Assembly (NCBI GenBank): GCA_003415625.1
Contig: PYIU01000007.1
Span: forward strand, 2,914,001-2,978,000
DNA from: Aquanectria penicillioides
Taxonomy: Eukaryota; Ascomycota; Sordariomycetes; Hypocreales; Nectriaceae
Direction: 5' to 3'
DNA: 64,000 nucleotides
Each line of letters begins with the position of its first letter. Positions within the stretch are counted from its first letter, which is position 1. The notes beneath the pieces were generated by a model that ran no database searches, had not been told where the DNA came from, and saw only the letters and a program-made list of their open reading frames with translations. Shown here piece after piece: positions 1 to 64,000 of this stretch. Made by a program: the position numbers and the translations under genes.

Positions 1-620
1 TTTCTTTAATACTTAAAGCTTTTATTTTTATTATCTTTTACTTTAAATTTTAATTTATCTTTAGGCTATATTTTATATTTAATCTTTAATTTATTTTTAA
101 TTTTTTAATTAAAATACTTTTATAGCTTTTATATTTACTATATTATCTTTATTATTTATTGCATTATAATATTTAAATTTAATTAAGTTTTTTATAAATC
201 CCTTTTAATAAGCTTTATTAATTTTTTAAAAAAAAGTAAAAAATCCTTAAGATTATTTTCTTTTTTAATAAAATCTTTTTTATTATTAATCTATTTAATT
301 GCTTTAATAATAGGGATTAGCTTTAAGGCTAGCTTTAAAGCTATTACTTAAATCTTAAGACTTTAATTAATTAATATTATAAGTATTAACTTTAAAAAAT
401 AAACTTTAGGTTAATTTAAACCTTTTAAATAGCTATAATTTCTTCTTAAATTAAAGCTTTAGGCTTATAATCTATAAATAATATATAGGTATATATAGAG
501 ATAGTTATAGTAGGCAATATATGCAATAGATTGGTTTAGATCAATTAGGATTTATAAGAAATAGCTAAATAGTAGTCGCAGAATGCAATCACCTATTTAC
601 AGTGCAGGGATTCCCTTATA
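1..620. repeat. AT-rich, RIP-like relic block
   Basis: This stretch is almost entirely A and T, with long TTAATT/TTTATTT runs and no usable reading frame. Composition changes abruptly to ordinary sequence near 580-620. Such blocks in ascomycetes are usually transposons destroyed by repeat-induced point mutation (C to T changes). I see no surviving transposase or reverse transcriptase motif, so the original element cannot be named. The block runs off the left edge. Confidence 0.6.
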
Positions 621-2068
621 AGGATATATGGCCTTAAGACCTAGGCCCACAAGGCCCCCAAGGTCGGCTTGTGGCCGGCCGCTATGTCTGTAGCGACGAC
701 CACCTTCGCCCGGCCGCTATATCCGTCAACACTTTGGCTATAAGTTTGGCTTGAGATGGAAGTTTTAGCAGTTAGGATCCATCCCAGGGAGTTAGTTGGT
801 GGATGGAATCCCAAGACCCTGTAGGTTGCTATGCGTGCCCATTGTCCACCGCCGACTCAGCAATCCACCCTTTCCTACCCTAGACGGGCTCCTAGTCCGC
901 AGGTAAAAGCTCACAGCCAGAAATAAGGACAATGTTTCAAGGGCTACCGAGGTGAATGAACTTCACTAGGTATAACGAAATTAAAATTTGGTGGTCCTGC
1001 CACACCCATTTCCATGCTTGTATAATATTTCAAGGTGAATGGCGAGGGAGCGTGATTTGGTCTGCATGAAACAGGAGGCAGTCGGGGATCCCTCTGGGAA
1101 CTCATTCAGGACTGAGGATAACTCTGACGCTCTTAGACCCAGCTGTTCATATTGGCCTAGGGACTTGGCCTCATTGTGCACTGTCGACATCTCAGGCCGT
1201 GGCATAGGAACAACAGCGTTGTCGTGAACATTGCCATGTATCTTGACGCTCGTCCTCCACTCACGGACCTCACCCCATAACGTCCAATTTGGCTGCCTTT
1301 TATGCAATGACTTTAGCGCTGGGGTTTGCATCACGCAGCTGAAGGGGAACCCGGAGATAACGGGCCCGAGACTCACCCCGACATCACGACAACGCTCCAG
1401 CGACACTGTGGTCGTAATCTCTACCAAAACCGAGCCCCATGCCTTTGTCCGAATCTCTCAGCTGTGAAGCCTTGACAACTCCGCAGGGCAATGTGTCCTA
1501 GCTAGGCAACCTAAAATTTCCCACAGCTAGCCAATTTTGTCCTACCGAGCTTCGCCATGTCTGGGCTTCAAATTTTCTCCGCCATGTAGTTGGAGGGCGC
1601 GTTATGTTGGACCGTTTAACCACGAGGGCGGATTCGCCCAATACGAGCTCGCTGCTTTTATTGTTACAGGCTCTATCGCTCTATATAGTATGTCTCTCAG
1701 GCTCACATGACATGCATTTCTCATTGCAGCCCGGAAATCTAGGCCAGGAATTGCCTTCGTTTACCAACGCGGACCAGAATGCATCAGCACAATTCTTTGT
1801 TCAGTTTAGAGAGCAGAACCACCGAGAGAACTATCATGGGTGCTTAACTGCGAGGTAGACAAGAAAACTCGGACGATTCCATCCGGGTATATTCCCATCA
1901 TCGAATTAAAGTTCAGCCTTTCCCCACTATGTTCGTACCGTGCTCTTCTTTCTCCGCTCCGCTCCACTCGATGAATATACTCCAGTGTTTATGTGCGGAC
2001 TTTGAAACAATTGAGGATCAACTGTGTTAGTTGTGTGTTGTCCGAAAGCCTGGTCAATGCCTCGCCGG
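621..2068. other. Intergenic, no gene recognised
   Basis: Ordinary-composition DNA. An imperfect repeat of GGCCGGCCGCTAT/GCCCGGCCGCTAT lies at about 673-722. Frames here (up to 148 codons on the minus strand at 981-1427) show no recognisable domain or splice structure. The right end is the upstream region of the dehydrogenase gene. Confidence 0.5.
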
Positions 2069-2075
2069 TATAAAG
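2069..2075 (+). promoter_or_regulatory. TATA box of the SDR gene
   Basis: TATAAAG about 100 bp before the ATG chosen at 2175. Its position supports that ATG rather than the in-frame upstream start at 2031, which would lie before the TATA box. Confidence 0.5.
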
Positions 2076-2174
2076 AGGCATGGAGGGCATAACTCAAGTG
2101 AGATCCAATCCCCTATCAACTATACAAACTTACTCTATCCGAAAAAAGGCTCCAAATTCCAAACTCATCCTAAA

Positions 2175-3005
2175 ATGTCTGCCCCTCCTTCTTCAGATGC
2201 CCCTTGGTCTCTAGGCGGTAAGACCGCTATTGTAACTGGCGGCTCTCGCGGCATCGGCCAAGCCATTGCTATTCACCTGGCTCGCAAAGGGTTAGCCAAA
2301 TTGGCCATCACATATGCCAACAACCTCGAAGCGGCCCAGGGAACCCTGCAGAAATGCCGAGATTTAGGAGTGAAGGAGGCAATTGCAATTCAAGCAGATG
2401 CACTCGACGGCGAGTTCGGCCCCAAAGTCATTTCCAAGGTTCTTGAACAACTCGACACCAAGGTTATCGATATTCTCGTCAACAACGCTGTTTTGGCCGA
2501 TCCTGCCAAGGCGTTACCCGTTAAGGACACAACATTGAATATATTCCTCGAAGTCATGCAAGCGAATGTCTACGCCCCAGTTTCGCTCACCACCGCCCTT
2601 CTGCCGCACTTGCCCGCCTACGGAGGCCGAGTGGTCAACATCTCGAGCGTTCTCGCATACCAAGCCAACAATGATCCCACCATAGCATACGGAGCCAGCA
2701 AGGCTACTCTTCAAGCCTATACACGCTCGTTTGCCGATAGCTTTTCGAAGACAACGCAGGCTACGTTTAATAGTGTCATTGTTGGCCTGACGGCTACCGA
2801 TTCGATCAAGGCCAGTCAGCACATGATGCCGCCTGGATTTCTGGAAGGACAGATCAAAGACACGACAGCTGCGGAGAGGATTGGAGTTCCTGATGACATC
2901 GCTTACATTGTTGGATTTCTGTCCAGCGAAGAGGCTCGCTGGGTAAACGGTGCAGCTATTAGCGCTAATGGGGGTAACAGACTTGTTATGCCCGCCCTAG
3001 GTTAG
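2175..3005 (+). CDS. Short-chain dehydrogenase/reductase (classical SDR)
   Basis: Encodes 276 residues, a normal length for a classical SDR, without introns. The NAD(P)-binding Rossmann fold shows as TGGSRGIG at residues 21-28. LVNNA is at about 101-105 (NNA followed by V rather than the usual G), an Asn is at 131 (QANVYAP), the catalytic Ser lies in NISS at 155-158, and YGASK holds Tyr172 and Lys176. A C-terminal VNGAAISANGG segment matches the family's end. The frame is open upstream to 2031, but the ATG at 2175 (MSAPPSSDAPW, context CTAAAATGT) puts the Rossmann motif at the expected depth and follows a TATA box at 2069. Family members reduce carbonyls or oxidise alcohols with NAD(P)H, often as 3-oxoacyl reductase-like or secondary-metabolite enzymes. 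The substrate cannot be read from sequence, and no biosynthetic neighbours are present. The product is probably cytosolic, as I see no signal peptide. Confidence 0.93.
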   Translation: MSAPPSSDAPWSLGGKTAIVTGGSRGIGQAIAIHLARKGLAKLAITYANNLEAAQGTLQKCRDLGVKEAIAIQADALDGEFGPKVISKVLEQLDTKVIDILVNNAVLADPAKALPVKDTTLNIFLEVMQANVYAPVSLTTALLPHLPAYGGRVVNISSVLAYQANNDPTIAYGASKATLQAYTRSFADSFSKTTQATFNSVIVGLTATDSIKASQHMMPPGFLEGQIKDTTAAERIGVPDDIAYIVGFLSSEEARWVNGAAISANGGNRLVMPALG

Positions 3006-4146
3006 AGAGGATTCTAGTTCAGATGGGTTCACTCTTGGGAATGGTAGGGGTAACTATTCCTGTAGTTTTCATTCAATAAGAACGACTTATTCACTTTATT
3101 AAGTACCTTCGTACTTGGTCTTCGATTTGCATTGCAAAGGCATAAATAAACCCATCTCTTTGCAAAGCTCAATGGACCAGTGTCGTGGCTATATTTGGTA
3201 GCCCTGAAACCTCGTTTATCAGTACAGAACATGGCATGAAATGAATTTTACATGACCAAAGTCAATCGAGTTATTAGTAACAGAAGAAGCATAAAACAGT
3301 TGCAAGTTTCATTGTTTTCAGATGCCATACTCCGGATAGCTATCAAAATCATTGCTCAGCACCACCATGTCCTGTAGCATGACTTCACTACGGTGACGGC
3401 CTTCGAGAAGATGGGTGTAGGAGTCGGTGAAATAGGGTTGGCGGGTATAGCTGGGGGTAGAAAGCGTGGGTAAGTGAGGGTGAAAGCTGATGAAGGCTTG
3501 GGGAGGCGGTTGGATCCGTGGGTGGGCGCATGGGTGGATAATGAGATGGATGGCCATCATCAGAGCACCATCAATCATCGCCACCACCACCTCTTCTTCG
3601 AAGGCCAGGTAGACAAATGAGGTAATGATACCTAGACCTGGGTGGACAACGCATGGGGAAAACGTGACAGGGGTCGGCTGGGCTTCATCAAGTGGCCAAT
3701 GGCCGCCTTGCCAGATCGTCCGACTAGGGGCCGCGGCCCAATGGCCAACCGAAGGACCTGGAATCCACCGGGAATGGCTTTTCCTTGGATCCTATTTTGG
3801 CCATAGGTGGTGTGGGGGCCGGTTCATCTCCACGCAGGCTTTGGTTGCCAATGATTTTAAGATCGTCCATCTCTCTGTTTGTAGGACTCGACAAAGAAAC
3901 GCGTGGCTAGAGTCGGTTGAAGGTGACATTTCGTCTCGATTGCATTCCCATTCTCCTACACCACTACTTCTACTTCTCGATGGTAGATGAATATGTTTTA
4001 CAACGACTTATAGAACGGTGTGCGAGAATGAGAGAGGTACATGGAGTTTATTGCGTTTCAGTCGCATCTCTACATACAATTGAGGCGAAAGAACAGGATT
4101 TCAAAGTATCAGAATTTAAAATCATAACGGGACAGAAGTGAACCCA
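3006..4146. other. Intergenic, no gene recognised
   Basis: 3' flank of the dehydrogenase and of the minus-strand YDT gene that ends at 4147. Frames up to 121 codons lack domains or coding texture. Confidence 0.45.
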
Positions 4147-4488
4147 TCACAAGCCTCTATTCTCAACTTCCTTGACAAGGGACATTGACATCATTTGCCC
4201 GGAATATTGAACATTGGCCGACTTCTTGTCGTGTTGTTGAATTGAAATATCCATAACTGCGGCGTTGGGATTTTCGGTCGCGGCTGCTGCACGCTGAAGC
4301 AATCGATCTTGTAGAGAGGAGGTATCATAAATGAACAGAGATAACATCAAACCGCTGCTCCCCGGTCTAGACTCCTGTTAGCCAAGTATTTCTTTTGCTC
4401 GGTGGAGTTGAACTCAGAGGCGAATGGAAGCTGTCGGTAATACGCACATATCTTTGAGGACTGGATGCAGGGTAACAGGCGGCTCCAT
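4147..4488 (-). CDS. YDT-family miniprotein, copy 1 (two exons)
   Basis: Predicted 86-residue protein of unknown function. Exon 1 is 4448-4488 (ATG at 4488, starts MEPPVTLHPVLKD), the intron is 4367-4447 (81 nt, GTGCGT donor, CTAAC branch, TCTAG acceptor, phase 2), and exon 2 is 4147-4366. The core reads MLSLFIYDTSSLQDRLLQRAAA and begins exactly 19 nt after the acceptor, as in most sister copies. A long polar tail follows (Asn, Gln, Ser, Lys rich). Hydrophobic residues at core positions F-I and L-L, with charges between them, suggest a short amphipathic helix. There is no signal peptide or membrane span. A TTTAAA box at 4653-4658, 165 bp upstream of the ATG, may be the TATA element. The gene model is inferred from sequence only; the repeated architecture across copies is the main support. 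Confidence 0.75.
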
Positions 4489-7400
4489 GCTGGAAGGACG
4501 AATATACAACGGAGCCTGCGGACTGGACTGGAGGTAATAGTGTCGAAGAAGAGGCATATAAAGACGGCGAGACTTTGGTATTAATCTTGAGAGATGGTGG
4601 ACCATGTGAGAAAAGAGTATAACGAGCTAAGAAGATATGGGAGCGAGTCAGATTTAAACAGAACGAGGGGAGCATAGTTGGCACGCAATTTTGTGGGAAA
4701 AGGAAGCAAGCAGGAAAACGGGCAGAAAACGAGCTGACATCGAGCGTAAATCGTGCAGACGACGTGCAGTTTCCATTTCACTTGCAAAAACGGGCATCTG
4801 CGACTGTTTCCCAAGCTCCATGTCACATATCACAAAGTTGTGATTCGTCAACTGCTCGTCCGATGTCCCAAATCGGAGACACAAGGCCGCCTCTAAGGTT
4901 TTGCGGACTACTCTGGCAATTGCTCCACTGGGCGCTCTTAGCTGAACAACCAAGCAGAAGCGTCAGCCTCCAGGCACCCCAAACCTCCATCTCACCCATC
5001 CCAGGCTCATTGTCGACCCATGTCCACACCGTCATCTACGCGGCTGCCCAGCCTGACCGAGTCTTCCAGCCCGCATAACTACAACCCCCCACCCCCGCTA
5101 TTGATATCACCGCTGCCTCTGTCTGCCCTATGTCCCCGGAACTTGGCTGCATACTAGGCTGGTTGAGTGATTGTAATCCTGTCCAAAGCCGTATCTGGCT
5201 CCATTTTGGACAAATGTCGGAATTTGGTCGCTACCATATACGGAGCAAGCATCTGGATTACCCTCCTACCTAGAATTCCAGACCAATCACTAGGGAAATC
5301 GCCTGATAGCTTACAATGAAGCCACCTGGTAGCCACAAGATGCTTAGCTGCACTTGTGTATATCATGGTTAGAGAAGCGGGACTTTGCAGCTAAATGTAC
5401 ATTGGCAGTGTGTAGCTGTATTTCAGCCAGAGAACTTTGTTACACTCCGGCCAGCCCACAGGCGCCCATGGCCTGCCATAGCCTGGCACAGACTACCGTA
5501 GCCTGTCTACAGGCTCACCTGTACCTACACTAAGCGATACCACTCTAAAGTAAAAACTGAATTGCATGTAAAAAACCTCTGCTCAAGACAAGGATACGGA
5601 TACTAAACAGCGTACTTCCGAAGTAGCACATTTTCTACTCGATCATACTGTTTTTTTTTACTAATTTTTATGGGTTCCTACCATATTTTAGCACTACAAT
5701 TCTCAATAATTGGCCATAAAACATTGGTGACACACTATATGTAATATTTAAGCAAGATGGTCAACAGCACTCTCCGAGTTGGGTCAAGTTTTGCTGCCAT
5801 TCATCACTGTATTGCTGTCTCCGATCAGGAAACAGTATTATTATACTGCTATTGCGTCATAGTCACCATCTTTATATCATTTATATTAGACGCCAGGTGA
5901 AGATGGATTTGTTGTGAATATCTACGAGAAAGCTTTTGGCATTGTTTGTGGACCAGATACCTGCGTATCACCAAATCGATTACATGGATGGTCAAGCATT
6001 ACTAAATTCATCATGTGCTCTATCCATCGCCGCGGCGGCCTGTCTCCAGCTCCCGCGGCCGTGATGAAGCTTGAAGTGCGCACTGATCAAGCGGGCTTGA
6101 AGATGGCGAACTATTGCAAGTCCCGTGATGACCTGGTGTTTCAAGATTTAGTTGGTTTCCCATTTCCTCCAATCGGCTCGCCACTGCACGACCTAAAACT
6201 TAGTTACTGGCAATCTTCAGCATATGTGCTGAAATATATGGAAGAATGCACTTGACTACCGCATACAAACCAAGTTTGACTTAATTACGAAGGTGAACTG
6301 GACATTTTGATAGACCAAATTTCGATGGGTGCGGTTAGATTTCCTCAAGGCAGGTTTTTGCGTCATGGGTGACTGCATTGGCCCCGAGGCATTATTCGAT
6401 CACGTATTGCCGCCGAGAACACCGCAATGTTCTTGACCAAAGCGCGCTCTTCATTCCATCCACGCGTGGTGATATGTGATAGCAAGGGGCCAGATGTTAA
6501 CGATGAATAAAGATTCGTTGAACAGTTATGTTCCATTTTCTCAAGATAGTTACAATGGCGAAACGCTGGTACTGCTGTTAGTTCTGCACTTATCTCGCAG
6601 ATGGGGCAAATTCTCAATTAGTTCCTAAGCAATTTCACATGAAAGAGAATGACGTCAAAAGGCGAGAAAGAGTGATGAATTATCACTAGGATATGGCTCA
6701 TTAGCGAATTCTTGCTAGCTTCGCGACGCCATATCCACGCTGAGGATGATGAAATGGAGCGAGGTAATTGAAATACGAGATTTAAAGTGCACTAACTGAC
6801 TGCAACTGTACACTTGATAGCGTCCGGATTTACTAGCCCGTAGACAGTTTGCGGAAAAGCGTGGGATCTTAGCTGCCATTCAGAAACCGGGCGATTGAGG
6901 GCCAAATCTGTGATGCCAACACGAGCTGCGGGGATAGTGACTGCATATAGTCTATTCGAGCAAAGTGGACCTGGAGCTCGTAGTCAGCCTATTGCTGTTG
7001 GGTTGGTCCTGATTTAAGGCTCTGAGAGGGCCACGCGAGCTTTACGGCCCGGCCCTGGGCATCCTCTAGCCTTGTCCTGGCCTTGTCTGAATATCCGTCT
7101 TTGTGCTTGCGGCACCAATCACGCTCGCCCAGCACAACAAAGCTCCAATGTGCATTTCCAGCCTGACCCCGCAACAAAGTCATCTTGAGCTCCTGCATGG
7201 CTGGCTCTGGTGTGCTCCCGTGGGGCACAAGAAAGCTATTGTTGCTATTGGATGCCTGTGTATCTAACGCTGCCGTCCGGCTGATGCAAAAATAGATAAA
7301 GATGTTGATGCAAGCATGGGTTATTATGCTTGCACGGCACTTCTTGGTTCTCTGCAACCCCGACTCGGTACACCGAGCTTGCTCTACATTTTAAGTTAGG

Positions 7401-9454
7401 ATGAGACATTATTGAGATGTGCAAGCGGCTCGTCACACTTTCCTCTTGATTTTCGGTTTGACCATGGGGCCTATAAAGATGGCCGTCTGTGCCGGGCCAT
7501 ATGGGTCTTTGCATATTTGATATCGAGGATCTTCACTAGGTTTGCTTGCGAGCTTTATTTTTTGCCCGTTCTCGCTCAATTTATCGTGGCTACTGAAGAA
7601 ACCACCCGCTTCTCAAAATGAAGGCTCCTAGTGACTCGAACCAGAGAGCTAGGAACCATCATGGTTATGCTTGCCTCACCGACCACGGCCATTTTTCAAC
7701 CGTAATCTAGACCCGGAGATATGAGTCTAAGGCCGACACGGTTCATATTTGATATTTCCTCTCTTCCAGATCGCTTAGCTCAGGGCGCGAAGATAACCGG
7801 ACATAGAGCCCAGATTCCAACTCCCCCCCCCACGGACTCAAGAAAGAGAGGGGCGACTGGGACTTCGCGCGTAGTCGAAATTGAGTGCTATTGAGCACTT
7901 ATAAAAATGGGCCGTTTTATGGAGCACTACAAATGCCATGAATTGAAAAGGAAAAAGAGGCTAGAAGGAGGCAATGAAATGTCTAAGATGGAAGGATAAA
8001 AATAGATAACGTTGTTAAGTAACTGATCTAAGATACTAAGTTTTGGGTAATACTAGCCTTCGGCAGAATTCCGAGAGACCTTGCTGTTTCATGACATATT
8101 GGGAATCGCGATGAAATAATGGGCGTTGTGTGCAATGGATCAAGTGAGGCTGAAGAGTAGCTCAAGGAGAAGGAAACGTGATGAGAACGCGTAGTAACAA
8201 GAAACACACGGATAGGAAAAGGAAGAAGCGATAAGTTACATGGATTTAAGGCTTGTCGGTAGTCGATGAGATACCCAAACCCACGGACGCGGGGCTCATG
8301 GTGACGATGCCACCTGCATGCGTTTCGGCCTAGCTTGCGAGTAGCCCCCATTTCTTCGGTTCTGCTAGGGAAACTGCACTGCTTTGGATCTCCTAGAGAG
8401 CGCAAGAGGAGGCACATAACGGGAAGAGACCAAGCTAGTCCTCCTTTTGCCTTAGTGGTGTACATGATGCAGCTGAGCCGGCATCAGCTGGTTGGGCAAT
8501 CTGCCTCGGATCTTTGGTAAAGCTAGGAGAACAGAATCAAGCCATGTGCATGGTCGAGGCGACGACCTCAGTAGCTGCCATCTCTTGACTTTGCTCTGTA
8601 TCGTTCATAAATCCTACGACTGTGATGTTCATGGCAATGTGAGGCGGCGCTAACGGTGATAATCACATACTGGCAAGTAAAGGGCCGAATTGTGGTTATT
8701 CTTCTCCCAGGACTATTCACCATTTCTGCCTACGTACTAAGCTCTAAATGAGGCTGTATCATGGATGAAAAATTTTCTCTCCGGTTGCCTTGCCTAGTTC
8801 GCAAAATCTCTGCCCACCGAAGAGCAATTCAATCAGGCTGCACCTACATAGTGACCAAGCTAGTTCACTGTGCCGCAGCCAACGAAAGTCAATCTTTCCA
8901 AAGATTGCATCTCCGTGGAATTCCTCGACTACCTCCTAAGCATTTCAGGTAGTCTTTTAATGAATCCCGAGCTATCTCGAACCGGTTTCCTCGTTGTGTT
9001 TGCCATAGTACTGTCTCCGACATCATTTAGCAAGCTCCTTCATGGCTAATACACACCCAATTCAACCGGGAAGGGAAACATGCCATTTATGCCCCAATCT
9101 ATCTAGGTAAAATTTAGTGAGTAATGCGCAGCGGGCCAATTGGTGCCGCCGAATTTATCTAGTGGGCGTGCATGTCAATGCCTGCCAAAGACGCATCGCC
9201 AGTCTAACATGGCAGGCCAGTGAATGGCAAAGAAGTGGACTAATTCTGGAATTACACATTCACAGCATGTTATTCAGGAAGTAAATGAAAACTAAGTTAT
9301 GAAAGGTGAGATCAAGCCTCTTTTATCTTGGTACAAAATTAGGAACTAATCCAGCTGCGACCAAGTCCAAGGCAGTTCAACACGGGACCTCGTATGAAAC
9401 ACCAAGTAGTACCTTTCCAGACGTCCTTGCTCCAACGTGTGCTGTGATTGTCGT
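4489..9454. other. Gene-poor stretch, nothing convincing
   Basis: About 5 kb with only short frames (at most 145 codons), none with a recognisable domain. It is locally AT-rich near 5560-5900. GCCTG/AGGC-rich short repeats lie at 5450-5530, a C9 run near 7807, and a small inverted repeat (GGCTCCTAG with CTAGGAACC) at about 7622-7656. Confidence 0.4.
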
Positions 9455-9748
9455 TTAATGCTGATCCGGAAGTTGTATGCAATATTGACTTTTTGGTGCC
9501 GCCTGAGTCTCCATCTCCGAGCCAGGACCATTATTACTATCAGGAGGCTCCCCGGCTCCTTGAATCAAGCGATCTTGCAAGGATGAAGTGTCGTAAAGAA
9601 AGACGTCCAGCATAGAAGCGGTGCAGTGGCAGCTATAGAGCATGGGTTACCCATCAATCCATCTTTTAGGGGTGTGTAGAAGGGGATATTACCAACCACA
9701 ACAATCGTAGTCATCGGGTGCCTTTACGCCGACTGATGACAGCTTCAT
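9455..9748 (-). CDS. YDT-family miniprotein, copy 2 (two exons)
   Basis: Predicted 77-residue protein of unknown function. Exon 1 is 9693-9748 (MKLSSVGVKAPDDYDCCG), the intron is 9633-9692 (60 nt, GTAATA donor, TATAG acceptor, phase 2), and exon 2 is 9455-9632. The core MLDVFLYDTSSLQDRLIQGAG starts 19 nt after the acceptor. Around the splice junction the protein carries five cysteines in a cluster (CCGCCHC), which no other copy has and which could bind metal or form disulphides. The tail is polar and ends LPDQH. A TATA box (GTATAAAAG) lies at 9897-9905, about 150 bp upstream of the ATG. The GTAATA donor is weaker than those of the sister copies but keeps the conserved phase. Confidence 0.75.
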
Positions 9749-9896
9749 GTTGCGATGAGAGGCGATAGATCGATAGGGTTGGGAGAAAAGTCATGGAAGT
9801 TGCAGCAACCCTTATTCGGGATGAACGTGGAAATGACTGGGGAATAGCACGCAGAAGAGCCATGGCATTAGAACCGCTATAGCAGACGGGACCGGG

Positions 9897-9905
9897 CTTT
9901 TATAC
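9897..9905 (-). promoter_or_regulatory. TATA box of YDT copy 2
   Basis: GTATAAAAG followed by CCCGG on the minus strand, about 150 bp before the ATG at 9748. Other copies have a TATA box at a similar distance. Confidence 0.5.
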
Positions 9906-12156
9906 AAGAAAGAGATGATGTTTTCTCATTTGGGAGGTATCCCACTATTTGAGAGAGAACAAAACGAGCAAATCTGAGGCTCTGTGTACCATCCATCCGA
10001 CATGTCGCACATTGGATGATCCCAAACACTCAGAACCGGGCTGCCGGCGTGCATTGTTTTCGTGGGGGTAGAGTGACACCTCCCTGTTGAGAAAACGACG
10101 GACTCAGGGGTAATTCTATTTTCGACCTCCTTTTGGTAACTGAGATTTAGAGAGAATGCCGAAAACGTGTTGAACGCGCGACCAGATCAGTTAGACTTGG
10201 CCTCGTTTGCAAAACAGTACGAGATATTGACTGTACTTAGTAAAATGGATTTGGAGTTTACTCACAGGTGGAAAACAATCCGGGAGTGACGAAACGTGGC
10301 GGTCTGGACGATCAAGTGCTACCATGCTGAGGTCCCATTGTGCCAAGTACCCTCTTGGGTCCGAAGCCTTCCTTGGTGTCAATTCACCCGAGCTGAGCAA
10401 ATATCCCACGGCGAGGTAGAACCCCCACCTTGGTCGCCTGTCGATGAAATTTACAGTCCTAGGGCAGCCAATGCAACCTGAATCACAGTGATGATCAGTT
10501 GTCCCGCTGGGATGGACCATTCTCAGTCATCCACCAACACATTTTGTTGAACCGAGGCTCTCCCGTCGCCCACACTTATTCTCTCTCACCCCAACTCGAA
10601 CCCGTCATACACGCCCTGTAGGCCCTCGACACACGCCACCTCCACGCCTCCCGCACTTGTGTTTGCTGGCTTCGTCATCCGGACGCAAAAACGGCAAAGA
10701 ACTTCGCCGCAGCCAGCCCTGGTTGCCCCTTTCTGCCCACCCATTTGAAATTTGTCTGAAGTATTGGAGCGTTGCTTGTGTTCTGGGGGCATTCGCAAGC
10801 TGCGGGCGTAGTAGGCTGGGCATGCTGGGATATGCTTCAGCCAACTATTGGGCGGGCATGTTTAAGTTAATAGGAGGTGAAATGAACTCAACGTATATGG
10901 AGATACCCATGTTGATGTGTTGCCCTGAGGCGCGTATCAGCGATGCTGCCAGGCTCAAGGAATAGGGTTAGAACTCTGGGATTGCAGTTGCAACGTCTCT
11001 TTACGTCTATACCCATTAGAGAGGAACCAAATTTGAGAACGACTGAGCTGGTAACGTGAGAAACGGGGTGCGAATGGCAGAGGCATGGAGACGGCTCTGT
11101 GCAACGTTTGGTTAGTTGCCAGTCAGACGGTTTGTGCAACGTTTGCCTCGCGGGTTGGTGTCACCAAGGGATGGGATATAGTACACGACACAAGCCACGC
11201 CATGCACCGAACAGTTGGGCCGAACTATTGCTCCGGTGTCTCCTGGAGCCAAGCAAGGCATGGTGGGGGTTCTCCGAACGAGCCGGCGTCAACTTTCGCT
11301 AAAACCCGGCCTCGAAACGTGCCAGCTGCTGAAGCCCGCCATTACGCTAGCCCCCCCCGTAAGCGACAAATAGAGGTGTCTGTCTACACGGCGACCTGAC
11401 GAGGCGGATTTATGATAGCTCGGCTGACTGGGTTGGATCACCCAATGGCAATATTCCTGTGACAGTCGTTCTGCGTAGAATCAACGAGGCAACTGCGGTT
11501 ATTCCCCCTCTCCGAAGCCTATTCCTCTCTTCGGACTTTATGGCTGGCAGTGGCGCCGACACCCGTGCTACCATGGAAGAGCGGGGATCCATAAACTCGA
11601 CCCGACTTGTTGGCTTTGATGCTACCCCACCCCTTGCCAATTACTAGAGTCGGTGAAGTGAGGCGTCGTCATGTGGACGACATACGTACACACGCAGCAT
11701 ATTACTTGAGCATTATTCTGGAATTTGGTAGCGCTGGAGACATTGGACCCTGGAGTGCCAGCATTTGCCACAGTGGCTACGGCATGGCCATTCCATGAGC
11801 TCGGCGTGGCCTGGCCAAAGTCGATGGTCGCAGCTTGGACAAGGCGAGTGCGCCGTGCAGTGGGAGCCACGTCCACATCTAACCACTATGACGAAAGTGT
11901 AGTTCTGGAGGCCGCTCGGATCGAGAAGACTTTCTCGTAAAGAAGCGCTCAGAGTGGTCTCCTCTTTGAAGTTGCCCACCTAGGCGCGGTGTGCCCAAGC
12001 TTCTCTACAAGGATGGCCCAACATCGAGGATTTACACTACAGCTACGCGCTAATTTAGCCTACCCGATCTTAGCTTGCGACTTGAACAACTTTACCTCAA
12101 CCTACCTTGCCCCCATAGCAACGCGATGTTTGCTACGTCACTCTATGCGACAATAA
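9906..12156. other. Intergenic, no gene recognised
   Basis: Only short overlapping frames on both strands, with no motif I recognise. Confidence 0.4.
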
Positions 12157-12545
12157 TTAATACAGTGCAGGATGGATGGAAATCTCTTGAAAAGCACACG
12201 AGAAAGTGGTAGATTTAGCGGTTCGGCCTATGTTGACACCGTCACAGAATTCCAGCGCCTGGTGCAACTCTGGCCCTGTGTTTCGTCCACCTCGTCCATT
12301 TTCTTGACTCCAGACGGCTATTTCAAAGCCAAATTTGAATGTCGTATTTTCGATTGCCCCACACAGCTCATGTTTGCTGATGACTGCAATCTGGAGAGAG
12401 AAGACTTGGCCATCGTACGAAGGACCTGGTCCCGTATCATGTATGATCCTTGTCCATATGTTCGACACATTCATCAATCGGCCCCATAACAAAGTATTGT
12501 AATAAAGAACGCTAGCATTCAACTCAATGACAATTCTGGGGCTAT
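12157..12545 (-). pseudogene. Divergent YDT-family member, copy 3
   Basis: On the minus strand a CTAATCTCGTAATAG acceptor is followed by an open frame reading PRIVIEL then NASVLYYNTLLWGRLMN. Aligned to the family core FIYDTSSLQDRLIQ this keeps Y, D-to-N, T, G/D-R-L and hydrophobic positions, with one residue missing. The lead of 22 nt between acceptor and core equals that of copy 6, and the frame fits phase 2. The tail is unusually long (the frame runs to 12157, about 120 residues from the core). I could not find a first exon with a good phase-2 donor: an ATG at about 12609 leads to a GTATAG donor in phase 1 and an intron of only 28 nt. A TATA-like ATATATAAAAG lies at about 12914-12924. It is either a diverged gene or a relic. 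Confidence 0.4.
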
Positions 12546-14119
12546 TACGAGATTAGGATATTTCTATACCTAGGAGAGCGGTTAAAGAGACGGGCTTATG
12601 ATAAACCATGGCAAAATAGCGAGCTTAGACGTAGTTGGCACTCAACCGATGAACGTGCTGGTAGGAATTCGGTTCTAAAAGATGTCAAGAGCACAATAAT
12701 AAGCTGAAGATAGAGGATACTGATCAATATTGGGTCTGAATGTAGGAAAATGATTTCATTTCGAAAAGACTGAGCCTTGCTGTGTAGATAGACTAGGACA
12801 GACGTGTGTGGTTTTCAATGTATTCTTACACGAGAGAGGCTTGAGTGAAATCAGTTCAATGAATCAAGCACAGAATCTCTGTCGCGACGAGAGATTCTAA
12901 CAATGCCTAGAAACTTTTATATATAATCATGTATGATGGCACCAGCATTAGCGGCTACTGCATGGTGGTCGAGTTAGTTCGATGCTCGCCAAGGGACCCT
13001 AGTCTATGCCCCGTAACACATTCTGACTCTTCAATCCCAAGTGGGTCCTATCAGGCCAGTCCTTGGGCAAATATCAAGATTAGGTTTCTTCAGATTAGTG
13101 AAAAGGGGGAATGAACGCATTATTTGTTGGAGAGCATTTGCCAGATTGTTAGGGTTGGAGCCATCGACCTTGAGTAAGATTGTAACTTATATATTTTAAG
13201 AATGTCAAATGACTCTCGATGATACTCATGCGGTCGAATTAACATGCTATGAAAGGTTCCTAGATGCCGAACTGCCGAATGCATGATATGGTTAGACTTG
13301 TAAGGGTTGATTACATCTCGTCAATGCAAGACGGACAAAACCATCATCAATTGTAGAAAAGGCAAGTCAAAAGAGCAATATGATCTCTGAGCAGGAAAAG
13401 GGGTGTGTATCAAATAAATGTTGTACATTGGTGGCGCCGCTGGGCCTAAACGTCACCAACGACCCGGACAAGCCTCGAGCAGAGTCTTGGGCAGGTAGGA
13501 TGTTGGACGCAAGTGGTACTAGTTAGAAGGGAAATGATCAGGCCTTGTAAGATGAAATTGGCAATAATGAAGACAGTAACTCGAGTTTTGCTTGTTGATT
13601 AGTGGACTGCGACTGAGGACGCGAAATCGAGAGTCGTTATGGTTACAAGTCCCGACGCGTGTCCTTTGTGGAGCGGCATTTGAGCTCCAATATTCAGACT
13701 TGAGACACATTTGAATAAACCAAATTCCTTGATATTGGGCCCGAATAAGGTATATTTTCTCAAGATAGTAGTATTTGCTTTGTATGCTACGGTTGTTGAT
13801 CCTACGCTCAATGAACTTGGCACTGTCCCCATGCTCTGTCTAGTCCAGTTCTCACCAACTTATCATCACGTGAATTGGTGTGTGCTTCAAGTCGTTTGAC
13901 AGTGACCAATGTTCAAGATGAGTATAAGGGTAAAAAAATATAGATTCGGATGATTGATCTCGGCACGATCCTTTTGCCTCTCGAGAAATTTGATTCAGCC
14001 ATGTATTTTGACCAGTGCAGATTATCATTACAGGAGTACCATTACAAGGGTAGATCTTTTTGTTGTCACCATTATTTACCCCTAAGGGAGTGTGTGCCAC
14101 CAAACCTCCGCAATATCCA
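12546..14119. other. Intergenic, no gene recognised
   Basis: Short frames only. The right end is the 3' flank of the YDT copy ending at 14120. Confidence 0.4.
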
Positions 14120-14380
14120 TTATAGGTTCGACTCCTTCTTGCCCTGGGGCTGCGTGGCATCCAGGACAAGAGATCCCCCATTATCTGGTGAGATTGGCGC
14201 TCGTTGGATCAGACGGTCAGGTACGGAAGACATATCGTAAATGAATGCGGCTAGCATCGGAATGGTGTCTTTAGGCCTAGAAACCGAATGTTAGCATGCA
14301 TCGTTCCAATTGGATCGAGTTGGCAAGGCGGACAGGTCGAGGCGATGAGGCCTGGGTTCAGCGGGAGCAGCGAGCGGCAT
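14120..14380 (-). CDS. YDT-family miniprotein, copy 4 (weak donor)
   Basis: Predicted 67-residue protein of unknown function. Exon 2 (14120-14276) follows a perfect CTAAC branch point and TTTCTAG acceptor. The core MLAAFIYDMSSVPDRLIQRAP starts 19 nt downstream. The only first exon keeping phase 2 is 14334-14380 (starts MPLAAPAEPRPHRLDL), giving a 57-nt intron with a poor GTCCGC donor, so splicing may be impaired or the first exon may lie elsewhere. The tail (SPDNGGSLVLDATQPQGKKE) aligns with the tail of copy 8 (SADQDGPLVPDKPQDKKK), showing these two are close relatives beyond the core. Thr of YDT is replaced by Met. TTATAA at 14531-14536 lies about 150 bp upstream of the ATG. Confidence 0.6.
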
Positions 14381-16391
14381 GTCAGTGGACTAAGCCTAGG
14401 CGGTGGCGGTGGAGGCTCGGAAATTAGGCAAACGAGAAATGAAAATGATCCATTAAGATTAAAGGCGAAGAAGCATCTCCTGGGATATTCAGAACTTGTA
14501 GAGTCATCTATCTGGGGGGATGGCTGCCACTTATAACACTTTGGAGAATGGGAGGAGCAGGTGAAGCTGGGTCGTCTTTAACAAACACCAACGAAAAGTA
14601 GAACAGGACTGAGACGAAAAAAAGCCGTCCCCCACCAGAGTTGGCTTGGATTTGGGGCTCAAAATAGAGGACGAGCCGGCAGGCAGGACAAATCCCACGG
14701 GCTTGTATCAACAGTTCCGCGTTACAGAGTGTAGACTCGACGCAACATAGAAATTAGGCTAATGGCGGGGTTCCTGGGAGTATACAGTGCCTTGCTATCA
14801 TCGCTTTCAGCCGACTACTAGCAGCCGGTCAAGAATCAGCCGTATGTACAGCAGCAGCTTGATGGGGGGCGCCCCAACTCAGATGGGCGCGTGTCTATGC
14901 ATGCCGCAATTGTGTTTTTGAAGTTGGTGGTGTGTGCAGAGGATGGCTGGCGGGTTCCACGGGTACCTTGACGACTTGATTTGTTGGATCGACGTGACCT
15001 GCACATGTAGGATGTAGGGTGATGAGCTGGCTTGCACGCCACGCTTGTTGGCTTTGACGTCTGCTTACAACAGAAAAAGGAAAAATCGCCAGTCGTTCGT
15101 TGGCACACACCACCAGGCTCAAGAAGAGCAGGTAAGGCATTGGCTGTTTACGACAAGGCGGCGGGAAGACCTCGAAAGGCTTGTGGAATGACTGGTGGGC
15201 GTTAGCACCGGGATTGGAACGGTTGTTGCCCTGATCACGATCCCTCCATCAGGGCTCGGATCCAACGAGCCTATCTATGTCTCAGAGATTCTCCCCCGGC
15301 TGGCCTCTGAGTGTGCCCATCGATGCCGCGCATCAATGGCACATTGAGAAGATGGTCCCTCGTCATCGCCTGCTATCTGCTTCCTCATCACCCTTCGGCA
15401 CGTTTCTACACTCGTTTGTAGGTGCAGGACTGGCTCAGTGGTTTTTGGTGACGTCACAGACGACTATTGCTTGTTGCCCAAGGTAGTACTGGCCGGTTGG
15501 CAAGTCTAATAAGCCTAGAGCCGCTTTTCCAAGACCAGATTTGTACCATGACCAGGCGCGAGAAACGAGGTCAGCTTTCTAACCAATCGCCGATGTGCTT
15601 GATGCTGAGCAAACATCAAGTCTGGCCGCCGAATGTGGGATGGCCGGACCCCGCGGTGCTGTAGGCGAGCTTATCAAGTCATCTGAAACAGCCTGGCGAG
15701 ACCTGTTTTGCGTAGGCACTGATGGGTGGCGTTTTCGCGTGGGAGCTGGCGCCATGTCATAATTAGATGGTACCGCCTGACACTGCTTCCCCTCATGAAT
15801 TGATGTTCATGTGGAAATTCCATTCCCAACTGCCAGCCGTTCGTTGTCGATTCAATTCGCAACGTGGCAGTGATTTCCCAACCCTGAGGCGGCCGACCTG
15901 CAGCGACAAGATGTAAGACTTTCATCCCCCGGGAGTTGCCAATGTGGCTCAGTCACCTCTCAGAACGTGTGGCCGCCCAATCAGGAACGGGATGAAATTT
16001 ACCCTGGTTGCTATTACAGTGTTATGCCGCCGCTCCTCATTCGGGAGCAATTGTAGCCTTGGCACCAGCGTTTGGCCCAAGATAGCTCAAGCGGTAGATG
16101 CGGGGTCGAGCGGGATTGGGTGGGATTGTGATCAAAGAATACCTCGCCGAGCTTTGCTGGACCGCATGGACTGCAGCGTCCTGGCTTTCCCGTGGCTCAC
16201 TTCAATAGCCACTTGTTCATCGGCGAACTGTTGGCTGACTAGGTCGAAGGATGGAGCGGAAGGGTTCCTGACGGAAGACGGATGTGAGGGGTCGCGTTGG
16301 CCCAGCCCTTTTCTTGCGGGTTGCCTCCTGTTTGCCTGCCAATGAACACACATACTTGCATCATTGCGGCACGGCGCCTTTTCGGGCTGGT

Positions 16392-16418
16392 CCAGCCTTT
16401 CCAGCCTTTCCAGCCTTG
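16392..16418. repeat. CCAGCCTTT tandem repeat, 3 units
   Basis: Three direct 9-bp units, the last imperfect, in a CCAGCC-rich stretch. Confidence 0.7.
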
Positions 16419-18921
16419 GACTTGGACGGGGTGTGTGCATGCAGCTGCCCTTGTCCACCGGCTGGAAGCCACGCAACTGTCGTTTCCTGCATCCTCTGTC
16501 ACATCCAAGCCTTGTGCTTGTGCGAAACCTCGTCCGTGGCCCAAATAACCCCTTACCCATGTGTCCAGGGCCCCTGCCCCGGCCCCGGCCCCTGCCAGCT
16601 GTTCCTCCCATAGCACCGGTCGGCCGGCTCTGCGAGGCATCGTACAGCAAAGCAGCCTCCATCAGCCTGGCCCTAGCCGCGCGGGACTTGAGCATATGAA
16701 CACGCGAAGAGAGAAGCAGGCAGGGACCCCCTGCTTCGGTTTTGCGCTCCACGTCGGGTATTTGACATTGCCGGCTCGACTTGGTAGATACTCTCTGGTT
16801 GTTTGCTGTGCTGCTAGCTCAGCACAAGCAGGCTGTCCCCGTCGACGGCTCCCATCGGCAAAGCATTATTCGCCGATGTTATCGATTATCGACCATGTTT
16901 TGGCATTAAATGGCTCCACGCCTGTTGCCATTGAACCCGATGGTGGCTAGCACAGTTCCCAGGAAGTCAGGACAGCTAGATGTGCCACTCACCCGTCAAC
17001 CTGATCACATCCTTCTGCCCCGAGCTCAGATGGCTCGGAGGCAGCCAAATACGATAGTGCGAAGAGAAAATTTTCACTGCACACTCTATAGAGCCGCACA
17101 ATAAAGATGCGCTGGCGTTACATGACGCAGGGTGGCCTCTCGCAACTCGACAGCTACCGACCACCAGCTTTGCACACATTCGTGACACCCGTGCCTCACT
17201 GAAAAAGATTTCACACACACTAAGATGAAATTTCTGAAACATCCAATCAGATTATAGTTTCTCCTTGTGTCAGCAATTGTGTTTAATATGTAAAGACCTC
17301 GGCGAGACTCGCTTATGGCGGCCTGGCTGACAATGGAAATCAAGTCATGCGCGCTTATCATGACACACACTCGACCATTGGCCCGGCGCGGAACTGCTCA
17401 AAGTAGGTTATTGAAGAAACGTCAGTGAGCAGACGAATTCTGAATAACGGATGATTTTTGTGCGATTGGAAGAACAGGGTCAAACAATATGTACCCCAGA
17501 AGCGCCGTCTCGGTGATATCACCCGCATCTGTGAAGCCCGCAGTGCAGCCCGCCCGCCTAATCCGGCCATGCAAACTCTTAGCCAGTGCTGATCCGGATA
17601 CCGTTGAGATTTATCGAGCAGTGCTGATTGATGGCCCAAAGCTGAGCCGTGAGTTGACTAAAAGAGTACAAGTGGGAGACAACATTGAGACAGCCACTTG
17701 CCCCAATTGCCTGGCTGTCACAGACAGAACTGTGCCGCACTGAAGCCAGACTGAATCGCAAGCCACTTTATAGACACTAGCCATGTGCTGACTAGGATGG
17801 CTGGCGGGGTTGGGCGGGTAGATTTCTTCGGCGTCCTGGCTTGCCAGCGCTCGTATTCGACAAGGTGGCTGGCGGCGAGTTGCTTGGGGTCATACATCGA
17901 TGTCAAGGATGCCAGAAGCACATGGCTATGATGAGGACGAGGCTAGGGTCCCTCACTTACCCACGAGCTCGGGTTCGGCGTCATTGGGTTCGGAACGGAT
18001 GCCTTGCGCGTGCGTGAGCTCAATTCTCCGTCCCAAATCAGCCAGGCTGTGCAAAATTAGCGAGCCCGCGGTATGCACATACCGAGCTTGCATCTGTCTT
18101 AGATCAAGGTTGCGTAGCAAAAGTCTCACCAGCTTGCACAGCACATCGCATGTGGCCAATACGAGTTTCGAGTCGTAGGATGAACGTGGCTGGAACCGCA
18201 GCGCCATTCTGCAGAGCAGCCAAACCGTCAGACAATGCGGCTAACAAAGAACCTGCACAGGCCTGACCCGCTTCCTTGTTTCTGCTGTGCATTATCTGTC
18301 CCAGTTGAAGCCTGGGAGCAGCCGCCTGGCTTCTAAGTACGAAACGTGGCTTGCTTCTACAGTAGTCCTCACCGGCCGCCTACATGCATTCACAAATGCT
18401 CCTAACCTGTGCATGCGGCGTGAGCAGCCGGAATTAGCCATTGGCCTTGGGCCATGCGCGCCATTCAGTCCAATTGCCCGCGCCGTGTCGTCTGGGTGGT
18501 GTCACTTGAGCGTCGAGTCCGCGCCAGAATCCAAGTTGCTCGTGTAGTTTGCCTGTCGTTCTGACATGGCCTGACTTGTTCTTGCTCATTTCGTGCGCGA
18601 CCGCTTAAACCGCCGCAATGGACGATTCGACTTGGCCATTCTGGTTTGTCTCGACATATTTGCCCAGCCCTGGTTCTGCGCATCTGTTTGATACCTAAAT
18701 GATCCTGGACGCCTTGACAGTGCGTCACCGTGATCGTCGCCCGGGGTCCTGATACCACATCGTGTTTTGCGAGGGTCCCTGGTACGGCATTGTGGATCTA
18801 AATGTCACCCTGTTTCTTAATCACTTCCAAGTCTCCATTATATCCTTGGCACCTTTGCCTTAAAGTATTCTGTGACGAGGTTCGTCTAACACCCACAGCG
18901 AGACAAAAGCAACAGGGGAGC

Positions 18922-18936
18922 TTTTTTTTTTTTTTT
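18922..18936. repeat. T15 homopolymer
   Basis: Fifteen consecutive T residues in a non-coding stretch. Confidence 0.85.
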
Positions 18937-21900
18937 GGCTGTGCAAAATTGGTACGACAATGGCAGGGGCAGCAGAGCTATTTGTGGCGAATAGTAAGAT
19001 GCCAAAATAAAGAGGCCGGCACATGTAAGATAATCTAGACATAGTATCGGTGATTATAGGTCATGTTAACACCTTTCGAAATAGGAAGAGATAGTGGTAG
19101 TAGGCAGGCCCGCCAATGGAGACCCCCAATCTTCATTGATAGGTCAATTACTACATCTTTTTGTAAGTAGCTCCGAAGTATATTGGCTCACACGCATTCT
19201 AGCGGTACAATCTTGCGTATGGGTCGCTGGATGGCTGAACAAGACATCCATCAAGCGACGCTGGGCATCTATGGATCTGCCTCACTCGGCTCGACTTCTA
19301 CGCTCCGGTCATCTTCAAGTCGCACTTACAGAGGGTCGAGTACCAACGCGGGTCCTGCACCCTTCTCTGAGTGATCCTGGTTATCATTGGATCGTTGCTC
19401 TGGCTCTGCAGGTCGGCGGCGAATTGACTTTCAACAATACCGTCAGCATTGATAAGTAATATCAAAGGGAAGCGCTGCTGTCCAACTACCCAATAGCAAT
19501 AGGCGATTCTCCTAAATTGGGAAACTCAGAGGAAACATGAACTAAACATGACTGCATTGGACCATTCCCATGACATTCTAGACTCGTAAACACAATAGCA
19601 ACATCAACTGACGCGGATTGTATTAGCACCATTTCCAGTGTCCCAAGCTCTATAATGGTGTGGAATGACTGGCAGCTTGTTCTCTTCGCGGCCACACGCA
19701 GCCATGATACATAAAGTGCCAGCTTTTCCGCCCAGTAGTGCAAACATCAAACAGCAACGTGCCCAGCCAGCTTCCCGAGCACAGTTCAAGCCACCACAGA
19801 CTGGAACTTGAATAATAGAGGAGTCAGAGGCACCGGAGGATATGTGTATAATGTACTGGATATTTAAATGGCACACTCGTTGTGAGAGTAGAAGGCGCTG
19901 TGATTGCACCCTGGAAACATTTGTTGAGGTTTTCTAGTTCTCGCGTGATTGCTAGAAGCAAACAGAAATCTTACGAAGAATTAAGCACTCCTCAGCCCCA
20001 AAGAATTATACAAGAGGATGTTCAGCAACCTGGCCTTGTGGGGAGGACGTTGGGGATGTTTCTACTCTGGAGACAGCGATAATGCACATGAACATGAATC
20101 CGTAAACTCCAATACGGACTCGTCTATTACGCAGCGAAGGTCTGGCCTACGATCTACAAGTCGGTTATGAGGTCTATGGTACTATAGAGATCACGCAATC
20201 TATTCTCTTTCTATTCATACGAGGTCTCTGACTGGATATAGATTATAGAACCCAAAACTCCTCGTCTTATTCCAGGACTTCGGACGTTTTGAAGCCACGG
20301 CGATTACGAACTTTTTATCCGCTATGGATCCTTGGATCTCACGCTTCACCCCCATTTATGACATCCCCTTCTGACGTCGCCTGAGATATCACCCTCACAC
20401 CGCTCAAAATATACCATCCTTCTGGTATTCAACATCCTATTACAAGATACCATTTTCTGGTTTCGGGATGTTGTTTCCCACCAGATACGACATGCATTGT
20501 TTCCAATTTTGACCAGGTACCCTATCGGTGTGGAGATCAAATTCAGCCATCGCGTAGTATGATATACCATTCTATCAATTTGGCCGATACTGTTTCTCAA
20601 ACACGACTTATCCGCCTTTGCGAGATTAATTCTCCCGTAATCAGAGATACTATTTCCCGCAATTTACGCATTATCTAACATTTAATCTCACTGAGCGTGG
20701 GCAAGGATAAATGGATCTAGTGGTGTGCAAGTTACCGCCTTATGGCATGATGCCAGATATCTTTATTACCATCGCATCTGAGCGAGTTCATATAGTCTAC
20801 AGTACCCAGAAGGAGCCTGCTGATTTCTTTGCTGCTCATTCCGTATATACGCTTACATCTAAACACGCTTGGGTCAAGAACAAGGCGGGGTAGGTTTGCC
20901 CGTGGTGAAAACCAGAGCAAGAGAAAGTGAAGTCGGAATATATCAATCCAGCTTGTAAATCTAAGCCAAAAGCAAAGTGGTTTTGAGGTTATATAGTAAT
21001 TGACCAAGCCATGATGGGGGTAACAATTGGCTTGTTGGTTAGGATATCGGATCTGAGGAGGCGAGACACAGGCCACGCCATTACGTATTATCGAATTCTC
21101 TACAAACACTTAGAAACTAGATATCTCGAAGCCCCGCAGGGTTCAGGATCATACTGCCCGGTTTTTCACCCTTTGCAATACAACCCTACAAGTATTTTAT
21201 GAAGCGTCATCCTGCAGTGGGAGGGGATTTCGACACTTGAGAAGTATCAAAATGGCATAAAACTTAAATGAGCAGTAATATCAATGGCTTTAAATGTCTT
21301 TGTATTAATCTATTGTTTAGTGGAAATCTCAAGCTATAAATACTTTTAGTATTTTAGATATTTAGCTATATATTGCGCTAGTTTTTAAGGGCAGGAATTA
21401 AAGAGCCAGTATAGAATCTATAATGGATAGTTTGTTGGTGGAACGGAACGTGGGGAAAACACACCACACCCAGAAAGGGATTGGGTAGGCTGGTCTGCCC
21501 TGGTCAGGCAGCCCGTTCAAGCAGCTGCGAACGACTCGACTGTGCATTAGAACATCCAATCGGAAGCTCTGGGACGTTCCTGGAAAAGAAGGGAAAACAT
21601 GGAATAATAGAAAGGCAAAGAAAAGTCAGGAATTCAGGAATTTCATGTGAATGCATCAAGACTTCCTTTGCAAATCGGAATGGATGAGAATTTCGGAATT
21701 TCAAAAATAACAATGAATTAGAGAAAACTACTTGATGATTCCCTATCTCTCTGTTGTCCCTTTCATCTTTCTTGACCTCCCGTGTAACAGGTTGGTCCAT
21801 ATTACCCTAGACCAGTCACCGCCACGGCAAAAGATCCAGCAGTAATCGCAGTCGCCGCGATTACTGGAGTGTCACATATCCGTATATAACGCACCGTTGT

Positions 21901-22284
21901 TACATATAATATTTGATGTAGTTATGGAAAATAAAATGAATTGATGTATAAATATGATAACTAATGAATATTTTGTCATCGAATAAAAAACTCAAGATAA
22001 TAAAATGTAAAGTAGCGTAATAATTCTTCTAGAATTTATAAGGATTAGGCTTATTTAAGTCCTTAATATGCCTCATTGAAGGAAGTCGAAATGATGCAGG
22101 TGATAGTTAGGTGACAGTCTGAAATGATACAAGCTATAAATGACCCGATAGAAACCTGACTGAAAAAGAAATTATAGCAGTTGCTTTCCAAAATGACGAG
22201 TCAAGTCAGTTTGGACCTTCGTTTACCAAATCGGGCGAATTCAAATACTTCGTACCCCGCCAGTCCCGATTGCCGTCTACGAAA

Positions 22285-22309
22285 AAAGAAAAGAAAAGAA
22301 AAGAAAAGC
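22285..22309. repeat. (AAAAG)n microsatellite
   Basis: Five AAAAG-type units in a row, flanked by purine-rich DNA. Confidence 0.8.
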
Positions 22310-25300
22310 ATATAGTAGGAGAGGACAGTGTGGGCCTTGGGAGGCACGAAACGAAACCCAAATGTCGTCAGTTGTGTTTGAGCATTGTTGAAGCTCAAGG
22401 CCATGAGGGTGCTTTGAAGTTCCCTCAACACGTTTGCAAACGAAGCAAAGGACATTCCAAAGTCCAAAAGGGAATATAGAAGACATACAATATCCCGAGT
22501 GGCGTGTCAAACAACCTTGCGGCTATACTTGCCATTAAAGACTACCGTTGACCACATGGGGTGGTGTGGCGAGAGGTGGTATGACATCGACGCATGCCAT
22601 CACCTGGGCTGAAACCTTGAAGAAAATTTCTGACTTCGCAAGAGCGAGAGAAGAGAAGAGAAACACCCCTTTGTTTTTTTTTTCTTTTGTATGACGTCTA
22701 CATTGGACGACAGACACAGGGTGTCCAATCTCAGCCCACACAAGCTGTTTCCTCGTCACTTTTCAGATTTTGCGCCGCATCCCGTGCATGTATTGTGAAT
22801 GGCAGGGATGGAAGCTTGCAAATTTGACACGGACTAAAATCACTTGCTTGAAGGGCCGAACCCTATTTTTACTCGCCCACACCTGTCCTCGGTACCTGAA
22901 TGTGACCTGTCTCCACGTGTCATCCCCGGTCGAAGCCAACGGTGACGGTGGATGAAGCGACGCTTGCTTTTGGGCGCTCTGGTGGACTACCGTGATGGTG
23001 CCTTGCATAGCAATGAGGAGTTGTGAACGTACCCCCAGGGTAACACGTGCCTGTTGATACTCTGCGAACTATGATGAAGCGTAGCCTGAATGCCCAGCCG
23101 TAATCGGATTGCTAGGTATCTAGGAGTAAGAAAATGACAGCAAGGTACGTGCATGCTCGAAGGTGATGGTCTATACCAAGCATACCAAGCATACCGTTTG
23201 ATGATGGTTTTATGACTTTGCCGCACGGTGGAAGATCGGAGGTATTCTAACTAAGAATGCTAGCGGCATCGTAAGACTGAATCTTGCAACGTATGCCTGG
23301 CTCGATAAGGCGGGCTCACTGACTATTGTTCGCGATGCGCACAGGCCCGGGTCTATCATCCGCTGTTGAGGGGCCTCGCATACTCATCTACTCAACAGAA
23401 TAAACCTGGGTGTCAACTCGATGATCAGCGTTGGAGAGTGAATGATCATATCACGAGAAATGAGAAATGAGCATGTCTCGTTTCCCCTTTTCTAACACAA
23501 CACAAGCGCGCCATCCCATCTCAATAGCTTGACCTGCTCTAGATGTGTGATTGTTCCCTGAGCATGTGGAAGTCCGTTTTGAAGATGGCTTACTCGAAAT
23601 ATCTGTCTTCATTATAAGCGTGCAGATAAAGGAGTGCCGAAAAAAAGCGTTGCTGAACATAACGCGCCTGTTTGAACTGTGGAGAGCTTAGATTGACTTG
23701 GACGGGGTAATTGGCTTGCGGCCCGGAAAGCGTTTCGCAAGATAGGCGAGTTCCCGATGATGACAGCTCCAGTGCTCCACAGCTCCACAGCCGGCCCTTG
23801 CTGTGAATGGTCTGCACTCTGCAGAACCTCATGAAATTGGCGAGACAAACAGCTTCTGGAAACCGCCCCGTCAGATCCACCTTGCTAATGACGGCGTCAC
23901 CGCCTTTGACGACTTAGCGTTCCGGAGCAAGGGTAACTTTGCGTCCCAGCTGCGGATGCGTTGTTGCGCATCCCCGCCATGAACCATGCAGCAATGACGA
24001 TACGTCCACGTGGCTAGATTAATATGCCAAGTTGGACCCAGGCAGTCGCCTTGCTAGTTATCCAGTGCCCTGGAACGGAACCTGGCTTTCAGCTGTGTGT
24101 GATTGTCTACGGTGTAGCGGTGGGCTCGGAATACCCTGTTCTGTGCGTCAAGTAAGCTACATGGGTGCTGCTACATGGTAGCCTTCCCGCTGCTTTCCTC
24201 ATTCGAGCTTGCCTGGCATTCTGCATTGGGTTCAATCCTACTGATTTCTAGAATATTGACAGAGATCGTCGCTCGCGCTGCCGGAGTCCTGGGACAAGCA
24301 TAAGCGAAGCCTGTTTATTGGCTTGTATCGCACCGCACGCGTGCACATTGATGGGAGATTGAGAAGGGTTGTGGAAGTCGATCCGGTTGGCTGAAGATTC
24401 GTTTTCGGGTTGAAGCTGATTATTCGCCCCGCATGCCAGTTTTTCTTTGCTTGGTAGTTCGACGTGGGGTCTGAAATGGGTTTTATGAACCCAAGCATAA
24501 TATCCTCGTCCAGGACCAATTTGCACTGGGGCCTCGTTTTCATCGGCCGTCTTTCATATGAGGGACGAGTTGTCTGCTCTATACAGGTGGAACCGGTATT
24601 GATTTGAATGGTCCAACACCTACGCACATCTTAATTCACCGTCCCTGTTGCGATGCTTCAGCAGAAGGAAAGGCCTTATGCGGCGCCATGTTTATTAGCT
24701 CCGGCCCGCGTATTCCAATAGATTCAAGGCAGATATTGAGATCTGAGACCAGAGCACCGGTACGGGTAGCGCGAGGGCAGATGAAGCGAACCAGGCTGGC
24801 GGTGTTCCCGGCTCACGGAGCGGCTTCCGCGAGAGAACCGTCGACTGGTACCTGCACCACAGTCTCGTTGCCGCACTCCAATTTCGATGCAGTCCTATAA
24901 TTAGGCTTGGCAACTTGTCTCCACTGCCAATCGGGGCGGTAGGCGCAATGCCCTTTGCATGTCTTGCCATGGCCGGCCCCGTTCCGGCACCACGAGCCGA
25001 CGCGGATGTCGATTTGCGCAGGTGTCCGTTGCCATGCTGTGACGCGGCGCCGCACACGCGCTTCCGCGAACGCAACTCACCACCCAGCCCTGAAAATACG
25101 CTTCTGGTTCCTTAGCCATCGGGCGAGGCGAGTCTCAGCAGTCAGGTCCGCCCCCACAAGCACATTGTCCCGCTTCCCAGGCGTTCCGGCTGTGTTAATC
25201 TGCAGGCTTCGTGCCTTGAGGAGTCTGGGGTTGCCTCGGGCTTGCGCAGTTCTCACGGCCCCTTGTGCCTCGCAAGCCTTGTGGCCTTTCGTTTCGAAAT

Positions 25301-27320
25301 TCGAAAGGGGCGTTCTCTGCCCTGCGCTGGTCTTTGCGTGACCGCTTCTCCCGAATACGTTGCTTGGCATTCCAGGGGAGCACATACTGATAATGCTCTA
25401 TCCGTAGTTGATACGCATTAGAGTTTCTTCCGTCAGCGTCAAATGCCACGGGGACTCCTATCATTGATGTCGATTGGCAACCCGACTCTACGTTAGAACG
25501 ATCTTGTTGCTCCCAATGCAGTCTGCTCAACGTAGATTGATGCACCAGTGATCAGCAGCGTACGTGAAAATTTTTTCCTGCACAATACGATAAGGGGAAC
25601 CGCCGCATGAGGATTGTGGGTAAACGCTGAGAAGCTGCTCCAAGTCCTAGTGGACCTCGAACAGCCCTGTGGTGACCCCGGCAGTGTGACACAGATTGGA
25701 CGATCGCCTCAAGTTGAACAGATATCCTCGAAAACCCCCCACCAAGAAAATTTTGCGCAGCCGAAAAACGTGCCACTCTCATCAAACAATGCGTGAATGT
25801 CGTTGCCAGACCTGACTTGCGACTCCGCGCTGAGCTCGGAGCACTCAACTGGGGTAGACAAAAAAGTAGAAGAAGGACCATCGCGCATAGCTAGATGGGG
25901 AGAGCCGAGGGTCCCGCACGACGCCATTCTCGCGAGGAATCAACTTACGCGCTGGGCTGAACGGCCTGATGCATTGAAGACTGGGGGCCTTGGCATGAGA
26001 AAGCCGGCTTGGTGTTGCGGCTCTGGGGCACAGACAATCCGAAAGGATGGTACGGACGCGCGAGTCCCAGCGTTTCTGTCACCATGCGACCTTGCCATCG
26101 AGCCATCCAAAGGTCCCGGGGGATGTCATCCGCCCTTCACCCCCGGACGCCATGGCAGTTGGTTCCAAGAATCGATTGCCGTCGACGGCCGTGACGGGGC
26201 CACTGATGGCGATCCTCCAGGAGCACGCTGGACGATGAAATGGCGGGGATGAGGCAGTCACTGGTGGAGGGTCAATGGCGTCCGGAACGCGACACAGCGT
26301 CCCCCGCGTGCCCAAATCGGAGAGACGCAGACACGGCCGGCCCGGACAAGGCGACGTTCCACTGACGATGCTCAACTCCAATTTCCACATGGGGCTCTGC
26401 AGGCCGACTCGGCGGCCATAGGGCGTCATTGCCGGCCCCTCACACTACCCCGTTGCGTAAGTCGAGGCGTGAGCTGGCCAGTTTACACCTTGGCTTGTCT
26501 TAGATAGCGGGGGACTGGTAGCAACTAACACGGGACTGGAGTGCACGTGCGACAGCTGTTTCACAACGGAAAAAGCCATGCTCGAGACTGAACCAGGATC
26601 TAGGGCTGGGAACAAGGGCGCCGGCGCCGTCGATGATGACAGTCTTGGCTGGCTGGCTTGAGCGTCGTCGCATTCAACTGCCAAGGAGAAGATCCGGTAT
26701 GCACTAAATTTACATCTGCAGGGCTTTAATTGCCACGGTGAGTCACGGCGGTCGAGTTGGTTCTGTCTAAATTCCAAATCCATCATGGTGCCATGCTCAC
26801 CGGCAACCTCTTATTACTGGTATTAGCACAGCTCAAAGGCGCCCGCATCCTCGAAGGACCACATTCTCAATTCGAGCAGGTGGATGCGCACTCCCAACAG
26901 TGGAGGCGCATCCCGTGCTTGTTACATTGCAACGTTGAGCGGCGCGGGGAGGAGACCAGCATAATCTGCTAGCTCTGGCGGGATCGGTTCAAGCCTTCGT
27001 TGTTCCATCCCTTCTTCGCTTCTTCTACACTGAGTGAGGCGCCCAATGGGATCGTGGTCCGCCATGTTCCATTGCATCGAATTCACCGTCTCGGGGTCAA
27101 AGTGTGCCTTCTGCTACCTATTTTAGACCCCCGCGGTCGAACCGCGGACGGCTGGCCGCATTAAGCAAGACGGCCGATTCGTCTGGTGCAAGTTCTCAGG
27201 GTTCCTCCGGCAGTTTGGTCAGACTTGAGCAGGGTAGGGTGTTCTTCTGTTTGCTTCTCTTACAGCGGAGTGCGGAAACCCAGTATGGCTGCGTATACAC
27301 CGCACACCGCAGCCATACCA

Positions 27321-27464
27321 TGCACACACACACACGCACACACGCACACACGCATACGCACACACACGCACACACACGCACATACACACGCAAATCCACG
27401 CGCACATATGTACACACATACAGGCACACACACACACACACTCACAGGCACACACACACACAAT
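27321..27464. repeat. (CA)n-rich microsatellite
   Basis: About 140 bp of CA/CACG/CATA repeats, interrupted, with alternating purine-pyrimidine content that could adopt Z-DNA. The His/Thr and Val/Cys repeat frames across it are by-products of the repeat, not proteins. Confidence 0.9.
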
Positions 27465-28042
27465 CGAACACGCCCCTGGTCGTACCGTCCTGCCACACGT
27501 ACCCCTTCGTGCTGAAGCCCTGGCACCCCGGTCTTCTCCCTCCCTTGCTTTCCTTCTCTTCCTTCATTTCGACCATTGGGTCACGACTAGAATATACCCA
27601 ACATCGCGTGTTCTCATTGTGGCAGGCAATACGGTAAATTTGGCTTCACGATTTATACGGAAATTTTCATGTCCAAACTCCGATTCCATTTCTATCTGTT
27701 GTTCCTAGTCTACATGCAAAGAAGAATGACAAAATCATAGCCTGCCATGATCCTTGTCAAGAACGCATCCGTTACATGCTGACTAACGTCGCGCATGCTT
27801 CCTTTGGGTATCATGATTCCGTTCGACTTCGTCGCTTGCGTGTAAAACAAATCTAAGTAATCTAACAGCCGCCATATGATTTCGTAATTATTTTGGCGAG
27901 ACAGGAACATCATTCACTCGTGAATAGTACTACTGCATGCTTGCTCTTCGACTCGGTCTTTCTCCTGTTTCCGCAAAAGAGCTAGCCAACGTCGGCGCCG
28001 GGCGGGAAAACATCTCACAATGATTGGTATAACCTTTCGGTC

Positions 28043-28315
28043 TTAGAGATGCGAGAGCTCGCCAGCAAGGGGGTCGTTATGTTGCTCTGCGCTAGCGGCC
28101 CTTTGGATTAGGCGATCTTGCACCAGAGTTGTCGTGTCGTCGATGAGCCGGTTCAACGAGTAGCTGCTTCGAGGCTCCCTTGGAGACCATTAGCAACCAT
28201 ATTCTGATTCGCATCCGCTACCGAAGAAGGATCGCAGGAGGAAGGCTCACGAAGGCTGGCTAGTCGATGGTTGTTTGCCTGTGGAGGTGGGCTCACTGAC
28301 GGGAGTATGATCCAT
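28043..28315 (-). CDS. YDT-family miniprotein, copy 5 (two exons)
   Basis: Predicted 66-residue protein of unknown function. Exon 1 is 28251-28315 (starts MDHTPVSEPTSTGKQPSTSQ), the intron is 28179-28250 (72 nt, GTGAGC donor, GCTAATG branch, CCAAG acceptor, phase 2), and exon 2 is 28043-28178. The core is diverged: SLNRLIDDTTTLVQDRLIQRAA, with one extra residue before QDRLIQRAA and Tyr of YDT changed to Asp. The acceptor still lies exactly 19 nt before the position that aligns with the core methionine (here Ser). The tail is short (SAEQHNDPLAGELSHL). A TATA box (GTATAAAG) at 28484-28491 lies about 170 bp upstream, with a pyrimidine-rich leader between. The good splice signals and conserved spacing make this a likely functional, divergent member. 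Confidence 0.72.
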
Positions 28316-28483
28316 GTTGTAGCGAAGGTAATGCAACAAGATCTCAAAGCTCGTAAGGATAAACAAGAATGCAAAATAAAGCCATGTAATAATGTAAAAG
28401 TTCAAGTAAGAAGTGCATTGATCTTTAAAGAATGAGAGACTGAGGCTGGTTGTTGGAGGAAAATCTTCAAGAGCCGGGGGGCC

Positions 28484-28491
28484 CTTTATAC
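28484..28491 (-). promoter_or_regulatory. TATA box of YDT copy 5
   Basis: GTATAAAG followed by GGCCCC on the minus strand, preceded by CTTCAA. Copy 7 has a similar CCAAGTTATAAAGCC context. Confidence 0.5.
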
Positions 28492-28560
28492 TTGAAGAAT
28501 TTGAAGATTCCTCAGTGTTGTGTGGTAGAGTTGGAGACTGCTTCTGGCTGGAGCCCAGAC

Positions 28561-29130
28561 AACCCCCCCCCGTCAGCTCAACGAGGCCGAGACTGTGCGT
28601 CCATCCCCCGACACAAGGAAGCACGCCCAGTTGGGGGGAGGGGGGTGCAGAATGTGGCAGAAGGTTTCAACACCTGAGCAGCGAAATAAAACAAAATTTA
28701 ACACCCTTACGCGTTGTACAGCCAGCGTCGAGGTCCCAGACTCATTCAATGCTTAAAATGGATCCGAGTTGGAGCAGTCTGCCGTACGGCAAGGACACGA
28801 GCGACGGAGGCGGTTGTGGTATGGGGGTGCGCGTATTTTGGCCCCCTCTTTGGGAAAGGCGCGGGTTGTTCGGCCTTGGGGCTGACAGGGATAATTTGGG
28901 CAGGGACAGGGGACATGGGTTGGATGATGGAGATGCGTTGTGAAATATGGATCGCGAACCATCTGAACGAGCAGACTCGGCGACATCGTACTATGACTAG
29001 AGTCCGTCGGACGCAAGAGTAGTATGGGAGGGGGGTCTGTGCTGCAGGTCATCATACCAAGTGGCCGAGGATAGTGCTGAACAGGGGGGAGGGGAGGGAG
29101 GGGAGCTGCACAGGGGGGGAGGGAGGGCCA
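28561..29130. repeat. G-rich tracts with G-quadruplex potential
   Basis: Several runs of four to eight G on the plus strand (for example 28633-28648 and 29084-29127, where GGGGGG, GGGG, GGG and GGGG runs are separated by single A residues), plus a C10 run at about 28561-28570. The 29084-29127 segment fits the usual G3+N1-7 quadruplex pattern several times over. Confidence 0.65.
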
Positions 29131-31220
29131 TCCCCGGAACTCCAGGAGGCCTTTGGGGCTGAGAGGCCAAATGGGCTTCTGATGGGGGTGTGCTTTCAGA
29201 GTGTCTCTTGGCGTGCTTTTAACCTGGTGGATGTTTTCTCCAGAGATCTCTATCGCACACAGTCATGGAGAAAATGTGGCCCGGTCCCTCCCCGCGCATC
29301 TGCACCGTTATATTTTGTCGCTTCATAGACCCTTATTCCAGCCTTGAAAGCAGTGCTTCATCGAGGGAGGTCTGTACAGTGACTGACCCGGCCTAATGGC
29401 TCTTTCGGGTGGTGGCGGATGATAAAGCAACCGGAACTGATGTCGAAGATTACCAAACAGTCAATCTGGAAGCCTCGGATTCGACCCTTCATTACTCAGC
29501 TGTGATCTTTGGATCTGTGATGGATGCGGCCACACCCACGCCCAGAGTGGGAGCAACTGCCAGACTCAGACGGCAACGGCCTGCTAAAGGGGGGGGGGGG
29601 GGGGAGGGCGTGCCGAAACGTCGTGGTTGTAGGAAAAATAAAATAAACAGGGGTGGAGGACAGCTCCCTGGCGCAGCAACGGCGCGGTGTGGGTGTCTTG
29701 CTGGAGGGACGCAGGAGTGCATCATCTCGTGAGACTCTGGCCAGTTTTTCCAGCGGCGGGCAATTTGGCAGAGAGTGGGGAGCCACCGACATCATGCTTG
29801 TGCCAGGGCACGGAGGCAAATCCGGATGAAATGAGGGAGATCTCCCAAGGCAGAGCGACCCATGGCCGAGATCTGCCAGGGCCATGTTCGTGGGGGGCGT
29901 GGAGGTCCTCAGTGGGCACACTCGTCGGACTCGGGTTCAAGAGTGAACGTAGCAACGAAGGGGGGTTCGAAAATGAATAAAATTTGCCCCTCTACTCCCG
30001 TGCAAAGGCACGGTCCAGGCCTAAATTACTTCAACCTCGAAATCAGAGTCAACCAGCTTGTGCTCCGTGCGCAGTGGTAGCAAGTTCAGACCTTGCTCTG
30101 CATTGATGCCTTTCCAGGCTGACGCAGTCATGGGATCAGGCAGCGGGACGCCGAACATGGAGCCTGACACCCACACAAACCAACCCGCACAAAATAAATC
30201 AAAAAATAAAAAGGAAAAAGGCTATGAAAATAAGGTCCCACGAACCGCTTTAGGCTTATTTGTCATCGCCTAGATTTAGGTAATTTATCGTTTATCTAAA
30301 TCAGCGCCATTAGGCCGTCGCTTCGAATCCCCGGTTTCTACTGAACCTATTCTTTCGACTTCAATTCAGCTGCAATATTCTTCACTACTTCATACGTTTT
30401 ATGGTAAATCAGCGGGCTGGAAACAACGAGGAGCCGGCAAGTCGGACCGCCTTGATACGAGGCCCATCAAAGTCGACGCAATCACGGCCAGGATCATCGC
30501 GGACTGCTCCTGGAAGGCCTAAATAGCTAGATTTATAATAATGATCCAAGAAGGAGCTGCTCGCAAGTTGCTTCACTCGCCTCAAGCAACGGTGTTGATG
30601 ACACAACTGCCCCAGAATACCTTTCATTGTGTGGACCATTGTCGATGAGCATAGATGCGGGGTTGCCTGATGTACCACACAGCCAGGTCTTAAAGATGAG
30701 ACAGTACTAAGAGTAGGTGTTAACTTGATGGTCTTGACCCATTTATTTCATCAATTCTCTAAACCATCCGCATCCGGCAGCACAAGCTCCACGCCGTTGT
30801 AACCACGGCCCGCCACGGGGACTAACCTAGGTCCCGTTGGCCCCATCCGGCCCCCCGCAAACTCAATCTTGACTCAGATGGTCAGCGAATGACAATCGAC
30901 AGCTACGTCTTTGTCTATTCCGTGCAAGATCTACCGTCAGCCCTTTGCGACGGGCATTCTACTTTGCTAGTCCTATGAGCATTCTCTCAAAGCTAGAAAA
31001 TGGAGGCTGAGCAATGCAATTGATGAGAGATTTGGACGGAGATTATGTAATCACAATGTTGCACATTTGCGCATTGAGGCACGCATGATTGGTAGCCTTA
31101 CTTCGTAGATACCACTCAAGCCTCAACCTTTGATGCCTGATCCCCGCATTGCGTTCTTTGCAACTCCCAACTTTCTACAGATATTTAAATGCGCCCAAAT
31201 CCTCATCCAAGTCCTTGGAA
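28650..31220. other. Intergenic, G-rich then ordinary; no gene recognised
   Basis: Frames of up to about 140 codons follow the G-rich composition and have no domain. A16-type poly-purine and A-rich DNA lies at 30180-30235. A small inverted repeat (GATTTAG with CTAAATC, 16-nt loop) lies near 30274-30303. The right end is the upstream region of the SesA-like NLR. Confidence 0.4.
29589..29604. repeat. G16 homopolymer
   Basis: Sixteen consecutive G residues; prone to length errors in sequencing. Confidence 0.85.
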
Positions 31221-34200
31221 ATGAGCGGCCTTGAAGTTCTTGGTGTGGTTGCCGCCATTCCTGGCCTCCTCACGATTGTCAAGGAGTCGATTAGGCTCAT
31301 CTATGCCTGCAGCAGCCAGAGCAAGTTTCTCAACGCCATAAAAGGCATCGACGTTCAACTAGAGGTCCTAAAAGATTTGCTTGTTCATCTTGAGAGTCGG
31401 TCAAAAAGGAAGAAATGGCCGTCTGACAAGTTTGTGGAAGTGGGTCAGGTCCTCGATCAACTGCGTATTGAGCTGGAGTCTCTCAATACGTTGCTAAACT
31501 CCGCGATTGCAGCTTCCACCAAAGGAGAGTTGAGGCTATTTAGACGTGCCAAACTGGCCCTCACCGGGTACGAAAGCCAACTTAAGGAAACGGTCCAACG
31601 GATAGAGCATCTCAAGTCGCTGCTTACACTGAAGCTAACCGATAGCATCCATGCTCGTCTTGAAGGTATGATATGACTGTCTTTAAACCTTTGCCGTATT
31701 TTAATACCCATCTAAAACCTGCTAGGAGATGTATCTGTTCAGCGAGCATCCTGTCGGTCTAAGATCAAGGGCCATTTGAAGCCATGCGTGATGAGCTTCA
31801 TCCCTCCGAAATTGCCAGAAACACTCCAATGGGTTCCATCACATACTCGGATAATTCAATGGATGAATCCGCAAGAGAGGGAAATTTCAACAAGAGGAAT
31901 ATGCATTTATGGTGTAAAAGGATGCGGTAAATCTGTTCTGGCGTCCAGTCTTGCTCACGACCTGTCAAGCCGAAAGACGCCTTCCGCCTTCTTTTCGTTC
32001 TGGGCCCAAAAGGAGAGCCAAAGGAGATCCACCCACATGTTGTCAACTCTCATATGGAATTTGCTATGGTACCTGACAGATGAGTTGTTTGACAAAATCG
32101 CGCCGACCATCATAGACTTGCCTGAGCTGGCCGATGTGGATCTCCTTCGGATCCTTAACGAGACACTGCAAAGCATCAGCGGAGATGTTTATTTGATCAT
32201 AGATGGACTAGACGAAAGCTTGGATGACTGGAACACCAGGTCAGAAGGTATCTTCAATGTCATCATCGACTTGCTTCAAGCCCACTCATCACTGCGAATT
32301 CTACTCCTGGGAAGAGAATCAGCCACTCGTGAGTGCCTGAAGACTTTGACTGGGATCGAAATTACAGAAGACTTGGTTCACGAGGACCTCCAACTACTCA
32401 TTTTAGAAGAACTGAGGAAATTGCCAAACATCAGCCCAGATCTTCAAACCCACATTCAGGACGTTCTTACTGAGAAGTCCACGGTCATGTTTCTCTGGGT
32501 AAAGCTCACATTCAAGGAACTACAAAGATGCTTCAGCGCGGCTGAAATCAAAGCGACACTAGCCAATCTCCCCCAAAGCTTAGAAGCAGAGTACCATCGA
32601 CTCTTCTCGCAACTCATCTCGAGGCTCGGAGGCAGAGTCAATAACGAACTGTCGGTCGGTGTCCAAAGAACCCAGAAGTTGCTTCAGCTGATCATCTGTG
32701 CTGCGGAACCGCTGACCCTTGATGAACTACGGCACGCGTACGCGGTTTCGTGTGCATCTGATCCAAACTGGATAGATTACATTCTCGGTGACGATGGGAT
32801 TATTGACTCATGTGGCGATTTTATCCATGTCTCTGATGGCCATGTGCACTTAGGACACAGCTCTGTCAATGAATATCTCACTCGAGAGCTCTCCGCTTGG
32901 CAGATGACACCTGACATTCAATGCCTTCGAATTGACCCCAAAGAAGGCCATGCCGAAATAGCAGCGACATGCATGAAGTACCTGAGAATTGTGGAGTGGA
33001 ACTCGGAAACTGAGAAAATACCAACACAGTTCCCATTTCTCAACTACGCACATTCACAATTCGTATTCCATCTCCTAGAGTCGAAGCTTGTTCCAATTGG
33101 CCTTGGCAAAGCCATAAACCCCTTTGTAGAGTCAGACCAGTTCTTCAATTGGGTTGAGTACGGGCTATTGCGTGCGTTTAGTGATCAGTATGGCTTGGAA
33201 CTCATCAGCTACAGCACGGATATGGCACAGCTGGCGCAATGGTACAATGATAGCTTGCCTGGAGAATCTCCCAACCCGTTTCTGTGGCGGCTTGGGGGAA
33301 TCTTGAGCGATGGGAAGCTGTACTAGGCTCAGGAGATCCCAAGACGCAGCTCTGGAGATTCATTGTGGCTTTCATCAAATACCTTCAGGATCCAGATACT
33401 GTGGCTCACGAAAGCAGTCAAAGATTATCTTCTTCAAATACGAAATCGGTCTCTGAGCTCAACGGCACAAACAATGCTACTAGGAGTCGGTTAATACGAC
33501 CAAAAGACTACTCAACTGTCACTGATCTTGGCAGTCAACTTTTGTCAGAATATTCAACCACTGGGATCGTCCTATCGTCTATGGGGCTTGGAAAACCTAG
33601 GCTTGAGACCTGGCTCCCGAATCCAGATGATATCATTTTCGACATGATATACAAGGCTGCAAGCAAGTTACCAATCGCTGTGCTTGTATTATTTGTCATG
33701 CACCTCGTCTCCAAACATAAGCATATACTGGCTAAAAGGCTATGTGAAATTGCCGCAAACAGAGTCGACGGCAAAAATAACTTTTATGAAGGCTTGTGCA
33801 TGATGTCGATGGGAGAAATTCACCAAATGGAGCTGCAGCCTCGGCAGGCAATCCAATATTTTCGACGAGCCGAGGGAATTTTCGAGCTTTCGCCGTCTAA
33901 GCTGGCGACTGAGGCCAGTTTGAGAGCTTCTGCAGGCTTGATTAGAAATTTATTTGGCATAAATGAGGAAAAACCCGACACAGAGGCTCTAGAAAAAGCT
34001 AATAAAGTTCTAAGCTTGGCTGTCTCTCAACACGGTAGCTCGCGGAAAAGTCGGATGAAATGGGATACCTATGTTCAGAAGACACCATTTTGGGCATTGA
34101 ATCAAATCACTTGCTGGTATAACATCGCAGTGAGTCTATGCGACAAAAACCATCTTGAAGTTGCTCTCAAAGTTTTAGAGTGGTCGCTAAAACTTTCTGA

Positions 34201-35692
34201 ATCGGTGCTTGGCCAGACGCAGAAGGATGTGCTGGATACGAAAAGTCTTATTGGCAACATCCATTACTTTTCTGGGCGATATGCAGATTCTGATAAAGTA
34301 TGGGAAAAAATTTTGAGCTGTCCAAATTTAAGCGGCTATTGGCTCCAAGAGGGTGTTTGTGCACGAGGAAGCAGTTTGGAGATGCTTGGCGAGTTTGAAA
34401 TGGGGCTGAAGCTTTTGCAAGCCGCGAAATTGAAGATGGGAACAACCGATGATACTACTTTGCTGCATTATTGGATAGTCCGCTTCCTGCTTCTTTTGGA
34501 GAGGCGCGAAGAGGCTAGGAAATTGCTTTTCAAAATCGACTTTATGAGCCAGCAGACAAGCTTGAGCGAATCAACAGCCTTGCAAACCGGCGGCCACTTC
34601 GTGTCCTTGCATGTGAAACCTGGAATTGGAGATGTTGGTCCTGAAGCCATGAAGAGAGAAGTTAAAATTTGGATGTTTCAGACTCTTGCAGACTTGGAAA
34701 AAAGCACAAGGCCAATATGGTTGGCAAACTTGGTCAATGTGGGCCGAACAGCACAATACCTTGGGCTGGTGGAAGAATCACGCAATGTTCTGAAAGAAGT
34801 TCTGAATCGCCTTCCTAACTGGAATGGCATGAGCGAGCTCAATGAAATCTCAGATTTCAATCATGACGTTGAGGCAAAAGAACACACTTGTCGCCTCCTA
34901 AGAAGAATTGTGAGGTGGGCACTTGATTTCGGGTCCCAAGGGGATTTTCAGGAAGCAGAAAGTCTCTACCTGAGCCTGCTGAAGTTGAAGACCGTTAGAA
35001 TGCCTCCATACACCATCTCCATTCTTCATGCATCCCTTACCACTGTTTATGAAGGCTTAAGGAGCTGGCAACTCGCTGCCAACAGTTGCATGAGCCTCTC
35101 TGGTGCTATGGGTGAATTAGATTGTGGGCTGAAAAACTACACCTCCACTTGGGCACTTTATCATTTGGGGAAGGCGTCATATTACCACGGCGACTATTCA
35201 AAGGCCATATCACTATTCCAAGAATCTGCTTCGATAGCTGACGGCATCGAAAATCAATACTGTGTTCTCATGGCCAAATGTTTCAATCATGGGGCACTCT
35301 GTGCGGCTTTCTTTAACAGAAATGAGATTCAATTGGGCCGCGCTGAACTTCAGAAGGCACTAGAATACTGCCTTGAGGCCAGAAAGCAGCTAGTCACTAT
35401 CAAGGTGATGGGGTTTAATTTACTAGGACGCAAGGGACCCCACCAACAGGGGAATGGCGATGGGACATCGAGCCATGAGCCCAAGGCTGGAAGCCTGGGC
35501 GAAGGGTCTGATAGCTCTAATTCGCCTAGGTGGTGGACACAGATACTGAAGTACATCGATTTCTTGATCTCGATTCTGAAATTGGAAATGACCAAAGTGT
35601 CTGTGACTGGGATTTATGAAAGCCTCAATTCTTGGCAATGGCATCAACAGGACCCGTTTCTACACTTGAGTATATTCAGGTCAGACTTCTAG
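31221..35692 (+). CDS. SesA-like/NACHT/TPR NLR (STAND) protein, one frameshift
   Basis: Fungal NLR-type receptor, 1470 residues if the frame is joined. Exon 1 is 31221-31665, the intron is 31666-31725 (60 nt, GTATGA donor, GCTAG acceptor, phase 1), and exon 2 is 31726-35692. The start MSGLEVLGVVAAIPGL is typical of the SesA/fungal STAND N-terminal domain (about residues 1-150). NACHT follows, with Walker A GVKGCGKS at about 211-218, Walker B YLIIDGLDES at about 304-313, the VMFLWVKL motif, and a GHSSVNEYL winged-helix-type end. After about residue 670 there is a helical, TPR-like region (GKASYYHGDYSKAISLFQ and similar). Near 33285 the frame changes by one base (GTGGCGGC; one G appears missing), splitting NPFLW from AAWGNLERWEAVLG. 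The result is either a real inactivating deletion or a sequencing error. Such proteins oligomerise on ligand sensing and act in non-self recognition or cell death; the ligand is unknown. The start at 31221 is preferred over the in-frame 31149. Confidence 0.85.
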
Positions 35693-35727
35693 CCTGCTAC
35701 ACCGTTATGTTATTTTATTCTATCAGC

Positions 35728-36016
35728 CTAGTCCCTGACATTGTGACATGCCACACGTTCACTTCGACCGGATGATTCCGAAACAGTGGTACAACGGTCA
35801 TCGATATCGCTTTCGGTTAACCCAAGCTGGATTAAACGGCCCTGAAGGTGGGATGTATCGTAGATGAATACAGCAAGCATATAACTATTGCTCTGATAAG
35901 GCCTGAATAAATAAAAGAGGGGCGTGTCAGTGATTCTTCATCACTCAACCTGGACAGACACGAACGAACTTGCAGTGGCCATCAGCTTCAGGTTCGAGGG
36001 CTTTTGCAGCATCCAT
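35728..36016 (-). CDS. YDT-family miniprotein, copy 6 (two exons)
   Basis: Predicted 73-residue protein of unknown function. Exon 1 is 35970-36016 (MDAAKALEPEADGHC), the intron is 35903-35969 (67 nt, GTTCGT donor, CTGAC branch, TTCAG acceptor, phase 2), and exon 2 is 35728-35902. The core reads MLAVFIYDTSHLQGRLIQLG, with the D of DRL replaced by G. The lead between acceptor and core is 22 nt, one codon longer than usual. The tail (LTESDIDDRCTTVSESSGRS...) is acidic then basic. TATAATA at 36154-36160 lies about 140 bp upstream. Its stop codon is only 35 bp from the stop of the convergent NLR gene at 35692, so their 3' untranslated regions must overlap. This could give antisense effects or may reflect co-inheritance of the pair. 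Confidence 0.75.
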
Positions 36017-36160
36017 CGTATTAAACTATTTGATATGAAAATTGCGAAGTTTTATGACGGTGAAGGAAAGACCGAAGGATTGTTGTTTCTAAGATGAGGA
36101 AAGATTGCCGGACTCAGCCCGACAAACCGAGACCTGTAACCACGAGACCTTTGTATAATA

Positions 36161-37982
36161 CTTGAAATGGAAGCCTATTTCCCATGCACAGCACGCGTCA
36201 CAAACTAAAAACGAGGGCCGGGAGGCTTGCAGTTGTCCAACTAACGAGCCTACGACAGGAGTGGTGGGCGGCAATGTTGACATGATCGCATTGGTTTATG
36301 GTCAAAGTCTGCGGCACTCGATCTATTTCATGAATTCTGCCCTGGGCTCATGGACGTTCGTGGCTAGCGAATTTGAGAGAGATATCGTGGAAAGTATTAG
36401 CTGTAGGTGTGTGTGTTTTCTTATGAATGTCAGCCTGGACGAGGGCTTAAATAGGAATGTCGTGCTTGGCTGTTTCCAATTTGTTTAACAACCTTTGTCA
36501 CTCCGCGAGGGTTGCAAGGCGGGGCCGGACCGGCGATGTGACGTCGTGCACTTCGGGTAGCTGGCTGATCTTTGGTCGATTTGCCCGTTCATGCTGGATT
36601 TAGGCCAGCAGTTCGTCCGCCCAATCCAATGTGAATAGCTTCCTGCGCGAGTTCAAGCGAGGCCTTGGGGGGGGTTACATATTGCTGCATGCCGTGCAGC
36701 AAAAGGAAGAGCACCTGAACCTTGCATAAACTTTCTTGTTTTTCGCGTGTGGTTGTAAATACAACGCTGCAGAGATCTTGCGGCCGTGACTGAGGAATTT
36801 GGGTATTTCACCCCAAATTCGTATCATCGAAAGAGCTTTCCCTTATGCTTGTTAGCGTTAGCGAGGTCGCAACGTGGCCCAGATTGCGTTGTAGTCTTGG
36901 TGCAGTTATTCCGCAGTATGCAAAACATGCCGAACTATGGTCAAGATCTGGCGCAACGAGCTTGCAAGGGTCGCCTGCCAGCCTCGTTTCCTCTCCACCG
37001 CACCTGTGATTAGTGCTCTAGAGCCGCTAACCAGCCGACGCTCTGCTAGGCTTAGCCCCTATACCCCGCTGCCGTAAAATTAGCTCCCGCCCATCGTCGT
37101 CGTCGGGAGGCGCTAGACTAGGGTACCTAGCCGCATCCATTTTGGTATTACGGATAGGTACTGTAGGTACCTAACGTAGGTATCCGGACACGCCTGGAAA
37201 ACTGACTTTACACCGCCTCGTCACTGTGGGTGCCACCCAACGGAGTTGGATCGGAGCGATTCTGTTTTGTGTCTTGTAACTTGCCTTTTCTCAATGGCAC
37301 TCTCCTAAGTCTTCCGTTCGACCTCCACGCGTCCGGTCGGCAGCCCTCCAATCTAGCCAACAAGACTGGAATTGTTGCCGTTGCTCTCAGGGGAAATGTT
37401 GCCCTTGCAGATTGTGCCAGCTCCCAACGCTTCAGCCCAGGCTCTAGTCCCCCATTGTTTACCCGCCAGCCAAAGAGCTTGGTGGTCTGCAGCTAGCTGT
37501 CGAGCATGGAACATTGAGGGTCTTGAGGCCAGGGGTGAGAGCCCCTATCCGAACAGGGACAGTACCATACCGTAGATAAGGCTGGCCGTCCAATGTTACT
37601 GGCCGTGGGACTGTTCAGCTCTACGTTTCAGCTCTGAGTACGAAGTACGGTGGCCGCGGTAACATCGCCCGCACTTGCCCACGGCGGCATGAAGTTCAGC
37701 GTCGACCCATGCCCTTACTACGACATTTAGCCGATGCCTAGCATGGCCGAGGCACGACCTGCGCCAGACCGCGACTGCGTCCAGACTGTACAGTTGATGC
37801 TAGAGGATTGTTGAGTCATTTCACAGTCTGCCGGCTGAGCACTATAACCGCGAATGTTGGTTGTTTGTCAATGATTGAGGTCATGAACAGAGTCACAGCA
37901 ATTCTCGTCTAAGCTGACGACGCATACACATCGTTACCACCCATTGGAACCATTCCAAGGATTTCCTTTGTCCATCACGATT
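36161..37982. other. Intergenic, no gene recognised
   Basis: Short frames only. The segment CCCAACGCTTCAGCCCAGGC at about 37421-37440 recurs with one change at about 40429-40448, the only longer repeat I noticed here. Confidence 0.4.
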
Positions 37983-38283
37983 CTAATTTGCACGGACAGA
38001 ACCCCCTTTCTGGCTGTGACTCGGATAGACATCCATCGTGTACGAGTTCGTCTTGGTACTCGTATTCTTATGCAGAGACTGGTCTTCATCCGCCGAGGTT
38101 GCCGCCCTCTGTGTCAAACGATCTTGGAGAGACGAAGTGTCGTAGATGAACCGAACAGATAATCGTTCTGCTCATCCTTAAAAGCTATGAGTATCCTTTG
38201 TCCAATAAAGAAGAGGAATGAAGAGAAGGACAAGCTTACGGGGTGTCTTTGGCCAGAGCCTAGAAAGGACACGTAGATGACAT
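37983..38283 (-). pseudogene. YDT-family member, copy 7 (probably decayed)
   Basis: The core VRFIYDTSSLQDRLTQRAAT and its tail (SADEDQSLHKNTSTKTNSY...) are open down to the stop at 37983. The upstream half is damaged. The natural first exon (ATG at 38283, MSSTCPF then an in-frame TAG) reaches a good GTAAGC donor in phase 2. The CATAG acceptor 22 nt before the core position fits phase 2, but TAA and TGA follow in frame. Other acceptors (GATGAG or GAGCAG) would give an open second exon, but only from a first exon read in another phase that has no nearby ATG. A TATA box (GTTATAAAG) at 38432-38440 lies 150 bp upstream of that ATG as in the intact copies. It is most likely a recent pseudogene or carries base errors. 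Confidence 0.55.
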
Positions 38284-39420
38284 AGATTTGGATGGAATTG
38301 GGCAAGATTTCTGAGATGCTCAAGTAAAGAATATGAATCTCTAATGAGACGGTACAAGATAATTCGATGTATCTTCAACTCGGCAGGAGTTGTGTGGTCT
38401 GGAGGGGAAGCCATGCACGAGGGGCACGCGGCTTTATAACTTGGACCTTGGATGGCTTCCCCCGGGGCGTCCAGGTGAGCAAAATTACAAATTATCATTC
38501 TGGCCGGAGCGCGGTTGTGTTAGGGATCAGAGTTGGTTGATGCAAAAATGTATGTGTGTACCATGCAATGAGATCCGAGGCTTTCAGATGGTGCAGCAGG
38601 CCTCATCACTGTCATTGCCATCAGGCTTACCGTTTTAAGGCCGTCAAGTCACTCAGGTACGGGGAGAAGAGTGGGATTTGCTGTAACTCACTGTTAGGAC
38701 CAGGGTCGGTTGTGCAAAAAGTGCCGGGATGTTGGAGGCCCTGGGCCCACATGGCGCTCAAGCAGAGAGCAGTTGGCTGTGGAATTCATGAGAGAATGGG
38801 CAGTATCCCCATCTCAGACGCCCCTTCAAGCTGATCTAGGCCCGGGCCTATACCTCAGCCGGGTACGCACCGTTTTGAAGGAATTGGTTGGGTTGGGTGT
38901 CCGGCTTGAGGCAGTTAGGCAGGCGTTTCCACCATCAAGCTTATCAGCTCCCATCCACAGATGTCTTGACGGTGGTGCCGCCACACGGCCATTGCTCGCA
39001 AATGTTGGGTCGGACATTCCATAAAACTCCGAGCCCTGTGACTCTCTTGCATGCACCATTAACACAAACAGCCCTCGCCATAGACCAATGCGTCAAGTAC
39101 TACATGTAAACGCTCCTTGGCGTCAAAAGGGAAGCCGCGAAACAGAGAGAAATTGAATCAATCATGAAGAAATGCTCCTGTATCTTGATGATGAGGTAAA
39201 TACTCATAATAATAATAGTGACGAAATAGACGTGAGCTGCAAACGTGCGTTCTCATCTATCTGGAAGTGTTCCCAGACAGCGATGGATGTTTGTGATTTG
39301 TAGATTGGTAGGGGCTGTTTTCGACACATTACCCATACGCTAATGGCTTCTAAAGCCGGACCCGCTTGGAATACATTTTTAGGCATTGATTCGTCAGACG
39401 TCAAGTCGTTCGACGCTTTA
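38284..39420. other. Intergenic, no gene recognised
   Basis: Contains the upstream region and TATA box (GTTATAAAG, 38432-38440, minus) of YDT copy 7. The rest has short frames without domains. Confidence 0.4.
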
Positions 39421-39606
39421 TTACCGCTTGACGGTCTGCTGCTTGACGGTCTGCCACTTGACGGTCAATGACTCGACACTAAGTCACTCCAACGCTGAGT
39501 CGTTGGACACTAAGATGCAATGGACGTCTGGGCATTAGACGTCTGGACTTTAGACGTCTGGACTTTAGACGTCTGGGCGTCAGACGTCTGGGCATTGGAC
39601 GTCTAG
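39395..39606. repeat. 15-bp minisatellite with GACGTC core
   Basis: GACGTCT occurs six times at exact 15-bp steps (39523, 39538, 39553, 39568, 39583, 39598), preceded by three CTTGACGGTC units also in 15-bp steps (39427, 39442, 39457) and diverged units between and before them, about 14 units in all. Read on the plus strand in one frame the better half gives LDVWA/LDVWT pentapeptides; three stop codons interrupt the older half. AGACGTCT is a palindrome containing the ACGT core that bZIP proteins bind. Confidence 0.85.
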
Positions 39607-41605
39607 AAAAAAAAAATTGAATTTTTTTTTTGTGACCTCACACGAGCCTACTCCCTCGCCAAGATCGAATCCAAAGCGTCAAATTTCAAGTTCATAGCTA
39701 GTGGGCGTTTCTTGTCCCCCTTTTCTTCTATTACTCCGCCATTGTGTTCCGAGTCGATGCAATGAATCTTAATTCATGTCATCCATAATTCTCCTATGAA
39801 GTTGTGATTCGGCGCCTGGTGACATTATAGTTAGTGGTCGCGGCGCCGAATCGAGATTTCGCCCTGGTTACGGTGCCAAAATCCAACAAAGGCGTAAAAC
39901 GCTCGTCCAGCGGTTGAAATGCGGAACTAGCGAGCCAGCAGAGGAGCAATAAAGCTGACAAGGTTTCCTGAAGAACCAGTGTCACCGCTGTCAGCCTCGA
40001 TTCCTTCCTCTCCACAGCCCGCCTGCACCGGCATCATCGGCTTGTTGGAGACCCCACGTCGGCGATGTTCACTCTGCCATGGGAGGCCCTGTCACCGTTA
40101 GATTATCTCCCGCACCTTTCAGTCAGGAGGCGCTAACTTGGGCTGTCTCCAGCAAAGAAGCTGTGGCCGAAGTATTTCGATTGGCCATCGCCACTGCACA
40201 GACTTTAATATTGCACACCCTGCAGGGTTTCAAAGCGGCGAAACGTTCTGGAAGTTAAGTTGGCTTGCTACTCTGTGGTGTCGTGAGGGACCCCCGCGAC
40301 AATCCCAGAAGTCTTTCACCCCGTTTTCGACAAACAATACTGACCTTCCCCTTGGAGTGCGCGATCGGACGGCAAATAGTTGCTTTTTGTGGTCGTAGGG
40401 ACCCTGTGCCCGAGGGGGCTGTCACATCGCCCAACACTTCAGCCCAGGCTGCGGCTTCCACCACTTCGTCTGAAAACAAGGCCGATCAATTAGTAGACTG
40501 TAGTCTGTGTGAAAAATTACTTGCGGGCTCTTTGCTCCTTACTTGACGCATCTTTTCTCTTTGTGGGTTCCCCAGCGATGCGGCAACACGGGCTCCGGGA
40601 AACACATGGGTTGTGTTCCATAACTCGATCCAGCTAAAACCAGTCTGGGCGATTGTCGTCGACAAAATGAGCCAAAACGACGGGGGCTCGTCCAAAAACC
40701 CGGGGCCGAGGCTTGCAGGTTTGTCTGCCACCCCAACCCAAGGGGCGCTATGCTCTATTAGTGTTGAGTGAGCTGTTATGTTCGCACAGAGAAGGGGGGT
40801 ATGGTTTTGCTGACATCTGGCGGACTGGAAAGGGGAAACTCGCAATGCCGAGCGACCGTCTAAGAGGGTCTATGCTCAAGGATACGCCTATAGGGTGGCT
40901 AGGAGGATCTTTGGTTGTGATCGCTTGCAGGGTCCATGTTTCTGGTCGATAGTGGTATGTACTCCGTAGGTGTGTGACCGTGTGTCATGCCGTGCCAAGC
41001 CCTTAGTCGCTCGCGAGCACGTTCGCAAGAATGTCCTGGGCCAGGGTTCCTTCACGAGGTAGTAGGACTACGCGTCAACTGCGTTGTTGGCGAGCTCGCC
41101 ATCCTCGCAGACTAGAGGTAAACTTACACCCACCCTCTATTGATTGGCAATCCCCCAACTCCGGAACCACCACGTTTGAATGCCAGGATGTCTCTGCTTC
41201 CACCACATCGGCCATCCCGCCAGCCCACCTTCAACTGGCCATGTTCACTCACCAACTTCGGCACTGAGAGACAAGCGTTGTACTCTCAGCCCACCACACA
41301 TTGGTATTCTCTCGACGCGCTCAGCACATTTCTCCATTGATTCGCAGCTCAATCTCTTGTTTGCTTCATTGACTGTCGAATAACAAATTCTGCGAAATTG
41401 TCGCTCTACTCTTTTCTCCTAGCTTCGAACTCGTCCTTATCACTACCAGCAGCCCAACTGCATGGTCACAACTGATATGTAGCTCGATCTAAGCCATACC
41501 AACCACCGTATCCACCCAACCATTTCTCAAGCAGGCCGCACCAACCCATCATGTTTTCGTCAGGATAACCGTCCTAGTGATTACATACACCGTCGTATTT
41601 AAGTA
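39607..41605. other. Intergenic, no gene recognised
   Basis: Begins with an A10/T9 stretch just after the minisatellite. Short frames only; CAGCCCAGGCT at about 40439-40450 is part of the repeat shared with 37.4 kb. Confidence 0.4.
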
Positions 41606-41877
41606 TCAATTCTTAGAGTTCTTTTTCTTGTCTTGCGGTTTATCCGGAACGAGAGGCCCATCTTGGTCAGCAGAGTGTGCTGCTGCCCTCTGAATCAAAC
41701 GGTCTTGGACAGAAGAAGTATCGTAGACGAGCAAAGTCAACATATAGAGACAATTTTCACCCCTAAGGAGCCATGAGCATTCTCTCTCCTTGATTTCATT
41801 AATTGGCAAAGCGGGATAGAAGGCCAAACTCACTTGGTGTCTCCACATGGGAACTCAGAAGGACTGGTAGACTTCAT
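41606..41877 (-). CDS. YDT-family miniprotein, copy 8 (two exons)
   Basis: Predicted 66-residue protein of unknown function. Exon 1 is 41834-41877 (MKSTSPSEFPCGDT), the intron is 41763-41833 (71 nt, consensus GTGAGT donor, CCTTAG acceptor, phase 2), and exon 2 is 41606-41762. Nineteen nucleotides after the acceptor comes MLTLLVYDTSSVQDRLIQRAAA, then a tail ending in a lysine-rich PQDKKKNSKN. The tail aligns with that of copy 4 (S-D-G-LV-D-PQ-KK pattern). Two cysteines flank the splice junction (FPCGD and GENCLY). A TATA box (CTATAAAG) at 42031-42038 lies about 155 bp upstream. Without the intron the second exon would look like an 80-residue frame starting MWRHQ, but that start overlaps the donor site and is not supported by the sister copies. 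Confidence 0.78.
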
Positions 41878-42030
41878 GGTATAAGGAAGGCGGATACGAC
41901 AATGAGTTGGCGATTTCAAGTCAAGATCATGGATCTGAAATGTGCGGATATAAAGCAATCTGGGCTGTATTTACTGGATAAGCGGCGCGGTCTGGCGGAG
42001 AAGGCTTTACGAGGAGATGCAGCGCAGTGT

Positions 42031-42038
42031 CTTTATAG
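42031..42038 (-). promoter_or_regulatory. TATA box of YDT copy 8
   Basis: CTATAAAG on the minus strand, about 155 bp before the ATG at 41877. Confidence 0.5.
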
Positions 42039-43936
42039 TTAGGAAACGTGCGCTTCTCATGGGAGTGCTCTGGCAAAACCACAAAGCATCATTTGGAAGT
42101 AGCGCGGTTGTCTCAGCCGTAGGAACCGTCAGACGGCAAACCTTGCGTGGATGTCCCATGCATTGAGGCCATGGTTACCAAAGAGCGGGACCGCGAGGCA
42201 TAGAGAAAAGCGTCGTGTATGAGTTCCGAACCTTTACGTGCTGATTAGGGGTGTGGCGTTGTCAGACAAATGGGATTGAGTTAGTGGCCTGTGGGCAGAC
42301 TGGCTTTGGCATCAACTGGCGGACGCTGGCTGAGCTAGCATGTTTTGCGGGCAAAAGTTACCAGGGTGCTCAGGGTATCGAGGAGGCTCTGGTCTAGGCG
42401 CAGATGGCAGTCCGCCTGGGGTCTGGGAAGAGGAGTAGCGCAAGACCAGGGCCCAAGGCGAGAAGTTTCGGCGAGAACTTCATTACTGCACTCGTCCAAG
42501 CTTGACTGAAGGCGTGTCGTTCACACACCAAGGATACCCTAGTTCCATGCCATTCATAATGCGGACAGACCAAGCCACCTTTCAGAGCCGACCTGCACAT
42601 TCTGGCGCGCGTACCATTGTCAGGGATCGGTGTTGGCCAGTGCCATCATCCCCGTGGACCATGTGAATTGTATCTCAAACCATGCCATCCACGGAAAGGT
42701 GCCAATATCGTGCCGCACCGCAGCCAAACTTTGCCCGCCCATGCATGGGTGTGGGGAGGATTTTCGAGGCCGCAAGGTTTCCGTTGACCGAACCCACGAA
42801 GCCGAAATTGCGGGTAGGAGACCGGGCGGACTTCTCCATACCGACCACGCCCCTCGGGGGGAATGCGTGCCCTCTATCCGTACCCCAGTCCGCCATCGTG
42901 CCGATCAACAGCATCAGAGTCCATCTCCGCTCCTCTCCCAAACTATGCATAGCACATGACCCTATCCCAGCACGCCAGAGCCGACCCACAGGATCAGCAC
43001 CTAACGCTCGCCTCAGGTAGGAAGCATTAGACCAATCATGTGGAACTACCATGTCTTACTACTGATATAGTACTGAATACCGAGAGATACTGTCGATCCA
43101 TGGCTGGCTAAGGCTATAAAAAAACGGAAATAGAGGGTTCAAGGCCGGAGCATTGTAGAATCAAGGGCAGGGTGCCTCCTGCAGGTCCAGTAAATATCCT
43201 GGGCCGTGGCGGACATGAGGAAAGAAGTAGATGCCTCATATCGCCTGGTAAGCCGAATGCGTGTTTGCAGGCCCCAAGGGACAAACCCAAGGGACGACCA
43301 GACAGGACGGCCTGGAAGGGCAATTGGAAGGACAACCTCAAGGCACCAGACCAGGGCCCGACACCAAGACAAGGGACCGAGGCCAGGTACTAAACGAAAG
43401 GCTGTCCAAGATGAAGCTCCATTCGATCCGACACGGCCCCACCCATGCACGCAGATCCGTTGGGCGGCTCAGGGAGAAGAAGCTGTGAAATCCCCGGTGG
43501 GGTGTCCTCATTGATAAGGCCAAACCTTGACGCTTGCCTATCAACAGAATTTCCGCATCCCATCCTTGACACGTTTCACGGTTTACCTGTCGTGCCGTGG
43601 AGCAGGCAAGGGTCTAAAGGAGCAATTGCGGTCCACAATCGTGTTGATGGACTAGCGGATCAGATAGCTCACTTGACTTGACGGGATTAGTTTAACTCTC
43701 AGAGTTTGTCGCGCAGCATGATACAAACCGTCGAGTCGCCACCACACACGGCATCTTAGCTCCAGGGTATGACCACACAATGTGCAAGTAATCGAGGGGC
43801 ATAATTATATATAACTTATAAACTAACGGCTTATTCCGATTGACTAATCTTTCTCATTTTAATGGTCTAAAGTTTGTTTTCGCTACAAGCATGCTAGAGG
43901 GCTATTCTAGAAAGCAATGTGCAATGCGATGCTATT
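42039..43936. other. Intergenic, no gene recognised
   Basis: GC-rich stretch with overlapping frames in all phases at 42.6-43.6 kb, typical of composition rather than coding. 43800-43860 is AT-rich, in the 3' flank of the HeLo NLR. Confidence 0.4.
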
Positions 43937-46900
43937 CTACAAATATTGACAAGCCCGCTTTGCGTCTCCTGCAAATTCCCTGGTAGGATCAATCGATCGC
44001 TGCCGCTTTCTTGTACCACTAGCCCTGTACCCTTCATATTTGCCCTGTGACGCAATATGCCCTTTCTCATCGTTAATCTCCTCGCCGCCATTGGTTTCAA
44101 GCTCGTCCTCACTACCATCATTACTATAGTCTTCAAAGTCATACTCCTCTTCAGATTCCTGCATAATGCATGAAACCATTTCCGCTTCATTCCGCTTTTG
44201 GTACATTTTCAGCAATTCAAGTGTTCTTTGCCTCTCAGGAACACTGAACTTGGTCATTATGAGCTGCTCCAAGTCTAGCCCGCTCGGTTCTACATCCGCA
44301 CCAGTATTTAAAAATGCCTCCACGGTTGTCAAAACGGATAGCTGTTCCTCGGGCACACTGCCCAGTTCTTGGGACCTTTGTATTCTTTCTTTCAGCCACA
44401 TAGTCCACCACGTCCCATGGCCGCCTGGCAGGATCTCATTTGCATTGCAACCCGTTTGAAGCAGCAGCCTAACCATGTCATCAGAAGCATGTCTCCTCCG
44501 CCATGATTCCAGAAGGTGTGCTCGATGCATGTCGGCATGGAGGAGAGATTCGGCTGGGATGGTAAACTTGGAAATGGGCATGCAGTAACATAAAGAGCTC
44601 GCCTCAACGAGAGCTAATAAGCTCGAGTTTTCTTTAAGATAGTTAACTGCTCCTGACTCAACTGCAAGTATGAGGCTGAGGTGCAAGGATATCTGGCTTG
44701 GCACCTCCTTGTGAGCCTCGAGAAAGGCGGATGCTTGAGAAGACCGGAGCAGCAGGCTGCGACATTCCAGGTTGTCGAGGACTGGTTGCATCATCCAGAA
44801 AATGTTGCTTTTACTCAAAGGCAATGCATGGTCTGCTTCTGACCCCCAACTAAACCCATCACACATGAGACGAAGGACTTGGCCATCAAGTGGATCTTGA
44901 AGAGCAACGCTCTGCATAGCTAGGTGCAAGTTCCCCAATGACATGGCCGTCGCGGCATCGAATTCGTCGTCAGGCATCTTGAGGCAGTTCAGCTCCCAGA
45001 CTTTCTGGTTGCTCAAGAACTCAAACACAGTACGGTGCATAAAGGATACCTTGGAATCAATCCATCCGTCATGGCCAACCTCCCCTATTGCGCCGATGCA
45101 GAAGCATTGAGTCGAGTCGCTTTCCAGTACGGTCGCCTTGATAACTTCAAGAAGACCGCCGCACCGACTTCTAAGCCGGCCATCAAGGTCTTCGCACAGT
45201 TCTCGTTTCGTTTCTTCGGATAATCTTTGGACGGGCATAGGGTCGAGGTGATAATCGCCCGCCAACGCCAGCCCAAGTGCTGGCATTTCCTTCACTCTGG
45301 ACCAAGTTCGCGCTTCCTGTTGTGCGTAACATATTCGTAGAAGCCGGGCAGCCTGCTCTCTGTGACGCTGATTAACCCGGCTGAGCATGTGTTGGAACAT
45401 GTCTTCGAGCTCTGGAGGCAACTCGTCCACCCGGTGGCGAAGTTCCGATATCCTGTCGTAGTCGGCGAAACCGGAAAGGAGAGACCGGCAAGCGAGAACA
45501 ACCCATAGGAAAACACCTGAAGCTTTATCAACGACGTCTGCCATAATCTGTGTCGCCCCTTCCGGGTCCCGCCCTATTAGTTTCTTCATGTAATTGTTGC
45601 CGCCGATGACGTTTTCTACATAGGCTGACATATCTGCCCTTGTGAGGTCCTGAAGTTGAAGCATCGGCAGGCCACTGAAACCAGCCACACATTCCGGAAT
45701 CGGTCGACTTGAAGCTATGATTTTAATGCGAGGGTTAACGGCAAGCATCTTGATAAATGCTATCCCATGCTTGTAATCACCAACATACTCGTCGAGACCA
45801 TCAATGAACAAACAAAACTTCCCTATGCTGTGCGCCTTCGAGATGACTTCAAAAGCATGCTTTGATTCAGCAGGGGATGGAGGGATGATGTTGTCATGGG
45901 CATCGTATGCCTCCTTCCACATTTCAGGAAGAGCATCGGAGATGAGAGATTGGTGTTTTGAGAGGATATGGTATAAGAGTGCTCTTGAGAGCCCTTCCTG
46001 GGTGTTTTGCTCAGGAGTACCGAGATACCAAAAGAAAAAGTCACCGACAGTGCACCCCTCTTCTCCAGCCCATTCAGAAAGGAGCTCTGTTTTCTTCGGT
46101 GAGTTGAACAGATATTTCATCAGCGTTGACTTTCCGCTCCCTGCTTTGCCCGAGACCCAGTAAATGCCGTTGTGGGCTCGTAGCCATTCCGACAGGTCAT
46201 CCCACGAGCCAATCGGCTCCAGAGACCAGTGGAAGGTTTCTTCATGCGCTTCCAGAATGCTTTCCCTGCGGTCGTTTATTTTTCTGAACCAGAGCGATTT
46301 CAGGATTTGCTTCTCGCAGCGGGTGTGGATAGCTTCTTGGGCAGATTTGGCGATGCTGTTGTGATGATCCGATGATGCCTCAAAGACCATTCTGAGATGA
46401 TTGACATCTTGTATCTGTCTTAGGTCTTGGCTGGCTATGACGTTCAAATCTCTTGCCTGCTCATCGAGCCTAGGTGGGACGATTTCTTTTTAGTTTTGTT
46501 GTAAAGTGAGCCAACTCGGCCACCAAATCCCCAAACTTTTGTTTGTCTCGGATGACCCATCGAGCTTTTTCTCGAACAGAAGGCCCCGCTTGACTTCTCT
46601 TGATGCCAATTTCTAGAGCTTGGAACTTGCTAAGGAATCTTTTTAGGGAAGGACCGCTCATCGCTGGGGCCTCATCTTCATGGTCGGACCAGGGCTCGTC
46701 GTCCAGCCCATACCGCTGTCTCAGCTGCGAGGCATCACTGAGTAGCAGCCGGATGCATTCTAGGATCTGGATGACTGAATTTTGGATTTCATGCTGATCT
46801 AGCCGGTTGTCGTGATCATCCTGAAGGAGGCGGACTTGCTCAGCCCATTGCAGAAGAATGAACTTCTCGACATCGAGCTTTGTTGCGAGAATGACAAAGT

Positions 46901-47006
46901 CACGTCTGAGATTGCGCGAGGCTGCGAACAGTTCGAATAAATCGATGGCATCCTTGAAGGCGCCCACGATACCGACGACGCCAATGACCAGACCGGCAAC
47001 TTCCAT
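43937..47006 (-). CDS. HeLo-NACHT NLR (STAND) protein, one frameshift
   Basis: Fungal NLR with a HeLo cell-death execution domain; 1022 residues if the frame is joined. It starts at 47006 (MEVAGLVIGVVGIVGAFKDAIDLFELF, a typical HeLo start), and LATKLDVEKFILLQW and the arginine-rich helix that follows also match HeLo. NACHT carries Walker A GKAGSGKS at about 286-293 and Walker B FCLFIDGLDE at about 397-406. The C-terminal third has no WD or clear ankyrin repeats that I can see; it ends in an acidic stretch (ESEEEYDFEDYSNDGSED) and a basic RKRQRS. The two halves are in different frames: in the A-run read on the minus strand (46487-46491) there is one A too many, after which KEIVPPRLDEQARDL would continue in the NACHT frame. 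Removing one base makes the total length divisible by three. HeLo domains form membrane-damaging assemblies on activation in HET-S and relatives, so loss by frameshift would silence the receptor. Confidence 0.85.
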
Positions 47007-47234
47007 GTCCCCTTGGGATTTGGGCTGACAGAGTGTCTGGATCTGTTGCTGGAACAAGGAAGCCTGGCAAGTAGATCCAGTTGCGCTATTTCAACCATGG
47101 CCAACAGCCTATAAAACCAGTCGATTCGATAAGTCAGCAGAAGGGAGAGATTATTGTGGCTCAGCAAGCCACAGTTGGCAAATCCTTCGGAGTATCAAGC
47201 GTAGAGATGCGCGAGCGGATCTTCAATTAAATTC

Positions 47235-47790
47235 TCAACCCTTCTGGTTGTTGTCACGAGCAATCAAATCCATCCAGGACAGGTCCTGGGCTGAAAAAAA
47301 AAAAAAAACATCGGACGCGTCAACATGGTCCGTAATCACGTCGTCCCATGCGGATAAGAAGAAATCTGTAGTCTCAAAAGAAGTACCTCCACCCGCAGTT
47401 GGCTCCACAGGGGCCAGCTTGATCCAGTGTGCCGAAACCCAAGCAAGCGATCGATATACTTGTTGTTCGAAACCCGTCGCTGTTGGGTAATTCGGTCGTG
47501 ATATTGCCAAATAGCAGAGGCAACGTCTTCGAGAATGCGGTCGTATTGCTTTGCATAATGACTGATGTCGGATTCCTCCCGTAGGAACTCGATAGCCATG
47601 TCGAAAGGCTTTTCAATCTCAAAACTCATGCGAGGATCGACGAACATTGAAAATCCAAGTACGAGCGCGGTAGCGAAAACCATGCTCTAAAAGATTCAGA
47701 ATTGGCGAATGCCTCGAGAAATAAGATGCACCGACTTGATGAAGCATTTGTTTGGTGATAGACCGCCCGATTGGCTAGTGTTGTAAACGG
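47235..47790 (-). pseudogene. 3' remnant of a Zn2Cys6-type transcription factor
   Basis: Three overlapping pieces in different frames resemble the C-terminal half of fungal-specific transcription factors. First comes TLANRAVYHQTNASSSR (about 47740-47790). Next is VFATALVLGFSMFVDPRMSFEIEKPFD with AKQYDRILEDVASAIWQYHDRITQQRR and YIDRLLGF (47336-47683). Last is VEPTAGGGTSFETTDFFLSAWDDVITDHV through LSWMDLIARDNNQ (47235-47510). The GFSMF and QYDRIL...Y..R....RR...YID patterns are familiar from that family. No zinc-cluster DNA-binding domain or start is present, and the frame changes at least once, so it cannot encode a working regulator. A 45-nt intron (GTGCAT to TTTTAG) between the first two pieces is possible but does not restore the frame. 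An A15 run (47294-47308) lies inside the last piece. Confidence 0.55.
47294..47308. repeat. A15 homopolymer
   Basis: Fifteen consecutive A residues within the transcription factor remnant; on the minus strand it inserts a run of Phe codons. Confidence 0.85.
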
Positions 47791-48608
47791 TTTTGATTAT
47801 GTACACTGCAGAGTCTCCACTGATGACTCTCGATAGTTGCTCTAGGTTTGAGCAATACAGCGCAAGCGTAACGAAAATTGACCGTCATCCATTGTGTTGG
47901 TGGCCAAGGGATGGTGGACTAGGGTGGTTGTGACCTTAGCCGAGAGGGATAAAAACGGCCACTGCGGGATTGACAGAAGACACGCAGAACTCTCCAATTC
48001 ATTATTGTTTTTGAAATTTGGATTTTGGCCCAATTGTCCTGCTTCATGGCTGGTTTTGGTCTTTACATGAATTCCTCGTCTTTATCTTTATTTTTATGAT
48101 TGCCTTGCCACTAAAAGCATCTAATCAGATGCTTTCCCACACAATTGGGTAGTTCGCAGATGCCTAGCTATGCTGACGAAGTCATCGTCAGCATACCCTA
48201 TACCTAACAGCTCTGGGCGGGATGTGTGTTTTGGATTGGGGTGACCCTTCCTACCAACAAACCATGCACTGACAATGGGCCTTGTAGTTGGGATAAAATC
48301 GACTAGTCATCATCTAGAGTTCTAAATCGCCAAATATCAACACCTGCATCACGCTTACAGTGTTCGGAACTTTCTAAAATGGCGATATTGTAGATAAATT
48401 CATATGAGTCAATGACCAACATCTTTCATAAATAATTGTGCCTCAAATTGAGGCGGAGAACGAAACGAGACCATCTGGTCTAGTCACGGTGTTGAAACCG
48501 TCGACCTCAAGCATTTGTGTTGAAACAACTCTGGCAATAAACACACTATCCTATGACTGTGCTAAGATCCAAATCTAGCGGAATTCAATCATTGGCGCTT
48601 TCTCTGAG
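47791..48608. other. Intergenic, no gene recognised
   Basis: Between the transcription factor remnant and the stop of the copper ATPase; short frames only. Confidence 0.4.
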
Positions 48609-51600
48609 CTAGAACTTCGACCAGCGCAAAAGGACTGCCGCAGCAATGACGGGCAGGACACTGACGAGTTCTCCCAGCCCGGCAAACTCGGGCGGAATTC
48701 TTGCCTTTTGGAGCGCTCCAGAGGCGAGCAGGATCGCAAAGGTATTGTAGACGAAACTCCAGCCAAAGTTAAACTTGATACGGTTCACTGAAGACTTGCT
48801 GGCGTTCATCATGGTGATGATCCCGGACAAGGCCGGCCGCATGAGAACAACATCTGCAGCTGACTGCGCGATGTCGGTGCCTTCGTTCATGTGAACACCA
48901 ATGGTAGCTTGAGCCAGTGCCACTGCATCATTGGTTCCATCACCGCAAAAGATGACGACGGGTTTATTTTCACTTTTTCCGTCGCTCTGCAGATCTTGAA
49001 TGTAGTCCTTCTTGTCAGCAGGGGAACTGCGGGATCGAACGTTTTCAATGGGTATTCCTAGTTTTGCGGCAACCTTTTGGACAGCACCTTCATCATCGCC
49101 AGATACAATGTGGACAGATGCACCTCGCATCTGGAGTGATGAGATGGTGTCGGCGGCATCAGGTCGGATCTCGTCATCGAGGCCATAGACGGCCATCAGG
49201 GCACCGTTGACAGTAAAACAGAGTACAGTATGGCCTTGGGTCAACATCGGCCCCACCACAGGGTGTGAGGAGAAGCCTAGCCAGCGGGCATTGCCAGCTC
49301 TCAAAATTTGGCCAGATGCTGTAGTTTCCACTCCTCTTCCTGTAAGGCTCTTCGGTGCTGGTACAGGAGATAATTTGACGCCCTGGCTTTTGAGATGAGT
49401 GGCGACTGCGACGGAAACAGGATGTCGACTATCCTTGACCAAACCCAAGAGCAAAGAAACGGAGGATCCATCTCCTAGAAGCTGTTCTGCATTCACCGAA
49501 AGATTTCCTCGTGTTAAAGTTCCAGTCTTGTCAAAAACGACGTGCGAAGACTTGTATGCAATCTCGATAGCATCGGCAGACTTGAAAATCACCCCTCGCT
49601 CTGCTGCAGCGCCACTGGCAATCACAATAACCATGGGTACGGCGAGGCCGATTGCGCAGGGGCATGAAACAATCAGAACCGTTATGGCGTACGTAATTGC
49701 TTCGACTGTCGCCTTTGATCCCCCTTGGTATCGGACAGCCACACCCACTGCAATCCACACACAAAAGGTGACGATAGTCAGGCAGACTACGACCGGGACG
49801 AAATAAGACGCGACGCGATCTGCCAAGTTCTGCATCTTTGGCTTTGACAGCTTAGCCTCGTCAACCATGGCTGCGATGGCGTTGATGGTATTGTCACTGG
49901 GCAAACGTGCGAGGCTGATGACTAGCACACCTGGTCCGTTGACCGAGCCGGCAATTACAACTGACTTGGGATATTTCTCGACTGGCCGAGACTCTCCCGT
50001 AATCATTGCCTCGTCGACTTCAGATGAGCCCGTTATGACAGTACCGTCAGTTGGGATCCTGGTATCGGGGAGAACCTTGAAGACGTCGCCGTATTGCAAC
50101 AGTCTGGTATCAATCTCTCGCTCGGAACCATCCCGGTCGATGAGAATGGCAGTCGAAGCTTGAAGGGATCGAACGGAGATGGATTCAACGGCTCTCTGGC
50201 GGGCAAGCGCTGCAACATAGCGTCCAACCATAATCAGAGACACGAGAAGGGTGCTAGTCTCAAAGAATTGGCCCGTTGAGAGTGGCTTGCCGGTCATGAG
50301 ATAGCCATACGAGACAACTGAGAATATGTACGCCGCGCTGGTGCTCAGCACGATCAAAAGGTCCATCTCAATGACCCGAGAAAAAACCAGTGCCTTTAGG
50401 GCCTTCGGATAGAATGGGCCTGCAATGACCACCTGAACAATTGTAGCTAGGGCGAGAGAGGCAGAAACGTACGCAGTTTTTCGTTCGGGTATCGGTGCCC
50501 ATGCCATAACGAGTACGGGGATGGTCAGCACTGCGGAAAGCAGCGTCATGTATCCCATCTCGCGAACATGTTTACTGCCGGCCTCGAAAGACGGATCACC
50601 GCGGAGGGGAGCAAGTATAGCGGGGTTTTCCCAGCCCTTGTCCATGAGATCACGAGCGCCAACAACCTTGGGGTCGTAAGTGACTTGAACTATGTTCTTC
50701 TCGACGATGGAAATTTCCGTCACTCCTTCTGGCCACTTCCGGTTGATCATGTCCAATGGGTCCCCTGGCGCAATAACGTCGATGCTAGTGCCCTTGGTTG
50801 TGATTCGGCTGCATTTAAACTCGGTGGTTCGCTCCAGATGTTTCATGACCTCATCGACAGAGCCGAGGCGCAGATCAAGGTTGAACTCAGCCCTGGAGAG
50901 CACCAGACTAGTCTTGAGATTCTTGACAGCCGGGACCGTGCCGAGTGTTCTGTTGAGCTTAGTTTCGCATCCAGTACAAGTCATTCCAGAGATACTCAGA
51001 ACAACCCGTTCGTTTCCATTAACTTGCTTTTCCAAGTCTTGTAGAGAGGCGAGTGGGACTGCATCCTTCAGGGCAGCTGGCTTCTCAGAGGAGCAACACG
51101 CATTAGAGCAAGAGTCACTTGTAACGTCGACTTTCTTCATCTCACAGAAGCTATCCACGCATGGCTTTAGGTCTGAAGTAATGACTTCAGTTTTGGGGGT
51201 TTCGGAGTCAGAGCAACACTTGGCTCGGGTCTCGGTGGGCTTCGGCTTACAACATCCATCAGAGCAAGAACTTTTTGGACTCTCGGCAGGCTTGGGCTCG
51301 CAACAGTCACTAGAACAAGCCGTAGGACTCTCGACGGGCTTCGGTTTGCAACAGCCGTCATTGCAATTATTGTCCAATGCAAGCTTCGGCTTCGTATTCC
51401 CGGAACAGCAGTCAGGAGACTCGTTTACCGCCGACCTTGTCTCGCAACAATCACTAGATGGTTCTTTCTTAGCGTCGACCGGCGGAGAGCCGCAACAAGA
51501 GTCGGTGCAGCCCAGCTCTTTTGGCGAGATCTCGGGCATTAGGTCGTTAGAACAACAGCCCTTTGAGAAGGGGTCTTTGGGAATGGCGACTTCTTTCACC

Positions 51601-52575
51601 TCACAGCAGGATTTGGCGCAGGTCGGCTTCAAGTCGGATAGTGGAATCGTGTCTTGCCCTGTACCAGAGCAGCAACCACTTTCCTTCGGGTTGTGATAGA
51701 CATTGATGTCCTCAGTCTTGGGAATATCCAAGGGGCTTGGAGTTGAAGGCTTGGATTTGGCACAAGCTGGCTTTGGTGCACAACAAGAGCTAGAACAAGC
51801 TTTGTCCGGTCCCTTTTTGACGACTGGCACATTGCCTTTGTCGACAGCGGTACAACAAGGCTTGGAGCATGCAACGCCCGGCGCTTTATCCACAGAGCTA
51901 GATCCAGAACCCTTTCGTGACCTAACTCTTGTCTTTGTGACGGGGCGGTGAGTGTCCGAGCCCGAGGAGAATGAGTCAAACGACGACCGAAGAAGTGACT
52001 TGGTGGACGATTTCTTGTAGTTCCGCTTCTTTTCAATGCATGGCCGTGATTTAGTCTCGCAACAAGACTCCAAGCCAAGAGCTAGAAGCGCGCGGCAAAT
52101 GCAACCGATGGCCTCGAGCGTCGTTCCATAGCGTTCAACCGTGAAGCTGCGATGCTGATGGCATGCTTGACCATCAACTACGCCGGTGCAGCACGAGCTA
52201 GGTCCTTGGACTGCTATTTGTTAGCCAATTGCATCTGTAGAACGGGCATCTCAGTAATTTACAGTCCGGCGTGTCTCCGGCGTTGGATGGGTTGCTTTGG
52301 CCGCATTCGCGCAGGGCAAGACGGTCCAGACAAGAAACGTCGCAGCAGGGAGATTGCTTGCCGCGGCAACAGTCGGGCACTTCGGTGTCGTCCGATGCTG
52401 TATCGTCTTCGCAATCGTTGGCGGCACAACAATCGTCAGGCGTTTCCTGGGGCCGCGCCTCTGAAGGACCGATGAGCTCAGGCACCGCCGCGCTAATCTC
52501 GCCGTAACCGCCTAACTCGCTGGAATGCGGTGGTGGAGCCACCTCTGCCGGCGGGCCACAGCAGTCGCACCCCAT
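48609..52575 (-). CDS. Copper-exporting P1B-type ATPase, CrpA-like
   Basis: Predicted 1305-residue heavy-metal pump that moves Cu(I) across a membrane using ATP; fungal relatives give copper tolerance. Exon 1 is 52263-52575 (MGCDCCGPP...), the intron is 52214-52262 (49 nt, GTAAAT donor, CTAAC branch, AATAG acceptor, phase 1; a CAG three bases later could be used instead), and exon 2 is 48609-52213. The N-terminus holds many paired cysteines ([32 protein letters not shown], repeated [20 protein letters not shown] units) that should bind metal. One HMA domain with GMTCTGC lies at about 514-519. The core has transmembrane helices, TGES at about 840, CPC at about 954, DKTGT at about 996, an HP motif near 1032 and GDGTND near 1194. 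Everything needed for activity is present and the frame is clean, unlike the two NLR genes next to it. No copper-sensing promoter site was identified with confidence. Confidence 0.95.
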
Positions 52576-53626
52576 GATTTGAATACGGAAATCGAGAGCG
52601 AAGATCTTTCGACAATAAGGTTGTTGACAAGTTCAAGTTTGAAGGTGGGGAGGTCACTACTCGGTGAGGTGGGCAGCATATATGTATGGTCAATGAAACG
52701 TCAACTAGTCCGATCTGGTAAGGCTACCAATCTGCCAAGCCTTATCGCGGTGTACCATGAGCCGAGTGCCTCTCAAGGCTATAAATTAAACCAAAGGGCT
52801 GTTCCATTCACAAAGTTCGGTATCGGATACTACAAAGGCATACAAACACCAGCCACCCAGTGCTTGAGCAGTCACCTTGGCTGAGTGCACTGTGCCAGTG
52901 TGCCGAAGAGAGGATTACGTTAGTGGGCTCATGCAAAACACCACTAGTCGGCCAATCTTGGTCCAGCATTACATCAAGGCGATCCCATACCAAACACCTC
53001 ATTAGCTAGCGATTTATTGACATGGTGGTGCATGGGCCCGACTCTCCGGGCGAGGCCGGGTCGGACCGTGCGGAGCCCCCGTCGGGGTGTCGGGAGCATG
53101 TTAGCCCCGACGCCGCTTCCGGAAAGCACGGACAGGTGGCGATGTGATGGGAACTGATGGGACGGGCTCGAGTTCAGGTCAGACGAACGCCTGGAGCGGA
53201 AGAATAAGGCAACCAGGACGTAGCCTGCCTGGACCCCAGTCCCACGAGACTTTAAATCTTTTTCTGGAGAAAACCCGTCGGAGCCGGTCCAGGATGCGGC
53301 CTGGGCCCGTACGACGATGTACGGAAGTGACAAGCTTCTTCGCTGAGCGGAATACCGCCTCACAACAGCCTCACGTCTGCAACTTGCACATCGCTGGTAG
53401 CGAGCTTCACACAATCAGGGAACAAAATGTGTTTGCCCAAATTTATAAATTTCTTGTCTATGATAAATGTACCTTGTTGCATATATGACCAAGTAGTGAG
53501 CTGCGCGCTAAATCTGTCGATCTGAGAAACCACACACTCCAGTTCCTGTTCAGGCATCCCTGGGTGACTTTCCTATACAAATTTTCAAACACCTATTTGG
53601 TAGGCTATTCATCAGGAAGTTTATTA
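52576..53626. other. Upstream of the copper ATPase, no gene recognised
   Basis: Holds the promoter of the ATPase (minus strand, ACATATATGC near 52675-52684 may be its TATA region) and the 3' flank of YDT copy 9. Frames at 53.0-53.5 kb on both strands follow GC content and show no domain. Confidence 0.4.
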
Positions 53627-53910
53627 TTATTCAAGCTCAATAGTTGAATCTGTGTTGTCATCCTGGGTTTCTTTGGTGCTCGGGGTCGCGGGCTGGTTGG
53701 TCTTGGCTACGACTGTGCCCGCAGCTTGAACCAAGCGATCGGACAAGTTAGTAGTGTCGTAGAGGAATCGCGCCAGCATCGGATTTTCACACTTGGGGCT
53801 GAATTATTGATAGACTTGTCAATCTTTCCCTGTTTTGGTAATGAACGGAACAGAGCAAAGACTCACGACTTGTTGCCACCAGTTGATATGGAATCAGTTT
53901 GGGATGCCAT
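53627..53910 (-). CDS. YDT-family miniprotein, copy 9 (two exons)
   Basis: Predicted 71-residue protein of unknown function. Exon 1 is 53867-53910 (MASQTDSISTGGNK), the intron is 53799-53866 (68 nt, consensus GTGAGT donor, TTCAG acceptor, phase 2), and exon 2 is 53627-53798. After a 19-nt lead (PKCENP) comes the core MLARFLYDTTNLSDRLVQAAG. The tail (KTNQPATPSTKETQDDNTDS...) is rich in Thr, Asp and Gln. Exon 1 is clearly related to that of copy 10 (M-SQT-S--S-TGG), so homology extends beyond the core into the first exon. No clear TATA box was found at the usual distance. Confidence 0.8.
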
Positions 53911-56534
53911 GACGATGCAGATAAACTCGGCTTTTATTTGTCTCATTGGAGATTTTAAAATGATATGAACAGTAAATAGCAAAGAAAGGGCAGGTTCGAG
54001 GATGGGCAGAACCGCTGGTTTTGAGAGAACACGGACCTCTGGCCAGTACACTCACATGAACTGTCCTTGTTCCATGTATTCTGAACTACACGTAAAGGGG
54101 TCGGGCTATCGATCGGGATATGCCATTTCCCATCCCGCCCATATGCCTAAAAGGGCGCTGTGCTTGCACAAGCGCAAGGGGCGAAAGGTGGCGTTCCAGT
54201 GCCGGCGCGCTGCCGGGTCGAGGAGCTGTCAACCGTCCTTACCAGGCTGTCGGTACGTGGATGGTGGCTTAGTTGCATTTCCGCTCTAGATCCTAAAAAT
54301 GGATCTTTAGTGTGATGGATGGTAATGAACCACAAGCTACCTTTTCCAGCAACGCTCAACGTGGGATTAAAGAACTCAACTTCGGATACAACCAAGCCAG
54401 CCTCAGCTTTAGCAACAAGGAAACAAATAATGTCAACTGGAGTATGGGTACAAATATCCCTAGGCAATATTCTTAGCATGGTGTGTCCATGTGTACAGGA
54501 TCTGGGGAACTCCAACAACGAATTTTGTACTCGACTACCTTTGATGTCAAACTCAAAGTTTTCTGCCTGTCATTTCAATCAGCCATCTTCGGCCAACTTT
54601 CCATAAGGAGCGCTGCCGTTACCCTAAGCGGAGCTGAGTCTCAAGAGGCCAATGGTATGCCAGCGCAAGCGATTCTCAAGTCTACTGTTCGCATTCTTGG
54701 GAGGGTTATCTGGCGCTTATGGATCTGGGGGGAAAAATAATCCTGTTTCCCTTTAGGTCTTTCGTAATTTGAGGAAGCCTAAGGCTGACATCTGGTGGCT
54801 TTGGGTCCGATTGGCGAGAGCGGTTGTGCGTTTTGGAGGAGGGTGCAGGATGGCTTCTTATTGCACGAGAGTAAATCCACAACCATGCCGTCGGTACTAG
54901 TAGATCCAGATTGACCAACAGCTTGGCAGGATGCCAGTCATCCACGCCACGCTGGCGCGGAAAAGTGAATATTCATGGTGGCTGAGTCCAAGAGCCGAAG
55001 TCTTGCGCCTGCTGGCTCTCTTTGCTCGCTACCAGTGGATATTCGGTCGACAGAATCGCTCAGCAGTGTTACAGTGCATTCCTGAATGACCACTCCATTG
55101 TTTCCGCTATTCCGCGTTTAGCGTCTTCTCGCGCACACACAGGATCGGCCGACCCAAGGCATCCCCAGCAGCCCAGTCAACGTCGATCGGGGACCTGCAA
55201 GGGCCTGAACACGACCACCAGCTAAACGCTTGATGGGCCTTTGGCTATTAGACGGTGGCGATTTGTCATGGTTCCAGGGGCGCGTGCTCCGGCTTGTGTG
55301 ATATCCGAATTATATGAGGCAGCTGGCGATCCAGCCAGGCACCTGCTATCGTGATGGGAGCCTCGTCAAGAGTCAACTCTGCTGTGGTGGACTAGGTGTA
55401 TTAGGAAAAACCTCCTTGGAAGCTCAACTTAACCTCGGTTTGCGAAATGAGTTCAAGATTGAGCTTTGAGGGTGCCGTGGGAGGCCTGACATTACATACA
55501 GTCAGATCTCTTTCCATATGCCACCAGTTCTCAAGGAGTTCACAGATGAAACACGGGATGCTTATCCTCGCCAAGGGTCTTCTAGAAGACAGGTCTTGGC
55601 ATCCTCAGCGACAGGCACACGACAGCGACACGCTACATTCACCTGGTCTCACTTGTTTCCGATACTGGCCTGATGGGGCTGCAACGGTTCCGTACCCTTA
55701 GGCGCCCCAGCAACACATGTGTCTGGGCCTCGATCGTGGGGAGGGCTTGGTGCGTGGATCGGCTCTGTGTGGCCACCAAGCCACGGGAAGCCGTTGGGAG
55801 GCGGTCCCGCTTCATTGATGATCAACGGGCGCCATTTCACGGCTCAGCCACGCCCCAGACGGAGTGAGCGTGGTATTTGTGATGCCCCCGGGCTTGAGAG
55901 CTGCCTAATGGGGCTGCAATTGCTCTTTGGTGCAATTAGGGTCTGTGTCACCTCAACTTGGTACTTCAGCTTGATCGGGTGCGCCACAAACAGGGTCTTG
56001 GTGGATGTGTTGGGATTTACTGGAGAGGTAACTGTTCGTCGGGATTAATTCCGTGGGCATTCCCTCCCCGAATCCATGTTTCGACTCCCAACCCATGCGG
56101 TCGTGCGTATACCCTTGACTCAGATGTTTCTCGGTTTCATCGGTTTTGGGGAGAGTCGCGTGGGGTCATCACTGGCTGACATATGACAGGGCCAATCAGC
56201 TCCATAAATGAGTTCACATCATCTTGCGGAATGTTGGCCGTCCCTCTCGGTGGCCGCGTCAATGTCTAACACTTTCTCTACGTTCGGCTGCCCAGATTGA
56301 ATTGCGGGATACCGATCGAACCGCAAGTCCAAGATGAAGTTTATGCCAGTTATATTATCAGAATATCCTATCATGCTGCCCATTACTTAGCAGTAGTATG
56401 TCCGTTCCAAATGTCACCCGTCCTGCTGAAATACGTGTTTAACCAATCCTAGACACCTTGTCTATACTCGACCGTAGCGCCGCGCCAGTACCACACTCGA
56501 TTATCTCATTTCATAAGCCAAGAGTCAATTCTCG
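53911..56534. other. Intergenic, no gene recognised
   Basis: Short frames only, several overlapping at 55.4-56.1 kb, without recognisable domains. Confidence 0.4.
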
Positions 56535-56793
56535 TCAAATTTTTGGCCTTGTGTCATTATTTTGGGCTTTTTTCAGGTCGGAGGCCCCGGCGGCGGCGCG
56601 CTGAATCAGACGGTCTTGAAGGCCGGAGGTGTCATAAATGAACTGCTCCATCATCGAGCCACCCTTGTCATGGCTATGTATATGGTTATTATGACAATCT
56701 TCCCTTGACGACAGTGGTGTAGGGTAATGAATCGAATGAGACGTACGAGCCATAGCCTCCTGTGGTGGAGCTAGATGAGGTTTGGGACTCCAT
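56535..56793 (-). CDS. YDT-family miniprotein, copy 10 (two exons)
   Basis: Predicted 61-residue protein of unknown function, the shortest member. Exon 1 is 56747-56793 (MESQTSSSSTTGGYG), the intron is 56674-56746 (73 nt, GTACGT donor, ACATAG acceptor, phase 2), and exon 2 is 56535-56673. After a 19-nt lead the core reads MMEQFIYDTSGLQDRLIQRAAA, followed by a short tail (GASDLKKAQNNDTRPKI). The first exon matches that of copy 9. A strong TATA box (CTATATAAAAGG) at 56971-56982 lies about 180 bp upstream. Read without splicing, the frame opens at an internal start (MARTSHS), which is intron sequence under this model. Confidence 0.8.
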
Positions 56794-56970
56794 TGTGAGA
56801 AGTCCAGACGGAGAAGTGACCGAAATGCAGGTTTGCAGTGACAGAGGTGTCACTGAGAGATAAGAGATGAAGCAGGAGACAAGTGGACGAGCGTAGAGCG
56901 ATCTTGCCTTCCTTTTGAGTTTGTCTGAAGACTGGGTCTGGAAGACGCAAACATGGAGTGGTTTGCCGCT

Positions 56971-56982
56971 CCTTTTATATAG
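56971..56982 (-). promoter_or_regulatory. TATA box of YDT copy 10
   Basis: CTATATAAAAGG on the minus strand, about 180 bp before the ATG at 56793; the best TATA match in the window. Confidence 0.55.
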
Positions 56983-58894
56983 CAGCAGTCCCAGACATGG
57001 TAAATCTGCAGAAGAGGCAGACGGAGCCTCATTGACATAAGAACTTCCTGGCGAAGTGTGCCTTAAATCCGCCAGATTCTTCGTTCCAGCTGGGAAAATG
57101 AGTCGGTGTATCTTTTGAGTCTTGCATGGGCCAATCGCCAGCCCAGTTGCGTCTGGCTCAAAAAATGCATCTTGGGCAAAGGGTAGGGTGACCCTCTTTA
57201 CGAAGAGGGCGTGGATGGAGGTCGTGGTGCGTGTGCCACCTACGACACAGGATAATTGTTCAACGCAACATGGTCCAGCTGGCCCGAGGTGAGTCTAAAA
57301 CAAGGATGGGAGGTGGGGTATGATTCCATGCCGATTATTGGCCGCGTCGACCGTTATGTCTCGTATGATCAAGGGCCAGTAGGACGCCTCGTTTCGGGAT
57401 GCAGTTGTCTTGACGCGACGCCGACAATGTGGCTGTTGGTGCGAAGCCTGGTTCTTTGCTCCGCAGACCGCAACCCCCGCAGCCTCCGAAGCCCGTCGGC
57501 CGCGCCGCCACCGCTGTGATATGCCACGCAATATCGGGACGCGAGTGACTCCGAATACTTTGCTTCGTCCTTCATAACTCTTGTCGTCTTCGCAATCATT
57601 CGGCTCTAGTCGGAAAGAGGTCTTTGGATCTAAGCAGAATTATCTCATCCAACGGCTCCTTAGCTTCAGGCTACCATATATCATCGGCACTGAGATCAAC
57701 GTTGCGCCAACTGAGGGCAGCGGCAACGGGAATAAGGCTGTGGTCTTGATCCGGGGCCACCAGCCTTCACCACTAGTTAGCATGCGGCAGATGATGCTAG
57801 CCGGGCTTCGGATGGAACTTCATGCTGTTACTCTGAATGGCAAACGAGTAAATGGTAGGCCCATCTTCTCTGAAACAACGAGTTAGCATTGCGCAACGGT
57901 AGCGGCGGAAATGTGCAATTGATTCATTTCTAGTAACCAAACAAGCGGCATATGTTATCCCGGGAATAACGTCCCTGGACTACTTTCAGCTCGCGTCAGA
58001 ATCCACTCTGCTGGGCAAGAAACGCCTTAGGTATAGATGCCTCTGCGCCTTGGGGGCTTTTGTCTGTCGGTGGTGTGCCAGCCGAGCGGCGGCGAGTCGG
58101 CACACATCAAACGCCGTAGTTACACCGCACAGCCAGATCCACACACCATCCTCCTACAGAAGGTCCCCGAGGGACGAATGTCGTGGCAGCACCGCGACGC
58201 GCACCGCCGATAGCGAGGACTAGGCAGAGGAGTCCTGATTTTCACCAGCAGTCCTAGGCAAATCCATGAGCAAATCCTCAATGCAGCCGACGCATCCTTT
58301 TGGAGGCTAACGGGTCGCGAACCAGGCATCAAATGGCCCCCACAGCCTGCCTCTGCCTATACGAAACGACCGGCAGCTGTGCATACTCTGGCCCTAGAGG
58401 CCATTTCCAGACAGCTGAGGGTATCGTCATTTGAGTAAGATGGGCATTCCCGTGACGGATTGTAGATGCGTGGGCATCATTACCAATGTGTCCAAGCTCA
58501 AGGGGCCATGAGCTGCAACTGAAGAATTAAGTGCTGACATGCGGGAGCTAGTGTCCGTGACGAGGCCATCAAGAACCACAGGGATGGACAAGGATCACGG
58601 TGTGGGATTTTGGTTTCGGGAGCGACATTCCGCTCAAAGAAGAAATCTCCGACTTCAAGCTTGCACAAGAGGGTGTCGCCCACTCCCCTGTAGCGGCATT
58701 TCCAAGGTGGGACTCGGTCCATCCTGATCCAAAGTCTACGCCTGCGAGGCGTCAATCGGCATAAATTGCCATGGTCCAATGGTTCAATCAAATCGTATAT
58801 CGCCACATGTGGGATGCAGCGCACCCTCCATTCATACCGACACCCCGACTCGTGGGTCCACAACATTTCTTGGGTCTCGGTCTGTGGGGCTCCA

Positions 58895-58955
58895 TCTGCA
58901 TATGACACCTCATCACTACAACACTCGGGCTTTCCACAGGGTTCTCCGCCCTATC
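58895..58955 (+). pseudogene. Possible YDT-core relic on the plus strand
   Basis: The plus strand reads AYDTSSLQ exactly as in the family core. After a shift of one base it continues TRAFHRVLRPI, which can be laid over DRLIQRAA. There is no good acceptor at the family spacing and no preceding FI. It is either a decayed, inverted copy or a chance match of seven residues. Confidence 0.25.
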
Positions 58956-61283
58956 TAACAACCCTGGCACGGTAGTGGGCTGGTTCAGTTGGGCCTTCCA
59001 AAGGATCTTCATTCCATCTGATATGTCCGTTATGGAAGTCACCGAGAGAAGGTTTCTTGGGCTGTGATTTCAGGCCTGCTCTAACCCTCCCGAACCACCC
59101 AAGTCCCTTACACATGCTAGTATCAAATGAGGATGATAATCGCCTGATAAAATTCCACCGCATATGCACTCGTGCTGTTCTCCCCCATTGTTTTTGCTCG
59201 TTTCATTGTTAATGCGCCCTTAACATAGCTATCTTGTGAAGTTGTACATCACCTAGAAAACTGGAGCCCGAAGGATATTTCCTATTATAGCTACACCAAA
59301 GTCCCTTCCCCAATACATCTTCCGGTCCTCAAGGCATTAGGTAGTTTGTAAAATCAGATGCTGCAGTAGAAAGAAACTTGCAATCGGCGTTGCTCCAACT
59401 ATCGTGGGCTAGGACTCGGGGTAGGACAATCCTCAAGCGAGATTTTAGGTAAATTTCTCAAAGGATCATTGGTATCACCTTTGAGTAACCAACAATTATT
59501 TATTCCCGATTTTCGTAGATCCAGTAACGAGGCGCAGATCATGAAGGAACAAAAATATCTGTTCACCAGCAGCTTTCGCAAGATATTGCGTGTCATAGTT
59601 CGAGTACCCTGGAACAATATTTTACGTGTAGACATTAGTCAACCATTTCAAAGAGATACGATGATCTCAAGTTTCACATACTAGCCTCACGATTCTGAGG
59701 GCTCATTTCGGCAAAGGGTGGCGAACTTAGTGCAGCTACAAGCGCCAAAGCAACACGGAACTCGACTGGATCATCACTTCGGCTCAGATCTAAAGAGTCA
59801 CGCGCTTATTGTCAGAAGTTGACGAGAGAGAAAATGCACTACCTAGAATCTACAAAATTTAGCGTTGTACATAATTAAAGCCTACTCTGATACGGATCAT
59901 ACATAGAGCCGGGTTCTTGGTTGATCAATTCCCCCGCGATTCTAGCCTAGAGCCTTCAATCGTAACGGGAACAGCTACATCCCAATGCCACTTTCGATTC
60001 ACTTCGCAGTCTGACACCGCCGCCATTGCTCACGACGATCCAACCGCGCCGGGTGTTGCACTGACAAGGAAGGCCCGCTAAGATCGTTTGACGGCCCAGG
60101 GACACGGTAACTGTGGATCGAGGCCGTTACCCGGGACGGGAGTGGCTTCCGCGGAGCGTGGTCCACTTAAATCAAGGATGGTCCGAACCTTACCACAACT
60201 ACAGACGAAGCTCGCCACAAGCCGAGATGCGGGGATCAAACCCCCAAAGTGGAGGGCGCCAAGCTAAAACGTCTAGACCTCTTTGCACAACGGCTCAAAG
60301 GACATACAGGTACCATGAGCCACAGTTCGTCCCCACCCAGCTATCTGGATTAGGTTCTAGCATCATCCACACTTATCTAAGCATGTTCAACCGATATTTA
60401 AGCCGAGGCGTATTGCTCTAACTTTTTTGGTGGCGAGATACGTGCATCCATTGGCCATTCACAGGCAGTCTGTGTAAGAAACACTCTGTTTGAGATACGG
60501 TGCCCCGGGATTCAGATGCCTCGAGTAAATATGCACAAGCAGGTCTAGACCAGCTTCTGCGAGATGATCTTGCATCACTACTTGGCCACTTGCCTCATGG
60601 CCCTCCAATGGCATAACCCCAAAACTTATAATGAGTCAAATGCTGACCGATGATCTTGCCTCATTTGCGCCCAAAATCCAGGCGGATACCTTGGGATGGT
60701 GAGTCAGAGCTTGTCCGCAGAGCTCCCTCAGCATACTTGAGGATTTTAATCGCTGCCGTTTGATCGATGAGCAATTTTTCGAGAAAGTGCGGAACTAATT
60801 AGGGGCGATGAGGGATGGTACATGTGGACTGGGTCGACTCAACTGGTCTGAAAGATGGCTTAGTGCTGTCTTAGAATTCGGTACGGCAAGGTGGAAGCGG
60901 GTATCAAAGAGGCAACGTCACAATTAGGGCGAGATTTATCCTCTACTGTTATGATTTTTCCCAGAGCTCATCCAGTAGCGTTTCAATACGGTACCGATTT
61001 CATTTAGCACCATATTAGCCGATCACCTACCTATTTTTAAGGGAGTTTTTGGTTCGCCAGAATGCGGCCACTCCAAAGCTCCTATTTTTATTTGATTCAC
61101 TTGATCAACTCTCGAAAATCAGGCTGGCACTTTTCAGCCCTATTGCTAACCCGGCTCTTGGTCTAGACTATTAATACGCTCAAGCCCGCTCTGCTCCTGC
61201 CCATACGAACGCCTCCCAATTCTCTGGGCAAACTCTAGGTATCCTTGGGTTCTCGTTGAAGAAATAGATAAACAAATCTACCA

Positions 61284-61475
61284 TTGACTAGTTTTCTAAT
61301 TGCCTTGGCAAAATTTGAGCCTGTCGTCGAGGCCCATGAGATCATGGACGAGTTCTTTACGACATTTCGGATAGACGGTCGGACGAGAGAAAAGAGAGAG
61401 GCCAAAGCGAAGGACGAAGCTATCATTTCCTCTCCATCCGAATTGATTAGTCTCCTCGAGGATAGTGACCAGTAA
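61284..61475 (+). CDS. Possible terminal exon, unknown protein
   Basis: A 63-codon frame ending at a TAA encodes LAKFEPVVEAHEIMDEFFTTFRIDGR, then a highly charged RTREKREAKAKDEA stretch and SPSELISLLEDSDQ. The charged, helix-prone make-up looks more protein-like than other frames nearby. There is no ATG start (it opens with TTG), and no clear partner exon upstream. It may be the end of a decayed gene. I do not recognise it. Confidence 0.25.
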   Translation: MTSFLIALAKFEPVVEAHEIMDEFFTTFRIDGRTREKREAKAKDEAIISSPSELISLLEDSDQ

Positions 61476-62971
61476 ATGGGCCATCTAGATTGAGACAATA
61501 CGGGATCATTTAAGAGGCGGATCCGAGGCGAATGCTCATCTTCATCTCGAAGGTGTATGGGACAGGTCGTGACAGATTATATTTATTTTCGGTAATACAA
61601 GTATTAGTTTTCAAAATCAATGGATCTATCTGAGAAGAAATAAAACAAAATGAGGAGTAGATTTAAGCATCGATGCTGGCAGTTTCTAGTTTTAGCTATT
61701 CCCATCCATGTAATTTTGGTAGTTGAAAAGTGCAGATTTTTATCGTATTTAGGAGTATATGCGTCGTGGGAAATGCAGCCTCACTCCGCCTGCCCCCTGA
61801 GCCTATGTGTTCAGTTGTTGGTTCTCAGGGGCAGCAAAAGGATTTCCGATTGTCTTTAGAAGCGGATTCTGTGAGATATAATTGTTTGCATTACCGCATA
61901 CGAGCTGTCATATCTTTGTCTCATTTTTTCTACTCCGCCCATCCGCTTTCCGGCTCTCACGTGGATAGCCACATGGTTTGATCCCGCGATGTCAATGTCT
62001 TGGACTCATGTCCCCGGGCTTTTAAAAGTTCGGTCAAATCGATAAACCGACCCGCAAATCCGCAGGATACGGTGATGTAAATGTTGGGAGAATTGTGTGA
62101 CGCGATACCAGGCGACATGTCTTGAACGCAAAAAGGCCTGAAATTCTTCAGTGGGTGTGAGAATGTAGCCGTCAAGTATCAGCCTCGTGTCGTAATGGCA
62201 ACGAACGGGTGAACGCTGCCGCACAGAGCCCACAGACATTCCAGAGCACGCGCCCCAGGTCTCGGCATGTGCTGAAGCCGTCGTGGATTCTTTGATGGCA
62301 TCCAGTTGGTTATCGGGGTTTCCTGGTCTCGGTCTAGGGAGCGCCAGGTGCTTCCCCGAGCGTCGCAGTTCTCACGGTCCGTGGGAGGTCGATCGCATGG
62401 CATTGTTGACCGATGTGACAAATTTCAAAGTACCTGATGAGAATTTCCCTTTGATCAATATCCTTCGGACATTTTTTATTTCTTTTTACGTAGAATTATT
62501 CCAAGTAGGATGATGGTGAAGTAAAGTCTGGATATATTCCCATTGAACACGAAATTCTATGTCTCCGAACGACAAGCCATTTTATTATCGTCCAAGTCTC
62601 ATCACAGTCCAATCTTTCACTTCGGAAAATTTGAATCTAAAGAAGCAACAAATGACTTGGTAGATCGAGATACAAGATCCACCAGGCCGAAGTGAAGGAA
62701 TAACCCGCACCAGACCTCACGCCCCTCGTTGACCTTTAATCCGTCAAGTCGTACAGCAGTAGCTCATAATTGACGATGACATTATGCCCAAATTATCAAC
62801 ACTTAAAACTATTAGCCATCTATACCGTGTCCTATTCGCCCCATCCGCCCAGGTTCCAACAACCAACCCATTGACACCTGAACCGAACTGTGGTGACTTC
62901 TCATCAGGTGACCCAATACGCGATATTGGCTGACCGTCGGGTCGAGGTTCAAAGTCGTCTTGAGTTTATTC

Positions 62972-63229
62972 TCATGCCTTTGGGGTACCCTTGGTATTTG
63001 TACCTGCTTTGTTCTTGGGCTGTGTTTTCTCGGTGGAAGTCGGCCACTGAGCATCTGTCTTTTTCGGTAGCGCTTGAAGAAGTCGATCTTGGATGGGTGA
63101 AGCGTCATAGATTAACCAGGAAAGAAGATAACTTCTTCTTTACCAGCTGCTTAACTGTTAGTATCTTTACTTCCCCTTGTAGTACGCCATAGATAGAGTG
63201 AGGGTGGCATACGGCGTATCCCCGTTCAT
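62972..63229 (-). pseudogene. YDT-family member, copy 11 (stop at exon junction)
   Basis: Exon 1 would be 63213-63229 (MNGDT), the intron 63147-63212 (66 nt, GTATGC donor, ACTAACAG branch, AGCAG acceptor, phase 2) and exon 2 62972-63146. The lead is again 19 nt and the core reads LLSWLIYDASPIQDRLLQALP, with a Lys/Thr/Asn-rich tail (KNKAGTNTKGTPKA). With this acceptor the second codon of exon 2 is TAA (63140-63142). Using AAAG or AAG acceptors a few bases on would skip the stop and stay in phase, so the copy may still work. TTATAA at 63345-63350 lies about 115 bp upstream. Core Met is replaced by Leu and Thr by Ala, in keeping with relaxed constraint. Confidence 0.55.
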
Positions 63230-64000
63230 GGTATGCTCAGATGCGGAAGGTGATCCTATGATGAAAAAACGAAACTAGGCAGTACAATAGAATACGGTGA
63301 GTGCCTAGAAGCAGAAATCAGGCTTCAATTTTAAACAAGATCACTTATAATTAACTTAGAATTCGTCAGTAAGGAGATGTGCAACCCTTCTCAAAAGCAC
63401 TAGCAGACTGACCCTTTACCGTCGGATTTTGAGCAAATATGTCCGACGCCCGGTTTGTGCTACGTGTTTTGGAGATTGGAGCCGGAAGTCAAATCATCCT
63501 CCAGTCTTTGGATGAAAGGCTTAGGCAATCCGTGTGTTGCATGCGAATGGGTGCCCCGATCACGTATCTCTCGCAGATCGCCTCGCGGCATCTCGAAGTC
63601 AGTCAAGCGGCGAGCCAGAGTAAAATGAATCGCTTATCAGTCCTATCTCCTGTAATCCTTCGGGGCCAAGTGTTGCAATGACCGCATCATGGCCGAGGTG
63701 GCGGTCCAACGAAGAGTGTTGCAGCCGACTCCTGTCGCGCTGTTGCACAACTCCCCACCGCACAGTCTGTAGTTCTCTAATAGGTCTGTGGAGTACCCCG
63801 ATATTCGTAGGGCTACCCGTACCGTCCCTTTGGGACGATCTAGGAATGGTTGTGGAAGCCCATCCACACTTAGGGGTTGCCTGTGCCTCATTCATCACCT
63901 CCATCATCGTCTCTTTCGTTTGTCCCCGGGAAATCCGCGTGGGGTTTCATCAAATACTATGGCTTGTGTGAGACATCCTCTGAGAGTGCTAGCAGATTCC
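63230..64000. other. Intergenic to window end, no gene recognised
   Basis: Upstream region of YDT copy 11, then short frames at 63.4-63.97 kb on both strands with no domain. Sequence continues beyond the window. Confidence 0.4.

Follow-up and report, generated by a model that had tools for sequence, protein, structure and literature searches.

YDT gene copies in the window and beyond

The 64-kb window of Aquanectria penicillioides analysed here holds eleven copies of the core of the YDT family, with the consensus ML..FIYDTSSLQDRLIQ. Scanning both strands of the window for this core with BLOSUM62 yielded 11 sites scoring 40–80, with the next-best site at 27; five shuffled cores, serving as control, reached best scores of 24–28 at most. 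The preliminary description had arrived at the same total, and ten of its cores, all on the minus strand, were recovered. Its copy at 12.4 kb was rejected, with a best core score of 15 within 11.9–12.9 kb, below chance, and the plus-strand core at 7742 had been overlooked.

The two-exon layout and the length of 60–90 residues proposed there held for eight of the eleven copies (61–86 residues), all on the minus strand. The gene at 4147–4488 (exon 1 4448–4488, exon 2 4147–4366, core F at 4335) encodes 86 residues ending in RGL, and that at 9455–9748 (exon 1 9693–9748, exon 2 9455–9632, core F at 9601) encodes 77. At 14120–14380, exon 1 (14334–14380) and exon 2 (14120–14276, core F at 14245) give 67 residues; the donor, GTCCGC, is weak, and the SNL ending was set against passages of PMC9133605. 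The gene at 28043–28315 (exon 1 28251–28315, exon 2 28043–28178, core F at 28144) encodes 66 residues ending in SHL, with a diverged core and the acceptor AAG at −34, the acceptor position also used at 35728–36016 (exon 1 35970–36016, exon 2 35728–35902, core F at 35868; 73 residues). The remaining three are located at 41606–41877 (exon 1 41834–41877, exon 2 41606–41762, core F at 41731; 66 residues), 53627–53910 (exon 1 53867–53910, exon 2 53627–53798, core F at 53767; 71 residues, donor GTGAGT and acceptor CAG) and 56535–56793 (exon 1 56747–56793, exon 2 56535–56673, core F at 56642; 61 residues ending in PKI).

For the copies at 7.7, 38.1 and 63.1 kb the standard acceptor yielded no model. 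The plus-strand copy at 7711–7894 (core F at 7742) has an exon 2 with AG at −31, and a clean exon 1 was not found for it. The minus-strand copy at 37983–38171, a possible pseudogene, retains an intact core (core F at 38150) with in-frame stops in the standard exons; an alternative acceptor permits a longer open model. At 62972–63139, also on the minus strand, the core is intact (core F at 63115) and a stop follows directly after the standard acceptor, so that this copy is either disrupted or spliced differently.

The flanking DNA extends the family past the window on both sides, giving an array of 16 copies in 86 kb, 15 of them on the same strand. Four further copies reside outside the array contig (C11) on three contigs, one each on C3 and C6 and two on C10, bringing the total to 20, with genome models of 55–112 residues. 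The amplified multigene miniprotein family reported initially is hence real and larger than noted, and the titles listed by searches of open-licence PMC papers contained no description of it. The YDT family is a real, amplified and undescribed family of two-exon miniprotein genes.

Gene structure, coding constraint and protein character

An AG dinucleotide is positioned exactly 31 nt upstream of the core in 15 of the 20 copies, compared with a mean of 1.15 and a maximum of 6 at other offsets (binomial p ~3e-15, for an offset spotted prior to the test). Complete two-exon models with a phase-2 intron were obtained for 14 of 18 copies and for the second C10 copy (15/20), using an in-house scoring script rather than a gene predictor, with several copies permitting alternatives. 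Exon-1 residues, e.g. TGG, align with the annotated relatives P0002 and P0068. In pairwise comparisons of 14 of the 16 array copies, from which two with an inserted codon were omitted, the summed core pN/pS was 0.20 at a pS of 0.83, with nearly saturated synonymous sites. The tail value of 0.90 is uninformative, as unrelated tails were compared ungapped. When 2.7 kb around each of the 16 array copies was compared in the same orientation, the common segments, trivial neighbour overlap aside, measured 31–77 bp and were located at the core only. Together, the AG at −31 and the constrained core codons indicate that the YDT copies are genes, and the unrelated flanking DNA argues against a transposon.

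The ends of the proteins are variable and polar; inspection by eye for a signal peptide showed polar exon-1 residues and no extended hydrophobic segment. The AlphaFold model of a YDT protein (mean pLDDT 56.5) contained a single helix at residues 36–49 and revealed no fold, and a PDB search returned nothing useful. None of 14 genome models matched Pfam-A at E ≤ 1, in agreement with the earlier remark that no named domain was recognisable, and the 55 of 105 relatives scanned gave no match at E ≤ 0.001, with three single weak matches (best E 0.024).

That the array might contain another co-amplified family was considered and rejected: 66 of 82 similar pairs from a six-frame search (E ≤ 1e-3) contain the core by pattern, and the remainder comprise diverged or antisense core frames, two AT-rich repeats, the NLR pair and some weak matches. 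The motif TCTCTCA was present in 7 of 12 upstream stretches, whereas 30 block shuffles gave no more than 6; a common upstream element of the YDT genes is thus unproven.

Relatives in other fungi

A homologue search with a single YDT sequence was unproductive. Profile searches, as suggested in the preliminary description, recovered 105 relatives, all labelled "hypothetical", two of which (P0104 and P0105) exceed E 1e-3, so that its caveat of a family without homologues elsewhere does not apply. By subtype, the relatives comprise 46 LQ-type, 58 FS-type and one unclassified protein. Those with a named source belong to the Nectriaceae, mainly Fusarium, plus one member of the Sordariales. The proposed lineage-specific amplification may accordingly fit the size of the array but not the family itself, which spans the Nectriaceae and at least one member of the Sordariales.

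A predicted C-terminal peroxisome signal in part of the family

We compared the protein ends with a strict pattern for the peroxisome signal PTS1 (C-terminal [SAC][KRH][LM], permitting 18 tripeptides). It ends 25 of the 105 relatives (SKL 14, AKL 7, ARL 3, SRL 1), which are not mutually independent, against 0.14 expected from internal tripeptides (5/3675 matching), and 8 of 42 after 60% identity reduction. Shifting the pattern one, two or three residues inward gave 0/105. SKL, AKL, ARL and SRL are the range expected of PTS1, and various residues (A, D, G, I, K, M, R, S or V) precede the strict tripeptide. The signal is concentrated in the LQ-type (24/46), with 1/58 for the FS-type and 0/1 for the unclassified relative.

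Within the genome, the strict pattern ends 3 of 18 copies (AKL, SKL and SHL), compared with a mean of 0.05 and a maximum of 3 in 5000 shuffles. The only one in the window is the SHL copy at 28.1 kb, whose core is the most diverged. The two copies found later, the second on C10 and that on C3, end in RKL and QRR, respectively, giving 3/20 overall. A looser pattern, picked post hoc after viewing the ends, matched 8 of 18 copies against 0.21 expected.

Strict endings are present in 10 of 18 assemblies with at least two clustered members and in 7 of 14 single-match assemblies. Their absence from the other 8 clustered and 7 single-match assemblies, the latter including Cylindrodendrum, Stylonectria, Cercophora and F. 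zealandicum, weakens the claim of an ancestral PTS1. As 15 of the 18 genome copies and 57 other FS-type relatives lack the strict signal, peroxisomal targeting cannot cover the whole family. The new lead is a predicted C-terminal peroxisome signal on about a quarter of the relatives and about half of the LQ-type.

Interpretation and alternative explanations

The reading we favour, at somewhat less than even confidence and from sequence features, is that YDT proteins are disordered miniproteins with a binding core, and that their PTS1-bearing members are imported by Pex5 and act as adaptors or regulators. Within a chain that is disordered elsewhere, the core would act as the binding element and hold a partner protein or fellow family members, a role suggested by its conservation and the apparent disorder. 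Members with the signal would enter the peroxisome matrix via Pex5, and this form may be old, at least within Fusarium. Paralogues without it might be cytosolic or be piggybacked in on a PTS1-bearing subunit, and the proteins would serve as peroxisomal adaptors or regulators, not enzymes. According to passages of PMC4680570, piggyback import into peroxisomes is an established process, with CCS–SOD1 and LDHBx–LDHA/B as natural pairs. A bolder version, which we regard as rather improbable, envisages peroxisomal addressing adaptors with a common binding core and the label on some members only: the make-up of an array would set which partner is piggybacked and in what amount, with label-less paralogues as competitors or cytosolic retainers.

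One competing explanation holds that the KL ending is another conserved terminal motif, such as a degron or a ligand of a peptide-binding domain, on cytosolic or nuclear proteins. Further recurrent ends (VDK in the FS-type, PKI, QKL and RKL) suggest that the terminus may matter otherwise, but among relatives the strict set is limited to four of the permitted tripeptides after a varying residue, and we consider this explanation unlikely, if still worth some weight. Decay of the array, as a relic in which an old family multiplied without selection and most copies are non-functional, appears decidedly unlikely: a clean two-exon model is missing in 5 of 20 copies and in-frame stops occur in the expected exons of two, yet the other 15 keep a readable model with its phase-2 intron, and the core combines its low pN/pS with nearly saturated synonymous sites. 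An origin of the cores as part of a transposon or other mobile element is extremely improbable. Despite the dispersal over four contigs and an AT-rich RIP-like block adjoining the window, no larger element is common to the 16 array copies and the models and relatives scanned gave no Pfam transposon domain; the unrelated flanks led us to reject this origin, and the concern that the core might belong to a transposon protein or low-complexity repeat falls with them, with the homologues recovered and with the absence of a Pfam-A match among the proteins scanned.

The preliminary description had mentioned, as speculation, roles in non-self recognition or as partners of NLRs; in a diversifying system of this kind, the miniproteins might serve the neighbouring NLRs as ligands, guards or triggers. 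Two NLRs do lie inside the array, a NACHT-TPR gene at 31134–35692 and a HeLo-NACHT gene at 43937–47090, and HET genes are found 1.5 kb from the C3 copy (3% of the contig being equally near) and 5.5 kb from the C6 copy (4% of the contig). However, such genes are common in the genome (at least 122 NPHP3_N matches and at least 150 scored HET matches), two or more listed ones occur in 11% of equal-sized C11 stretches, and the C10 pair has no listed one within 287 kb. Within the 500-kb neighbourhood, the fraction lying as near to an NLR/HET gene as the copy itself is 3% for C3, 18% for C6, and 85% and 84% for C10. A core-like motif was absent from the NLRs in the whole-window scan of both strands, and among the few neighbours scanned no gene recurs across the four YDT loci to suggest a partner. 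A link exceeding chance is not supported, and a role in such a system seems quite unlikely.

Under the favoured reading of peroxisomal adaptors or regulators, an amplified family without a Pfam model would partly bear a readable organelle address, providing a concrete lead on function. If true, the known peroxisomal proteins of this economically important group of fungi would be joined by small ones that seem not to be enzymes, with paralogues with and without the signal forming a natural series.

Comparison with known systems

Among the closest counterparts are the Fusarium hypothetical proteins HYE68_002523, KAF25_004397 and CEP54_001994, which by profile search belong to the same family and match in core and layout; Fusarium relatives form clusters of 2–5 members in the match list, compared with 16 in the A. 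penicillioides array. Fungal amyloid-signalling motifs are about 21 residues long and occur in NLRs and their effectors. The YDT core resembles them in being conserved, about 20 residues long and carried by short proteins near NLRs, but the window's NLRs have no matching motif, the core is charged and, in a low-confidence model, partly helical, and a PTS1 ending is not known to belong to that scheme. Like PTS1 matrix proteins imported by Pex5, some YDT proteins end in SKL, AKL, ARL or SRL (25/105 relatives) or in AKL, SKL or SHL (3/18 genome copies); unlike them, YDT models are small, seemingly disordered and without a known enzyme domain, and the signal is missing from many paralogues. Compared with CCS–SOD1 and LDHBx–LDHA/B, as portrayed in the passages cited above, the YDT forms differ in being separate genes of an array, known here from sequence, and share with these pairs the presence of a PTS1-bearing form beside related forms without the signal.

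Copies of the YDT family in the window and genome

Scanned against both strands, the core peptide scored 40–80 at 11 places in the window, which spans C11:2914001–2978000, with 27 at the next best place; five shuffled-core controls reached best scores of 24–28 in the same window scan. Ten of the eleven cores in the preliminary description were recovered, whereas its 12.4 kb copy is absent, the best core-scan score there being 15, not above chance. The eleventh copy, on the plus strand at 7742, had not been listed. A protein search of the genome (53.8 Mb, 13 contigs), combined with profile scanning of a 184-kb region around the window, gave 16 copies on contig C11, with core positions from 2894759 to 2980350 and 15 of 16 on the minus strand. 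The same searches found one copy each on C6 and C10. Additional queries brought in a copy on C3 and another on C10, which lies 5.5 kb from the earlier one. The genome holds at least 20 copies in total, a lower bound since the genome search scores best candidates only.

When the surrounding 2.7-kb stretches of the array copies were compared in the same orientation, they had nothing in common besides the core and the sequence in which adjacent stretches overlap. This is evidence against a recent repeat or transposon; the unrelated flanks suggest that the array is old. Directly outside the left edge of the window, a block of about 12 kb (C11 2902001–2914000; GC 0.16–0.23, TA/AT 1.3–1.4) divides the array in two; its composition is typical of RIP-mutated repeats.

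Gene structure and selection

In 15 of 20 copies, the codon aligned to the core phenylalanine is preceded by an AG that ends precisely 31 nt upstream, compared with a mean of 1.15 and a maximum of 6 of 20 at other offsets; this offset was spotted prior to its test, and the excess is far larger than that choice explains. Our own scoring script produced a complete two-exon model for 14 of the 18 first-found copies, with a first exon of 14–65 nt, a phase 2 intron of 52–82 nt and a second exon comprising the core and a polar tail, although donors are variable and alternative models are possible for some copies. This structure recurs in the second C10 copy (59 nt, 56 nt). Five of 20 copies lacked a clean standard model, two of them having stops in the expected exons and one of these two a longer open alternative. 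The models are supported by annotated relatives, whose gene models were made by others and contain residues aligning to the modelled exon 1, including TGG. Pairwise comparison of 14/16 array copies gave a core pN/pS of 0.20 at a pS of 0.83. The YDT copies are genes, and their core is under purifying selection.

Relatives in other fungi

A homologue search with a single sequence gave no match. A profile from 14 models retrieved 39 proteins and one from 30 sequences 102 (E ≤ 1), confirming homologues beyond this genome with 105 relatives combined, two of them at E > 1e-3. All organism-named matches belong to Fusarium or Neocosmospora, Cylindrodendrum and Stylonectria (both Nectriaceae) or Cercophora newfieldiana (Sordariales). 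The host itself probably belongs to Nectriaceae or a nearby group. Clusters also occur elsewhere, as judged by locus tags (e.g. CEP54_001989, 001990, 001991, 001993 and 001994). Pfam gave no match to any of the 14 models at E ≤ 1 and three single weak matches on 55 relatives, none of the 105 carries a precomputed Pfam domain, and a PDB search returned no match. The YDT family is a genuine, amplified miniprotein family, apparently not described before; among the open-licence papers listed by literature searches, none describes it. The 171-aa model of one relative, P0001 (Fusarium albosuccineum FALBO_5255), contains two cores and is probably two adjacent genes fused by annotation.

Putative peroxisomal targeting signals at the carboxy terminus

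A canonical type-1 peroxisomal signal (PTS1) ends 25 of the 105 relatives (SKL 14, AKL 7, ARL 3, SRL 1), against 0.14 expected from internal tripeptides fitting the pattern (5 of 3675). With the pattern moved inwards by one, by two or by three residues, 0 of 105 matched, and 8 of 42 relatives retained a PTS1 end after reduction at 60% identity. By subtype, the signal is present in 24 of 46 relatives with LQ/VQ-like residues after YDTSS and in 1 of 58 with FS, one relative being unclassified. Among 14 named assemblies with a single match, seven ended in a strict PTS1 ([SAC][KRH][LM]; F. avenaceum (twice), F. pseudograminearum, F. torulosum, F. flagelliforme, F. sarcochroum and Fusarium sp. MPI-SDFR-AT-0072) and seven did not (F. 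zealandicum ASK, F. nematophilum AKF, F. oligoseptatum VDK, F. solani-melongenae EDK, Cylindrodendrum WGE, Stylonectria QVG, Cercophora YSL). Strict PTS1 members occurred in 10 of the 18 assemblies that have at least two clustered members and were missing from the other eight; as matches were clustered at 90% identity, hidden copies may account for some misses. In 9 of these 10 assemblies a PTS1 member was terminal in the detected run, a trivial outcome for the two runs with just two members. P0020 (F. solani MRS44_010556), a close relative of AKL-ending paralogues, ends in AKP, possibly a recent loss of the signal.

Of 18 copies in the genome studied here, three carry a strict PTS1 (5000 shuffles: mean 0.05, maximum 3): AKL at −19.2 kb (window coordinates), where the array ends, SKL at −12.9 kb and SHL at 28.1 kb, within the window. 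A looser pattern, picked post hoc and adding SNL, SRV, AQL and PKI, gave eight against 0.21 expected. For Ustilago maydis, a passage of PMC9133605 gives SNL and ARI as targeting ends. The C10 copies (1444312 and 1449836, minus strand) form a diverged tandem pair with similar tails ending in QKL and RKL, neighboured by ArgJ, an APC-like TPR gene and an ankyrin gene.

Association with NLR genes

The preliminary description had speculated that the miniproteins act in non-self recognition or as NLR partners. The array does include two NLRs, a NACHT-TPR gene (31134–35692, plus strand), whose NACHT and TPR repeats are split over two overlapping frames, implying an intron or frame break, and a HeLo-NACHT gene (43937–47090, minus strand; HeLo E 1.7e-45, NPHP3_N, DUF7791), of a class tied to fungal incompatibility. 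Yet such genes abound: 11% of 87-kb stretches of C11 hold two or more listed NLR/HET genes, and the genome has at least 122 NPHP3_N and at least 150 scored HET matches. The C3 copy is unusually near a HET gene (a proximity matched by 3% of the contig) and the C6 copy lies 5.5 kb from one (matched by 4% of the contig and 18% of its neighbourhood); the C10 pair is distant from all listed NLR/HET genes. The YDT–NLR/HET association is weak. The window also encodes a metal P-type ATPase (48609–52220, minus strand) whose HMA domain is of PCA1 type and whose long amino-terminal region is rich in cysteine, with many CC pairs.

Proposed mode of action

The predicted structure of the relative P0055 is poor (mean pLDDT 56.5), its sole helix (residues 36–49) beginning in the latter half of the core. 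The combination of an apparently disordered chain and a conserved motif some 20 residues long is more suggestive of a binding peptide than of an enzyme. In the best-supported chain of events, the protein would be synthesized in the cytosol, recognized by Pex5 through the PTS1, as the tripeptides imply, and imported into the peroxisome, and the core might hold a partner or other family members. The peroxisome is a new, testable lead for part of the YDT family. Signal-less paralogues might remain outside or enter by piggyback, which a passage of PMC4680570 presents as a known mode of import.
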